64,000 nt of DNA, taken from positions 1,674,001 through 1,738,000 of the forward strand of contig OZ017748.1 of the NCBI GenBank assembly GCA_963969365.1, in the 5' to 3' direction. How positions within the stretch are numbered: the stretch's first letter is position 1; every line of letters begins with the position of its first letter. Shown here in pieces: positions 1 through 64,000 of this stretch. The position numbers were made by a program, and so were the translations under genes. Origin of the DNA: Asterochloris sp. CNOR1. Its lineage: Eukaryota > Chlorophyta > Trebouxiophyceae > Trebouxiales > Trebouxiaceae. The notes beneath the pieces are model-generated. The model did not search any database and was not told where the DNA came from. It worked only from the letters and a program-made list of their open reading frames with translations.

Positions 1-3000
1 GCACACTCATCCCGTACAGCCATGATGCTGCTGTAGCATTTGGGGGTGGGCATCTCTGCTCATAGTCCTAACTCAGTCATGGAGAAGCCGTGCAGGTTGG
101 GCAACCAGTTGGCGCTGGTACAGGTGGCCTGTCTGCAGACCTCGGGGCACCGTTTGGCAGTTGTGGTGCTGGGCTGCAAGCTGCGTGACTCATGCACGAC
201 ATTCTGCCCTGCAGGTTGGCAACCGGATGGCGCTGGTGCAGGCAGCCCTGGCTGCAGATGCCAGTGCCCATGCCAACATGGGGGCCATCAGGGGCCTAGC
301 AAAGCTGCTGGACATCACAGGCCAGGACCAGGAGCTCTGCTTCCATGCAGCCCACGCTGCCCTACAGCATGGTGATGGCCCCTCAGCGCGCAGGCTGTGC
401 CTGCCACTTGTCGAGCGAAACTACAGGCCAGCCTGGTGCCTGGCAGCGGCCGTTGCCCGGGAGACGGGGGACTCGGCCTCCGACATGCGCCTGCAGCAGA
501 GGCTGCTGCACTTTGCGCTACTGCACTGCCCCAAGTCCCAGGTGAGGCCTGCACAGTTACTTGCCGCTGCTTAGATTTGCCACTGTGAACGTTGCAGTGG
601 TGCACTGCCCTTGTCTGTAGATGAGCCCTGCTATGCACTGCCTCACGTCGCAGGCAAGGCCTGCAGCAGCAGTTGCTCAGCTTTGCAGTGTTGTACTGCT
701 CCAAGCTGATTAGGCCTCCGCAGAGGCTGCTGCACTTTGCTGTGCTGCACTGCAACAACTGACAGTGAGGCCTGCACCTTCTGCCTTGGCATTGCTGCAC
801 TGCCCTGCAGGTGAGAGAGACCGCAAGGCACTGCCTGATGACTGCCATAACTGGAGCTGAGGCTGTGCACGGCACGCGGATGAGTCACAGTTGGCTGGTT
901 GGGGCTCTGCATGTGGGACTGCTGACAGAAGCAGAGGTCTCCAGAACACATGTTATATTATGTCATCAACTTCACTGCTGCAGATCTGTGGCCTGCTCAG
1001 CCACCTGGAGGCCCTGCACAGCCACACTGGGGGACGTAGCCTGCACCACAGCATGGAGGATCTAGAGCAGCTTCTGGGGGAGACCATCCATTCAGCCAGC
1101 AGCCCAGGTGAGCACATGCCATTCTGACAAGGAGCTACATTGGTGTGACCAGTCTCAAACGTCAGCTGAAGCTAAGCAAGCAAAATTGGTCAACAGCATA
1201 GTCTGTATGTTGATTGCTGAGGTGCACGAATGTGACAGGCTGTGCTGGTGACCAGCCTCTGATTACACACTTCAGCGGTACACCTTCCTGACAGTTGCCG
1301 AGCTGATGTCTCAGGCCTGACGCTTGCCCCATACAGGTGCTGCATATGCAGATAGCTGCCAGGAAGTGAGCTTGGCAGGTCCTTACCTCACAGCTGTGGC
1401 CTGCTGCCTGCACCTGCTGCGCTCTGGGGGCTGCGCGGCTCTGGAGGCCAGCTTAGCGCGCTGGCAGCACAATCCGGCAGGACACCGATGCGCACTGCTG
1501 GCGGGAGTCACCGCAGGGGCCCTGCAAGTGCGTGCTTGGCAAGTGGTGCATAAGCGCAGCTGCTGCTGGTTCGAGTGCCCAGAAGCTGCTATTTGAGGCC
1601 GGCCAGACATGGCTGTCATTCAGTACAATTCATATTGTGTGCGCTTCAGCTGCTGGGTGGCACCGTCTGGGGGGCAGGAGCATAACAGGCACTGAATTGC
1701 TGCAAGCGTGGTCCTTTCCTGTGGCAACATTGTGCATGGCTTGAGGTCAGTTGCCCAACGGTGTGTTTGCCCACTTGCGTTCTGTGGGACAGCGAGACCT
1801 CAAATGACCCACAGCGTTGCATGATCAACCCACACAGGTGTCTTCATGAGGTCCCTGGGCACAGCTCTGCAGTCAGCCTCCAGCAGGGAGCAGAGCACCT
1901 GAAACCACTTTTTGTCCCCCAGAATCATTAGGATGGTGCCCTGTGCAGGTGTTGCTGGGGCACAGCTCTGCCAGCAGTCTCCAGCAGGGGACAGAGGTCA
2001 TCCAGCAGCTCCTGGCCCAGCCCCCACAGGCTCTGGCGCAGCGTTGCCTGCAGCTGAAGCCTGAGGCACTGAACTCTGAGCAGCGCGCAGGGCAGCAAGC
2101 CTGCCGACAGCTGCTGGAGCTTGTGCGCAGTTCTGCAAATGTGCAGGTGGTGCAGGCTGTGCTGCCAGGGGTTGACCTGGCGCAGTTCACAGGTGAGGAG
2201 GCCAAGACTCTGTCAGGCACAAGCAGGCTGGATCAGAGTTGCTGCACAATCAGCAGATTCCCAGCTATTGGTGGGGGCAACAGTGCAACTGTTTGCACCC
2301 TGTATGCCAAGTATCATGGGTGGGAAGGTGTACTGCTGAACTTGACCCAGAGTGCTTGGGTGTAGCAAGCAGCGGGAGGCTTATCAGCCAGAGGAAGTGG
2401 TGTGCAGGTCATACAACACGCTGCAGGCAATTGAGAAGTCTGCTTGTGTGCGTGAAACTGCAGGGCAGAGTCAATGATGTCATCAATCTGCTTTGAGACC
2501 TGAGGTGAAGGGGCAATGGCCCCAGCCTTTCTGATCATGTGGCTGCTGCGTCAGCTCAGCATTCCATATGTCTGCTGCAGGCACAGGCGATGCTGCCGTC
2601 AGCTACAGGCTGCAAGCGCTGCTGAAACGCTGCCAAAGTGTGGCAGGCAAGCAGGGCCCAGGTCCTGAGGCAGAGGCCTTCCTGCAGCAGACCTTGCAGC
2701 TGGCAGAGCAGTACGGGGTGCCTACCTGGGAGCTGCTAACTGCATTTGTAACAGCTATGCTGGTACAGTGGCAGCACGAGGCAGCAGCAGTCAATGCTCT
2801 GGTCAAACGGCAGCTGCTGGTGCTAGTGCAGTGTCCCCGGCAGCTGCTGCGGTGCCTGCTGGGGGAGGTCTGGCCGGAGCTGCAGGGGCAGCGGGCTGCG
2901 CACGTGGGTACGGTGCTGCAGCTGGTGCAGGCGGCCCTGGCGCAGGCAGGGAAGCAAGCCCAGTCAGGTGTGGGGGCCTTGATCACTTGGGCGGTGGTGC

Positions 3001-6000
3001 CTGCTGGGGCAGTTGCTGCAGGTGACACTGGCGCAGGCAGGGAGGCAGGTGGAGTACGGTGCAACTTGTGGAGAGTGTCGGCAGTATGCCTGCTGTGCAG
3101 CAGCTGGTACAGGCATAGGCAGGCGGCAGGCCGAGACAGGTGGAGGGGGTGACAAGAATTTGAGCGGCAAGTGTGATGTGCGTACTGGGCAGGGTCCGGT
3201 ACCTGCAGCCACACGCAAGCTGCAGCCCCCCGTCCACCCTCCCAAGCAGGTAGCTTGTGTGACTGGCTGGCATGAGCCAACAAGTGCGTGATATTGTGCG
3301 TGTGTACCAAGAGCTGAACAGCGGGCAAGGTCAAGCAAGCGTGCTGCTGCAGGTGTTGGCGGCGATGCCACAGGTTCCGAGGCCGGGCAACAATCTGAAG
3401 GCGCTCATGCAGGCCTCCACAGCCCCAGCCTCAGCAGGCAAGCGGCGCTGGCTGCAGAGGCCTTGATGGGCTCTGGCCAGGCTGCACTGCCAGTGCTGTC
3501 TGACCTGATTGCCTTCTGCCGCGGGTGCGCAGACGCAGCCCCTGGCCTGGACGTCAAGCCCTTCCTGGAGGCTGTGCTTCTGCTTCACCAGGGCGCAGTG
3601 CTGCCACACATGCCAGACGTAGCAGCTGCTGAGGCAGCGACAGGTGCCAAGGCTGGACCCTTGCAGAACGGCAGCCCTGCCAGCGACAGCAGCACGCTGG
3701 ACATGGGCTGGGCTGGCCAGGAGCAGCAGGTGCTGCATGCAGCTGCCCCAAGCTGCAACAGCCGACACCAGGGCAATGGCACTGCTGCCCAAGAGCAGCA
3801 GCAGGGTGCTCGCTTGCACTCGCTGATGCAAATGGCTGCTAAGGAGCTGGCGGTTCATGCTGGCCTGGACAATGCTGATCAGCTGAGCAGTCTCCTGGAA
3901 GCCCTGCCCACAGGGCCTGCTGAGATGATGCTGCACGCCAGCAAGACTAGCACAGCAGCTTGGGACAATCTGCTCAGCAGGAGCGCTGTCCACGCCGCAG
4001 CAGTGTGCAGCGCAGCAGCTGAGGCTGCGGATTGGCCACAGGTCAGCACCTGCCTGCAGGATGCCTGGCATCCAGATGCAGCATGACATATCTTGCGCCT
4101 GCTGTGCGCCCCTTAGTCGATAGAAACCTGATCTTCTTGCAGCACAGCAGCTGCTCAGATGCACATGCAGAACTTGCATTCTGTCACCTGGATCTATGGT
4201 GCAAGCGCATTGGCGCCAGGTTGGCTTGCTTAGGCTGCCTGAAAGTGGGCAACAAAGTCACGATGCTCCCTGCAGCATGAGTTTGAGGAGCAGTGGAATG
4301 TAGCACGCAGGCTGCTGCTTCAGCTGAAGCCCAAGCATGCAGCCGCCACCCTGGCACACCTCCTGCTCAAAGGCCAGCATCCACTCCAACAACAAGTGGA
4401 GGTGAGGCAACAGCCCTTGCATGAGTAGCAGCAGTCTCTGGAAAGTCCACCCCTGCACAGGTAGTCGCACCCTGCGCAGCAGATACCAGTCAGCCATACA
4501 CATCTGATCAGGTGGCAGCGCCCTCTGCAGCAGGGCTAGTGGTCCATCACGCTGCATGATGGCGTCACTCACTGCAGCATGCACTGGTGTGCAGTTATCA
4601 GGCTTAATGAGCTGCCAAGCCGTGCACAGTCTTGTCAATACCTGGCCGCTGTGTCTGATGACAACACAGTTCTGCGCAGAACTGTGCATATGGCAGCACT
4701 CAGTACGCTACCCTCACTGCTTCTCACAACTAGCTGCTCGTGGTCTCCCTGCAGGCGCAGGCAGAGACAGACTCCTCAGGCTGGGGCAGAGGTGGGGCAG
4801 GTGTGGAGGATGACGGCGGCCTGCCCCCTGCTCCCCTGCTGTCATGGAGTGTCCAGCTGCGCATTGCCCGGGACGGCAGCAAGGTGCTGCACAAGCTTGG
4901 GGCCGGGCTGGGCGAAGGTGGCGTTGACGCGGCAGACAGGGACCAGGACATTCAAGCGCACAAGGTGGGGGGAAAGGGGATCTTGAGGGGGTCCTCAAAG
5001 CCTAATTTTGGCAGCTGGAGACTGGTGCTGGGCAAGGCTGAGGCTGACAGGGGCAGGGAGGGCCAGACGCTGCAGGCGGGTTGCGGCTGGTGCATGACGT
5101 ACTTCGACGTAAGTGGATGAATCTGACTGCATGTGCTGGATGCTATGCTGAGCAAGGCTGGCCATGAGGCTGACGCAATTAGGGCTGACGGGGGATAACA
5201 AGCCAGAAGCTGCACCGGGTGCGAGTGCTTTTTATGGAACTCCCTGCTGTGAGTCCCAGGTCTGGGGTCATTGCGCGCCGCTTAGCTTTGCGGTTGCCCT
5301 GAGGCTCTGCAGTGGCTGCTGCAGCGCTCTTGCAAGGGCGCAGCGGTGCTGTTGTGGGCAAAAGGGCAAAAGCTGGCGGTACAACTGCCACCTGCCCTGC
5401 AGGGTGTACAGGCCCAGATGAAGTTGCTGGCTCGGGCTCTGAAGCTTGCGCAGGAGTGTGCTGCAGCTTGCGAGCTGGGAGATGAGCAGCAGCAGGCGCT
5501 GCAAACCTGGATCGAAGGCTTGAGGTTCCCTTTGGGCAGCCAGCAGAGGGCTGGCTTTGCTGATGTGCTGCAAACCCTGGCAGCCGGCGCCTGCCCAGCA
5601 GCCGTCCTGCTGCATGCTGCCATCTCTGCTGACGAGCTGCTGTGTGAAGGCAGCAGCAGCAGCCCTAAGGCACCTTCTCAGGCTGCTGCCGCTGTCGGGC
5701 AAGCGCTGACGTCGGCACTTGGCTCTGTCCTCGAACAGCTAGCACACCCAGACACCGCTAGGTCCCCAAACCACTCCCAGGCTCAATGGAATAGCCTGCT
5801 TGCAGCGAGGAACATACTGTCCTCTTTGTCCAATTCAGAAGACCAGCACCCAAGTCACCTCAGCCCACCGTTATTTACACTTCTGGACCAGTATGTGGCA
5901 GAGTGGCGAGACAGCGCCTGGACCCAGCTGCAGCAGCACGCAGCAGCAGCATCGGATAGTGGCGCTCTGCATCCCAGCACCCTGCAACTGCTGGAGCTGA

Positions 6001-8644
6001 TGGCCGCTTTGCAGGGTGGCAGCAGCCAAGCAGGTGCACCTCCGCAGCACAACCCCGCAACATCAGAGCAGGGCAGAGCACAGAGCCTGCTGCTGGGCGT
6101 GGCAGGTGAGCCAAGACGTCATCTTGCTGCCCACTCTGCCACCATTAGGGCCCGGTGCAGCAGGCACACCACAGCAGGGGCCCACCACAGTAGACAGAAG
6201 TGCATCACACAGCCCGATGCAGCATGCACTAGGTGATTGGTGCCAGGTGAGCCCCGCTGAGCAGCATAGACCTACTCTGCGGGCCAATTTGTGGCAGGCA
6301 ATCCATGCCACGTTGTTGCTAACACCCTCCAAGCTGCCACTTCATCTGGGCATTGCAGCCAATCAGGTCTGTGTGTCAGTGCTGTGGCTCTTGTCTGCAG
6401 GTGCACAGCCCCTCCTCTGGGAGGGGTGGCAGCCCAGCAAAGCAGCCGGGCAAGCAGGGGCTGACCAGCGCCTGCTGCTGCTCAAGGTGCGCACGGCAGC
6501 GCTGGTGCAGCCCCTCTGGCAGGGGCTGCAAGTGGAGACAAACCAGCTGGACTCGCTGCAGGGAGCCCAGCAGCTGTGCATGCAGCTGCTGGGACAGGCT
6601 CACAGCGGGGAGCAACTTGAGGCGCTGCTCAGGCTGTTGGGCCCTGTGTGGGACTATGGCAGCCAATGGGAGGCGGCGCGGCTGCAGGTGGTCTATGCAG
6701 GCTCGTCAGCAGGCACATGCTATGTGATAGCACCAGAAACTAACTGCTTGGCCCTGTGTAAGACTTGGCTCTTTCTGGGAATCACCTCGCCATGGGTGGC
6801 CTGCTAAGGTGGGCATGGTTGATGGCTCTGCAATTGGCCATTGTGAATCCCCTGCCTGTGTTGGCAGCCAGGGGGGAGGCGGCACAGCTCCAGGTGGGCT
6901 GTTGTTAAAGTTGACAGGCACCTGGTGTGTGGAAGGGTCAGGAAGCTGCTTGGCCCTGTTCCAGACTACAGCAGCTTCTGGGAGGCGCCACAGCTGCATG
7001 GGGGGCAACTATGACTCTGCTTGGCCAGGGGCCGGCCTAGCCAGCACAGCAAGGCCTGAAGGCCGGAGCCTGCACAGCCTACAAGTGTGCTCATGCCTGC
7101 TCTGCCAGGCTGTCCGGGCGCTTGCAGCGGGAGGCGATGTGTTGCATGCTTGCCTTTCCTACTGCTATGGAGGCAGCATCAGCAGCTCTATGCTGAAGCT
7201 GGGCTGCTGACTCGCTGCTGCGGATGCATGTGCCAGAGGTGTGCAGGCAGCTGCCAAGATGCGCAGTGTTGCCTGCGCAGGCCAGCCTATGCTGCTTGGA
7301 GCCATTGCTCTGAATGGCCGCGACCAGCTGCAAAGGTGCAGAGAGTCACCTGCACAGCTTGAACAGCACAGTTTACAACCAGATCCCTGCTGAGTGACTT
7401 CACAGTGCTGCTGCTGCCCCTGCATGCAGGGAGACAGCGCCAGTGTCAGCGTGCTGCGCGGCTGCTCGCACCGCCGAAAATCACCTTTTGAGCCGGTCCC
7501 ACTAAGCATAACCTGTGAGTGCTAATGCTGCTGTTGGGTGCAGAAGAACAGCACCAACCTGAATGAGCTGCACAGCTGCTGGGCAGGGGTCTTCCAGCAG
7601 CTGCTAGCATGCGGGAGGGCTGAGCCAGTGCTGGCAGCCCTGGATGCTGCCGCTGCCAGGGAGGACCGGGGCCTCCAGCTGCTGATGACTCAGCAGGAGG
7701 CCTTGCACCTGACAGAGCAGGCTCAAAATCACGGCCTCCAAGGTATGAGCATCTGGGTTTGCAACCCGTGTGCTGCCCATCTGTGTGGAGTCGTCGCGCA
7801 CCTTGCTGGACAACAACTAGTCAAACGAGGCTGTGGCGCACCAGCATCTCCATATACACATGAGTGCAGCACTTGGGGCAGATAATGAGATGCATCCAGG
7901 GGCACACCTTGCAAGGTGACCACAGCATGTGTGCAGTCACAGTCCTGTGCATAGCCCACTCGGACCAGTCCAGTGTGCCTCCTGCTGCACGCAGCTTCGT
8001 GTGGGGCGCACCCCAGCCATCACGCCGCATCTGGCATGCCTTCTGTAGGCACTGGGCTGTGTTTGGCACCTAATCTTCATCATGTCACATGTCATGTGCC
8101 TCCTGCAGGCACCGCGCTGTGTCTGGCCCATCTGAGCCAGCACGCATCTGTGTGGCACAGGGCACTGCAGCATGCTGTGTCGCGACGGGAGCCATGGCCG
8201 CTCTCTGTTGCCCTGGACCTCATGGCCTGCCTGCTGGCTGCTGGCAGCCTGGCAGTCTGCGCCGCCAGCAAGCCCATGTTCGACTCGCTCATGGCAGCCC
8301 TGCTCAGCAAGCCGGCCCCTCCCCTGCTGACTGCGGAGCACGGGGCAGAGCAGCCTCGTGCCTGGCTGCTGCCCTCGGCTGCAGCTGCTTTGACGGTGGC
8401 TGGGCTGCAGGGGGACGCTGCAGCCATCGCTGCCCACCACTCAAAGGTTCACTCGGCCCTGTCTTTCTTCGGTGCGGAGTCCAGCCACCTGAAGCCCTAC
8501 CTGGCCGGCAGTGCAAGAGCTGCTTCCCGGTCCACCCCTGCCTTTTCGGCCCCCCTCTCTGTCCCTCACACCGTCATGCAGCTCTGCCTGCGCCTGTCTG
8601 CTGACTGCAAGAAGGCAATTGATGCCTTGAGTGCTACAACTTGA
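1..8644 (+). CDS. NBAS/Sec39-family (plant MIP2-like) ER tethering protein, 5' part missing
   Basis: NBAS/MIP2 proteins are large subunits of the NRZ/Dsl1 tether that receives Golgi-derived COPI vesicles at the ER. The exon at 215-541 (ending CAG/gtgagg, phase 0) encodes a block like the NBAS core: 'AWCLAAAVARETGD' then 'RQQ'-type residues and 'LLHFALLHCPKSQ', close to the remembered human 'LMAFALTHCPPSS'. The exon near 7541-7743 has 'LHSCWAGVFQQLLACGRAE', matching plant Sec39 'LHACWMEIFKKLVMASRFK'. Other exons seen: 984-1107, about 2583-2965, 3463-4049, 4276-4401, 4755-4966, 5403-6105, 6401-6690 and 8109-8644. The last ends in an Ala/Leu-rich helical stretch and TGA at 8642-8644. The gene starts upstream of the window. 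Plant homologues exceed 2,000 residues, which suits a gene this large. Many introns carry decayed exon copies. Family assignment is good; exact exon borders in the middle are not all resolved. Confidence 0.78.
90..270 (+). repeat. Exon echo: decayed copy of an exon start 119 bp upstream of the exon
   Basis: The acceptor and exon start at 207-270 (CCCTGCAG then GTTGGCAACCGGATGGCGC) is mirrored in direct orientation at 88-150 (CCGTGCAG then GTTGGGCAACCAGTTGGCGC). Similarity continues through a CTGGTRCAGG motif and CTGCAGA. The upstream copy sits inside the intron, or in an older exon edge, of the NBAS gene. Confidence 0.75.
493..780 (+). repeat. Triple exon-end/donor repeat in NBAS intron
   Basis: The exon end at 493-541 with its donor (AGAGGCTGCTGCACTTTGCG, then ACTGCACTGC and CAGGTGAGGCCTGCAC) recurs at about 667-717 and again at 718-780 (AGAGGCTGCTGCACTTTGCT, later CAGTGAGGCCTGCACC). 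The copies keep both exon and intron bases, so the repeated unit crosses the 5' splice site. A weaker fourth copy may lie at 590-660. Confidence 0.75.
1836..2010 (+). repeat. Exon echo before an NBAS exon
   Basis: The stretch at 1836-1903 (CAGGTGTCTTCATGAGGTCC, GGGCACAGCTCTGCAGTCAG, CCTCCAGCAGGGAGCAGAG) is a decayed copy of the acceptor and exon start at 1946-2010 (CAGGTGTTGCTGGGGCACAG, CTCTGCCAGCAGTCTCCAGC, AGGGGACAGAG). Spacing is about 110 bp. Confidence 0.7.
2917..3150 (+). repeat. Three decayed copies of an NBAS exon end
   Basis: The exon end at 2917-2968 (GGTGCTGCAGCTGGTGCAGG through GGCGCAGGCAGGGAAGCAAG) is followed in the intron by copies at about 3004-3060 (TTGCTGCAGGTGACACTGGC, GCAGGCAGGGAGGCAGGTGG) and about 3100-3150 (CAGCTGGTACAGGCATAGGC, AGGCGGCAGGC). 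Spacing is about 90 bp. Confidence 0.6.
6651..7010 (+). repeat. Repeated exon-end module in NBAS introns
   Basis: A block around GGAGGCGGCGCGGCTGCAGG at 6651-6695, the end of a recognisable exon, recurs at about 6859-6900 (GGAGGCGGCACAGCTCCAGG) and about 6963-7010 (GGGAGGCGCCACAGCTGCAT). The phrase TTGGCCCTGT near each copy is also repeated. Confidence 0.6.
7974..8165 (+). repeat. Exon echo before the last NBAS exon
   Basis: The acceptor and start of the last exon at about 8094-8165 (TGTGCCTCCTGCAGGCACCG, GCTGTGTCTGG, CCAGCACGCATCTGTGTGGCA) are echoed at 7974-8045 (TGTGCCTCCTGCTGCACGCA, CCAGCCATCACGCCGCATCT). A short second echo follows at 8043-8075 (TTCTGTAGGCACTGGGCTGT, then GTTTGGCACC). 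Confidence 0.65.
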
Positions 8645-10505
8645 AAAGGCTGGAATGCAGCCTCCATGCCAATATCCAGCGGTTTGTTCAATAGGGTCTT
8701 GAGGTGGAGCATGCAGGCAAAAGGGCTTTCGACCTGTTCAGCAGGTGTGTTCATACCTCTTGCAGTGCAAGCGCTACAGAGCATATAGTACATGCAGATG
8801 GGTTGTGTACATGTCTGAGTCGAGAGGTGAGGTGGGTGAATGGGTGTGCCCATGGCCAACGGCCTTCAGTGCCACAGCTGGCATGGAGCTCACCAGGGGC
8901 CCCCTGCATCACTTCCCATTACTGATGCGGCCTCCCGGCAGCGTCTGTTGCTGAAAGGCAGAGCATGCCCCCAACCTCTGGGTCCCACCACAGCTTGGCC
9001 CTGGAGTGCTGATGAGGCTGCTGCTAGATCTCAGAGGGGCCTCAGATGAATCCAAGGCCCTGGCAGTTAGAGAGTGGCGCCTTGGCACCACAGCAATGCG
9101 CTTGGACCGGGCTCTCAGGTGGGTGTGGTGTCAGGCAGCAGCATCGAGAGTCTGTGTCAGATGTGTAACAGCACAGTGCTTGTGGGGCACCATGCTGCAG
9201 CTCATATTGTGCAGTCGTCATCTGAATGTTCTCATCTCTGGTGTCCCTGCTAACCCCCTGCAGCTGCTCAGGAAGAGACAAGGCAAAGGGAGCATCGGCT
9301 GATGGGGTGCGGCAGGCCTTGGTTCTTTGATGTGCACATGCTAGCAAAAGTTGAAACCAAGTCCGTTCATTTGGTAGGCTCAAGTAGCTGTGACATCCTC
9401 TCTCCCCGTGGCTGGTCAACTGTCGAGAAAACAGCACTTCAACCCTCTCAAAACACAATTTTGTGCCAAAAGTCTTGTCAGGCCTGGCACCAGGCTGAGC
9501 GGAAAGCACACCTTCCTTATCCGGCGCTCACATTGTAGGCTTGACGGAGAAGAGAGTATCAGGAGCTGAGGCAACAAGCCCAAACTCATGGGCTGCTTGG
9601 ATGACCTGCCCAGCAGGTGACATGGCCTGCGAGCTTGCCTCACTGTTTTCTTGTGACCTCTCCGAGGCAATGTACCCTACATCACCTGTTGAACTTCCTG
9701 GAACTCCAGCCCCAAGAGAGGATGGGGTTAGGTGCTGGTGCCCTCAACAAGAATGCTGCGTGCTTCAGGCAATGAGCTTGTCGGCTGCCATACTTGCTTT
9801 GCAGTCAGCAGTGCCAGGCTGGAGCTCAGTCAATTGCAGCCCAAGACTCCAACGGTTTTGAGTGAGCCTCACATGCAGGGGCACTCTCATTCAAGGATCC
9901 AGCAGTGGCTCAACAGGTCTCATCTCAGCTGTGTGCCCATATGGCCAGAACTTTCGCTTGCATTGCAGGCATACAGCTGCAGCCGTCGGCAACCTCGCTG
10001 TACCAGTGGCTGCCGTATTTATGATGTGACAAATGAGCTCCTATGCTGCCATGTGCAGCAGCAACCTTGGAGCCCATTAGTCTTCAGTGAGCCTCTGCGC
10101 TGCCCTCACCATCAAACCCGACTCATCAGTGGCAGGGGAGTGCTCAACAAGCAGTCTGTGCTGCCATGCAGGGCACTCTTGTCTCAGCAGTGGTTGGGCA
10201 CATCCCCACCAGGCTCCAGTAGATGACAGTTGTTTGACCCGGGAGTGCATCTGTGCTTGCATCTGCAAGGACAAACTTGTCTCAGCAATGGCTGGGCAGG
10301 TGCCCATCTAGCCATTTGCACACCACGTGGCAGCTCAGAGACCCAAGACGGCTTCCAGTGCAAGCAATGAGCCTGTGTGGTGTCAGGTGCAGGGGTACAC
10401 TTATCTCAGCGTGGCATCCCATGCCCCAGACCGCCTGCACCTTAGGCAGTGAGCCTGTATGTTGCCGAATGCAGGGGCAACCTTGTGTCAGCAGTGGCAG
10501 GGCAG
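8645..10505 (+). other. Repeat-rich stretch: intergenic DNA and unresolved 5' exons of the SAP-domain gene
   Basis: No complete gene can be read here. A possible exon at about 9015-9118 encodes 'SDESKALAVREWRLGT' and ends AG/gtgggt; a possible continuation starts at 9264. From about 9774 to 10510 a module recurs roughly every 80-110 bp: GAGCCT, a TGCTGCCATGCAGG-like acceptor, GGCACTCTTGTCTCAGCAGT, GGCTGGGCAGG and a CATCAGGCC-like end. Copies are seen near 9774, 9858, 10083, 10158, 10250, 10367 and 10447. The last copy runs into the coding exon that starts at 10506, so the array may be decayed copies of that acceptor region. The true start of the downstream gene is probably inside this stretch. 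Confidence 0.5.
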
Positions 10506-11443
10506 GTGCTCATCAGGCCGCCCGCTCACTATGTGGCGGCCCACGACACCAGCCCCCCAGAGGACCAGGTGGTTCGCACAGACCCCGTCAGCATCCTGAG
10601 GCGCTGCCTGCTTCAGAAGACTAAACGGGAACAGGACAAGAAGAAACAGGAGCGGAGCAAGGCTGCTGCAGAGCGGAGCAAGGAAAAGGGCAAGGCTGCA
10701 GCCAAGCCCACAGCAGACAAGGGGAAGAGGTGGGTGCAGGGCAGGGGCTGGCGCTTGAGAGTAAGGCCTTGATCAGCACCACTTCTGGACTGCTACTGGG
10801 GCTGGGCAACGGCATGGATCTCCTGCATAGCTCCTCAAGGGTTGGGCAGAAGCATTGGCAGATCAGGGCGAAAAGCAGGTGCACAGCAGAGGCTTTTCAA
10901 TGTTTGTCAAATTATGGCTGTGACTCACAACAGGCGGTCTCTGCTGGGCTTCTGCGCAGCAGCTGAGGTCACGCTGTTATAGCAGCCGCGCCTCCACTGA
11001 TTTGTAATCCTCTGGCAGAACGCCATTGCACCTGTGCCCCCTGCAGGCCAGCTGTGTTATCTGATGAGCCTGGCCCCAGCAATAAACGGCCGCGTCTCGA
11101 TTCAGGGCCATCAGCTTCAGGTGATTTGCCAAGTCTCAATGCCTGCTGGCAGCAGCATAGCTGAACCTCTGCTGGCGGCTGTTGCAGTGCCTGGCCCGGC
11201 ATTCTCATGCTTCTGTGCGCTGCAGAGTCACAGTCATACAGCAAAGGAGAGCTCTCTTCTAAGACGTGCAAAGCACTTCAGGTAACGCCCTGTGCAATTT
11301 TGCTAGCCATTGTTATGCAGACAAAAGAGCAGCAGTTGTATGACATTGCCTGATCTGCACTGCAGGAGATCTTGAAAGGCCTTGGTCTGAAAGCTACAGG
11401 CAAGAAGGAGGAGCTTGTAAACCGAATACTTGAATCACAGTAG
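10506..11443 (+). CDS. Nuclear protein with C-terminal SAP domain (3' exons)
   Basis: Four exons join in phase: 10506-10729, 11047-11120, 11226-11281 and 11366-11443 (TAG). The first encodes a Lys/Glu-rich segment ('KTKREQDKKKQERSKAAAER'). The second has an NLS-like 'NKRPRLD'. The last two encode a SAP motif split by an intron: 'SYSKGELSSKTCKALQEIL', then 'KGLGLKATGKKEELVNRI'. SAP motifs bind DNA and occur in nuclear proteins of repair, transcription and chromatin. The NLS-plus-SAP ending resembles the end of Ku70, but no Ku core or von Willebrand-like domain is visible upstream, so I do not call it Ku. The 5' part is unresolved (see 8645-10505). Confidence is high for the SAP end and low for identity. 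Confidence 0.62.
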
Positions 11444-11683
11444 CAAATGCACCACACCTCTGAGCATTTCTGGCCTGACGTGCATAATGGCAGAGCCAGG
11501 GCTTGCATAGAGTCTGCAAGCTGACAAAAGTGTAAGTTTCAGACAGTGTTTTGATCACCACACTGGCAGCCTGCTGCCAACAGGCTGTTAGCAACGGCCT
11601 TGAGCAGTGGCACTCGAGTGGCAGCTTGATCCGATCAAGTCAAAGTTCACTGCCCCCTTTGGAGCGCGGATTGTGCCGCAAGA

Positions 11684-14391
11684 ATGCCAGTGCTGCGTGT
11701 GGCGTTCTGCCACCCAGACCTCGGACTGGGCGGTAAGGCTGTCTTAGCTTGCCCAAAATAAGTCTTGCAATGACCAAGCGGAGTGGGCTGCTGCAGGTGC
11801 TGAGCGTCTAGTAGTGGACGCAGCAGTAGAGCTGGCAGATCATGGACACCTGGTGCACACCAGCAAGCTGGCCAGATCTACTTGCACTGGCAGTTGGTGT
11901 GAGCTGCACCTCTTTGCCTGCTGCAGGTCGATGTCTATACTGCTCATTATGATCCCAAACGCTGCTTCAATGAGACTGTTGACGGCCCGTTCACAGTGCT
12001 GGTGGCTGGCAACTGGTTCCCACGCCATGTGCTGGGCGCCCTGCATGCTTTGTGCGCCTACATTCGCTGCCTCCTGGCTGCCTGCTACATCGTCTGGCGA
12101 TCCTACCGGTGAGCCTGCGCTGAGACTGGCAGCAGCTGGCGGTGACACCTGCCACTCAGAACCAGACGTGCAGCAGCCCTGCCGGCAACGAGAGGCCCCT
12201 ATAATGACTCTCCCTGCATTGCCTGTACTGTGCTGGGTCTCTGCAATGGCTGGGGCCAGACTGGCTGGAGGGGCCTTGTACATTTGGAGTGTACCTGTAG
12301 CATACCACTCAAGCGCAAATCGGGCCACATTGCAGTGTGAGCCCTGAGAGGGTCTGAGCAGGAAGACACCTGGCTGCAGGCTGCAGACGCAGTATGATGT
12401 GATCATCGTGGATCAGGTGTCCGTTGTGCTCCCAGTGCTGCGATGGACGACCCAAGCAAAGGTGGAGACAGCAATGAGCTGCACTGTCACGTGGATGTTG
12501 CTGGACACCTACCCTGCACATGCCTGGGGTGACTCTGGCTTTGCTTGATGGCTTGTGCATCCCAGACCAGGGCAAGATGGACCTGAAGCTTGCTCTGCAG
12601 TCTGGACATGTTTGTGAGGCATGGTGGTGCTGCAGCTTGCTCTGCAGTGTACACCTTTGGCTCATCACCAAAGTTATGTGCACCCTGGCTGCAGGTGCTG
12701 TTTTACTGCCACTTCCCTGACCTCTTGCTGGTCCAGCGCAGGTCCTTTCTGAGAGCCATCTACCGGTGGCCCCTGAATGCTGCAGAAGAGTTGACCACAG
12801 GGCAGGCTGACAAACTGCTGGTGAACAGCCAGTTCACCCAAGGCAGGCTTCTGAAACACTGCTGCTCATTCACTCTAAGCCGGGTGTCCCTTGCGCTGTG
12901 TCTAACCGCCTCTTCAAGACCCCTGCACGGTAGTGCAGTGTCGTCACTGCATCTGCACACCCCACACCGGCAGTGACCCTGCACTGTTCCGTCAACCAGC
13001 TCACCCATGTGCAGGCGTCTTTGCAAAAACTTTCACCAGCCTGGCCAAGAGGGGAATCGTCCCTGATGTCCTGTACCCTGCTGTGCCAGTGCCATCCAAT
13101 CAGGAGCTCCAGACAGCCAGCGACTCTTGGCCCAGCATGGTCGATGAAGGCCTGTGCAGCTTCCTGCAGGAGCACACGGTGTTTCTGTCCATCAATCGCT
13201 TTGAGCGCAAGAAGGCGAGCTGCTGCATGCAGCTGATGCCCTCAGACTGTCATGAAGGAAAGGCAGTGCCCTGAGTACTGCGACAGGCAAGACAGCAACC
13301 TGAAGCTTAGCAGGACTTAGTCATTGGTAATGTCATAAGATTTGAAGGCCAAGCAAGTGTCACATTCTGCATCTTCCTGCAGGACCTGGCTATTGGTGCC
13401 TTCCCTGTGCTGCTGAAGCACCTTAGCTCTGCAGAAGGCTGTTCAAATCCAACTCCACTTTTGTCACAAGCTGCGTGCTGCTGCAGGACCTGGCGCTGGC
13501 TGTCCTCGCCTTCAGCGCGCTTCAGAAGCGCCTTGGGCTGAGGAGCACAGCTGCGGCAATGACTCGCCTGGTCCTCGCTGGTGGGTATGACACCAGGCTG
13601 GCAGAGAATCGGGAGTACTTCCAAGAGCTCAAGCAGCTAGTGCAGCAGCTAGGGCTGGAGCAACAGGTGAGGCTGGGAGCTGCGCAGTGGGTGCAGCCTG
13701 CTTGGGAGTGCTATTTGTGGGCATCAGCCTGCTGAACAGCTACCAGGACAGCCATGAGCACCTTCATGATGTGAGATTGCATCTCTGCTGCTCAGGGGCA
13801 AGGCACCCGACCTGCTGACCGCTGTGTGCTCATCTGTCCGCTGTGCTGGCAGGTGTGGCTGCTGCGCTCCTTCAGCGATCAGCAGCGGACAGCCCTGCTG
13901 GCAGCATGCCATGCTGTGGTCTATACGCCCCAACGGGAGCATTTTGGCATTGTCCCTCTTGAGGCCATGGCCTCCAGCCGTCCTGTGATTGCATGCAACA
14001 GTGGCGGTCCCATGGAGAGCGTGCTGCACGGCAAGACGGGCTTCCTGTGTGAGCCCTCGCCAGAACAGTTTGCTGCTGCCATGGCCACACTCCTGGTGAG
14101 GGTCTGCCCTGCAGCTGGTGCTTGCCTGATGCTGGTGCCTGTCTCAAGCTGCTTGCTGATCTGGCAAATCTTTGCAGACCACTCTGCGTGGGAAAGACCT
14201 GCTGCACAGCGATTGCTTGCTACATAGTGCTGTCTCGAAGTGCAGTCTCTCCTGTGCAGGAGGACAAGGCAGTGAAGGACATGGGCAATGCCGCCAGAAG
14301 TCATGTGATGAAGACTTTCTCCAGAACAGCCTTTGGCAACAAATTGCACACCATTGTCAGTGATCTGTGCAGACACAGAGCGAGCTATTGA
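11684..14391 (+). CDS. ALG2: ALG2 alpha-1,3/1,6-mannosyltransferase (GT4 family)
   Basis: ALG2 adds the second and third mannose to the dolichol-linked N-glycan precursor on the cytosolic face of the ER. Nine exons join in phase: 11684-11732, 11797-11852, 11927-12108, 12380-12461, 12695-12842, 13015-13214, 13487-13666, 13853-14095 and 14260-14391. They give 423 residues (human is about 416). Landmarks are an N-terminal '[17 protein letters not shown]' nucleotide-sugar fold, '[13 protein letters not shown]', '[10 protein letters not shown]', 'SINRFERKK' and the GT4 donor-site motif '[11 protein letters not shown]' followed by 'NSGGPMES'. Introns 5 and 6 begin with GC (12843 and 13215), because no in-frame GT fits. 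The start ATG gives '[14 protein letters not shown]', the usual beginning. SAR1 and NBAS, also secretory, lie nearby, but no co-regulation is implied. Confidence 0.95.
13376..13530 (+). repeat. Exon echo before ALG2 exon 7
   Basis: The acceptor and exon start at 13480-13530 (GCTGCAGGACCTGGCGCTGG, CTGTCCTCGCCTTC, CTTCAGAAGCGCC) are echoed at 13376-13425 (CCTGCAGGACCTGGCTATTG, GTGCCTTCCCTG, CTGCTGAAGCACC). Spacing is about 105 bp. The echo lies inside the GC-AG intron 6. Confidence 0.7.
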
Positions 14392-15439
14392 GATGCCCCT
14401 GCCAGCCTGTTAAAATGCCCTTTAGGTCCCCACGCTTCTCCAAAAGCCGACAAGCGCCCAGTTCCCAGAGCCTTTCGCGCAGCCAGACGCTCACCACCCC
14501 AGGCTTGACATGCCTCAGTATTCAGCTAAGCCCGCTGGTGCCAACCTTGAGTCCAAGACCGTGTACGTCTGCTCGGCTCGCTCCTTGGCCAGCTGCACAC
14601 CTGAATGTGAGGAACAACCGAAAGGCGTTCAACCCGAGCGCAAACAATAGCACTCATCGCTGTTGCGCTGAGCGAAGGTGAGGCTTCCCTCTCCACTCAT
14701 TATGCGTCCAGCAAAAGTGTTGGTGAGGTCTGCATGGGCCTGCCCGAACTTTGTGGCTGCCAGAAAGTCACCTGATGGACAGGAGGGTGGCAGCTTCATC
14801 TGCCGTCTTGAGCTTCTCCGTGCACTTCCACATGGACCTGCCCTTGCCTGCGTTGCTGGCAATACAGTGACTAGTCCTCAGCATCGCCTGGCTGCTGCGC
14901 AGGCTTCTGGAGTACTGGGTAGCTGAGGCGCGACGCCACGGTGTCAGAAGCTGCCGTGTGGTGACCTGGGTGCGCCGCAAGCTCGGGCCCAATATAGTAG
15001 TCTGGCGCAAGCGCAGCGACGGCACTTTAGGTTGTGCAGCCCCCTGTGTACTTTGCCAGCAGGTCCTTACGCGCTTCGACTTAAAGGTTCAGTGTTCATT
15101 AGGCAGCAGCGCCTGGTTCTCTGGACGCCTCACTGATCTTGACGCTCCCAAGGCAGATTTCACGTCTGGCCAGAGGCGCCACCTCAAGCTTGGGGGTGGG
15201 CCTGGCCCCATCAAGCCCAAATTTGTCAAGATCTGAGACAGACATCCCAAAAAGGCTCTGCATGTGCTTCAATCCATGAAAACCATCATGCACATTGAAG
15301 GCCTGCAAGAGTCCTTTCAAAACACATGTAAAGCCGTGCTAGGTGCAGTTGCAGTGGAGACGCCTGAGATCTGACAGTCCTGAAGGTGGCATCCCCATCA
15401 TCTGTTGGAGGTGCAGTAGTTGCGTGCCGCAGAAGACAT
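14392..15439. other. Region between ALG2 and SAR1 stop codons, coding status unresolved
   Basis: ALG2 (+) and SAR1 (-) converge here with about 1 kb between their stops. Both strands hold plausible short coding pieces. On the + strand, 15118-15234 reads 'FSGRLTDLDAPKADFTSGQR' and ends in TGA. On the - strand, about 14872-15030 reads 'APDYYIGPELAAHPGHHTA' and ends in a stop. Neither can be tied to a family or a consistent set of exons. It may be a small extra gene or long 3' UTRs. Confidence 0.3.
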
Positions 15440-17366
15440 CTACTTGATGTACTGGGACAGCCAGCGGAAACCCTCGCCGTAACCCATTCTTCTAACCTGC
15501 ACACATGCAATTGGCTGAAGTGCTCGTGCAGTTCCTTGCGCAGGATTGCAGTAGGAGTTGCAGACTCCTGCAAGTGACTGCTCCAGCTGGGGGCTTGGCC
15601 AGCAACCAATGAATTTTGAGAGGTCCCCCTGACGCCTGCCCAACATGCAGGCCTGACAGATGGTCCAGAGCAAAACTGCACACTGGCTCACCACACTGCA
15701 CATAAAAATCTCAATGGGCCGCATGCCAGAGTCTTTCTGGTCGCTCTTGCCCTTGCCGCTGGTGAAATTGGTCAAGCCCAGGTGCATTCGCAGCTCATCC
15801 TCGCTGGCAGCCTGCAGATATGGCAGAGGTCTTCAACCGCTCACAAAGAGCTGACGACGCCTTGTGCAACGCCGGCCTGGTTGCTGCCTTGGGCGATTTG
15901 CCTGTCGACGGTGCCGACAGAGGCCCCAGATGGGAGACACCTATGGGTCCACCAGCCTGACTGCTCACCCAGCAGTGTGCTTTGGACGCAGAGTTGGGGC
16001 AGCGCATGCTGGCAGCCACCAAAGGCAGCGAAAGTTGCGGGCAGCCCCCTTCAGAACATCTCTGTAGACTTCTGCAAATGTGCAACATGCCTTTATGCAG
16101 GCTCTGGCAGCTCATGCATGGAGGCAGACAGCAGCAGAGACACGTGACAGGCTGACCCTCCACAGCTGTGCCCATGCATGCTGAGCTGTGCCCGTTAGCA
16201 AGAGCGGAACACACATAGCATGCCTCAGGGGCCAGACATGTGCCTGCCAGCGCAAAAAGTCAAGCGCATTGAAGCACTGCCCACCTGTGGGACATCAATC
16301 TTGTTGCCCAGCACAAGGAAGGGCACTTTGGTCAGCCCATCATCGCTGAGGAGGCTGTCCAGCTCCTTTTTGGCCTCCACGAACCGTTCACGGTCCAATG
16401 CGTCCACCAGGAACACAACTGCGTCCACCTGCAGCCCGACACCCTGTGAGTACAACAACAGAAGAGCACTGGCAGCGGCTCTGCAATGCCCCTCTCATGC
16501 AGCATGCCTGTGCGTCCTCAACCCTGCAGTCAGCCACCCCAGTGCCTCTGCCAGCACTGAGCGTTGTGAGTGCAGGCCAGAACCTGAGGTCTTCTGTGCT
16601 GCGCGGCTTTATGAGGGGCTGAAAGCAGTCTGCATAGGGCGTCTGTCTGTCTATATCTCTCTTTCTCCCTCTGTGACCAGTGACTGCTGAGTGTCTGGAT
16701 ATTGAAAGCCGCTGGCATAGCAGTGCTCCTCCCAGTGATCTGCCCAGCCAGCTGCCCTCACCTGTGCATAGTAGTCCTTCCAGACTCGTCTGGCAATTTC
16801 ATGCCCACCAAGATCAAAGGCCTTGAAGTTGATGCCTGCCATCTGCAGCTCCTGCAGCAGCAGTGGCCATGCATCAGCACTGAGCTGTGCCCACTTTGAG
16901 ACATCAGGGCGTAGGCCAGGCCCCTGGGCTGCTTGTAGTAGCCAGGCAGCGACGTCAAATTCGGTAACAACCTGCCCATGAGCTCACACAGAACAGTCCT
17001 GAAAACATGGTCGACGTCAGGCAGGGATTACCGCACCTCAGACGTAGGGTGCTGTGTGGGCTGGTGCTGCTGCAACCTCTCATCCTTCAGCATGTGCATG
17101 AGGGTGGTCTTGCCAGCATTGTCAAGACCCTGCAGGGTGCCAGCCACAGGTTATGACAGCTTATGCGCACTGGGTGCAGCTCCGCCAGCTAGGCACGCAG
17201 GCCCCACCAGGAACAGGATTTTGGCATTCTTATTGTACAGGCCTAGCTGGTTCAAGATGCCATAGAACCTGCAAGCAGGACAAGGGGGGTTCTCGTCACA
17301 TGCTGCGACCCAATGCCAGCTGACCATGTGGGACAGGCATGCGTCTCACCAGTTGATCAGGAACAT
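15440..17366 (-). CDS. SAR1: SAR1 small GTPase (COPII coat initiator)
   Basis: SAR1 recruits the COPII coat to ER exit sites. Seven exons join in phase on the minus strand: 17366-17350, 17268-17208, 17129-17037, 16851-16762, 16428-16285, 15811-15692 and 15496-15440. They give exactly 193 residues, the normal SAR1 length. Visible are the N-terminal amphipathic start '[20 protein letters not shown]', the P-loop '[14 protein letters not shown]', switch I with '[12 protein letters not shown]', switch II '[17 protein letters not shown]', the guanine-specificity motif 'NKID', and the C-terminal signature '[11 protein letters not shown]' plus '[14 protein letters not shown]'. As usual for SAR1 there is no N-myristoylation glycine. 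All introns are GT-AG. Confidence 0.97.
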
Positions 17367-17734
17367 CCTGCTCAAACGCACAAAGCAGAGGTTCCTGCGA
17401 TCGACAGAGCGTCAGCACCTCTGATGCAAATGGGCTTGCTGCTGAAAGCTGTGTGGCTGGAACAACAAGTGATGAGCAGGCCTTTCAGAAGCTTCAGGGC
17501 CCTACAGTGCTGCTGATTTCCCTTCTTCTGTTTGCACAAGCTTTTTCATATGGCCACTGAGACAGATATTGCATCAGGGCTGCAATACCATGGCAGGCAA
17601 CTTCATTGACTCTGTGGGCAATGGGCTGCTTGGGCCGCAGATTGTGGCTGAATGCCCCTCTGTGTTCAGAGCGCAATGGCAACGGCACATCTAGTCTAAG
17701 AAGGGGCTGTCTTGACAAATGCACTGCCTAGTGT

Positions 17735-18238
17735 TCAGTACTCGAACGGGTGTACCCGCCCTGACAGCTTCTGCACGCCAGGGTCCAGGTTGACGTGGTA
17801 CTTTGCATTGGCCTTCTCTGATTGCCAGAAGCCATACGTCTTGGAGGGCTGGTACCAGTTTACGCGCCTGCAGGAGCAGCAGCAACAGCTGAATGATAGT
17901 CAGCACCTGCAGGGCGCGGGTTCACCTATGCACCGCAGTAGTGCCAGCTTGCTTGCAGGGAGCTGCGGCAGGGATGCCATGCAGAGCAGTATGCATGGGT
18001 GCCAAGCTCTCGCAGGTGATCACATTCTTTGACAGGGTGTTGCGGAACTAGCTGTGCCGTGGCAGGCCTGCATGCCCAGGCTGCTGCCTGACAGTCACAT
18101 CAGGCAGAGATGGACTCACAATTGCCTGGCAGCAGCAGCTGTTTTCTGACAGTGCTCTCTGAACTTCTCATCCCTCTTCTTAGGATCCTCCATGTACTTG
18201 ACAATGACTCCTTGCAGGAACTCATGGAGGAAAAACAT
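17735..18238 (-). CDS. Small unknown protein, two exons
   Basis: Two exons, 18238-18120 and 17867-17735 on the minus strand, join in phase across a GT-AG intron and give 83 residues. The protein starts 'MFFLHEFLQGVIVKYMEDPK', is strongly charged in the first half ('KKRDEKFREH'), and has an aromatic second half with 'VNWYQPSKTYGFW' and the end 'SGRVHPFEY'. Size, charge and aromatic patches are reminiscent of small accessory subunits of respiratory or photosynthetic complexes, but I do not recognise the family. The ATG follows a CAG, so it could also be a second exon with the true start further upstream. It lies tandem to SAR1 and divergent from MLH1. Confidence 0.5.
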
Positions 18239-18689
18239 CTGGGCTGGCCCTCTTGATGCAGACCGGTGAGGGCCTGTCACGCCTCAGATGCTGCCTGTCA
18301 AAGCCCCTGCGATTTGTGCGAACAATTACAGTTATCGTCGTATAGCAGGCCACAGCTGGGGACCCAACGACTGTTTCAGTTAGTAGCTTCATTGGACTGA
18401 TGTCAGACACAAAACATGGACATCTATGTATTGGTGCACCTGCTCACTTGGATCTTGGAAGGGTCAGCTTCTCCTGTGCATGTAGACTTGCTGACCTGGT
18501 CTTGAACACTGCAGCGATCATCCCTTCAGCTTTCACACATGCCTGCAGGCCTGAGGGCCCAGCAGGGCCCCATGTTTGGCCAGATCTGCCTTTGCCTCCA
18601 GGAAGCAATTCCAGATTTCATGGCAGGGAGCATATCATATAGACTGGGAAGCATGCTGACCTGATTTGAAGCCGCAGCCCTCCCAAATG
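18239..18689. promoter_or_regulatory. Divergent upstream region between the small gene and MLH1
   Basis: These 451 bases separate the two putative start codons, which point away from each other, so both promoters should lie here. No TATA box or recognisable operator stands out. The region is less GC-rich than the flanking exons and contains no convincing coding exon. Confidence 0.4.
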
Positions 18690-21600
18690 ATGGCACGGAT
18701 CAAGCGGCTGGATCCCAATGTGGTGAACCTCATTGCGGCAGGGGAGGTCCTCGTGCGCCCAGCGAACGCAGCCAAGGAGCTGATTGAGAACGCCATTGAT
18801 GCAGGTGAGGGCTGCATGCGTCCTGGCTGGCTTGCGCTTTCAGAGCTCACATGGCAGCATCAGCGTGTCATCCACGCCGCAGCTACACTGTCACCTGTGA
18901 CCTGCAGGAGGCAAGCACATCACGGTGACAGTCAAGGATGGCGGCATGAGGCTGCTGCAGGTGCAGGATGATGGGCATGGAGTGCAGGTTAGCCCCCAGC
19001 TTGTCTGCCAACAGGCACCTTGGGCCTCTTTGGCTCTGCTTGTCTCCCAGGGGTTTCAGTAAGAGGGTGCAGTGATTGTGACGGTGCACAGCACGCCATC
19101 AGAGCCAGCACAAAGGCTGCCATCTGCAAGAGTTGGGGGCCTCAAGCATCACCACTTTGGGTGGTGCTGCCCAATGTCGGGGGTGCTGAGAACCTTCCTC
19201 TGATCTGTGAGCGCCATTCAGCCCCCTGCAGCTCTGACCACAACTTGTTGGCCTGCAGCTCAAAGTCTCAGCCTGCAGTTGCAGCCAAGCGTTGTTCAGA
19301 CTCACAGCTGTTGTTCCACAGGTGGAGGATCTGCCCCTGCTCTGTGAGCGTCATGCCACCTCCAAGCTGCAGCAGTTTGATGACTTGGCCAGCATTGCGA
19401 CCCTGGGCTTTCGAGGCGAGGCTCTAGCCTCCATGTCATTCTCTGCACACCTCTCCGTGACTACCATGGTCAGGAATGCCGCACATGGGCACCAGGTGTC
19501 CTACAGGTACCTCTGCACAGGGAGCTGGCCCTGCCGTACTGCCGTCATGCCATGTTGCAGCCCCTTGGGAACTTCTGATATGCAAGCCGCCAGGCTAGAT
19601 AACTGCTTCTCGGCTCTTTTTTGCCCTGTGGAGGCCAGCTCGTGTGGGCTTCCCCTGCTGAGTCAGGGATGCCTCCCTCAGCAACCACAGCAAGGACTTC
19701 ACCTTACATGCAGGGATGGCGTGATGGATGCAGCGGGGCCCCAGCCCTGTGCAGCCCTGCCTGGCACCACCATCACTGTGCAGGACCTGTTCTTCAACAT
19801 GCCCATCCGCCGCAAGGTGAGCATGGGGGTGGGGTCGGGGCCTGCTGAGGAATCGTGCGCCTGCCCCTGTCTTTACCTCGCTCCCAGGCATGTGCCAAGT
19901 GCTTCCAGCACTAGAAGCGCAATGCTTGCAGGCCCTAAGGCTGATGCTAGAGTCCAGGTGCACGTCTTGATTGGCAGGTACTTGATCGCCAAGCAAGCCC
20001 GCAAGAGCAGCCTGATCATAGGAGCTGTCCTGTCGAGATGCTTGTCTGCGGCGGGCAGCTCAGAGCTGGGGTAGCTCTGCATGCCAAGTGCAGAAGATGA
20101 CCCCAGCCCTTCATGACAGGCCCCTGTAGTCTTCACTCAACCTTATCAATCCCTGTACAGGCCATGAAGAGAGGTGGCCTAGACTGCCACGACTCATCAG
20201 CAGGCCCCGCTATGCCATTTCACACATGCTGGCCCCTGTGCAGGCCATGAAGAGTGCAGGGGAGGAGTACTCGCGCATCATGGACATTGTTGGGCGCTAT
20301 GCCATACTGCACCCAGGGGTGGCCTTCACCTGCAAGCGCCAGGTGAGTGGGTCCTGGGTGTTTTCACAGGTGTCTTGGGGTCCTGGGCCTGCTGCCTTGG
20401 GGACGTCCAAATGTCCACCGAGGGGTGTGGCCCTCACCTGCAAACAGGGAGACACCCTCTGCGCGTGGCCGCTGCCTGTGCTGGGGGCCTGCATGCCTGC
20501 CTGTGGCTGGTGCTCTAGATGTCTGCACCCCTCTGCCGGGGGCTGGCCCTCACCTGCAAGCGGCAGATGTCTGGTCTGCATGGCCGCTGAGTTGAGCACC
20601 ACCTGCACTAAATTGGCTGCGTGGACTGCCTTCCTCCAATTTGGTGCAATCAGCTCACTGCTGGGGGGCTGTGCTGCTGCAGGGGGAGGCCCGTGCAGAC
20701 TTGCACACTCTGGCCAGCGCTGGCAGGGTGGACAACATCAGGTGGCGCCCCTCTCGTGCATTCTGCATGAGCCTGACGGGCCGGAAAGTGACCTGCTAGT
20801 GACTGCAACAGGTCTCCTGCACTGCTTTGCATCCTGTCAGCCCATCCAAAAGGACACCATTTGCAGGTGGCAATGAAACCCAGTCCTGCTGCCAACTGGA
20901 CCCACTGTTGAACCCTGGCTTGTTGGCCGTCTGGCTGGTGAGGTAGCAGTACACTCTTGCAGGTTGCAGACACCAGCTGTACATGCTGCAATGCTCTGTG
21001 CAGCAGCTTATACATGGACTCTGCCTGCAGGGCAATTCATGGGGACAACACAGCCAAGTCCCTCCTGCAGTTTCAGAGCGAGGCTGGGCCGGACCCCACA
21101 GACCCGAGTGCCACACAGCAGCCCGCCGAGCTGGTTTGCAGAGCTGAGGTGGGCCACGACACCTCCTCGACAGCTGCGCCCCACACATGTCAGTCACTGT
21201 GCAACAAACCTGAGCAGCCAAGTCCCCTTGGCCTACGCTGTGCAGGGTCAGAAGGCAAGCATTTCCCCACCTGGGAACTTCTGTCCATCAGGGATTTGCA
21301 TCAGACAAGAATTCAGCGGCGTTTGCTGTGCAGATTGCCTAGCTTACTGGGCTGAAAGTGTTCTGCACGGTAGGAGCATGCCTTACGCATCAGCTGCAAT
21401 AAATTTCCGTGCCCTTACGCTAGGCCGGCCTCATGCTGCAGGGCTTCGCCTCAGACAGCAGCTTCAATGGAAGGAAGAGCAGCTTCCTGTTCTTCCTCAA
21501 CCAGCGAGCCGTGGACAGCTCCAGCCTCAGGCGTGCAATCGAGGCAGTGTACTCATCTGTCTTGCCCAAATCAGCCAAGCACTTTGTGGTGCTGGTGAGC

Positions 21601-24600
21601 TTTTGCCTCTGCAAGTATGCCTGACATTAAACAATGTGCTATTTGCTGAAAGGTCGTTTGAGTGGGTTGGGCTTGGTGCATACTGCATTTGACCCTTGCC
21701 ACGCCTGCAGCCAGGGCACCGTCATTAGTGGTTGACAGGGCGCACAGAGGTGACGAGCCCTTGGCGCTGTGTGGCGGCATGCAGCTATCACAGTGGCAGC
21801 ACCAGTTGGCAAGGTCTGAGAGCAGATTGCAGGTGCAGATGGCGCGGGTGTCAGCCCCAGACATGGACTTCAAAGCGTTGTGTGCAGCACCAGGTCACCT
21901 CACAGCTGTCCCACTGGCAGCCACACCCGGCACAGGTCTAACAGCACCACTGCAGTGCAGATGGTGCGGGTGCCAGGCCCTCACGTGGATGTGAATGTGC
22001 ACCCCACCAAGCGCGAGGTCAGCTTCCTGTTCGAGGACAGGCTGGTGGAGGTGGTCTGCGCTGCCCTGCAGCAGGCGCTCACCAACACAACCTCCAGGTA
22101 GGGAGAGTCCATGTGGTCAACAGGCCCAACCTGCATGCCAGAGCCTCTGGCATAGCCCCCTGTCAGCAGCAGCTTGGCAAAGCTTTGCGAGTCTCACACA
22201 TGCCTGCTGTGAAGACGAGCGCAGATCTGACAGTCTTGGAATCCGTCAGGAATTCCATTGGTGCTGCTTTGCAGTGCAGGCCATGCTCAGGCCCCTGGGC
22301 AATGTGGCTGCCCTGCGGCCAGAAGTACAGATCACATCACAGTGCCACCTCCTGTCACACTCTCAAACAGTGCTCTACTGGTGCCCTGCAGCCAGATGTA
22401 CACCCAGGCGCCAACCAGCGCTGCGCCCTTACGGCCTCCTTCCAGCAAGGCAGCAGCCGACTCTGTCGCGCCCAAGCAGACTGTGGCGCCGCGCAGCCTG
22501 GTCCGGACAGACAGGTGAGGCTCCCCCGAATGGCTGCATCCAGCGACGTGGCTTGTGCCCGCAACTCTGGTCACGCGCCGCCGTTTCACAGGCCCCATCT
22601 GGCCATGCCCTGCCTGCAGAGAGCAGTAGCAGAGCCTGCTCCAGTGCGCTGCCCAGCCCAGCATGCAGGGGCCCCGGCTGCAGCATGTCACGCAATGCTC
22701 TCAGGCTGCACCTGGGAAGCGGCATCTGTGCCAGCTCAAAGCCTGGCCGTCAGGTATGCAGATGCTGGCCCTGATGCACTTGTGGACCAGGCTGAGGGTA
22801 CAGCATGTCTAGCTCAGCCGACACAAGACAATCGCTGAGCATGCACTCGTTTTACCACCGCTGGCGCCTTACATGTAAGTCCCTGGTCTGCTGAAGAGGC
22901 TTCTGCTGAGCAGCGCAGCTGCAAGGCTAATGCTAAAATGCTCAGATGTTCAGCCGTACTGCTGAGCTGATGCCTTTGCAGCATAACAGCAGTTGTCAAG
23001 CTGCACCGCCTTTGTGTAAGCCAACTTCGTACCCAGGCTTGACATGATGATGCTGCAGCAGTCCGGCATTATTCTAGCTCTGACACCAATATGCTGCTGC
23101 AGCCGAGCCCGCACCTTGGACGCCCTGTGGCGGTCCTCGCAGGCACACGGCAGCCCCCAGCCCATGGCCATCGACCCTGAAGATGCAGCAGCCTCGGCAG
23201 CTGCTGCAGCGCCTGCAGTCCGCAGGAAACGCTCCAGCCGGGGCCTGTCTACGGAGGATGCCGCTGTGGCTGACCTGCTGGGCATGGGGCAGGCCAGTCT
23301 GCAGGTGAGACTGACTCCTTGGGCTCAATACTGCTGCCAGGCAGCCCAGCAGTAGGCTCAGGCACAAAAGTTCTGGGCAGCACAGCTTGAGCCCAAGCTC
23401 CGCGGAGACTCAGTTTAACAGTCCCTCAAGTCCTCACCTGCGCCTGTGAGCTCCTCTCCAGCGAACCAGGAGCTCTTGCCTGCAGATGCAGGCAGCTTCT
23501 GAGGCAAAGGTCCTTGCAGGCTGCCCATGCAGACCCTACTGTATGCTATGGGCATATCCTCGACAAGATGGTATGAGTCATCAGGGCAAACTGTCTGGCC
23601 CAGGGGAGCCCCGGTCTGCCAATGGCTCTCCCTGTCAGCAACAAGGCCTTGAACACACACTGCTGATGAAGCAGGCAACGCCTGTCCTGCACTGCCATGC
23701 CCAGTCACAGCAGCCCTGCTTACTCAGCTCTGCCTCCAGGAAGTCAACATGCATCTTCAGCTGCTTGTCAGCAAACCCCTGCAGCCAGAATGGCAGCATG
23801 CCCTTGCTCATCATATCAGGCTAGTGCGCTGCATGCTCTTAAGCGCGACCAACATCAAGTGAGGAACCCGAGCTGCTTCTGCACTTGCCCTTACAAGCTG
23901 CAGAGCACCAATCACTCCAGGATCAGGTGCTGAGGCCAGAATGCAGCAGCCCTGCCACTAAAGACGACCGCTCACAGAGGAGCCAGCAGCCCTGCACCTT
24001 CTTGATCTGCCCTGCCACCCAGTAAACAAGTGAACTGACACCCCAGGGAGCTGCATCGCCTGCACAGGTCCAGCGCTGTTGCTGATGGGGCCTGTCTGTT
24101 CTCGATTGTTGCTTTAACAGACTAGCTGGATATGAGGGCGGGTCAGCCTGTAGGTGGGGAACACAGGCAGAGGCTGCACTCTAGCGGAGTGCGAGATGGC
24201 TGGCTTTTGGACAGGCCTGCCTGTAGGTGGCAATTGTAGATTGATGTGTAGTCCTGGGCAAGGCAGGGCTGGTAGCTCTTCTTACTTTCTGGCTGGCAGC
24301 TGTGGGAGGCATCACCTACCTGCTCTGTGCCTCTCTGCACCGCGGGAGAGTGGCAGTCACTGCTGCTGGAGGGCATGCACACTGCACATGACAACGCTCT
24401 GGATTCTAACTGCTCCAACCTTGCCCTTTGGCCAAACCTGCATAAGCAGAGGGCGTCAGCACAGCATCGCGTCAACTGCCCTGGCGGTGTTCTGCTCCAG
24501 CAAAAGGGTTTCATTGGCGCCATCCCAAGTTGCCATCCACTGCCCTGCAGGCGCAGTTGCCCCCGCCAAAGGCCTCTGCACGACACCACGTCAACCCTGA

Positions 24601-26849
24601 GCCCTCCAGCCTCAGCAGCGTCCAGGAACTGCTGGCTGCCATAGAGTCTGATGTGGATAAAGGTGCAGCGCTGTATTGCTGGTGTGCAACAGCCACACAC
24701 ATATAGTTTTGTGCACTGTTGAGTCTTCAGCATGTGTGGGCTTGAGCAAATCAGGCCTTTTTGTGAGGTGTTGGGTGGCAGGCCACAGCAGTCTAATTCT
24801 CTACACTTGGCTGCTCTTCAGCAGGCTCAAGGACAACTCACGCCCAGAATTAAATGCTGAAGAGCTCTGCTGGCTATCTTGTGTGCTGCTGCTGTCTGAT
24901 TCCCAAAGCTTGTGCATGCATGCTTCACACAGCTGAGTCCATACTGCAGAGATCAGCTCGCTCTTCAGGCACCATACCTTTGTGGGCATGGTCACAGAGA
25001 CGATGGGCCTGCTGCAGCACGGCACTCAGCTGTACCTGATGGATGTTCACCAGGTCTCACAGCAGATGTTCTACCAGCAGGTCAGGCTGCTCCTGCAAAG
25101 TTGATGATTTACCAGGAGGTCAGGCTGCTCCTGTGTAGTCTTGAGTGGAGGGTAGTCTGCATAAGTACTTGTCTGACAAGGTGTGTGCCAGCAGGAAGGG
25201 GTGAGATAGCGGCCCTTGTAGAGTTGCTCAGCCAATGATCCCCACTCGATCTGCACCCTGCGGCCTGTTCCACCCTCACGCTGTGGCCGCTCTGCAGGCT
25301 GTGTGGTCTGGATTGGTGCAGCGGCTGCCTGCAGGCTCTCAGGCGCTTTGGCCACTTTGGCGCAATCAGGATCCAGCCACCAGCACCCGTTGCAGGGCTG
25401 GCCTTCTGTGCTGTCCAGCAGCAGCAAGCAGCTGGCATGTGGCAGGTGGGGCACGGTGTGACAGCGCTGCAGCAGCGGGGCTGTAACACAAAATGATCCC
25501 CTGCATGTCGTCAGCTGCTGTGCATGCTGGCATGAGGACTCATGCCTGAAGGCGCCTTGCCTGCAGATGCCTGTATTCACTCCCTCGCCTGCAGGATGGT
25601 GACGGCTCCCCAGAGGAGGTGGCTTCCCTTATTCAGGAGCTGCTGGAGGACAAGAGGGAGCTCCTGGGAGAGTGCTTTGGCATCCAGGTCAGCGGGGAGC
25701 ACGCTGTGATGCTGCCTTTGTGTCAGCTCTCCTGTCGGGCACATTGCAGGTCACCCCTGGGCTTGGTCCTGCGTTCTTTTCAATTTATGTCCAGGTCATG
25801 GCATGCTGCTGTGCCTGTAGATGACAGAGGGTGCCTGTCAGCGCTGCCCGAGCCTAGCAATGGAACGCGACCATGTCGGGACCTCTGGCGTAGTGGCCCA
25901 ACCTCATACTGACTAAACTAATGTGCGAGTGATTGATAGAGGCTCCCTGCTAGCGCGCCCAACTTTCGACCTGGATGGGCTGCTGTGCAGGTAGATGATA
26001 GAGGTTGCCTGTCAGTGCTGCCTCAGCTCATTGATGACTACTGTCCTGACCTGGACCACCTGCCCGCCTTTGTGCTGTCCATGGCCCAAGATGTGGATTG
26101 GGAAGATGAGCAGAGCTGCTTTCACGACCTTGCACAGGTGGGTTGCCACGCATGGAGGGGAATTCTCAGGTAGCATGCTGTGCAGGTGGTTGCTGCCAAA
26201 ATCGCCTGGCTGGGGTTGCTGCGCATCCAGACAACCCGACCTGCAGCATGCTCTGCCTGCTGCCAACATGGCCCTGCTGCATGCTCTAGCATGCCACCAT
26301 GCTCAGCAAAGACTGCCATGCTTGACTTGGTGTGCATGATATGCATGCAGTGGGCTTTGTCAGGCTGCATTTTGGGCCTGCTGCCAATCTTATGCATTGT
26401 ATGAGTTGCGGCGCCTGCAGTGCCACTGTGCTGCAGCAACGACTTGTGCCTTTTTGCATGCTCTGGCTTGCCACTGGGCTCAGTGAAGTCAGGCATCTTC
26501 CTGCATCAAGTTGTCATGGTGGCTTGAGCTGATTGGCAGGCCTGGCAGACTCCACCTCTGATGTGCAGGTCCTGGCAAGGCTCTATGCTGTACAGCCTGC
26601 CGTGGTGGCGCCGTCCAGCCAGAGCACCTCAACCTTAGTGCAGCACGTAAGAGTCCGCTGTCTCAATGGCTCTGCCCTACACTGTCCTTCCTTACACATC
26701 CCTACGATGAGCTTCAATTGTACATGTCTGTGCAGGTAGTCTTACCAGCTGTGAGCGCATTTCTCAAGCCTGCCCAGGGTCTTGCAGCTGCCACACTGAT
26801 ACAGTTAACCAAACTGGAGGATCTCTACAGGATTTTTGAGCGATGCTGA
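18690..26849 (+). CDS. MLH1: DNA mismatch repair protein MLH1
   Basis: MLH1 is the common subunit of the MutL heterodimers used in mismatch repair and meiotic crossing-over. Eighteen exons join in phase: 18690-18804, 18908-18987, 19322-19506, 19714-19816, 20244-20342, 20683-20741, 21031-21148, 21442-21594, 21961-22097, 22392-22514, 23103-23304, 24551-24662, 24950-25080, 25335-25445, 25595-25687, 25991-26137, 26569-26646 and 26736-26849. They give 719 residues (human 756). The GHKL ATPase motifs are present: '[11 protein letters not shown]', 'DDGHGV' and '[10 protein letters not shown]'. The transducer domain has '[15 protein letters not shown]'. The C-terminal dimerisation half has '[18 protein letters not shown]', '[17 protein letters not shown]' and the conserved last residues 'FERC'. 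An in-frame ATG three bases upstream could also be the start. Several introns hold decayed exon copies. Confidence 0.97.
19182..19375 (+). repeat. Exon echo before MLH1 exon 3
   Basis: Exon 3 begins at 19322 with GTGGAGGATCTGCCCCTGCT, CTGTGAGCGTCATGCCACCT. A decayed copy lies at 19182-19228: GGTGCTGAGAACCTTCCTCT, GATCTGTGAGCGCCATTCAG. Spacing is about 140 bp. Confidence 0.75.
20152..20568 (+). repeat. Echoes of both ends of MLH1 exon 5
   Basis: The exon 5 start (GTGCAG/GCCATGAAGAGTG at 20238-20256) is echoed 83 bp upstream at 20155-20173 (GTACAG/GCCATGAAGAGAG). The exon 5 end (GGGGTGGCCTTCACCTGCAA at 20316-20335, then GCGCCAGG) is echoed in the following intron at 20412-20448 (GGGGTGTGGCCCTCACCTGC, AAACAGG) and again at 20523-20568 (GGGGCTGGCCCTCACCTGCA, AGCGGCAG). 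One exon is thus flanked by copies of both of its edges. Confidence 0.78.
21831..21995 (+). repeat. Exon echo before MLH1 exon 9
   Basis: Exon 9 starts at 21961 (GTGCAG/ATGGTGCGGGTGCC, AGGCCCTCACGTGGATGTGAA). The copy at 21833-21872 reads GTGCAG/ATGGCGCGGGTGTC, AGCCCCAGACATGGACTTCAA. Spacing is 122 bp and the acceptor itself is preserved. Confidence 0.75.
25807..26030 (+). repeat. Two echoes before MLH1 exon 16
   Basis: Exon 16 starts at 25991 (GTAGATGATAGAGGTTGCCT, GTCAGTGCTGCC). Decayed copies lie at 25816-25850 (GTAGATGACAGAGGGTGCCT, GTCAGCGCTGCC) and 25929-25960 (GTGATTGATAGAGGCTCCCT, GCTAGCGCGCCC). Order is copy, copy, exon. Confidence 0.75.
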
Positions 26850-27039
26850 CTTTACACTCTCAAAGTGGGGTCAGGGATAGTTCAAGAAGACAATTTGAAA
26901 TGAACAGAGACCAACACATGAAGGAATCAGTCACAAGTGCATTTTTCCTTGACAAAACACAAACTCTCACTCTCTGCTCTGCTCTTGACTGGTATTGTTC
27001 TGTCCCAATAACTAGTGCTCTGATTTCCTGTCAACTCTC

Positions 27040-30000
27040 CTATGCAGGGACCTTGTTGCCCCGTTTGACAGCCCGCTTGGCAGCCCTCTCCACAATGCTC
27101 TCTTTCTGCAGCAATGCATTGGCAAATGTACTGCATTGTGGCTTCAATGGAAGACACAAAGCTCACATGAAGCACATTGGCCACCCACCTGTTTCTTAGG
27201 GGGCTCCACACTCAACTCATCAGCATGCTTCTGGATGAAGCCAGTGTCCACTGTGCCAGCCTGGAAGTCTGCATTGTCCAGGATCATGGTGTGGTATTGG
27301 ATAGTGGTCGGGACACCAGAGATGATTGTCTCGTTCAGGGCGCGCCTCATGCGTGTGATGGCCTGAGGCCTGTCCTCAGCCCACACAATCAGCTTGCCCA
27401 GCAGGGAGTCATAGTTGGGAGGGATCTGCAGCCAAAGCATGATGGACTCAGCCACATGAGCATGATGCTTTGAAGACTGTCCTCAGTCTACAAAACTTGC
27501 ACAGAGTCATAATTTGGAGGGGTCTACAGCATGGAAAAACTCTGGCTGTCAGCAGCAGATGGCTGCTGGCGAGGCCTGTCCACCTCATGCTTTCTTGTTA
27601 TGTCGCTGGCATCTTGGGGGGTTTAGCAGATCATGCAGCATCTAACCTCAACAGACTGGCAGGGAGGCAGCTCGGTGTAGACCAGGCGGCCCTGTGCAAG
27701 CCAGCCACTACACTGCCATCAGCAATGTGATGTGCAGCAAGGTGCCAACCTCCTTGCTTACAGCCACAGATGTGCTTGACATAACAGCTGGTCTGGCAGT
27801 GCATCACCACTAAGACTACAACACAAGCCACAGCCGGGATGTGGTGCAAGCTGACCAGCCAGTCTTTGCAGGCGCCTGACCAGATACGTACTACAGTATG
27901 TGCCACTCAGGCATGCATTGAAGAGCTCACCAGGTAGTCTGCATACAGGTGGCTGTCCATGCGAACATAGGGGCCGCCGGGGGGCAGGTAGCCCACCACT
28001 CGTCCGGGACCAGGCCTGAAGTTCTTGAAGGGGTCCTCAGCGTTCAGGCGGCACTCGATGGCGTGGCCCTGCAGCACGGGAGAAGTGTGGTTGTGCTGTC
28101 ATGGCCTCTGAAGGGTGGGTGAGGCGAGCCGGTGCTCAAACCTGCAACAGGCCCTGTCCCAGCTGAGTGCAGCACACATGCGGCACACCATGGTCCAGCC
28201 CTGCAGCACCCCAGGCGCATGCCCACGCTGATGCCAGTGGTGACAAAACTGCAAGGATGACTTGGAGGTGCATGCTTATTCGACAAGGTCCTCATCATGA
28301 AGAATGACATGATGGAGAGGCCCTGTACCAGCCACAGCAGTGTGGCTGTGCCGCGGGGAGGTAAGCCTCTGCTGGAGTGTGGCTGATCTGCCAGATGGGG
28401 CGCCTCAGCCTGTGCAGAGCCCTGGGGCAGGAGTCTGGGGAGGCAGCAGACAGCATGCCGCAGGGTGTGGGCTGCTTGGAGCAGGCCCGCTGTGATGAAG
28501 CTGGACATGCCTGACCCCTTCAGCTGCATGTCCACATGCTTGTACCAGATTGACACTGCACCTTGGGCACAGTGCATGGAGCCCTATCATCAAACATTTT
28601 AGACAGTCTGCATGTTGCACCAAGACGACACTGCACTCTGGGCACAGTGCATGGAGCCCAGTCATCAAACAATTGAGACAAGCAGACTGATAGCCTGCAC
28701 TTAGTGCTGACCTTGAGCTGGATGTCCTCCTGCTTGTAGCGCAAGACCTCGCCTTGGGCCGCACGGATCTGTTCTGCGATGAGGTCAACGCCCGTGATCA
28801 TTTCTGTCACGGGGTGCTCCACCTGCACAGACACTGACTTTGTGCTCAGTGCTGGCTGGATCGTCACAGCAGGGTGTGAAAGGGGCTGCCCTGACTTCAG
28901 GTTGTTTGCCTGGCCAATTTGGCCATGACATGAGTGAGCAGCAGTGTACATCACATGAGAGCTGACTGGGCAGTGTGCTCGCCTGTGATTTGGCGCCACA
29001 CCACAGAGCAGGGTTCCACTGCAGGCTGGGCCACAGGGCTGACTGAGGCTCCTCTCTGGCCATTCACTGTCATGTGGGGCCCATGCAGAGAGCCCAAAGC
29101 ACTGCAAAATATGCTGATAACCCACCTGAATCCTGGTGTTCATCTCCATGAAGTAGAAACCCTTCTCCTCCCACAGGAACTCAATGGTGCCGACACCAAT
29201 GTAGCCAATGCTCTTTGCTGCATTGACAGCTGCGTCGCCCATGGCTTGCCGCACCTGCAGTCAGACATGTTGGGGCATTGAAGTGGCAACTTAGCCCGCC
29301 AAGGTGGATTCACTACTTGCAAGCTAGGGGCCTGGGGTGCTGCAAGCTGGTGGCAGGCAACAAGCCAGGCTTGAGGGGCATTTGCTGTCCAGAGTGCTGC
29401 CAGGAGGCAATTATGCTTCGATAGTCAACCCCCTCTGGCATGCAATGCTGACAAACCCTAAGCAGGAATCCAGGCATGAGCTGCCCAGATCATGGCAGCA
29501 AGAATGCAGGCAAGCGACACAGTGGGCCTCCGCTGTGTGGCCCACATCTGTCATGCCACACAATCAGGCGACAGACAGGATACACAGGCAAAAGCTGCCC
29601 AAGATGCAAGCAGGCACCCTAGAAAAGGGCTCACATCGGGTGTGAGGGCTGGGCTCGGCGCCTCTTCAAGCAACTTCTGGTTACGCCTCTGGATGCTGCA
29701 GTCACGCTCCCCAAGGTGAATTACATTGCCGTGCTGGTCTGCCAGTACCTGCACCGTCAACATTCTGTTGTTACACCCTGCTCGGTGACAGCAAGGACAC
29801 GCCACACGTCACACTTGGCATGGCTAACTGTGCTGGCCTGCCAGCACCTGACACCCAAGAAAACTGTGGGTCCCTTGGATGGTAGACAATGCTGATGTAC
29901 AATTGAAGCTGCAGTGTTCTTCGAGCCCAGGTGTCAGACCAGCTGGTCGCATGGCAGACGTTCCAGTATCCCTTCTTCAGACGGGAGGCAGCATCTGACA

Positions 30001-33000
30001 ACAGGAGCATGACGCAAGCAGCAAGACTGCCATCAGTCAGGCCTTCTGACTGAACAAAGGGCCAGCCTGGCACCCAAATTCTGATGCAAGACAAAAGTCC
30101 ACCTGGAACTCAATGTGCCGGGGGTTCTGCACATAGCGCTCCAGGTAGACAGCTCCGTTGCCAAAGGCTGCCTCAGCTTCCTGCTGTGCCTGCCCCAGCA
30201 GTTTCATGAACTCGCCCTCCTCCATGGCCAACCTCATCCCACGGCCGCCACCGCCAGCTGTGGCCTTGATCATGACTGGGAAGCCAATCTGCAGGGCACA
30301 AGGCCAGATGCAGTGGCACAGTGCAGCTGTGGCACTTGTTCTGCTGCTCACTATGTGACTTGAAGGCCCTCCTGCAGTCCAGCTGGGGATTGTTGTGGCT
30401 CAGGTCATTATTGGGAAGCCGATCTGCAGGGCAGTGGCTGGGTGAGGGGTGCACCATATGTGCAGCCAGGCACTTATGCACTGCCTGAGGGGCAGCATCT
30501 GTGGTGGGTCACATCTGCATGCAGTGCACAGAGGACTGGCCGCCCTAGCTGTGGGCACCTGCCATGCTGCTGCACAGCATGTTGTTTGCATCTTTGGGCC
30601 ACACCATTGAATTGCTTTTCAACAGCACACAGGCTGAAATCACCAGCTGACAGCTCACAAGGCGGCACTGCTCCCTGGCAAGGCGGAGAGCACAGGTGTC
30701 AGAGATGGGACCTGAACGCGCATTGGTCCTCACGTGATTTCAGCATGCATGATGTGAGCTCTGCCAATAAGACATATCGCACATATTGCTCAGTAGGCTT
30801 ATCTGTGCCGTCATCTCTACTGAAGTGAAAGCAAGCAAACGGTGTGGTTGGTGGCTCACCTCCCTGGCTATCTTGATGGCATCCTCTGGGTCCTTGACAA
30901 GCCCATCGCTGCCAGGTACAATTGGCACTCCTGCATCCTGCAACCATGGCACAGGGTCTGCACAGAGATGCCTTGGGTTCTACATGCCCATCGACTACCG
31001 GCACACATGAACAGCATCAAAGGCTGTCTTGGCCATACATCCCTGCTGCTTCTTGTCTGATGCAGCAGATAGTGGGCCAGCATCACAGGTGCAAAAGCAG
31101 ACACGGGCTGCCTAGGACTGTTCACCCATGTATGTGAATGTGGGCTTGGAGAAGCAGGCAGAGGGCAGGCTGACGACCCTCATGGCAACCTTGGCGCTGC
31201 AGAACAGAAAGCAGACTGGCTGGCGGATGCATATATCATCAGGAAAGTGCCTGACGGACCCTGCCGGTGTCCCTCATGCTTTGCAATCAACCTGGCAAAT
31301 GCACAAGGAGACAGTTGACTGGCTGACTGACCCTCATGGTGTCCCTGGCGGTGGCCTTGTCACCCATGACGCGGATGTGCTCGGGCTTGGGCCCAATGAA
31401 AGTGATGCCATGCTCATTGCAGATCTCCACAAACTCAGCGCGCTCAGACAGGAAGCCATAGCCCTGCAGGGTGGAGGGAGAACTGAGCATGTGCGGCTTG
31501 CCATGGGCTGGGCAGCTCAGACACAAAAAGGACACACAGAGGTGAGCATGGTGCTGCCTGAATTTGCCACAGACCAAGGCAACTTTGCGTTCTCAGGGGC
31601 CAACAGCCTCTAAGCGGGAAAGCTGGTGGTCCTGGCAATGGATGCGTGCTGGCCCACCACAGACTGTAGTGCTCGCCAGGTGAGTAGCAGGGCTCCCCTG
31701 CTGAGCACAGTGACTGGCACCCTTGACTTGGGCAGCCCATCATGTGGTCAACAGTTGTGCTGCTAGGCAGGATGTGGCCAGGCTAGGCATGGCAGGGGCT
31801 GCCACGCTCACCGGGTGGATGGCATCGGCTCCCCTGCTGAGCGCTGCCGACAGGATGCTGGGCACATCCAGGTAAGACACCGTGCTGGGGGGCTCTCCTA
31901 TGCAGACTGCCTCGTCTGCCAGCTGCAGGCAGGCATAGGGAACAAGTTGAGACGGGGAGGCAAGGCACCTCTCGCAAGCACTGCCGCTGGCCAGTTGTCT
32001 CCATTGCACGAAATGACCTTCCTTGTCTGGCATCACTATGCAGGCGGTGAGTTATGGTGGGCCTGAGCTGCAACGCGACAATCGACAGCAACATGATAAG
32101 TCTGCCTGCTTTGGAAGCAGGCAGGAGGCAGCTGAGCGCTGCCGACAGGATGCTGGGCACATCCAGGTAAGACACCGTGCTGGGGGGCTCGCCTATGCAG
32201 ACTGCCTCGTCTGCCAGCTGCAGGCAGGCATAGGGAACAAGTTGAGTCTGGCAGGCAAGGCACTTCTCGCAAGCACTGCCGCTGGTGAGTTGTCTCCATT
32301 GCACGAAATGGCCTTCCTTGTCTGGCATCACTATGCAGGCGGTGAGTCATGGTGGGCCTGAGCTGCAACACGACCATTGACAACAAGGTGATCAGTCTGC
32401 CTGCTGTGGAAACAGGCAGGAGGCAGCTGGCCTGCCAGAGGAGGCAGCAAGTTGATACCCTGTTCCCAGACCAGCTTGAAGCACGTAGAAGACCAGGCAG
32501 CTTGTATCAGGCAAGTGGCTGCACCCGCACAGACAGCAGCCTCACCTGGACATGCAAGCACTCCTCATCTGCTGTGGAGTAAACTGCAAGAGTCTTGAGC
32601 CCCAGCTCCTTGCAGGCGCGGATGACCCTGACTGCAATCTCGCCACGGTTGGCCACCAGAACCTTGCTGAAGGATGGCTTGGCTCCATTGTCTGCTGTTG
32701 CTGCTGCTGTTGCCTTGCACCGGCAGGACCTGCGGCCAGCCCATGCTGTGGACAGCTTTGCGCAGGAGCTTTGCCGAGAGGCCTGGCTCCCCCGCTCCAG
32801 GAGGGAGGATCTATGCCGATCTACATAAGGCTGCCTAGCAATGCTCCCATGTGCCAGCACAGGGGGCTGCAGGCACCTGTGCACCTGCAGGGCGTCACAA
32901 TGGACATGAGAGGCGATGAAGAGGCAGGCTGATCGATGGCACCATGCCATGGGAGTGCTTTCAGACCAATCCATTACCTGTATGTGCGCTCCCATGTTCA

Positions 33001-33010
33001 TCAAGTGCAT
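27040..33010 (-). CDS. Plastid biotin carboxylase subunit of acetyl-CoA carboxylase (AccC/CAC2 type)
   Basis: This enzyme carboxylates biotin on BCCP with ATP and bicarbonate, the first step of plastid fatty acid synthesis. Minus-strand exons 2-11, worked out in phase, are 31922-31812, 31463-31332, 30937-30860, 30288-30103, 29748-29635, 29254-29126, 28822-28712, 28068-27931, 27425-27189 and 27105-27040. Exon 1 ends at 32546. Seen are '[19 protein letters not shown]', the ATP-grasp glycine loop '[12 protein letters not shown]', '[20 protein letters not shown]', the metal-binding '[19 protein letters not shown]' and '[13 protein letters not shown]'. The mature region is about 474 residues, ends '[10 protein letters not shown]', and has no biotinyl or carboxyltransferase domain, so it is the heteromeric plastid type. 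Exon 1 carries a Ser/Arg/Ala-rich transit-peptide-like leader; its exact start (33010 or an internal ATG or exon) is uncertain. Exon 2 lies in a tandem duplication. Confidence 0.93.
28565..28690. repeat. Tandem duplicate of about 75 bp in a biotin carboxylase intron
   Basis: Two adjacent copies share GGGCACAGTGCATGGAGCCC followed by a TCATCAAACAATT-like end, with GACACTGCAC before it. The copies are about 90% identical by eye. They lie between exons 8 and 9. Confidence 0.7.
30270..30434 (-). repeat. Exon echo before biotin carboxylase exon 5
   Basis: On the minus strand exon 5 starts after CCCTGCAG with ATTGGCTTCCCAGTCATGAT at 30288. An echo 135 bp upstream in transcription (30401-30434) reads CCCTGCAG then ATCGGCTTCCCAATAATGAC. 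It retains an intact-looking acceptor. Confidence 0.75.
31836..32425. repeat. 295-bp tandem duplication covering biotin carboxylase exon 2
   Basis: Two directly adjacent copies, 31836-32130 and 32131-32425, both begin GCTGAGCGCTGCCGACAGGA and both end GGCAGGAGGCA. They differ at only a modest number of positions. Each contains the acceptor and most of exon 2 (encoding '[20 protein letters not shown]' and 'PSILSAA'). Only the 31836 copy continues into the last codons ('SRGADAIHP') and the donor. The upstream copy in transcription therefore has a usable acceptor but not the original donor. Confidence 0.9.
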
Positions 33011-33351
33011 GGTGAACCAGCCAGTGGCGAAGACCGCACCTTAATCAATGGTCCTCATAGCTGTCAGGTAAACACAGACCTATTTGACAGAGACAATGAC
33101 AGACTCTCCGAGACTTATGAGCTGCGTCTGTGAACTCCATTCCAGAGGCAAGCACGTGTGGTCTCGCAAGCTAACAGCCTGGAAGCAAAAGGATGAGCGG
33201 GAGAAGCAGCTTCTCCAGATGGGAACGGCAAAGGTGGAATTTGCAAGCTGTGGCCGCAGTATGCTACATGCCACTGCTTTTAAAACCTGAGGCACTGAGG
33301 CAGGCACAGGAGCCCCAAGTGGCCAAGCTCAAGAGCAGCTCACAAAGCAAG

Positions 33352-34451
33352 CTATGCTATGAAGCTCCAGTGAAGATCTGCAGGAGCGGGGATCACTGCC
33401 ACAGGAGGTTCTGCAGCTACATGATCCAGCAGCAGGCTGCTCTGGTTGGTCCGAGAATGCTCCAGACGGAACTCTCTCTGCATATAGTTCCCATTGGCAA
33501 CATGGACTAGGTGTGTTTTGGCCTCATCGGGCGCATTCTGGGACATGTCAACATGCAGCTCGGGCGCTGGGCCTCGCTGCTGCGTGGCCTAGTAATAGAA
33601 GTGGCACATCTGGCGGCATGATTGCTGTGATGGGCACACCAAGTGAAGCCGCAGACCACCTGCTGCCAATGTGGGAAGCCTGGTCCAGGCAGCTGCTGCC
33701 ATGGCTCCTATGATCCACAGTGTTACACTGCAGTTTTGCGCTGCACATGCCCAACGTCTGCCTTACCCAGAGCAGCTCAAGTACAGCTTGTGGCCGGCAG
33801 CTTGGCAAGCCCTTGAAACAGTCTACATGCACCTCATCAAGCATGGCGTCCTTGCCCCATGCAGCATACTGCTTGATCAGCGCTGCAGGGTGTGCAAGCC
33901 GGCTCAGCCACTGGGCAGATGGAGACAGCGACTAGGTCTTCTCCCAAGTTCCTCCTTGATCATGTGCAGCGGGGACCTGCTCAGAAGTTCTCCAGGTTAC
34001 ACAGCCTGATGTTGGAAGCAGTGTTTGCGTCCAGCCCCTGCTCCTTGCGTTCAGCCCCGCCCCGCATAAAGGCGAGTCCACATGTTGAGCTGAGGTTGCT
34101 GTCGCATAGGCTGCTGGCTGCGTTGACCTGTTGAGCTTCGCCAATCCATCACCACGCTCAAGGGAATTGTGGCAGGGTGGAATTCGCAATCTGATAAGCA
34201 AGCTCGTCAGGCTTTGGGCAAGTGGACTGGATCCTCACCTGCAGAAGCTTGATTTCCACTTCCATCAGCATCAGGCATAGAGTACAACGCCCTTTGGGGG
34301 CCACAGCCCCAAGCTCAACATCACGGCTGGCCTGGAGAGCTGAAGCATGCAGCTGCATACTGCCAGTCAATGCCCTGGCAAGGCACAGCAACAGAAGCAC
34401 ACATGCACAGCTGGGCCGAGCATCCCTGTCAGGCAGATCAGACTGACACAT
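33352..34451 (-). CDS. Putative secreted cysteine-rich protein, four exons
   Basis: Four minus-strand pieces join in phase: 34451-34239, 34127-34001, 33882-33767 and 33537-33352 (TAG), giving 213 residues. The N-terminus has a hydrophobic signal-like stretch ('CACVLLLLCLARALTG'). Six further cysteines follow in pairs: 'RCTLCLMLMEVEIKLL', 'SLCDSNLSSTC' and 'DCFKGLPSC'. A CxxC followed by hydrophobic helix and spaced cysteine pairs recalls saposin-like proteins, but the spacings do not match well and no family is certain. The tail is polar and ends 'LHWSFIA'. It lies upstream of the biotin carboxylase on the same strand and divergent from the PHT4-type transporter. In-phase joining supports a real gene. 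Confidence 0.45.
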
Positions 34452-35098
34452 CTGAAATTAAAAAACACATGCAGCCACTGGCTAGGCCCCTCTGGCCGGC
34501 TGGGAGCACCACGACGATCTCGTCAGCCACAGAGTATAAGGTGAGCTGATTGGCCTGCTGGTGCCAACCAAGTGCAACCCAGCCCATGGCGCTTAGTGAA
34601 GTGCTTAACATGAGGCAACAAGGGCCGGCTGCACCAAAACTTTGAGACATATCTGCAGCTGCTGTGGTGCTGCACTATGTTCCCAGCTCAGGCACTCTGG
34701 CACCCAATCTTTCATTGTGCTCTGCTCTTCTGACACGCAACAGGTCTTGCACCATTGGGTGGCAATGCTGAAAGACACTTCAGCTTCAGTGTGCTGCAGC
34801 TAAATATGTCCCTGCGGCTGCTCTGGTGCTGCAGGTGCCATATGGTGTCTGGAACTTCCCTGCCAGGCAATTCACAGCAGATGTCATGCCTTTTGTGCAT
34901 CTGCTGCAGCTGCTTTGCATCCTCAAGCTCAGGCACTGCAGCACAGACGCTAGTGCTTGCACACTCGCGATCATGATGTTATTGCTGCAAGGTCTTGTGC
35001 CATGCAGGTCTTGCACTCTGACACATGATAATAGTTTCTGTGATGCCTGGTGAGGCATGCTGCAGAGACGCATCACTGCTGTTGCTGGTGTGCTGCAG
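34452..35098. promoter_or_regulatory. Divergent upstream region between the Cys-rich gene and the PHT4-type gene
   Basis: The 5' exon(s) and targeting peptide of the transporter should lie here but could not be identified. The stretch contains two decayed copies of one segment: near 34640-34770 and near 34800-34990, sharing GCTGCTCTGGTGCTGCA-like and AGGTCTTGCACYNT-like words. No TATA box or other site stands out. Confidence 0.35.
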
Positions 35099-38000
35099 AT
35101 GCTCCACCTTTTCTAGCATCCCGCTGCCTGGCGATGATCAACAGGGGCTCATATATTCAGCCCTGCACAACTCAGACGATGCTGCAGCCGCTGCCCTCGA
35201 GATTGAGGCAGCTGCCAATAAGGAGAAGGGAGAGGCTGCCCAAGGGAATGGGGCAGACCCCAGCAACCCCAATCCTGGGCCCTCCAAAGGGCGTGTCCCC
35301 CATCGGTGGCAGGTCGTGGGGATGATGGGCCTGGCTTTTGTGCTCTGTAACATGGACAAGGTAAGCAGGGCTGCCCATCGTGACCAGGCAGGGCAGTAGA
35401 CCTGCCAGCAAAAACACCCCTGAGAACCGTGGCGGTGCATGCCCCTGTGAAGCCTCCCCTGCCAAAACCTCTGCAGGCCATTTGTAAACTATGCCAGGGC
35501 AGCAGGGCTGCTGCATTCAGGCTCAGCGCCACATGGCAGCCCACAGCAGCTCTGGCCCTGTTGCTCTGCATCAGTGGCAAACTTGGCTCTGCGCAACACA
35601 TCCAGCTCTCATCTGGCACTGCTGTGCTGCTCATCACCACCCTGTTGGGCACCTTTGCAAGCCTGGCTGCTTGCTGACAGGTGAATATGTCAGTGGCAGT
35701 CATCCCCATGGCTGAGGAGCTTGGCTGGAGCGCCACAGACCGAGGCTTGGTCTCCTCAGCCTTCTTCTGGGGCTATTCCCTCACCCAGATCCCAGCTGGC
35801 TATGTCTCCACCAAGTGAGGCTCCGTGCCAGTGTCCTGTCTTGCAGCGCTCTGTACAGGCTGAACGCTGCCTGCCTGCCTTGCACTCGGCCTGGCACCCT
35901 TCTCTGTTGACTACCCCGCAGGCACTGACCGCTTGCTGCACACATGCTTGATGTGCTGGATCCCTATGCACTCAGCATTAACTGCCTCAGCCTGTGCGTG
36001 GCCTGGCTGCTTTGCCTGCCTGCCGCCTCCGGCCCAGCCAGCCCAGACCTTGCTTCTTGCACAACCCATCACCTCATCTGTGACAAAATGAGTGCACCGC
36101 TGATTGCCAAAGCACACTGGTGCATGCCCATTCGGCTGCAGGATTGGTGGCGCCACAGTGCTGCTGGTGGGAGTCGGCTTGTGGTCGCTGGGCACAGTCG
36201 TCGCACCCCCGCTGGCCCACATGAGCCTCCTTGCGCTCTGCGCCTCTCGAGTCTTTGTAAGTCTGTGCAGCCTCAGCCCCCTGAGGCAGGATGTGCCTGG
36301 CAATCATCCTGCCTGCTCCCCAGCCTGTCTTCAAGAGTAACACTTTGCCTGGCTTCATTTGCACCGTGCCTGCCTGCCGCCCAGCACCTGAGCTGATGGG
36401 CATCTGCATTGCCCAAATCTAGGTTGCTGCTGCCTGCCGGTCTGCCTCCTTGCTTGCACCCAGTCTGGCAGCCGTCCAGGTGGAGAGCTTGGGTGGCTAC
36501 GCTGCTGTCTGCCAGTGTCCTGCTGTGTGGCGTCTTGCCTGAAGTAATTACAGCAAAGTGCCTGCCTTCGCGGAGAACTTGCAATGGCTATGCTGAGACT
36601 TGCTGACGCCACTGCCTGTTGTGCTGGGAAGGGCCTATGCAGATGTCCCACGCTGATGCCTGTCTGTTCTGCCCTGCAGGTTGGGCTTGGGGAGGGCCTA
36701 GCACCATCGTCTGCCACAAATGTGATGGCCCGCCTTATTCCAGAGTGGGCACTGTTGGGCCATAGGGCCAACTAACACATACTTGCAGTCTGCGGCTTGT
36801 ACCCATGTTGTGGAGCGCAGCAGCTGAGCAGCTGCTGCATGATGCTGATATGCAGCAGCTGAGCAGCAAGGTGCTTGCCATCACTAGGTCTTGCAACAAT
36901 CTGCCACACCCAGCTGCACAGCAGTGAAATGGGCATTCCTTTTTTGTAGGTGCCAGCCAAAACAAGGCCCCAATTTGCTATGATTCCTTCTGCAGGAAGG
37001 AGCGCTCCCGGGCAGTCACAGCCGTCTTTGGGGGCCTGGACGTGGGCAGCGCCGTGGGGCTGGTGCTCTGTGGGCCCCTCATTCGGCACTACGGCTGGGC
37101 CTCGGTGTTCTACCTGTTTGCTGTCCTGGGCCTAGTGTGGTGCATGGTGTGGCCCCAGCTGAAGCCTGGCGATGCTGACCCAGACCTTCCGCCTGCTCAG
37201 CAGCCTGATGCCAATGCAAATGGCGCCAAGCCTGATGGAGGTGTGAGATGCTTGCTGTGCGGGGCCACTTAGCACTGGTTTGGGGCAGCTGGCCGCTGGT
37301 GCTGTGCTGCTGAGGAATGCACCTGCCGACTGCCCATGCAACACAAGCTGCATGTCAGCTGTCAACTGCATGAGTACTGGATCCTGTTTGCTGAGAGATC
37401 TTGGTGCTGCAACTTGCAGAGATGCCCCCATAACAATGTGGAGTGCTCCTGGCTGTGCAGGGGAGCAGCAGCCCGTGCCCTGGGGGCGCTTCATGACCTC
37501 AGCCCCCGTGTGGGCTGTTATCGTGGCCCATTTTTGCTTCAACTGGGGCTACTACACCCTGCTGGCCTGGCTGCCCAGCTACTTCGAGCTGGCCCTGGGG
37601 CTCAATGTGGAGCGCTCCAGCCTGCTCACTCTGATCCCTTACATTGCGATGACATGCATGACCCCCTTTGTGGGGCCCATCGCTGACAAGCTGGTGGACA
37701 ACGGCTGGACGGTCACCAACGTGCGCAAACTGGCGCAGGGCATCTCCTTCGCGGGCCCCTCCCTGTGCATGCTGGCCTGCGCCTACTTGACGCCCAGCGG
37801 GGCCAGGCACACCGCCTCTGCCATCTCAGGCACGGTGCCGGTCTCCATCATTGTGGCGCTCCTGTCAATTTCCTTCGCCCTGGGGGCCTGGTCGCGTGCT
37901 GGGCTGTACTGCAACCACCAGGACCTCTCCCCTAAGTATGCCGGCGCCCTGCTGGGCATCAGCAACACCGCTGGCGCCTTCCCAGGCATCCTGGGAGTCA

Positions 38001-38146
38001 GCGCCGTCGGCTTTCTGCTAGACCGCACAGACAGCTGGGCAAATGCCCTGTTCCTGCCCACTGCTGCTGCACAGTTGTTTGGGCTGGTCATCTACACCAT
38101 CTTTGGCAGCAGCAAGCGTATCAACTTTGATGCTGATGCTGCCTAA
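35099..38146 (+). CDS. Major facilitator transporter, PHT4/anion transporter family (5' end incomplete)
   Basis: PHT4/ANTR proteins carry phosphate, ascorbate or other anions, mostly across plastid membranes. In-phase exons are about 35099-35360, 35681-35814, 36142-36256, 36680-36753, 36996-37240 and 37461-38146. Family landmarks are 'LCNMDKVNMSVAVIPMAEEL', 'SSAFFWGYSLTQIPAGYVST', the loop 'KERSRAVTAVFGG', 'FNWGYYTLLAWLPSYF', 'GPIADKLVDNG' and 'DLSPKYAGALLGISNTAG'. About twelve hydrophobic segments are visible. A Glu/Ala/Asn-rich soluble leader ('LEIEAAANKEKGEAAQGN') precedes the first membrane helix, and a Pro/Asn-rich loop splits the two halves. The junction at 36753/36996 is the least certain. 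The substrate cannot be read from sequence. It converges on the PPR gene with 199 bases between stops. Confidence 0.88.
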
Positions 38147-38345
38147 GCACCACCCAACTGTTTCAACAGCAAAATATGATTTTGAATGCCAAGTCATATG
38201 CCAATGGCATGATTTGACAGGACGAGACTTTGTAGGCCAGAGTATCTGGATGAAGTCTAGTGTATAGTCAAATCAAATTCAAATCAATAGAGCCAACAGT
38301 GGAGGTGGTCATAGCATACACAACAGGGATGCAGGCCTCTTGGCA

Positions 38346-41300
38346 TCAACTAGCCTCGCTGGTGGTACAGGCATCCAGAAAGTGATGACTAGTCTTCTTG
38401 GGCCTGTCAAGTGCAGCCTCCCTGATGTGCTCTGCCTGCTGGCGCATCTGGGCAAGTACATCATACACACGCCATTGGAACGCTGGCTGACTGCTGCAGC
38501 AGGCCTGCAGGAAGGCCAGCGTGACACGCGATAGGTAAGGATAGGTCCCAGACTCGCTCTGCTGAACAAAGAGGGCAGCCACAGAAGCTGTCTTCCAATC
38601 ATCAAAAATCTGCAGGCAGCATCCTGTTGTGAGTACTAGCATTCTGAATAGACAGTAGCAGGAAGTCATGCTCAGGATGGCTGCATGCCGTGCAAGGGGC
38701 TGCAGCAGAGACATAGCACTGGCCTGAAAGTTCGACAGGCTTGCACAACTCGCCTGCAGCGCTACATCGAGGCGGCTATGCCGACAGCATGCCTCAATGG
38801 CTTCCTCCCACATCCGTCTATATGAGAGTGTCAGCTTGGCCAAGGCCAACTTGTCTGTCTGGAGATGCTGGTAAAACCTGCAGGTCGGCAAGGAACCAGC
38901 TCCTGCCAAAAGGTGCTGAACAGACTGTTTCCTGGCAGGAGAACCCTCAGCTCTATGCAGCACAAACCTTTCCCCACTGCAGCTGGACAGAACAGCCTGA
39001 ACCCAAGCAGAATGTGACTGCAGCTTTTGTCTCAGCTGACATGGCCTTACCTCCAACACTGCTGCACATTCCCAGCCGCTGCACAGGTGTGTACCAGGTA
39101 AGCCACTGCCTCTGAAGTGGGCTGCATAGACCGTTTGGCGAGGCCAGCGCCCTGCTGAGGAGACGCAGCCAGGCCGCAGGCATGCGCAGCCTCGCCAGGC
39201 TCTTGGCAGCTCGCTGTGCCCGGGGCAATGCCTGTCTGCCCACGGGCAGGAGCCCTCCCATCGCCCAGCTCTTGGTGGGCTGTTCTTGGCACCATGTCTG
39301 AGCCTGTCTGCTCAGGGGCGAGGGGTTCCCCAGCACTTGCAGTCGCGCCTCTTGCCAGCAGCACCTGAGAGCTGCCACCTAAGGGGGAGGGTGAAACTGA
39401 CCCTGCTGCCAGGTCATGAGGAGCCACAGGCTGGATCTTGCCTGGGCTGGCTCTCGCAGCCTGGGCATGCAGCAGGTCAGGGCCAAGGGCGGCCCTTGTG
39501 CCCATCATGTCTTCATAGATCTGTGCTGCATCCTGGAGCTGGCCGGCCTTGCAGAGGCTCACAATGAGCGCTGAGCCAGCCTGCTTAGAGCTGCGGCTGC
39601 CCTGCTGCCTCAGCTCCCTGCATGCCAGTGCAGAAATTGACCCACAATGTCACAGTGAGACTTGAGGTGGGGGCTGCCCTGCTGATCACTTACATGTTAG
39701 CAACTGAGCTGTCAAACGTAGGTGTGTTCAGCAAGCTGGGCATCTGCAGCAGCCCAGTGCAGCCTGAAGCCCCTGCACTGTGTGAAAACAGCAGCCATGA
39801 CAGCTGAGGCCATCCGGACACATTCAAGCGGCTGCTGCTCACCAACACAGCTCCCTGCTCTGGCAGCATTACAGCTTGTACATCCTGGCTGCATGCACGC
39901 AGCAGCCCCTCACCAGTACAGCTCAAGCGCCCTGGCGCTCATGCTGCTCCTGGCACAGGCTCTGATCAGTGTCAGGAAGGTGGCGCTCTCAGCGCGCATG
40001 CCCATCGTCTGCATGAGGCTGAGGACGCGCAGTGCGCGCCCGGGAGAGCTGCGTGCCAGGGCCCTCACCAGCGAGTTGAGGGTGTGCTGCTGCATGCTGC
40101 GGTGCTGGCGAGCCAGGGACTTCACAACCTGCAGGGCATCCTCCAGCCTGCACCGCAGCAAGTCCACCGCAGTTTTACGCATGGCAGAATCTGAGACTGG
40201 CTGCTGTCAGGCTCTTCCTGACAGCTAGTCAGCGATAGGGAAGGCTGGTCAGCTCCTGCCATTCCAACAAGCAAGTTGAGGGTGTGCTGCAGCACGCTGC
40301 AGTGCTGACGCGCAAGATATTTGACCATCTGTAGCGCTTCCTCCAGCCTGCCAACGTGAGACATGGCACACCCCGAGTGAATGCTCTCAAGGAGTGCAGA
40401 TCAGCGATGCAGTTCAGCGCTAGCACTGTATGGTGGGGGAGAGCTGTGTTTCAACTGCAGTAGCCAAGCAAAAGCTTGCCACACCTGTCAGCAGCTGTGC
40501 AGATTTGCGGCACAGCATCAGGGAACACAAGGATGAGCACCACCTCTGCCCTAAAGGAAGGCGTGCCTCACCTATTGGCAGCCGTGCAGGTCTGCAGCAG
40601 GATGTCATGACACTCATCGCTGGGAACCACGCCTGTGTGGCAGGCGCGCTTATACAGCGCGACGGCAGTGTCGGCGTCTGCAGTCTTCAGGCAGGCCACC
40701 ATCAGGCAGCCATAGGTGGCTGCAGTGGGCTGAATGTTGGCAGCCTGCATCTCCTCAAACACCTGCACAAAGGAACAGGATGTACTGAACCAAGGACGTA
40801 TCGTGCAAGGAATGATGTGGGCCATGTGCCATCAGGTGGCGGCTGCAGTAGGCTCCCTTCTCCTGCACAATGGGGCAGCAGAAAGGGCATCAGAGGCACC
40901 AGGGGGGGCCATTCCTGGTGCTGCACTGGCAAGCTCCTCAACTGGTGTGCCAGGCTGCAATGCAGCAGTTGCAGGTAAGCTGCACCTGCAGCACATCACA
41001 TCATCCCCTGCAAGAGAGTACTGACACACTACTCAGGGCGAGCACTGCAGTGCAGGAACGGCCTCGGTACCAGGCGATAGCCAAAGGCCTGGTGCAGGCA
41101 GATGCCTCACACCCAATGTATGTGCTGCGCTTCACAGAGAGCTACCCTAAGGGGAATCCAGCTGCACCTTTGCAGCTGACCCCCTCACCTGAAAGGCCTC
41201 CTTATGGCTCTCTGGAGTGGCCTTGTTGTTGCAGGCGTCCATCAGCGCGGTGTAGGCCTGCACGGTGGGCTCCAGCTGCAGGCTGTGCATGGTGGCAAAC

Positions 41301-44300
41301 AGCTTGCGCGCCACCTTGAGCTGCCCTGCCTTGGAGCAGGCGTTCAGCAGGGCTGTGTAGGTCATGGCTGAGGGCTGCAGCCCCTGCTTGCGCAGGTCGC
41401 CAAAGCGCCGCAGGGCAGCCCGGTAGTTGCCACTCTGCATACCAGGTAGCAGGCTGGCGTCTGCTGTGCCTGGTGATTGATTGCTTGACAGCTAAGTGGG
41501 GCTGCTGAGTGCTGGGCCAGAGGCTATATCTATTGAGGCATCAAAAATAGCGACACCTACATGCAGCCTCCTGGCGCTCTCAGCACGTTCCAGCGCGAAA
41601 AAAGCAGCGAACCATGAGCTCAGCAGCAGGGTGCTTGCAGTGTAGGCTGAGGCGAAAGTGTTGTGGCCCCAAGCCAAGCGACACAGGAGGACAAAGGTGC
41701 AGCAGAATGATGGCAGCCCCACACACCTGGGCATAGGCCGAGATGAGTGTGTTGTGGGCCACCATGTCGGGCTTGGGGCCCCTGTCCTGCATGGCCCCGA
41801 ACAGCGCCTCAGCGTCTGCCACCAGCCCCGCATTTGCAAACACGCTGAGTAGGCCGTTGTGCGCCCAGAGCATGCTCCTGCAGGAGCAGCATGCACTGAG
41901 GCATGTATAACTGGAACACAGACAAGCCCTGGAAGCCTGCCGTATTGGGCGCTGTGCATCCAAGACACTCAGGCAGCAGCATGCAGGCACGTGAACAGCA
42001 TTGAGGCACAGATCAGCCGGAGCTTTCACATGGAGCCCAGGCCATGCCAGGCATGCACGCTGACCCAAGGTTGCACAGCTGACCCTAGGTTTTGGGTTCC
42101 AGGAGCTGGCCTAGACCTGTCGCCAATTCCTGCATCACCTTCCAAAGGCAATCGATCTAGTCTGAGCAACCAGCTGAGATTCAGACCTGCCATTGCTGCT
42201 GCCTGCAGTTTCCAAACGCAGACATTGCTTGGCAGCCAGCTTAGGGCAGCTGCAACTGCTGCTGCTATGTGCCTGAAGCTTGGTTGACAACCCTGCCATG
42301 CAAGCCTGACCTGGTCTGAGCAGCCAGCTGAGGGTTGGGCCTGCCACCGATGCTGCGTGCCTGCAGCTTGTTCCAAATGCCCTCCATGCGAACATGCAAA
42401 GCCCTCGCCTCTCGCAGCATCTCAGGTGTTCCAGCTGCCGCGCAGGCTGCGAACATGGCACACAGCTCGTAGCCAGTCACGCGGATCCTATCCTGCACAC
42501 CAAGGGTTCACGCTTGAGCTGATGGTGGCTGCTACAACCAAGCCAGGCCCGGCCCTTCTTTGGCTTGTGATTGCTGTGCCAATGCAGATACCACGAGCTG
42601 TTGCTGCCACAGTTCCCAATAGCTGCCCACAGATGCAGCCAATTACGGCCGGAGAGCGGCCCACAGCAAGTAAAAGGACAAATGCGAATTTCTGCACCAA
42701 CAGCCGGGCTCTTACCTCTTCGAGCGCATGCCAGACGTCCAACGCTTGCTCCGGCGCCTTTTCTGCGCAGAAGTTGAGGAGGGCTGTGTACACCCAGTTG
42801 TCTGGCTGACGGGTGGCTCGGAAGGCTGCTGCCACTGCAAACACCTTCTCACACTGCTCCGCTGTCAGGGCTGGATGTTTGCAGGCGTCCAGGAAGGAGG
42901 ACACAATGTGGCTGTTGAGGGGTATTTTGTGCTGCTCCAGGTCAGCCATGACCTGCAAAGGCATTATGCTTCAGAAACAAAGCCAAGTTGTGCACAAGCA
43001 GGCACCCAGCAGCAGATGCCTCTGGCCGCAGCACCCTTGTTGAGTACGCTTGCATGCACACAAAGGTCAGTTTGCGCTCAGCGTGCATGTAGACCAGCAA
43101 GCACAGCAATAGACACCTGCGCAAGGAAGCACGCCAAGCAATAGCGGTTTCAAAGCAGCCGCTCAAGGACTGCGCCCCTCCGCCAACAGGCTATTTCTCA
43201 GCAGGAAACTGCCCAAGTAGAGCCACATGCAGGAGAGTCAGGCAGCCAGCTGTCCACTAGGGTAACTGAGCGCAGCGCCTGCTTGATGTGCAGGTTGAGC
43301 ACCAGCAGGCACAGCAGCAGGCACCCGACCAAGACAGCATCATGTAGAATGGTGCTTTGCAGGCTGCTCAGCTGTGAGCTGCAACAGCGTGACCGACCTG
43401 TTAAGTCGGCTCAAGACCACACTTGCAGCTCTAGGCCTGCAGCTCTCCCTGTATCTGGCAGGCAACCTGCAAGGCTGCCCTCAGCAGCAGCAGCTCTGAA
43501 CCGCAATTCGGATCACACCTGGAGCAGCCACTCAGCTGGCAGCTCCCCTGGCATCTGAGACGCAGAGTGGAATGTTGCGCTGAAGGTGCGGCTGTCTGGG
43601 GGGACGCGGTGGTCGCGCAGCAGGGCATAGGCCTGGCGGAGGGAGGCCCCCAGGCCAGGCTGGGACATGGCCCGCAGCAGCGCATTAGCAGTGAAGACGT
43701 CTGGGTCCAAGCCAGCTGCGCTCATCTGGCCCAGCACGCCCAGAGCTGCCTAGACAGCAGCATGAGGCTGGGTCAGGAAAGCCCATGGGCAGTTTGCGCT
43801 TTGCTGAAGGAGACCCAAAGTGACAAGTCTGTTCATGTGAAGAGGTGCACAGGCGGTCCTGGATCACTGTTGTCTGGTTGGTGGCTGCACATGTGCTGGG
43901 TGGTGGTGTGCTCTCCTGCAAGCTGTCTGGCCCCAAACGAGACAACATCAAACAAACAATAATACCTCTGGGTTCTGGCTGCTGCTGGCCGCACTTAGTG
44001 GCTACGCCTGGGCGGGAATCGGCCTGTCCTGTACCCAGGCTGTGCAGCAGGCCCTGAGCACGACACAGCGCCAGACATAAAAACGTACCTCTGGATCCCG
44101 GCAGCGCTGGCAGGCGTCCAGGGCTGCATTGAAGACGACCAGGTTGAGCACTTGCTCATTACAGGCGTCCTGCAGCGCTTGGAGGGCGTCCCCCAGCCTG
44201 TTGGCCTTCCCAAATCCCGAGATGAGTGCACTGTAAGTGAAGGGGTCTGGCGGGAAGCCAGCAGCTGCTCGTGCCTGCAGAGTGGGGGAGCATGGCTCCG

Positions 44301-45369
44301 TGCTGACTGTGTGAGGAGCCCAGGCTTGGAGGAGAGGCACTTTAAACTAGTTGCTCCAGGCTATCATGTGGCCAGCATATGCAGCCTGACAGACAAGAGA
44401 GCAGCTTCAGACACCAATCTGCTGCTTGGGAGGCCTTTGAGCTGGAAGATGTATGCATTTCCCCTACCAGCTGTACTGCAATTAAACTTGAGCAATGGCT
44501 GCATCATGCCCAGGCAATGCAAGCTGTCTACAGTCCTGGCTCTGTACCTGGCAAGTGGCCTGAAACCACCGTCCCCACTCCTGTAACAAGGTGCTGCACA
44601 CCCAGATCTGCAGCAATGCACTGCCAGTGCGGAAAGAGGGCTCACCTGGAGCGCCAGCTGCAGTGTGTTCAAGTCTTTGAGGTCCCCGCACTCCTTCAGC
44701 AGGGTGCTGTACACTCGCACATCGGGTTTCAGCAGCTGGACATAGCTGACTGCCAGGTGGCCCTTGCCGGCTGCCAGGAAGCAGTGCATCACTGACTGGT
44801 GGTGCCCGTGCAGCACGTGCAGCAGCTCTGCTCCATCTGGGGAGGGCAGGGCTGCCGTGGCCAGGAGGGCCTGCTGCTGGGAGGCGGGGCTGCCTCCGGT
44901 TGGCGCTGCGTCAGATGCTGGTGCTGCTCCCCGGTGCTGCCGCTGAATGCTGCGCCTGATGGCCTCCACAGTGCGCCAGCAGGCGTCAGCGTCCTGCTGA
45001 AAGAGAGCCTTGTCCAGGGTGTTGACTTCCTGCCTCAAGCGTAGGGACACTGCAGAAGAACAAAGGGCCTTCACTTCTGCCTCAGCTGCACTGCTTCAGC
45101 TGGAGGGGGCTCTCACCCGGTGGCCCAGGCGGCCTGGGTGCTGGAGGCATTCTGGCAGGTGTTTTCTGCCATGTTGCTGCAGCCCTGCATTGCTTCCTTG
45201 TGTCTTTGATCCTCCTGTTGCTGCTGCTACTGTACTGTTTTGCACAAAAGCAGGGCCATGTGGCAGTCGGCGAGCAACGGTCAACCTGGGGCGAGGAGCC
45301 ACCCAGCAGCATGGCAGGAGACATCATGCTGTCTGAACCGCATCTTGCATCTGTACAGTGCCGTTCCAA
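38346..45369 (-). CDS. Pentatricopeptide repeat (PPR) protein, organelle-targeted
   Basis: PPR proteins bind organelle RNA and control its stability, processing or translation. Exon 1 (45369-45117) is rich in Ser, Arg and Ala and looks like a transit peptide. Exons in phase include 45049-44646, 44274-44089, 43749-43519, 42952-42716 and others near 42.5, 41.9-41.7, 41.45-41.19, 40.76-40.57, 40.18-39.9, 39.56-39.1, 38.9-38.75 and 38.6 kb. About ten degenerate 35-residue helical pairs are seen, for example 'QPSAMTYTALLNACSKAGQL' and 'KPDMVAHNTLISAYAQ'. They look P-class; no E or DYW editing domain is visible. The C-terminal part is a Pro/Gln/Ala-rich linker and a helical end ('VYDVLAQMRQQAEHIREAAL'). 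The target RNA is unknown. Similarity to MRL1-type proteins is possible but not shown. Confidence 0.85.
40065..40364 (-). repeat. Duplicated PPR exon segment
   Basis: The exon segment around 40066-40165 (minus strand, 'LEDALQVVKSLARQHRSM', 'QQHTLNSLV') has a second copy at 40265-40360 ('LEEALQMVKYLARQHCSV', 'LQHTLNLLVG'). DNA words such as GTTGAGGGTGTGCTGC and CCTCCAGCCTGC are shared. Either one copy is a real extra half-repeat or it is a decayed intronic echo; an intact-looking frame in both copies leaves this open. Confidence 0.7.
42160..42380 (-). repeat. Exon echo in the PPR gene
   Basis: The segment 42313-42380 (GTCTGAGCAGCCAGCTGAGG, GCCTGCCACCGATGCTGC, CCTGCAGCTTGTTCCAAATG) is copied at 42160-42222 (GTCTGAGCAACCAGCTGAGA, ACCTGCCATTGCTGCTGC, CCTGCAGTTTCCAAACGC). 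Spacing is about 155 bp. Confidence 0.65.
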
Positions 45370-45489
45370 AGAGCAGACGGAAGGAGGAGGAGAATAGCAG
45401 CAGGTTATGATTCAGAGTTCTCAATCTGCCATCAGGTGCCGGGCACCATCTGCTTTGCCCAGCAATCACCTCCTGCAGCCGGCAGCATC
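45370..45489. promoter_or_regulatory. Short bidirectional promoter region between PPR and urate oxidase genes
   Basis: Only 120 bases separate the farthest PPR start codon (minus) from the urate oxidase ATG (plus). If internal methionines of the PPR leader are used the gap grows to roughly 165 bases. Both transcripts must start within or very near this stretch. No TATA box is obvious. Confidence 0.5.
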
Positions 45490-47963
45490 ATGTCTGGGGA
45501 GGCCAAATTAGCCCTGCACCAGCATGGCAAGGGCAAAGTCCGTGTTGCTCGCAAATGGGTCGAGGACAACAAGCACTACCTCGTTGAGTGGAGTGTCAAC
45601 ACCATGCTCGAGAGCGACATGTCCCACTCATTCCTGCACGGCAGCAATGAGGGCATGACTGCCACAGATACCCAAAAGAATACAGTGAGCCCATTGGCAC
45701 CTCCCTGGTCCGCTGACATCGGCTCCTTTGAAGCTGACTGAGCCCAGATTTGATCTAAACTCGCTGCAGGTCTACTACGTTGCCAAGCAGTGCTCAAAGC
45801 GATGCAGCGCAGAGGAGTATGCCATCATGCTGGGCAGGCACTTTGTGAAGACTTACCCCCTGGTCAGACACTGACTTGTGGCAGAACATGGGCCAGCCCT
45901 GGCTGCTGCAGCCCGGCTATTGCATTGGGCAACCCTCTTACCAGCACACATGGACGCACAGCTGGTGCAGAGAGTGGTGTGATTGAGCTCAGGGCATGGC
46001 CCGTTGCTAACTGGCAGATCTTTGCACCCCTGTAGGTCACAAAATGCAAAGTGTCAGTGGAACAGGCACCCTGGACCAGAGCTATTGTGCAGGGAAAGGA
46101 GCATGTTCATGGTGCGCATCTGGCTGGTTCTACAGTTGGGCTGGTAGTGCAGTTTTGGACCCTCCCCCAAGAGATGGAGGCTTTTCTGACCCCAAGGCTG
46201 CCTGGCATGCAGGCTACTCCATGACTGGCACAGAGCTCAGGACCGTCTATGTCATCGTTGACAAGAAGGACAACATATCCGTGACCTCAGGTGACTGCGA
46301 GTGCTGCTGCATTCCCTGTCACATGCTTACGGCCTCTGCTCTTCAACACTCCTTGCAGCAGCATGACACCCTGTCTAGCAGCAGGGGGGCTTGCCCAGCA
46401 TGGCGTAACAACACAGCTGCTGCCTGCTGCATTGCCCAACAACAGGCGCTGTGGAATGGGGAATGGCTTCACTGGATGTCAGGGCAGGTATGCCGCCTAA
46501 AATGGCATCTGCTGCCTCCCTTCAATCCACTCACCCCCCAATGCAGCGTGAAGAAAACATGGGCGCTACAGGCCTCCCAGTCTGGTCTCCCGCCGAATTG
46601 TTGATGTGCAGACATGACGCACATGCTGCCTGGCTGCAGGCTTGCAGGTATTGAAAGCCATCCAGGGAAGCTTCTCAGTCACCTCACACCTGCCCATTGG
46701 GGTGCTGAGGGACCCAACATGTCTGGACCTGAGGCTGCCTCACCTCTTCAACCTCACTGTCAGTCAGCCCTTACGTGCAAATTCTGCTGTGCAGGTGTGA
46801 GGGGCATGCGGGTGCTGAAGACCACCCAGTCTGGGTATGAAGGCTTCCTGCATGACAAGTACACCATCCTGAAGGACACAAATGAGCGGATGATGGCCTC
46901 TTCTGTGACAGCCACCTGGAGGCAAGTTCTGTGGCTGGGGTTGTGCCCTTTTGGCTGCTTGGCTGGCATTGCCTGTGACAGGAACCTGCCAATGGTGTGG
47001 CAGCCTTGCTGCTGCCCTGTTTGCTGGGGGTGACAGCCCTTGAATGCAAGCGACCCTGAAGCAAGTCCTGGGCATTGCTACTGCTCTTGCAGGATGGAAC
47101 ATCTAGGCTGCTACTCTCTTGTAGGTACTGGCCTGCCTGCTTCCAGGGGCTGATGACCTGCAGCCTGCAGCTGATGAAGCCCTGGCAGTGCAGCAAGCTC
47201 AAGCATTGAATGCTCCCCTGCCGCTGTGGTGTTGTGGGGCCACACCCTGCAGCGTTGACCTGCCGCAGACTAGGTGCCGCACAGCAGTCCCAGGCATCTC
47301 AGTGTTGCTTGCTCTGCATGCAGGTATAGCTCGACCCCAAAGTGCTATGATGCAGCCTTTGCGGCAGCCAAGAGTGGGCTGGTGGAGGCCTTCCTGGGCC
47401 CACCAGACAAAGGAGTCTACAGTCCTGCTGTGCAGACCACCCTGTATCAGATGGGGCAGCTTGCAATGAAGAAGTAAGCTGATGCGCTGGCAGGGCTCGT
47501 CAGGCCTGTTGTGCTTGATAGCCACCAGCCCAACTGTTCTGAGAGAGATCAGGAGCTGCTGTGCCAGGCTGCTGTGTGTAGAAGGGTTTATATACAGCAA
47601 AGGCACCACGTGTTACTCTGCTGCTGCACAGGGTCCCAGAAATCGACTCCATCTTCCTGAACATGCCCAACATCCACTTTCTGCCCTGCACCCCGGTGAC
47701 ATCCAAGGTGAGAAGATCGCCTGTGTCCACATGGTTGCAGGCCTGGCATCTGTCTGCTGCTGCTTGAGCCCCTGAGCTATCTGTGGTTCACTGTTATCTA
47801 GTTATTGCTTTGCAGCTAAGGCTGTTGCTCTCAGACAAAGCTCAAGCTACCATGTGCATGCTTGCAGTTTGAGGATGATGTCTACATTGCGACCAGTGAG
47901 CCTCATGGAGACATTGAGGCCACAATTGTCAGGGGCAGTGCTTCACCACATGCCCGCCTCTAA
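45490..47963 (+). CDS. Urate oxidase (uricase), peroxisomal
   Basis: Uricase oxidises urate to 5-hydroxyisourate in purine breakdown. Eight exons join in phase: 45490-45684, 45770-45862, 46036-46111, 46153-46290, 46795-46921, 47324-47473, 47632-47707 and 47868-47963, giving 316 residues (usual 300-310). The first uricase motif is 'GMTATDTQKNTVYYVAK', including the catalytic Thr. The second half has 'VLKTTQSGYEGFLHDKYT', 'GPPDKGVYSPAVQTTLYQM' with the active-site Gln, and 'VPEIDSIFLNMPNIHFLP' with the conserved Asn-Ile-His. The C-terminus is ARL, a valid peroxisomal PTS1 signal. Intron 5 begins with GC (46922, GGAG/gcaagt). The segment around 46111-46200 is less like other uricases, and the border at 46153 is the weakest. 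Confidence 0.95.
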
Positions 47964-48694
47964 AATCGTCATCTATAGAGCTCGCTGCAGTCGCCATTGG
48001 CATGCTCAAGTGATCGCTGTGCAGGGTGGCTGTCTGCAGCGTGCATGTGTTGTGTGTACATTACATAATTGCTCAAGATCCTGAATCGCTGCCTCGATGA
48101 TTGGCCCCCGTGTTCCCCATGTAGTGCATACTGTTTTCCCCTGCTCATAAATGCATCAAATGCACCAGTTGAAACAGAACTGTACGCATCACTTTCCTGT
48201 GTTGGCATGAATTCGTTGATCAGCCAGGGTTGCCCTGCTGTGAGCTGGGGCTGAGCTGTTGCAAAGCCTCTTCCACATGCTGCTGCTGGCCATTGTGGAG
48301 AACTTCAGGGTTTGGGCGCTGTTTGTAGTTCATCATGAATTGGCCCTACATGCAGTACAACAGGTGTAAGGTCGGCTGTACAGCTCTCCGACATGTCAGA
48401 GCTTGGCATTGCTGTCTGGTGCCTGCAAAGGAGTACCTTGCCCACATAGGAGCTCTGACACTTACCAGGCTCAACATGAGGTGGCTGACCAGCTGTCAGG
48501 GAGTCTCAACAACAGCTGATTTATTCACTTGGAATAAGCAGCCTCACCAAGGAGCTTTGTGCATAGAGCAGGCACCTAGATGGCTGCTTAGCTGGGGGGG
48601 AGGGGGGGGGAAAGGGGGGCTGGTCCAGCGGCAGCTTCCTGCTATGCTTAAGCTTGCCTTGCACAGGGAGGGCCGAGACATGCTCTTCACGCAC
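47964..48694. other. Region between urate oxidase and the coiled-coil gene
   Basis: This is the convergent 3' region of two genes. It is less GC-rich than its surroundings at 48050-48200. A minus-strand open stretch at 48208-47969 ('TGAFDAFMSRGKQYALHG') might be a last exon of the coiled-coil gene, but no phase-consistent link was found. A G-rich run lies at 48593-48618. Confidence 0.3.
48593..48618 (+). other. G-run tract able to form a G-quadruplex
   Basis: Four G runs of at least six bases (G7, A, G10, AAA, G6 or similar) lie within about 26 bases. On the complementary strand the tract is a C/T run that could encode Pro residues if read. Confidence 0.6.
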
Positions 48695-49295
48695 CTGGAA
48701 ATCCCTGACCATGTCTGCCAATTGATCCAGCTGCGCCATGGTTTCCTGGAAGAGCTTGATGGAGTCATGTCTGGCCTGCAGGGCATCGTGGGGCACCTTG
48801 GCCGAAACAGCAGCTATGTCTTGCTTGAGACTGATGGCTGTCATGTACGGCGTGCAGTGCAGCAGGCCATGTGGCACTCCCCACTTCTTGGGCTGCCTCA
48901 CCTGTACCAGGCAGTTCGCTGTTGCCTGGATGTTGCTGTCAATCTCCCTGGTCATGGTGAGAACCTCATTGCCCAGCAGCGCATTGACCTGCAATGGATG
49001 CAGCCATGGCTAGGGAACTGGCTGAATAGGCAGCTGGCAGCGCTGCTCTGTGCTGACTGCTTGTTTAAAAGGGCACATGATGCCACAGGCAGTTTTGAAG
49101 CCACCACACCTGCTGCTGCATTTCTCTGACGAAAACGCTGCTGTAGCCCGGAATCTGCTGCTGCTGAGCGGCCTGCTGCTGAGCGTCCTGGTGATGGGGA
49201 TCTGCCCCTGGGCTGGATTCTGGGGCACCAGCAAGGGAGACATTCTGGAAAGATAACTCACCTGATGTGCCGTAGTCCTGAGTGGGCATGTCCAT
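48695..49295 (-). CDS. Small Gln-rich coiled-coil protein (unrecognised)
   Basis: Exon 1 (49295-49110) encodes 62 residues with a Gln-rich segment ('HHQDAQQQAAQQQQIPGY') and 'SSVFVREMQQQ'. Exon 2 begins at 48988 ('VNALLGNEVLTMTREIDSNI'); it either ends at 48902 or reads through to the donor at 48695. The 3' part ('SIKLFQETMAQLDQLADMVR', 'DFQ') has heptad-like spacing of hydrophobic residues. The look is of a short helical subunit of a larger complex, such as those in nuclear pore, Mediator or tethering complexes, but no family is recognised. The last exon is not identified. Confidence 0.4.
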
Positions 49296-51412
49296 CTGAG
49301 CTGCCGGCCATTGATGAGTGAGAGTTATCGATGGGCGGGAGACTTGACCTGATGTGCAATCTGATCAGATGTGGTGCAGTCTGCATCGATGCTGGCCAAG
49401 CACCACAATGTGTTGGTCTTACGGAGCTCCACCGTGCTGTCCAGTTTTGCCACCATCACGGTGCCTCTTGTGTCTGAGCCTCAAGTCCAGTCTTGTGAGC
49501 AGGCAGTGGCAGCACGTCAGCGTCAGCTGTATAGACAGCTGGGCACCAGCATGCCCAAGGGCGTGGTCTGCGCTGCGTGGCCCAAGGATGACAAGCATTG
49601 CATCGTCATCTGCGCCAAGGTGCAGGCTGGCAGTTGCTTCCTTGACCCGCATTGATGCTGTGCTGGCACAGCAAAACACTACAGCCGCGGCCGCTGCTTG
49701 TAGACATCAGTTGCAAAGCTCTTCAGAGCCTTGAAAGTCCTGGAAGGCAAGCTGCGGATCCAGTTGCCAGAGGTGAGATCCTGCTGCGTCTATAACCCAT
49801 GCACTTTGACGGTGGTGCTGATTGTGGTGGCCCCCTGCTGCATGCATTCCGCAGTGGGCTGGCCTGTTGCCACTGCATGCCTGGTGCTGCTGTATGCAGC
49901 CAGTCCTTCCGAAATGCATAGAGCCAGGCTGGAGGGGCACGGCCAGTCTCGCGCCCACTGATGACGGCTGCACGCCGGCCAGGTCCAAAAGCTCGGAGCT
50001 TCAGAGCCAAGCTGGTGCTGAGCTCTTGTTGGTGCTGCAAGCTCATGCACAAAGTCTGGCTTGCGTGTGCCCTGCAGCTGAAGAAGTGCGTCTCCTTGGC
50101 GCCCCTGTCCCTGCAGCACATGCAGCTGGCAGCCAGCCTGGCTGTGCACAACATGTTGCTGGCCTCTGGCCAGTGGCACAGCTGCCCAGGGCCTGGCAGG
50201 CTGCTCAGCGCCGACCCCCTTCGCGCAGCACCTGGGGTCAGGTGCAGATGCGCGCATCTGGATATCACTGTGGTCGTGCAGGCTCCTGGCCTGGTGCTGC
50301 TGGCCATCGCTGCAGGTGCAATGCTGGTTCTTGCAAGCAGAAGTGTCAGCTGTGTGAGCGACAGTGTCTGCTGTGGGGTCTGTCAGGGCAGCCTAGCGCT
50401 GCACCCAAAGCTGCTGGCCAGCAAACTCTTGCACTATCTGCAGCAGTAGAAGGTGCTCAGACGGTTTTTACCTGACGGGACAAGAAGCTGAGAGGGTGCT
50501 GAGAGGGTACCAGGATTTTATATTGGTTGCAAAGCTGCTGACTGCACTTCACAGGTAATCACTACAATACATGTAAGTACTCAGGTCTGCGTGACTCGCC
50601 ATATGTGAGCTGCTCCGACCACTACATTCTGCGCGCAGGCTTGGCAAGCTTCACACCTGTGCAGGCAGGTGGCAGCAGGGAGGGGGCTGGTCAGTCTCCA
50701 GCTGGCAGTCAAGCCCCAGCCGGCACTGCCCGTGCAGCCCCGGGAGAAGTGTGCTGCGTGCTGCCCCACAACAGGTGCAGCCGCCCGGCTGCCTGGCCGC
50801 TGTATTGCGTGGGCTGCTCAGCATTACTCAGGCTTAGTTTGATTCATGTAGATGTTGACGTCTTGCATGCCCTGGTCATTGATCAGCTCAGCTGCAGGTG
50901 TGATGCGTGTCAAAAGTCTGATGGCCCGCACTATTAGCAGGCTGAACACAGAAGGCTCATGCCCTGCAGGCAAGTCTTTGTGGTCCACACCACAGAGGGG
51001 GCAGGCTGCCAACAGACGGTGCGCAGCAGCTGGGAGGCCCACTGTGACATGCCCCTGCCCAGCAAATTTGCTGCAATGGTGGAGGTACGCACAGAGGACG
51101 ATGATGACGCACCCACCACTCTAGTCCCCTCCTGCTGCCTGCTGAGCCCAGCAGGCCTCTGCCGCAGCCCCAGCCGGCTGGACACAGAGGTGCACAGGGC
51201 TGTGCTGCAGAGCGTGGCAGGCAAGTGGGTTATGTGAAGGCTGCTCCTGAATGCTGCAGGCTTGCCGTAGCACTAGGTAATCTCACACTGAGGTGCACAG
51301 GGCTGCAGAGCGCAACAAGTCATTCCTTTAGCTGATGATGTGTGCTTTGCCAGCAGGAACGCAGCAGTGATGACATGCAGCTTCAGACAGTGGCTGTGGG
51401 CTGCGGCTTGCC
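49296..51412 (+). other. Unresolved coding stretch, probably 5' exons of the second SAP-domain gene
   Basis: Several + strand pieces look coding: about 49384-49620 ('LVLRSSTVLSSFATITVPLV', 'CAAWPKDDKHCIVICAK'), about 49722-49770 ('ALKVLEGKLRIQLPE'), about 50079-50235 ('LKKCVSLAPLSLQHMQLAAS'), about 50469-50554 ('FYLTGQEAERVLRGYQDFIL') and about 50971-51220 ('VFVVHTTEGAGCQQTVRSSW' and an acidic 'RTEDDDDAP'). Phases do not all join with the borders I can see, so there may be one gene or two. No domain is recognised. The start must lie close to 49300, because the minus-strand coiled-coil gene begins at 49295. Confidence 0.35.
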
Positions 51413-52606
51413 ATGCTGTCATGTTCAACAGCATTTGTGACGTCAGCTTGGGCATGCTGCCATGTAGGCTGCATGAAAGAGATGGCTTGGGGCTTCCTGG
51501 GCGGCAGCGTGGAGGTGCTCTTGCACAAGCATCCCCACAAGCTGGCTGCTGGGCAGCCAAGCCAACCTCATCATCAGGCTGTGGCTGAGCCACTGCCAAA
51601 AACGCCTGCTGGCGGCTGGGTGACAGCCTCAGAATTCAACACAGAGTTTTCCCAAGATGAGCCCTCTGTGGATGCATCAGTACAGGCCAATAGGCTGCAG
51701 TTCTGCATGCCAGCATTGCCAGAGCTCAGGCTGCAGCCAGTCCAACCTCAGGACTTAGTTCCTGCTTCTGAGGTGCTCGCGGGCGGCAAGCAGTTGTCTG
51801 CCAGCCTGCACCTGAGCCCCTTCAAATCGATTCTGAGAAGGGCAAGTGCTGGCCTGAAGCGGATGCTGCAAGAGGCAGCTGCCGAACAGCCTCCGAGCAC
51901 CCCCAGAAGGCTGCCAGCAGCTGGCAGAGGCCTGGCTCTGCTGACCAGCCCTCCCAGCTCAGGCAGAAAGGCTGCACCTGCTGCAGTCAGGCCCTCAGCA
52001 CCTCCGCCATTGCCAACAGAGTGCACACCGGCAGAGCAGGGCAGTGGGACTGCAGCTGGGGTGCCAGTGGAGCCTAGTGTCACCAGGAAACCTGTGCTGA
52101 AACGCGCTGCTGCACCCATGCTGGGAGGCAAGCTAAAGGCTAAGGTTGCCAAACTGCCGGGCAAGGCAGCGGGCAATGGCAGGGCAGCAGGCATGGGGAA
52201 TGCAGCAGGTGCCGGCAGACAAGCAGGAGCAAGCAAGGCAGCCGGGTTACGCAAGCATGCAGCGCAGGTACCTGCCAGCACTGGTGGCGAGCCTGCACCG
52301 CAGCCTGCAGCAGCCATCTCAAGAACAAGCACTGCTGCTGAACCAGCTGCCAATGCTGACACTGATGGCAGTGCCAAGAAGTCCCCTCCAGCTGGAGCTC
52401 CTGCCAAGCCCCGTGCAAAGGCTGCTGACATCGACCTGGCCCAGACTGAGGTGAAGCTAAAGGAGAAGCAGGCAGCATGCAAACTAGGAGAGCTGTCCAT
52501 TCCCCAGCTGAAGGTCCTGCTCAAGGCGCGGAAGCTGCTTCTGGGTGGCAAAAAAGCAGATCTCATCACAAGGCTGCAAGGCCACTTAGCTGGTAGCCAA
52601 GCCTAG
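51413..52606 (+). CDS. Basic Ala/Pro-rich protein with C-terminal SAP domain (last exon)
   Basis: One long open frame, of which the first part may be intron, ends at TAG 52604-52606. From about 51640 it looks coding. After an acidic/Gln stretch comes 'LHLSPFKSILRRASAGLKRM', then about 150 residues of low-complexity Ala/Gly/Pro/Lys sequence ('KLKAKVAKLPGKAAGNGRAA'), then the SAP motif 'LSIPQLKVLLKARKLLLGGK' followed by 'KADLITRLQGHL'. The composition suggests a DNA- or chromatin-bound nuclear protein. Family not recognised. The stop lies only 53 bases from the HFM1 stop on the other strand, so the 3' UTRs probably overlap. Confidence 0.6.
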   Translation: MLSCSTAFVTSAWACCHVGCMKEMAWGFLGGSVEVLLHKHPHKLAAGQPSQPHHQAVAEPLPKTPAGGWVTASEFNTEFSQDEPSVDASVQANRLQFCMPALPELRLQPVQPQDLVPASEVLAGGKQLSASLHLSPFKSILRRASAGLKRMLQEAAAEQPPSTPRRLPAAGRGLALLTSPPSSGRKAAPAAVRPSAPPPLPTECTPAEQGSGTAAGVPVEPSVTRKPVLKRAAAPMLGGKLKAKVAKLPGKAAGNGRAAGMGNAAGAGRQAGASKAAGLRKHAAQVPASTGGEPAPQPAAAISRTSTAAEPAANADTDGSAKKSPPAGAPAKPRAKAADIDLAQTEVKLKEKQAACKLGELSIPQLKVLLKARKLLLGGKKADLITRLQGHLAGSQA

Positions 52607-52659
52607 ACTGCACAAATACAACGCTAATCATGCAGCAAAGAAGACCATATTGATTACAC

Positions 52660-55600
52660 TCAAAGCCCATCAAAGACTGAAAGGACGGTGGGGCAGTCCT
52701 CATCTGACTGACTGGCAGCGTCGAATGCGCCCTGATCTGCTCTCTTCATATCGTTCTCCTTTGACGGCTGTGGTGACTTGCCACTGATGGATACACTGCT
52801 GGCAAGCTGGGCTGCTTCCTGACCAGCCTGCCTTAGTCGCATGCTGGCCTGCAAGGGGACCTTCCGGTCTGGGGGCTGAGACATGTTGGCTGCATGGCTG
52901 CTGTCAAAGGAAGGCTCGAGAGAACCGGCCAGACAGCTTTTGGACCTGCCCGTCGGAGCAGCAGCCTCTGCGCTGTGGGGAGCCCCAGGATTTGAGGCAG
53001 CAGCTTGATTCTTGCTTGCTGGTATGATGCCTCCCCAGTTCTGCACCTGACCGCCCAGTCCAGCAAATGCCCTGGCATGATTACGGGAGGGCTGCCAGGC
53101 TTTTTGTAAAGATGTGGGGGAGGACTGCTGTGCAGCAGAGCTGGGAATCTTCTCCAGGAATGAGTGCCAGTTCATGCTGGGCGGTTGGGTCCACTGCTGC
53201 TGCTGCTGCTCAGCCACGTCAGCCTGCACAACACACAGGCATACACGAAAAGAGTGCTTCTTGGCCATGCTGATGGGAGCAAGCAGGTGTCACATATCCA
53301 ACACGAGCAGCCCGCAGAGACATGGGCGCACTGCGCACCTGTCCAGATGGCTGAAAGGGTGACAGGCTGTGCTGCCCCTGTTGCAGCCCACGAGCACCAG
53401 TCAGCCCCACCCCTGCACAGCAATCACATGTAGAAGGTGCCGGCTGACTCAGTGCAGCAGCCTGGCAGGCAAACCTCATCACAGCTGCGCCGGCAACAAC
53501 ATTGCAGGAAGCAGGGCCTGCTGTGGGAGCTTGCCCTGCAGCTGTGGCTGCCATGCCAGCAGTGTATGCAGCCCTGCCGGCGGTGGCAGGCGCCCTTGGC
53601 ACCCCAGCTGCCAAAGGTGTTACGGCCACAGAGTGGCCCACCTCCATTCCAGGCTGTGCAGCTGCATTGCACAGCTACGCAGGCACCAATGCTTTCCTAA
53701 ATGCTTGTTGTATGGCATGTAGATGGTGCCTGCTGACTCATCACAACAGACTGGCAAGCACACCTCATGACAGCTGCAGAGGCACCACCGGTTGGGAGTG
53801 TGGCAGCGCTGGGGAGTCTGCAGCTGTATGACTTTGCAGCATTTTGTGAATGCCTGCAAGAGGCAGTGCAATTGCAGTGCTCACATAGCGCTCAAGAGAC
53901 CCACCCGTCCTCTCACCTGACAAGCGTCGCTTCTTCTTGCGGACAACATTCAAATAGCTGGAACCCCCTGCCCGAGAAGCCAGGGCTGGCCTTGACTCTG
54001 AAAGTGGCTTGCCTGCAGTGTCACAGCTGATCTCAACTGCTGGTTCAGCTCAACAGCTCCGCCATTCTGGCAGGCCATGCAGGTGCTGTCGGGTGAAGGG
54101 CAGCTGGTGGTGGTTTGAGCAGACAGGCTCACGTTCTGAGAGGGTTGCCGTGCAGGCGAATTTGGCAAAGGCAGGTGCCCGCTGGGAGAGACCACTCCTG
54201 CTGGCAGCGCTGGGAAGGCTGTGCGGGGCCTGGCCAGCCAGCTGGCCACCCTGGCGCCCAGCTGCGACACTAAGGTGAGCCCTGGGGAAAAGGTGCTGCT
54301 GGCGCCTGAGCATCCCAGGTGTGGCACCTCTCCCAAGCTTGCTGTCTGACCTAGGCGCAGGCGTCTGGTACTGGCCTGCCTGCATGCTGGCTGCCTCAGC
54401 TGGGTGGGGAGTCAGGAAGGAGGCCCCACCTGACCCTCCTGCAGGCCAGGGGTCAGCCAGACTGTACTGGCTGTGCATCTTTCCATGCCAAGTTTGTGGC
54501 AACCTGCATGGAGCACCTGGCTTGCTGGCCAGCCCTGCCCCGGCAGCCCCTGAGTGCGATTGCCCCAGCCCCTGCCAGCAGGGCTCAGCAGAGAGCATTG
54601 CCGCCTCGACCGCCTGCTCAGCCTGCTGCAGCCTGCCGTTGCCGTGCTCATAGGCCAAGCCATGGGAGGCCGATGGAGAGCCATTGTCTGCGGCAGCAGG
54701 GGCCCGCGCATGTGCAGCAGCTGCTGCTGGCAGGCCTCTTACAAGAGCTGCAGCTGACTGAGGCTGGTGTTGGTACTGGGCGGGGCTCACACCCCAGGAG
54801 CCCTCCTGTTGTGAGGTGCATGCTGGTTTCTGACCAGCCACAGGGAGCTCAGCTGCCCAAAACATCTGCCAGGCTCCACCTGTGCCTGCTGGCGCAGTGT
54901 CAGCTAGTGCCTGGGGGGACCTTGGCTGCAGGGATGCCTGCTCACGGCCTGGCCACTTGGCTGCCAGCTGGACTCCATTGACATTCCTGTTTTGCCTCTG
55001 CGGGCTGAGGCGTGCTGCCCCAGGCAGGGTTGGCGGCGGTGCTCTCTGCAGCCCTGAATCATCCTGGCTCTGTTTGCCACAAGCAGGCAGCTTTGCTGGA
55101 GGCTCCCAGCTGCTGCTGGTAAACATCGTGAGTTTGCGCTTCCTAGATTGCGGCGCTGCAGCTGCTGGGCAGAAGGCAGGGTCTGCTGTGAGGCCCTGAC
55201 CATCAGCTGTGGCTGCCATGTCATGAGAGCATGCAGCCTGGCCCTGCCTGCCAGCGCTGGCTGGCGCCTCAAGCAACCTGGCTCCCAGAGGTGCTGCAGC
55301 CACAGAGTGGCCCGCCTCCACCACAGGCTGCGCAGCTCCAGCAGACCTCTGTGCGTAACTTGGCGAGCTACCCCAGGCCAGCCTACCATTGGCTTCGCTG
55401 AGCGCCATCAGGCGCTGAGCAGGCTGGTGCATATGCTCTCCTGTTGTGGCAGGGTGTCCCTGCTCTCCCGCTGTGGCAGGGTTTGCCTGCTGCCCCTGCT
55501 GTCTTGCAGGCTCTGCAGCTCCAGCACCCTCCTGTGAGCTGCCCATCCAGCGCCCCCGCCCCTGGCTGCCACTGGCACTGCTGAGCATCAACTGCCGCTC

Positions 55601-58600
55601 AGCTGGCTTGTGCCCATGCCCTCTTGCTGTGGCAGGGTGTGCCTGCTGCCCGTGCGGCAGAGCCCTATCATCGGGCTGGCCTCCAATGCCTGGTCGCAAT
55701 GCTGCAGGTGCTGTTGCCAAGGCAGGAGCAGCGGCAGGCTGTTTCGCAGCGGGAAGCAGCATGCTAGGTGCCCAGCTGGGCTGGCCACTGGGCAAGCCAA
55801 AGATGTGGCTGGAGGGTGGCCCGCTTTCCCTCAGGAGCCTTAAAGTCTGCTGTTGACCCTGTGGGCTGCTTGCCTGCGTCTGCTCAACCTGGGTCCTTCT
55901 GTCAGCTGTGTCTGCTGGAGCTCCAGCAGCAGCATTCAGCCTGTCTGCCAGGCTGAAGCCCGGTGCAGTTGCCGCAGAGGCAGCAGCACTGGCAGCCTCC
56001 TTTTCCTGCTGCTTGGCCAGAACAGCCTGCAAGGATTGTTGCCTGGCCTGTCGTGGCGGCTTTTGCATGCTGGCACAGGTCCGTGGCTGCTCGTTCCTGG
56101 CTCTCTGGTGCAGGGGTGTGGCCTGCTGCTGCTTGGCAGATCTGCTAGGCAGCTGCGCAGTGGGGGGGCAGCCTGCACCAACCCCCTGGCTGCCAATACA
56201 TGGCAGCACCAAGCTGCTGGTGACATCCATGCCAACTAGCCAGTCATGGACGACTGAGGCCACGAGGCGCTGCGCAGGGGCGCTGCTGCTGGCCATGTTG
56301 ATTTCCACCTTGATGGTGTAGGGTGAGGAGAACTGCTCCAGGACCAGGCTCTTATTCACCAGCAGCTGGTCATCATGAAGGGTGCCTGCCAGCAACCGAG
56401 CGTAGCTGCGTGTGCTTGCAGCACCAGTGCCCTCCTGGCGAGTCAGTGTGAGAGCAGCCTCTACCGTGCCTCCCCGCTGTCCTGCATGGCATCGACTTGA
56501 TCTCGTACTGGGCAAGCTGAGCCTGCTGCATCCTGCTGCAGGTAAGGGCTGGCCTTGTTGAGACTCCCACCAACCTGCACGTGGACAAGGTCACAACCTA
56601 TGCTGCAAGTTGTGCAGAGGCAACGTTAGTCAGCGTAAGCCTTCATCGCGCCTCCATGCCAGCCTGAATGAAGGACAGCTTGGGAAGCTGTGCTCAGGAA
56701 GCACAGGGCAGTGTGAGACCTACTTCATCTGCTCACTTGTGTGCTTGCACGCTGGCAAACCATTTGGCGACTGAGGCTGATCAAGCCGACATGTGTACCT
56801 GGAAGCAATGGGCTGGAAAGCAATTGCAGCAGCATCTGTTACTAGCAAGATCCTCTGCAGCTCAAACAATACACACCTATGGTCTGGAGGTCCACAGTGA
56901 CCAAGGGGGGGAGCTTGGCCTTCAATTCCTGCTTCACACCTTCACCTGCAGCACACAGAGATGAAGCCCAGCAATATTCTGCAGGATGCCATCAGACAAG
57001 CCAACAGCCTGTCAAAGCTAGATTTGTTTCTTACGCACCAAAGGGAAAATGCTTCTGACAGACGTTCTCGACCCTGCGAGGGTCTGCCGCTCGAAGCTGG
57101 GCCAGGCTGGACAGCCCAGCAGCCCTCAGTCTGCTGCTCAGTAGTGGGCCAATGCCTGAGAGCTGCTTGCACTGCAGCTGTGTGTCATCCCACAGCCCCT
57201 GCTTCAGGCACTTCTGCAGCATCAGGGCATTGGCCGCAGCCGCCAGTTGCTTTCTGTGCAGGTACAGCCTGCAGAGACATTGATTGTGCTGAGAGCTCTC
57301 TTAGACCCCAGTGGTATCCTCATCCACCTTCACCCTGTCACACTGACAAGCGCACAGAGTGAAGCAGCAGTATGTTGGACACAACTGTCAAGGCGACGGT
57401 ATGGCTTACTTGGCCATGCAGGCACTGATGCGCTGCCCAGTCTTGAGCACCTGGATAGCAGCACATGATGCTCAGTCGACTGTGCAGCACATGAGGCCAG
57501 GCCAGCTCAAATGTGCCCCAATGAGTGTGAAGAGAAGGTGGCTTCCTGTGTGACTGCACAGCACACCCAGTCTGCTGCTTGAAGGTATGCCTGCAATCAC
57601 AGCTGCCCCTGCATCAAGCTCAGTTGTTTTCATGCCAGCTGCAGATCACAGATGTTGGCACCCCAGTGCCAGGTCAGCCTGTGCTACTGAGATCAAATGG
57701 TCAGTGGCCCAGCAGGCATATTGCCCTCCTCCAAAACCACCCCTTGAAACCCATTCCACACACACCGGTGTACAATGGCCACACCTGGCTCATCTCTTGC
57801 TTCATGCAGTAGTCCAGTGTGTCTGCTGCCTGGTCTGCCAGCCCCTGATTGATCTGCAGCAGCATACTGACAGGATGTGGAAGACCCTTGGCATGATGCA
57901 GACACAGAGGTTGTCGAACTTTCCCAGGCCGGAAGCAGACACAGGGGATCTTGTTCTTACCCGGCCTGGAGCAGGGATACTGCTGCCTCAACATCACACT
58001 CACCAGGACAAACACCTTCTCTGCCCCAGTTGCAAGGCGCTCTTTGACCTTCTGCGGTTTGCTGGGATCATGCACCTGGAACCGTATGTTCTTCTGCTTG
58101 TCTGTGGTTGCAGTTGAGCCCTTATTGATGGCATTCAGCACCTGCAGTATGCAGGTGTCCATCTTTGTATGCTCACTGGAAACGAGAGAAGAAGCCTGGC
58201 CTGGCAACCCCTTGCTCCGTACGGCCATTGCGTCCGCCACTACATGCAATCTGCAGTAGGATTGTAAGCCTGTCATGCAATGCAGAGCTGGAGTGTTGAA
58301 CAGAGCAGACAAATCATGCCATTACAGCAAAGGATGAAGGCTGCTCTGCTGCAAGCAACTGCACTGCTTGCCCCACCTTCTTTTCACTCCTGCGCAGGAC
58401 AATCACTGATAGCTCCTCACTGTTGGCAATCACCCACAGCAGGTCAGCCATAGACGCGCCCTGCCCAATCTGCAGCATGCCGATCATAGTCTGGAAGCGG
58501 ATGTAGTGCTGCGCCATGAGCAGGCCGGCCATCTCAGGCTGCAGCCCAAAGCCATCCTCGTCCAGGATGACCTGCAGGGCACCTGAGCGTCACTGAAGGT

Positions 58601-61600
58601 GGCATGCCCAGCGGCAACAGCTTCAGGTCAGCCATCCAAAGCAACAGCCAAGGATGGCCTGCAGGGCATTAAGCATCAGTACAGGCTGCACAATGCCAGC
58701 CCCAATGCTGCCATCTGAGATCAAAGCTGTCCTCATCCTAATAGACCTCTACAGGGTGAGGTTGCTTAGCGGGGTGTGCCCACTCTAGAAGAGAGTGGTG
58801 CATCCTCACGAATTGATACGCACGTTGATAATGACCAGGGTTTTCCAGTTTGAGCTTGTGAAGGGGTCATCTGACTGGCATAGACTGCAAAGACTGGTCT
58901 GAAGCTTGTGCAGCATTCAGCGCTGACGTCAAGGCACCCACCTCCCTGCTCACCAGGCAGCACATGTAAACGCACACCTCACAGCACCACTGTGTGGAAA
59001 TTCACACACGCTCACCAGGCTGTGCTTGGCCAGCTCCTTCACATTCCCCAAGATCATCTTTTCCATCAGGGACTTCTCAACCAGAGCCTCGGAGGCTGCG
59101 GCAGGCAGGCCACACATGGTAGGCTGCCTGCATGCCTGCATGTTGCATTGCTGCGATGTCACCAGCAGCTAGTGCCATGCATCGGCAAGCAACAAAGGGC
59201 CTTGCTGAAGAGCCAGCATGATAGGGTCCACCGGTCAGACACTAGCATGGGCAGTCTCAATTCAAACAAACAGTTCTGCAGTCATGGGCAACTCTGGCAA
59301 TGCTGGCAGGGGGCAGCCACAGCAGGTGCTAAGACGGTGCTTGAGAATGAAGGTAGTGCTGCAGCGCCACCCACCCTGACAAAGAAGAAGGTGCTCTTCA
59401 GCCAATCAACGCCCAATGACACATCTCGAATGGTGCGCAGTGCAATCTCAGCATTGAAGTACTCCTGGAAGCACGTGCTCAGTGCGCTCTCCATTTGCTC
59501 AGCCCCATGCAGCAGGTTCTGGTAGCGAGCAACCATCTGCAGCACAGCACGAGAGCAGTGCCCAGACGCCACAATCCCAGCACAATTCTCTGAGAGGCAT
59601 GTGCTCGGCGCACTGTTCACATGTGCAGCCCCATGCAACAGGTGCTGCTATCAATCAAACATCTGCAGCGTGGCATGAGGTGGGTTCTCAGAGATCCACA
59701 CAGAAGAAGTTTTACTGTGCTACCATTTGCAGCAGAGCATGGATCAGGGAGCACCAGTGGCAGGGCTGTCAGGTGGTGGAGTCTGGGGCTGTCACAGCAG
59801 GTGCAACAGCAGCATCACTACGACATAGCCATGCCAGGCACTACTGAGCTACATATGAAGCTGTGTAGGGGTTGCTCCTGTCAGACCTCCTGCTTGTTTT
59901 GATCTGGTGCCAGCGCTGCTGCGCAAGCCACCCTTGGACAGCATACCTGCCGCTAGGTGCATGCTGTCAACCACCCCATCAGTGTCAACATGGGGCCTTC
60001 TCGCCCTGCCTGCCATGTAAAAGCATGTGACTGCTTGCGCAGTCCCCTGCCTGACGCATGCAGCGCAGGGTGGCCACCAAATTTCCCTACCTGCCGCTGC
60101 GTCATTATGACAGCCACCCCCTCGGTGTCAAACTGGGGCCGGCCTGCCCTGCCCGCCATCTGGAGGCACATGCTGCGATCATACTCCTCATAACCTGAGC
60201 CGTCGCCGCTCGCGCCGCCACAGTAGCGGCGGGTGCCCTTGATGATGACCAGGTGGGCTGGCAGGTTGACTCCCATGGCCAAAGTGGAAGTGGTGCAAAG
60301 CACCTGCAGCAGTGGACGCAGGGCAAGCCAATTGGGCTGCCAGCAGTTCGTCACACTGGGCCGGTCCCACACGGACATGTGTGAATTGGGAGCTGGCAGT
60401 CAGCAGACCATCTGCAAGCCCGCTGAGACTAGTTCTGTGTGGATGCAAGACTCTTGCCGGACTCTGAGGTGCACTTCAGCTCCCCAGCCCCCGGCATTCT
60501 ACTATTGATGCCAGCAAGCCATGTCTTGTTTACACATGCATCATTACCAGGACATCTTTGTTCAGGAACAGCTTTTCCACTCTCTCACGCTCCTGCACGT
60601 CCAGAGCAGCGTGGTGAAATCCAATGCCGGCTGCCAAAGCCTGCTGCAGCTGTCGACTGGTCGTCAGCATGGCAGCCTGCGCCAGGCGCTGCTGCTGGGC
60701 AGCACTCGTGATGTATCTGCACTTCTGCTTGGTACACTGGTTGACTAGATGCAGGGCAACAGCTTCTGCGCCTTTTCTGGAGCTGCAGCCAGACAATAGA
60801 CAATCTGTCAGTAGCGAGCCCAGAGCAGCATCATCTGTCCAATGACCCCAGCTATGAGGTCAGCTGCAGGCCCTCCTGACAACCCCGAGCAAAGTGCTGC
60901 ACAATGCACAGCAAGAGTATTTCAGGAAATGCACTGCAGCACAGACCTGCAGAAGATGAGTGTAGGCTTGCCAGCACTGAAGTCTTGTACAATCGCCGGC
61001 AGATAGTTGTTGAGGTACCTGCAGACAGTTGAAGCTGCTGGGTTGAAGCTGCTTAGCCATGTTAGCACTGAAACAGCTGAAGTTCAACACATTCTTCAAC
61101 GGACATGCCGTTCCTTGATGGGAAGCCAGCGTGGTGACATGCAGCTGATGAGCAACAAACACAGTCAAGCATTGGAAGTGCAGCGCACTTCTCAAAGAGG
61201 AAGTCGTTCTTGGCAGGGCTGTAGCCCTTCACAATGGTACGCAGGCGCACAGGCCTCATCTCCTCCCCAAAGACGAGAATGCCAGCCTCAGGGACCTCAA
61301 GCCAGGCAGCAATGTCCCGCACGTTTGGGATGGTGGCTGAGACTGCCACAAAACGCACATGCGCCACTGCCGTCTGCAGGCAGGCATCAGGGGTCAGCAG
61401 GATTGCATGTTCAGTAAGGTTAAGGGACAAAAGCCTGCCACAAGATACAGATCAATACTGGTGTGTCAAGGCAGGCATGCAGGGTGCAGCCTTGAGCAGC
61501 CAGAGCAGGGCACCATTTGTGTGCTCACTTTAGCCAGGGTCTTTTGGCATCGAGCTTCTGCTCACACAGAGTGCACATCAAGACCAGAGCACATGACCTC

Positions 61601-63049
61601 ACCTCTTGCATACCAATGTCTTTGCTGACCATCTTGATTCGTGAGACCACACCAGTCTCGAGCGCCGCGCCCCTGCCATCTGACAGGAGATGCACCTCAT
61701 CAATGAGCACCAGCGCAACCTGCAGAGCAGAGCTATACCAGTTGTTGGCCAGACCAACACAATGGGCAAATGTACAGGGTAAGATGCATGGAAAGCAAGT
61801 TGCACACCAAGACTTGGCAGGCGTCTTACCAGATTCAGAGGATTGCATATCAGGCACTGAGCAGGCTCACAGCTCACAAGCTCCAGTGTGCAGAAAGCCG
61901 CTTTAGCATGAGGGCATAGAGGCACACGCAGCAGGCCTTCAGCAAGCACGCAACGCAGTGCTCACGTCTGCAAAGAAAGACATGCCACCCTGGTCCTTGC
62001 GCCGTCGTGTGACTGCATCAAACTTTTCAGGTGTGCTGCAGCCAGACAATACACAGTCTGTCAGTGGCACATCCAGAGCAGGATCATCTGGTCACTGACC
62101 CCAGCTATGAGGTCAGCTGCAGGCCCTCCTCACAACCCCAAGCAAACTGCTGCACAATGCACAGCAACAATATTCTCAGGGAATGCACTGCAGCACAGAC
62201 CTGCAGATGATGTCTGCAGCTTGCAGCTTGCTCAGATCGGCATGATCGGTGTCGCCAGTAAGCTCTTGGCACACAAGCCCCATGCTGCTGCCAAATCGGG
62301 CCTACAGCACAGTAAGTACCCTGGGTAAGTGTTACAGGCAGTGCTGCAGGTCAGCAGAGGTGCACTGCACAGTCGCATATGATAGTCATACAAAAGCGCA
62401 AGGGCTGACCTGCCAGTCCTTGACTCTCTCCTGCAGCAGGCAACTGATGCAGTCATGCAAGTCGCTTCAGGCAATGCTCAAGCATTGCCATGCTGCAGGG
62501 GCACTCCACATTGTGCAGGCAGCAAGGTGGTTCAGACCCTTGCAAAATTTACAAGCACTGCTGCAGAGGCATGCACAGGCAGCTGGGTTGTCCAGACCTG
62601 CACAAGAGCCCTGACTGGCCCCAGGTACACCGCCTTCCGGCTGCTTGGCTGGTGCAGAAAGCTGCCCGTCGGGGTGACAAAGCAGCTGAAGAGGCGCAAC
62701 ATGGCCAGCTCCATCACACCAGTCTTGCCAGATCCAGTAGGAGCTGCCACCACCTGCAGGGCAGCATGTGCGTCAGGAGCCTCTCTCTCTGCTGGCTGAC
62801 GTGTTTTTCAGTGAGCACCTCACCATGTTTGTGTCTGAGCTATAGGCAATGGGGAATGCATCTGACTGCACAGAGTTGAAGTACCTGCAAGGCAGGCACA
62901 GAGATCCAATGCTCCATGGGTGGCTGTGCAGGTCATGACTGCGCTGCGCAGGTCCCTCACCTGAAGGGGAAGGCCTGCTGAAAGCACTGGGGCAGATCAG
63001 CCACAGCCTTGATGCCATCTGCAACTGCCTGTGGCCCTAAGGAGCTCAT
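52660..63049 (-). CDS. HFM1: Meiotic DNA helicase HFM1/MER3 with a very long disordered C-terminal tail
   Basis: HFM1/MER3 is a Ski2-like 3'-5' helicase of the ZMM crossover pathway. Minus-strand exons start at ATG 63049: 63049-62961, 62884-62824, 62753-62598, 62430-62410 (21 nt), 62301-62201, 62035 onward. Motifs in order: 'FNSVQSDAF' (Q-motif side), 'APTGSGKTG' (I), 'LTGDTDHADLSKLQ' and 'STPEKFDAV', 'LIDEVHLL' (II), 'VSATIPN' (III), 'LCTTSTLAMGVNLPAHLVII' (V) and 'QMAGRAGRPQFD' (VI). Then come the winged helix and Sec63-type region ('VIVLRRSEKKV', 'LSGIGPLLSSRLRAAGLSSL') and the C-terminal beta domain ('NKSLVLEQFSSPYTIKVEIN', 'DWLVGMDV'). A frame open for about 2.4 kb (56.5-54.05 kb) and further exons (near 53.95 kb; 53223-52660) add a long Gln/Ala/Pro-rich tail. 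The end 'VLSVFDGL' resembles the human HFM1 end 'LLGIFDGIF'. Exons in the 53.2-54.1 kb part are uncertain. Confidence 0.9.
53430..53790 (-). repeat. Duplicated segments in the HFM1 tail region
   Basis: A segment at 53430-53500 (AGAAGGTGCCGGCTGACTCA, AGCCTGGCAGGCAAACCTCA) is repeated at 53718-53790 (AGATGGTGCCTGCTGACTCA, AGACTGGCAAGCACACCTCA). The neighbouring block at about 53500-53650 is also a diverged copy of coding sequence at about 55190-55335: 'VGHSVAVTPLAAGVPRAPAT' versus 'AGHSVAAAPLGARLLEAPAS', and 'GMAATAAGQAPTAGPA' versus 'DMAATADGQGLTADPA'. Confidence 0.7.
59466..59672 (-). repeat. Exon echo in HFM1 (helicase middle exon)
   Basis: The start of the exon at 59466-59545 (minus strand, 'LLHGAEQMESALSTCFQEYF') is copied at 59592-59672 ('LHGAAHVNSAPSTCLSEN'). 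DNA similarity runs about 80 bases with shared words AGCCCCATGCARCAGGT and CATCTGCAGC, the acceptor. Spacing is 127 bp. Confidence 0.75.
59944..60178 (-). repeat. Echo of the HFM1 motif VI exon and its donor
   Basis: The exon carrying helicase motif VI and its donor side (60089-60178) has a decayed direct copy at 59944-60035. Shared words include ACCTGCCGCT, CCACCCC, AGTGTCAA or GGTGTCAA, TGGGGCC and CCCTGCC. Translation of the copy gives a broken version of the RAGRPQFDTEG block. Spacing is about 144 bp; the copy lies downstream in transcription. Confidence 0.78.
60783..60946 (-). repeat. HFM1 intron paralogous to another HFM1 intron (copy A)
   Basis: This 164-nt intron (minus strand, GTCTGTGCTGCAGTGCATTT at the donor, TGTCTGGCTGCAG at the acceptor) matches the 165-nt intron at 62036-62200 along its whole length, about 88% identity by eye. 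It separates the exon ending 'KPTLIFC' from the one starting 'SRKGAEAVALH', in phase 2. Confidence 0.88.
62036..62200 (-). repeat. HFM1 intron paralogous to another HFM1 intron (copy B)
   Basis: This 165-nt intron has the same donor (GTCTGTGCTGCAGTGCATTC) and acceptor (TGTCTGGCTGCAG) as copy A and matches it base for base with about twenty differences. It splits the codon for Ser between 'QAADIIC' and 'STPEKFDAV', also in phase 2. In both introns the word CTGCAG occurs on the exon side of the donor and at the intron end. Confidence 0.88.
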
Positions 63050-63311
63050 GATTTGACACGGCAATCTGGCCTACAGCTGAAGCTGGTCAATCAGATCGCT
63101 GCTGGCTGCTACAGCCGACATGTCGCACTTCCCTGCACTGGACCTGAGGCATCCTGTTCGATGCATCAGATCTCCCATCAAGGTCAAGCATCTGAGTGGG
63201 AACCTGGAACCTAGGCTCCTTAGCGTGCCAAATCCTTGCTCTAAAGCTCCTGAAGATTTTGGCTGCTCTATGTAGCTCATATCACTTGTTATCTGTTCAG
63301 CACTGATCAGT

Positions 63312-63810
63312 TCAGTACAATTCTGTAAGTTCATTATGGACTCTTGAGGTTTCAATCTTGGTGCTGAAGTTTCCAGCCTCTGGGGTGCGCCGAATGTAGT
63401 GCTTGGTAAAGCCACCTTTGATGCCACTGTAAGTGAGGGGCATCTGAGGCTGGGATGGTGCCGCACGGCCTGCAGCAGGTAAGGCTTCAGCCATGTTGCC
63501 CAGGGCTCCTGGATGTAGCATGCCAGACTGGAGCAACCTTTCCTAGGGCTCATCTGCGAAGCTGCTGCCGAGAGTCTGCTCGTGCCTCACCATACTCATT
63601 GTTTGAGGTAGCATACACTGGGTGCTCCTGCTTGCGGTGCCACCGCCACAGCCCTGCATCTGTGAACCGCTCTGGCATGTCTGGTGCCGCCAGCGCCCTT
63701 CTCTTTCCGCCAGGCAGGTGCCTGTAGCAGGAGCAGTCACTGTCTTGGATCACCAGTTTACTTGAGGGCCCACCCTGCACACCCCTTGACCAGCCGAGAG
63801 CCCTCTGCAT
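63312..63810 (-). CDS. Small protein resembling PIERCE/UPF0691-type ciliary microtubule inner proteins
   Basis: Two minus-strand exons, ending at 63591 and running 63469-63312 (TGA), join in phase across a GT-AG intron. The upstream exon may start at ATG 63810 or after an acceptor near 63718. The readable core is 'MPERFTDAGLWRWHRKQEHP', 'VYATSNNEYG', then 'MPLTYSGIKGGFTKHYIRR' and 'GNFSTKIETSRVHNEL'. From memory, PIERCE1/2 proteins show an order of 'LP.RF', 'HPxYxTTSNxYG', 'MPxxF' and 'KFTxxLxxxGMYRN'; the order here is similar but the match is weak. If right, it would be a doublet-microtubule protein. It could equally be an unrelated small protein. Confidence 0.4.
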
Positions 63811-64000
63811 GGCCGTGTACACCAGTTTGCTGGATGAACACTGCCAGTGCTTGCTCACGCTGGGTGAGTCGGCATTGCTACGAGGACAGCTCACCCGTCG
63901 CCTGCCAGCGACCTCACTATGGCCATGCTGTGAGCTTAATTTTACTGAGTGACTGATCAGTGCTGGCTCATCAGTCGGCTTGTCGGCACCTCTGGGGCTG

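What the first reader, a model, noticed from the sequence alone, without database searches (positions are those of the whole stretch)
1..64000. Pervasive 'exon echoes': introns filled with decayed direct copies of neighbouring exon edges
In NBAS, ALG2, MLH1, biotin carboxylase, the PPR gene and HFM1, and probably before the first SAP gene, introns contain direct, diverged copies of 30-90 bp that cross the adjacent splice site. Spacing is usually 80-145 bp. About twenty cases were found by eye, on both strands and on both sides of exons. Examples are 88/207, 493/718, 13376/13480, 19182/19322, 20155/20238, 21833/21955, 25816/25929/25991, 30288/30424, 59466/59592 and 59944/60089. Tandem duplication of segments holding a splice site is a known route to new or longer introns; here it looks like a continuing genome-wide habit that would leave copies of different ages. 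It may also explain the many intact-looking TGCAG sites inside introns.
Basis: partly seen in the sequence, partly recalled or inferred. Interest (0 to 1): 0.82.

Follow-up and report, generated by a model that had tools for sequence, protein, structure and literature searches.

The report
Introns lengthened by decayed local duplications
In this green alga many introns contain worn-out nearby copies of the exon next to them, apparently left by short tandem duplications that crossed an exon edge and were then spliced out; the kind of event is known, but here it is widespread and mostly old.

Summary
Direct matches 80-120 bp apart are about 75 times commoner than at 600-1500 bp in 324 kb (window plus 13 regions on seven other contigs); inverted matches show no such excess. 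With self-trained gene models, 108 of 686 introns match themselves or their exon edges, against 2 of 4,026 size-matched comparisons with other introns.

Best reading: short tandem duplications that cross a splice site and leave with the intron. Exon-internal pairs keep frame (22 of 25), edge pairs do not (27 of 95). Pairs of 85% identity or more show no preference for exon edges; those at 70-80% do.

The process does not look steady: 7 of 193 genic pairs are young and full-length, against 40-56% in constant-rate simulations. Intronic TGCAG is not in excess. One result fits poorly: exon and intron parts of crossing pairs are equally diverged.

Duplication across an intron-exon boundary is documented singly (potato; Drosophila for exonic duplication). 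What seems new is the density and the age skew. No RNA-seq, relative or other alga was available.

The parts
31836..32429 (-). Youngest echo found in the window: 295-bp tandem duplication in the biotin carboxylase gene; unit = about 208 bp of intron end, the CTGCAG acceptor and the first 87 bp of the predicted 111-bp exon 31812-31922; 94% identical, 4 bp (CAGC) shared at the junction
   Evidence: (period 295, 93% matches), alignment, sequence and exon table
59443..59692 (-).
59944..60168 (-). Donor-side echo in the same gene: intron copy 59944-60025 of the exon end 60088-60168 including CAG/GTA, spacing 143, 76%
489..777 (+).
87..258 (+). Acceptor-side echo before the predicted exon at 215 (copies 87-139 and 206-258, spacing 118); the gene model calls part of the echo an exon (96-123)
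13358..13534 (+).
19188..19363 (+). Acceptor-side echo in MLH1 (19188-19226 / 19325-19363).
20151..20254 (+). Short copy pair in MLH1, 20151-20171 / 20234-20254, spacing 83
21782..21989 (+). Acceptor-side echo in MLH1: 21782-21867 copies 21903-21989, spacing 122, 76%
25805..26027 (+). Acceptor-side echo in MLH1: 25805-25853 copies 25979-26027, spacing 174, 86%
30259..30433 (-). Acceptor-side echo in biotin carboxylase: 30394-30433 (intron) copies 30259-30298, spacing 135
40067..40351 (-).
28530..28680 (-). Intron-only tandem pair, exactly adjacent (28530-28605 / 28606-28680), spacing 75, 82%
10264..10543 (+). Overlapping echoes (10264/10470 spacing 206; 10326/10410 spacing 82) at the predicted exon start 10475

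Best explanation
Short tandem duplications (mostly about 80-200 bp) have arisen anywhere in this genome. Those wholly inside an exon survive only if they keep the reading frame; those inside an intron, or crossing one splice site, are tolerated because the extra copy is spliced out with the intron. After an acceptor-crossing duplication the downstream acceptor is used, after a donor-crossing one the upstream donor, so the spare exon edge ends up in the intron and decays. Shown: local, direct-only copies, in all regions sampled, frame-free when they cross an edge, frame-kept inside exons. Inferred: the splicing choice, the birth mechanism (probably repair of nearby nicks, or slippage), and that most events are old, so that exon-anchored pairs, which stay recognisable longer, dominate.
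For: Spacing spectrum: 54.8 matches (18 or more) per 100 diagonals per 100 kb at 80-120 bp, 22.4 at 40-80, 33.2 at 120-160, about 0.7 at 600-1500; inverted 0-1.5 in every bin. Each of the ten 20-kb regions tallied one by one, at places I chose arbitrarily, shows it (4-21 close matches against 0-4 far). Intron control 108/686 against 2/4,026. Spacing mod 3: exon-internal pairs 22/25 multiples of 3 (p 2e-8), edge pairs 27/95. Mismatches in edge pairs fall more on third codon positions (28.7%) than on first and second (23.2, 21.6%; p 3e-5): the exon copy is constrained. Two of the 7 young full-length genic pairs are plain two-copy tandem units: 31836-32429 and L019 2403-2630. Simulations with all events old (0.3-0.4 substitutions per site per lineage, four settings) give edge/intron-only ratios of 2.1-19.8, median identity 0.74-0.78 and length/spacing 0.50-0.78; observed 3.1, 0.77, 0.42; constant-rate simulations give 1.2, 0.84-0.86, 0.93-0.96. 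In rice, tandem duplications are 70% of events below about 125 bp and 5% by 200 bp (PMC7971508, section 7 read).
Against: In 75 pairs with enough columns of both kinds, exon-intron columns (76.2%) are no more alike than intron-intron columns (76.1%, p 0.89); every simulated setting with such pairs expects the exon part to be 3.7 to 7.9 points better, so exon freezing alone does not fit well. Aligned length relative to spacing (median 0.42) is below the simulations whose ratio fits best (0.60-0.63). High-identity pairs are mostly short and not adjacent. Gene models are my own, trained on the same DNA that holds the echoes and without RNA, and at least one acceptor is wrong (MLH1). Gap lengths did not separate coding from non-coding copies: not multiples of 3 in 53 of 62 edge gaps but also in 16 of 18 exon-internal gaps.
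Confidence: 0.83

Rival explanations
1. By-product of CTGCAG-rich composition and strong splice motifs: exon edges and introns look alike by chance.
For: Acceptor consensus is very strong (T, G, C of TGCAG at 93, 94 and 97%) and TpG/CpA are over-represented.
Against: Comparison with other introns of like length and the same splice motifs gives 2 of 4,026 against 108 of 686; the excess falls with distance.
Confidence: 0.01
2. A duplication mechanism tied to splice sites or transcripts (for example R-loop or reverse-splicing linked copying) that favours exon edges at birth.
For: Edge-crossing pairs exceed random placement (XI+IX 77 against 47.7, intron-only 22 against 39.6; with strict alignments 75 and 31, for which placement was not rerun) and exceed constant-rate simulations (3.1 against 1.2); freezing of the exon does not show as a divergence gap.
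Against: Among pairs of 85% identity or more, edge to intron-only is 11 to 10 against 59 to 9 at 70-80% (p 0.002); donor and acceptor sides both occur (40 and 55); exon-only and unannotated DNA have pairs too (25 and 19 of 214).
Confidence: 0.12
3. Templated insertion during polymerase-theta end joining from nearby sequence.
For: Copies are local and often shorter than their spacing (median 0.42).
Against: That route is expected to give inverted copies too (recalled); inverted matches show no excess comparable to the direct one at any distance. Some young cases are adjacent copies.
Confidence: 0.04
4. The intron copies are alternative or mutually exclusive exons still in use.
For: 61 of 95 edge copies hold no stop or frameshift over the short aligned stretch.
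Against: Copies are mostly partial; spacing ignores frame (27/95); 34 of 95 have a stop or frameshift, with stops in 16 of 1,138 triplets, though frameshifts inferred from gaps are weak evidence (see the gap result). In biotin carboxylase the Pfam profile covers the repeated segment once.
Confidence: 0.05

Closest known systems
[quoted passage not shown]
   Same: A tandem duplication crosses an intron-exon boundary and the splice signals come from the parent
   Different: There one recent event made a new intron; here mostly old events lie within existing introns, in 106 of 686 predicted introns
Tandem-duplication introns in Drosophila (PMC2891723, abstract and one section read)
   Same: Exonic duplication followed by intronisation of one copy
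   Different: 7 introns in a curated set, for which the authors found no support from conserved surrounding sequence; here the similarity is still visible in 95 edge pairs
Patch-repair tandem duplications in rice (PMC7971508, passages and one section read)
   Same: Direct adjacent copies, mostly under about 200 bp, as the commonest insertions
   Different: Seen as recent differences between varieties, not as accumulated intron content
Small tandem duplications by CST/Pol alpha-primase and NHEJ (PMC8355091, passages read)
   Same: A molecular route to direct tandem copies
   Different: Mammalian cells, breaks with overhangs of, for example, 50 bp; the route in this alga is untested
Introner elements (recalled; titles seen)
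   Same: Add introns on a large scale
   Different: Introners are families copied between genes; here copies resemble their own neighbour and not other introns of the sample

Membership tests
Tandem genomic duplication | Copies in direct orientation only | tested here: met
   Direct excess about 75-fold at 80-120 bp, inverted 0-1.5 per 100 units at every distance
Tandem genomic duplication | Copies adjacent, length equal to spacing | tested here: inconclusive
   True for 31836-32429, L019 2403-2630 and 28530/28606; median length/spacing over 214 pairs is 0.42; simulated tandem copies of 0.3-0.6 substitutions per site give 0.29-0.78
Tandem genomic duplication | Ancestral state with one copy in a relative | not testable with these tools
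   No relatives held for this genome; one search of viral contigs found no related gene
Intron gain by tandem duplication | A new intron whose two ends derive from the two copies | tested here: inconclusive
   26 of 108 matching introns have copies on both flanks, but gene models there may hold false mini-introns
Introner elements | Sequence shared between introns of different genes | tested here: not met
   2 of 4,026 comparisons between introns reach the score, against 108 of 686 self-comparisons; up to six partners per intron, sample of 324 kb only
Repeat-induced point mutation as cause of decay | Strong C-to-T bias (definition recalled) | tested here: not met
   Transition/transversion 0.98; C-to-T 26% at CpG but 8-12% in other contexts, as ordinary CpG decay

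The most novel reading that the evidence does not exclude
Much of the intron DNA of this alga was made by short tandem duplications, of the order of one per intron, mostly in one past episode of high fixation, so that its introns are a fossil record of local duplication rather than of mobile elements. Simulated detection at the better-fitting ages is 9-49% (four settings), so 126 detected intron-only or edge pairs would mean roughly 260-1,400 events for 686 introns (extrapolation).
Probability: 0.35. Interest if true: 0.75.

Novelty: new variant of a known kind. Interest (0 to 1): 0.55.

Why it matters
How introns grow other than by mobile elements is poorly documented. Here the exon copy is a built-in reference, so each event's unit, direction and decay can be read without an outgroup. 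If the density and age skew hold up, introns of this lineage grew largely by local duplication in a limited period, which comparison of related species could date. It also warns gene annotators: echoes can be called as exons (my own models did so at 31836-32429 and 87-258).

Tried and rejected
Composition and splice-motif explanation: rejected by cross-intron and distance controls. Inverted or templated copying: rejected. Repeat-induced mutation as the reason for the missing young pairs: no such spectrum. TGCAG decoys explained by echoes: no excess to explain. Constant-rate duplication: rejected under three indel rates; the duplication length law (35 bp plus an exponential of mean 100), the age range (0-0.7) and the exon rates in these simulations are my assumptions. 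A first simulation also tried a flat length law and neutral exons; all four settings gave edge/intron-only ratios of 0.7-1.4. Gap length mod 3 as a test for coding copies: uninformative. A weak lead, that edge-crossing copies avoid spacing under 80 bp (10 of 58 against 10 of 24 for intron-only, counted by eye; 12 of 95 against 8 of 31), was left. Viral contigs as a source of other eukaryote introns: 5 pattern matches, no relative. E. coli K-12, 50 kb, as a check of the method: no match of 18 or more at 20-160 bp, 5.0 and 2.0 per 100 diagonals per 100 kb at 160-200 and 200-300 bp. Literature: 10 searches; none of the listed rows, by title or start of abstract, describes genome-wide exon-edge copies in introns; several lists were capped and only open-licence papers are held.
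Full report
Setting. The window is contig C3:1674001-1738000 of a 56.4-Mb, 21-contig genome. Size, GC and intron density resemble the published Asterochloris glomerata (56 Mb, GC 56-62% in 98% of the genome, 9 introns per gene on average; passages of PMC6652019); the species is not established. I read 26 further 10-kb stretches, as 13 regions of 20 kb on seven other contigs, giving 324 kb with the window.

Is it there? Ungapped matches of the sequence with itself (match +1, mismatch -1) were counted by spacing. In 324 kb, at score 18 or more, the rate per 100 diagonals per 100 kb is 35.5 at 20-40 bp, 22.4 at 40-80, 54.8 at 80-120, 33.2 at 120-160, 21.6 at 160-200, 14.2 at 200-300, 6.5 at 300-400, 3.1 at 400-600 and 0.7 at 600-1500. 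Inverted matches give 0 to 1.5 throughout. A 50-kb piece of E. coli K-12 has none at 20-160 bp. The effect is in each of the ten regions tallied one by one (4 to 21 close matches per 20 kb against 0 to 4 at 1-2 kb); the other three were only pooled.

Gene models. The models are not perfect: the first window model shows 42 stops in its translation, which I ascribe to its being cut mid-frame at the window edge, and MLH1 exon 19373 should start at 19322.

Introns against themselves. Each intron with 60 bp of flank was compared with itself and with up to six other introns of nearest length from other genes. At 18 or more: 108 of 686 against 2 of 4,026; at 14 or more: 188 against 145 of 4,026. By length at 18 or more: 45-90 bp 12.6% of 111 (some of these may be false mini-introns), 90-130 11.8% of 93, 130-180 4.3% of 93, 180-240 6.1% of 98, 240-320 13.7% of 124, 320-450 24.5% of 106, 450 bp and over 49% of 61. 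So the copies are specific to their own neighbourhood, which rules out composition and shared intron families in this sample.

Kinds of pair. Clustering and gapped extension give 214 pairs. After strict realignment: exon-edge or exon against intron 95, both copies crossing an edge 36, intron-only 31, exon-only 25, unannotated 19, other 8. Exon-only pairs keep frame in 22 of 25; edge pairs in 27 of 95, chance level. This separation is the best evidence that edge copies leave the message by splicing while internal ones stay in the protein. Pairs with both copies crossing an edge are 12 of 36 in frame. Mismatches in edge pairs favour third codon positions (28.7% against 23.2 and 21.6%). Pairs cover 8.4% of intron, 6.8% of exon and 5.1% of unannotated bases.

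A young case. In biotin carboxylase a 295-bp unit is repeated at 31836-32429 with 94% identity. It takes about 208 bp of intron end, the acceptor and the first 87 bp of a 111-bp predicted exon, so the upstream copy has an acceptor and an exon start but not the exon's own end or donor. Mismatches: 1 of 87 in columns where both copies are called exon, 15 of 187 where both are called intron, 2 of 25 in mixed columns. The gene model uses both copies, which I take to be wrong.

Age. If duplications arose at a constant rate, young full-length pairs should be 40-56% of those detected; 7 of 193 genic pairs are. Edge to intron-only is 11:10 at 85% identity or more, and 59:9 at 70-80%. Simulations in which all events are old (0.3-0.4 substitutions per site per lineage) move the ratio, identity and length/spacing towards the observed values, while constant-rate ones do not. 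At a constant birth rate the number of pairs cannot rise with divergence, whatever the rate of loss, so a past episode or a decline is the simplest account (argument, not a test). Simulation settings are assumptions.

What does not fit. Exon-intron and intron-intron columns of the same pairs are equally alike (76.2 and 76.1%, 75 pairs) where simulations expect the exon part to be 3.7 to 7.9 points better. Intron ends near splice sites may be constrained, or local alignment may hide the gap; I cannot tell. Copies are also shorter than ideal tandem copies, and most high-identity pairs are short and apart. Repeated duplication and partial deletion, as perhaps at 489-777, may explain that.

Mechanism. 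Direct copies without inverted ones, mostly 80-200 bp apart, resemble tandem duplications in rice, which are 70% of events below about 125 bp and 5% by 200 bp and are ascribed to repair of adjacent nicks (PMC7971508). Fill-in and end joining at staggered breaks is one known route (passages of PMC8355091). In this alga the route is inferred.

Known or new. One potato intron arose from a tandem duplication across an intron-exon boundary (abstract of PMC4974935), and Drosophila has a few introns ascribed to duplication of exonic sequence (PMC2891723). So the kind of event is known. The density, the lengthening of existing introns, the frame contrast and the age skew were not described in the titles and abstract starts returned by my ten searches; full texts of most were not read.

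Noticed in passing
window 31836-32429 (-): A 295-bp tandem duplication in the biotin carboxylase gene makes my gene model read 29 residues (LADEAVCIG...SAALS) twice; other annotation pipelines may do the same.
   Followed up: yes
window 15440-18238 (-): The model fuses an NDUFB11-like segment (residues 1-71) with an Arf-family, probably Sar1, GTPase; two genes close together on one strand, or a true fusion.
   Followed up: no
whole sample (324 kb): CpG is strongly depleted (observed/expected 0.31 in introns, 0.45 in exons) with TpG/CpA in excess although GC is 57-61%, suggesting cytosine methylation; an exon CpG reads as a C-to-T change in 26% of echo columns.
   Followed up: partly
686 predicted introns: Acceptor consensus CTGCAG/G is very uniform (T 93%, G 94%, C 97%) and about 9% of predicted donors are GC.
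   Followed up: no
L019 2403-2630: Exactly adjacent 114-bp (38-codon) tandem duplication, 93% identical, almost wholly in a predicted exon.
   Followed up: no
L023 137 to 14800, counted in L023 and L024 joined: Six young tandem pairs (unit 49-108 bp) in stretches without predicted genes; 6 of the 13 young full-length pairs of the whole sample come from this one region.
   Followed up: no
L033 10173 to 16430, counted in L033 and L034 joined: A region with many echoes and several short predicted introns with matching flanks; candidate introns born by duplication, or a repeat protein.
   Followed up: no
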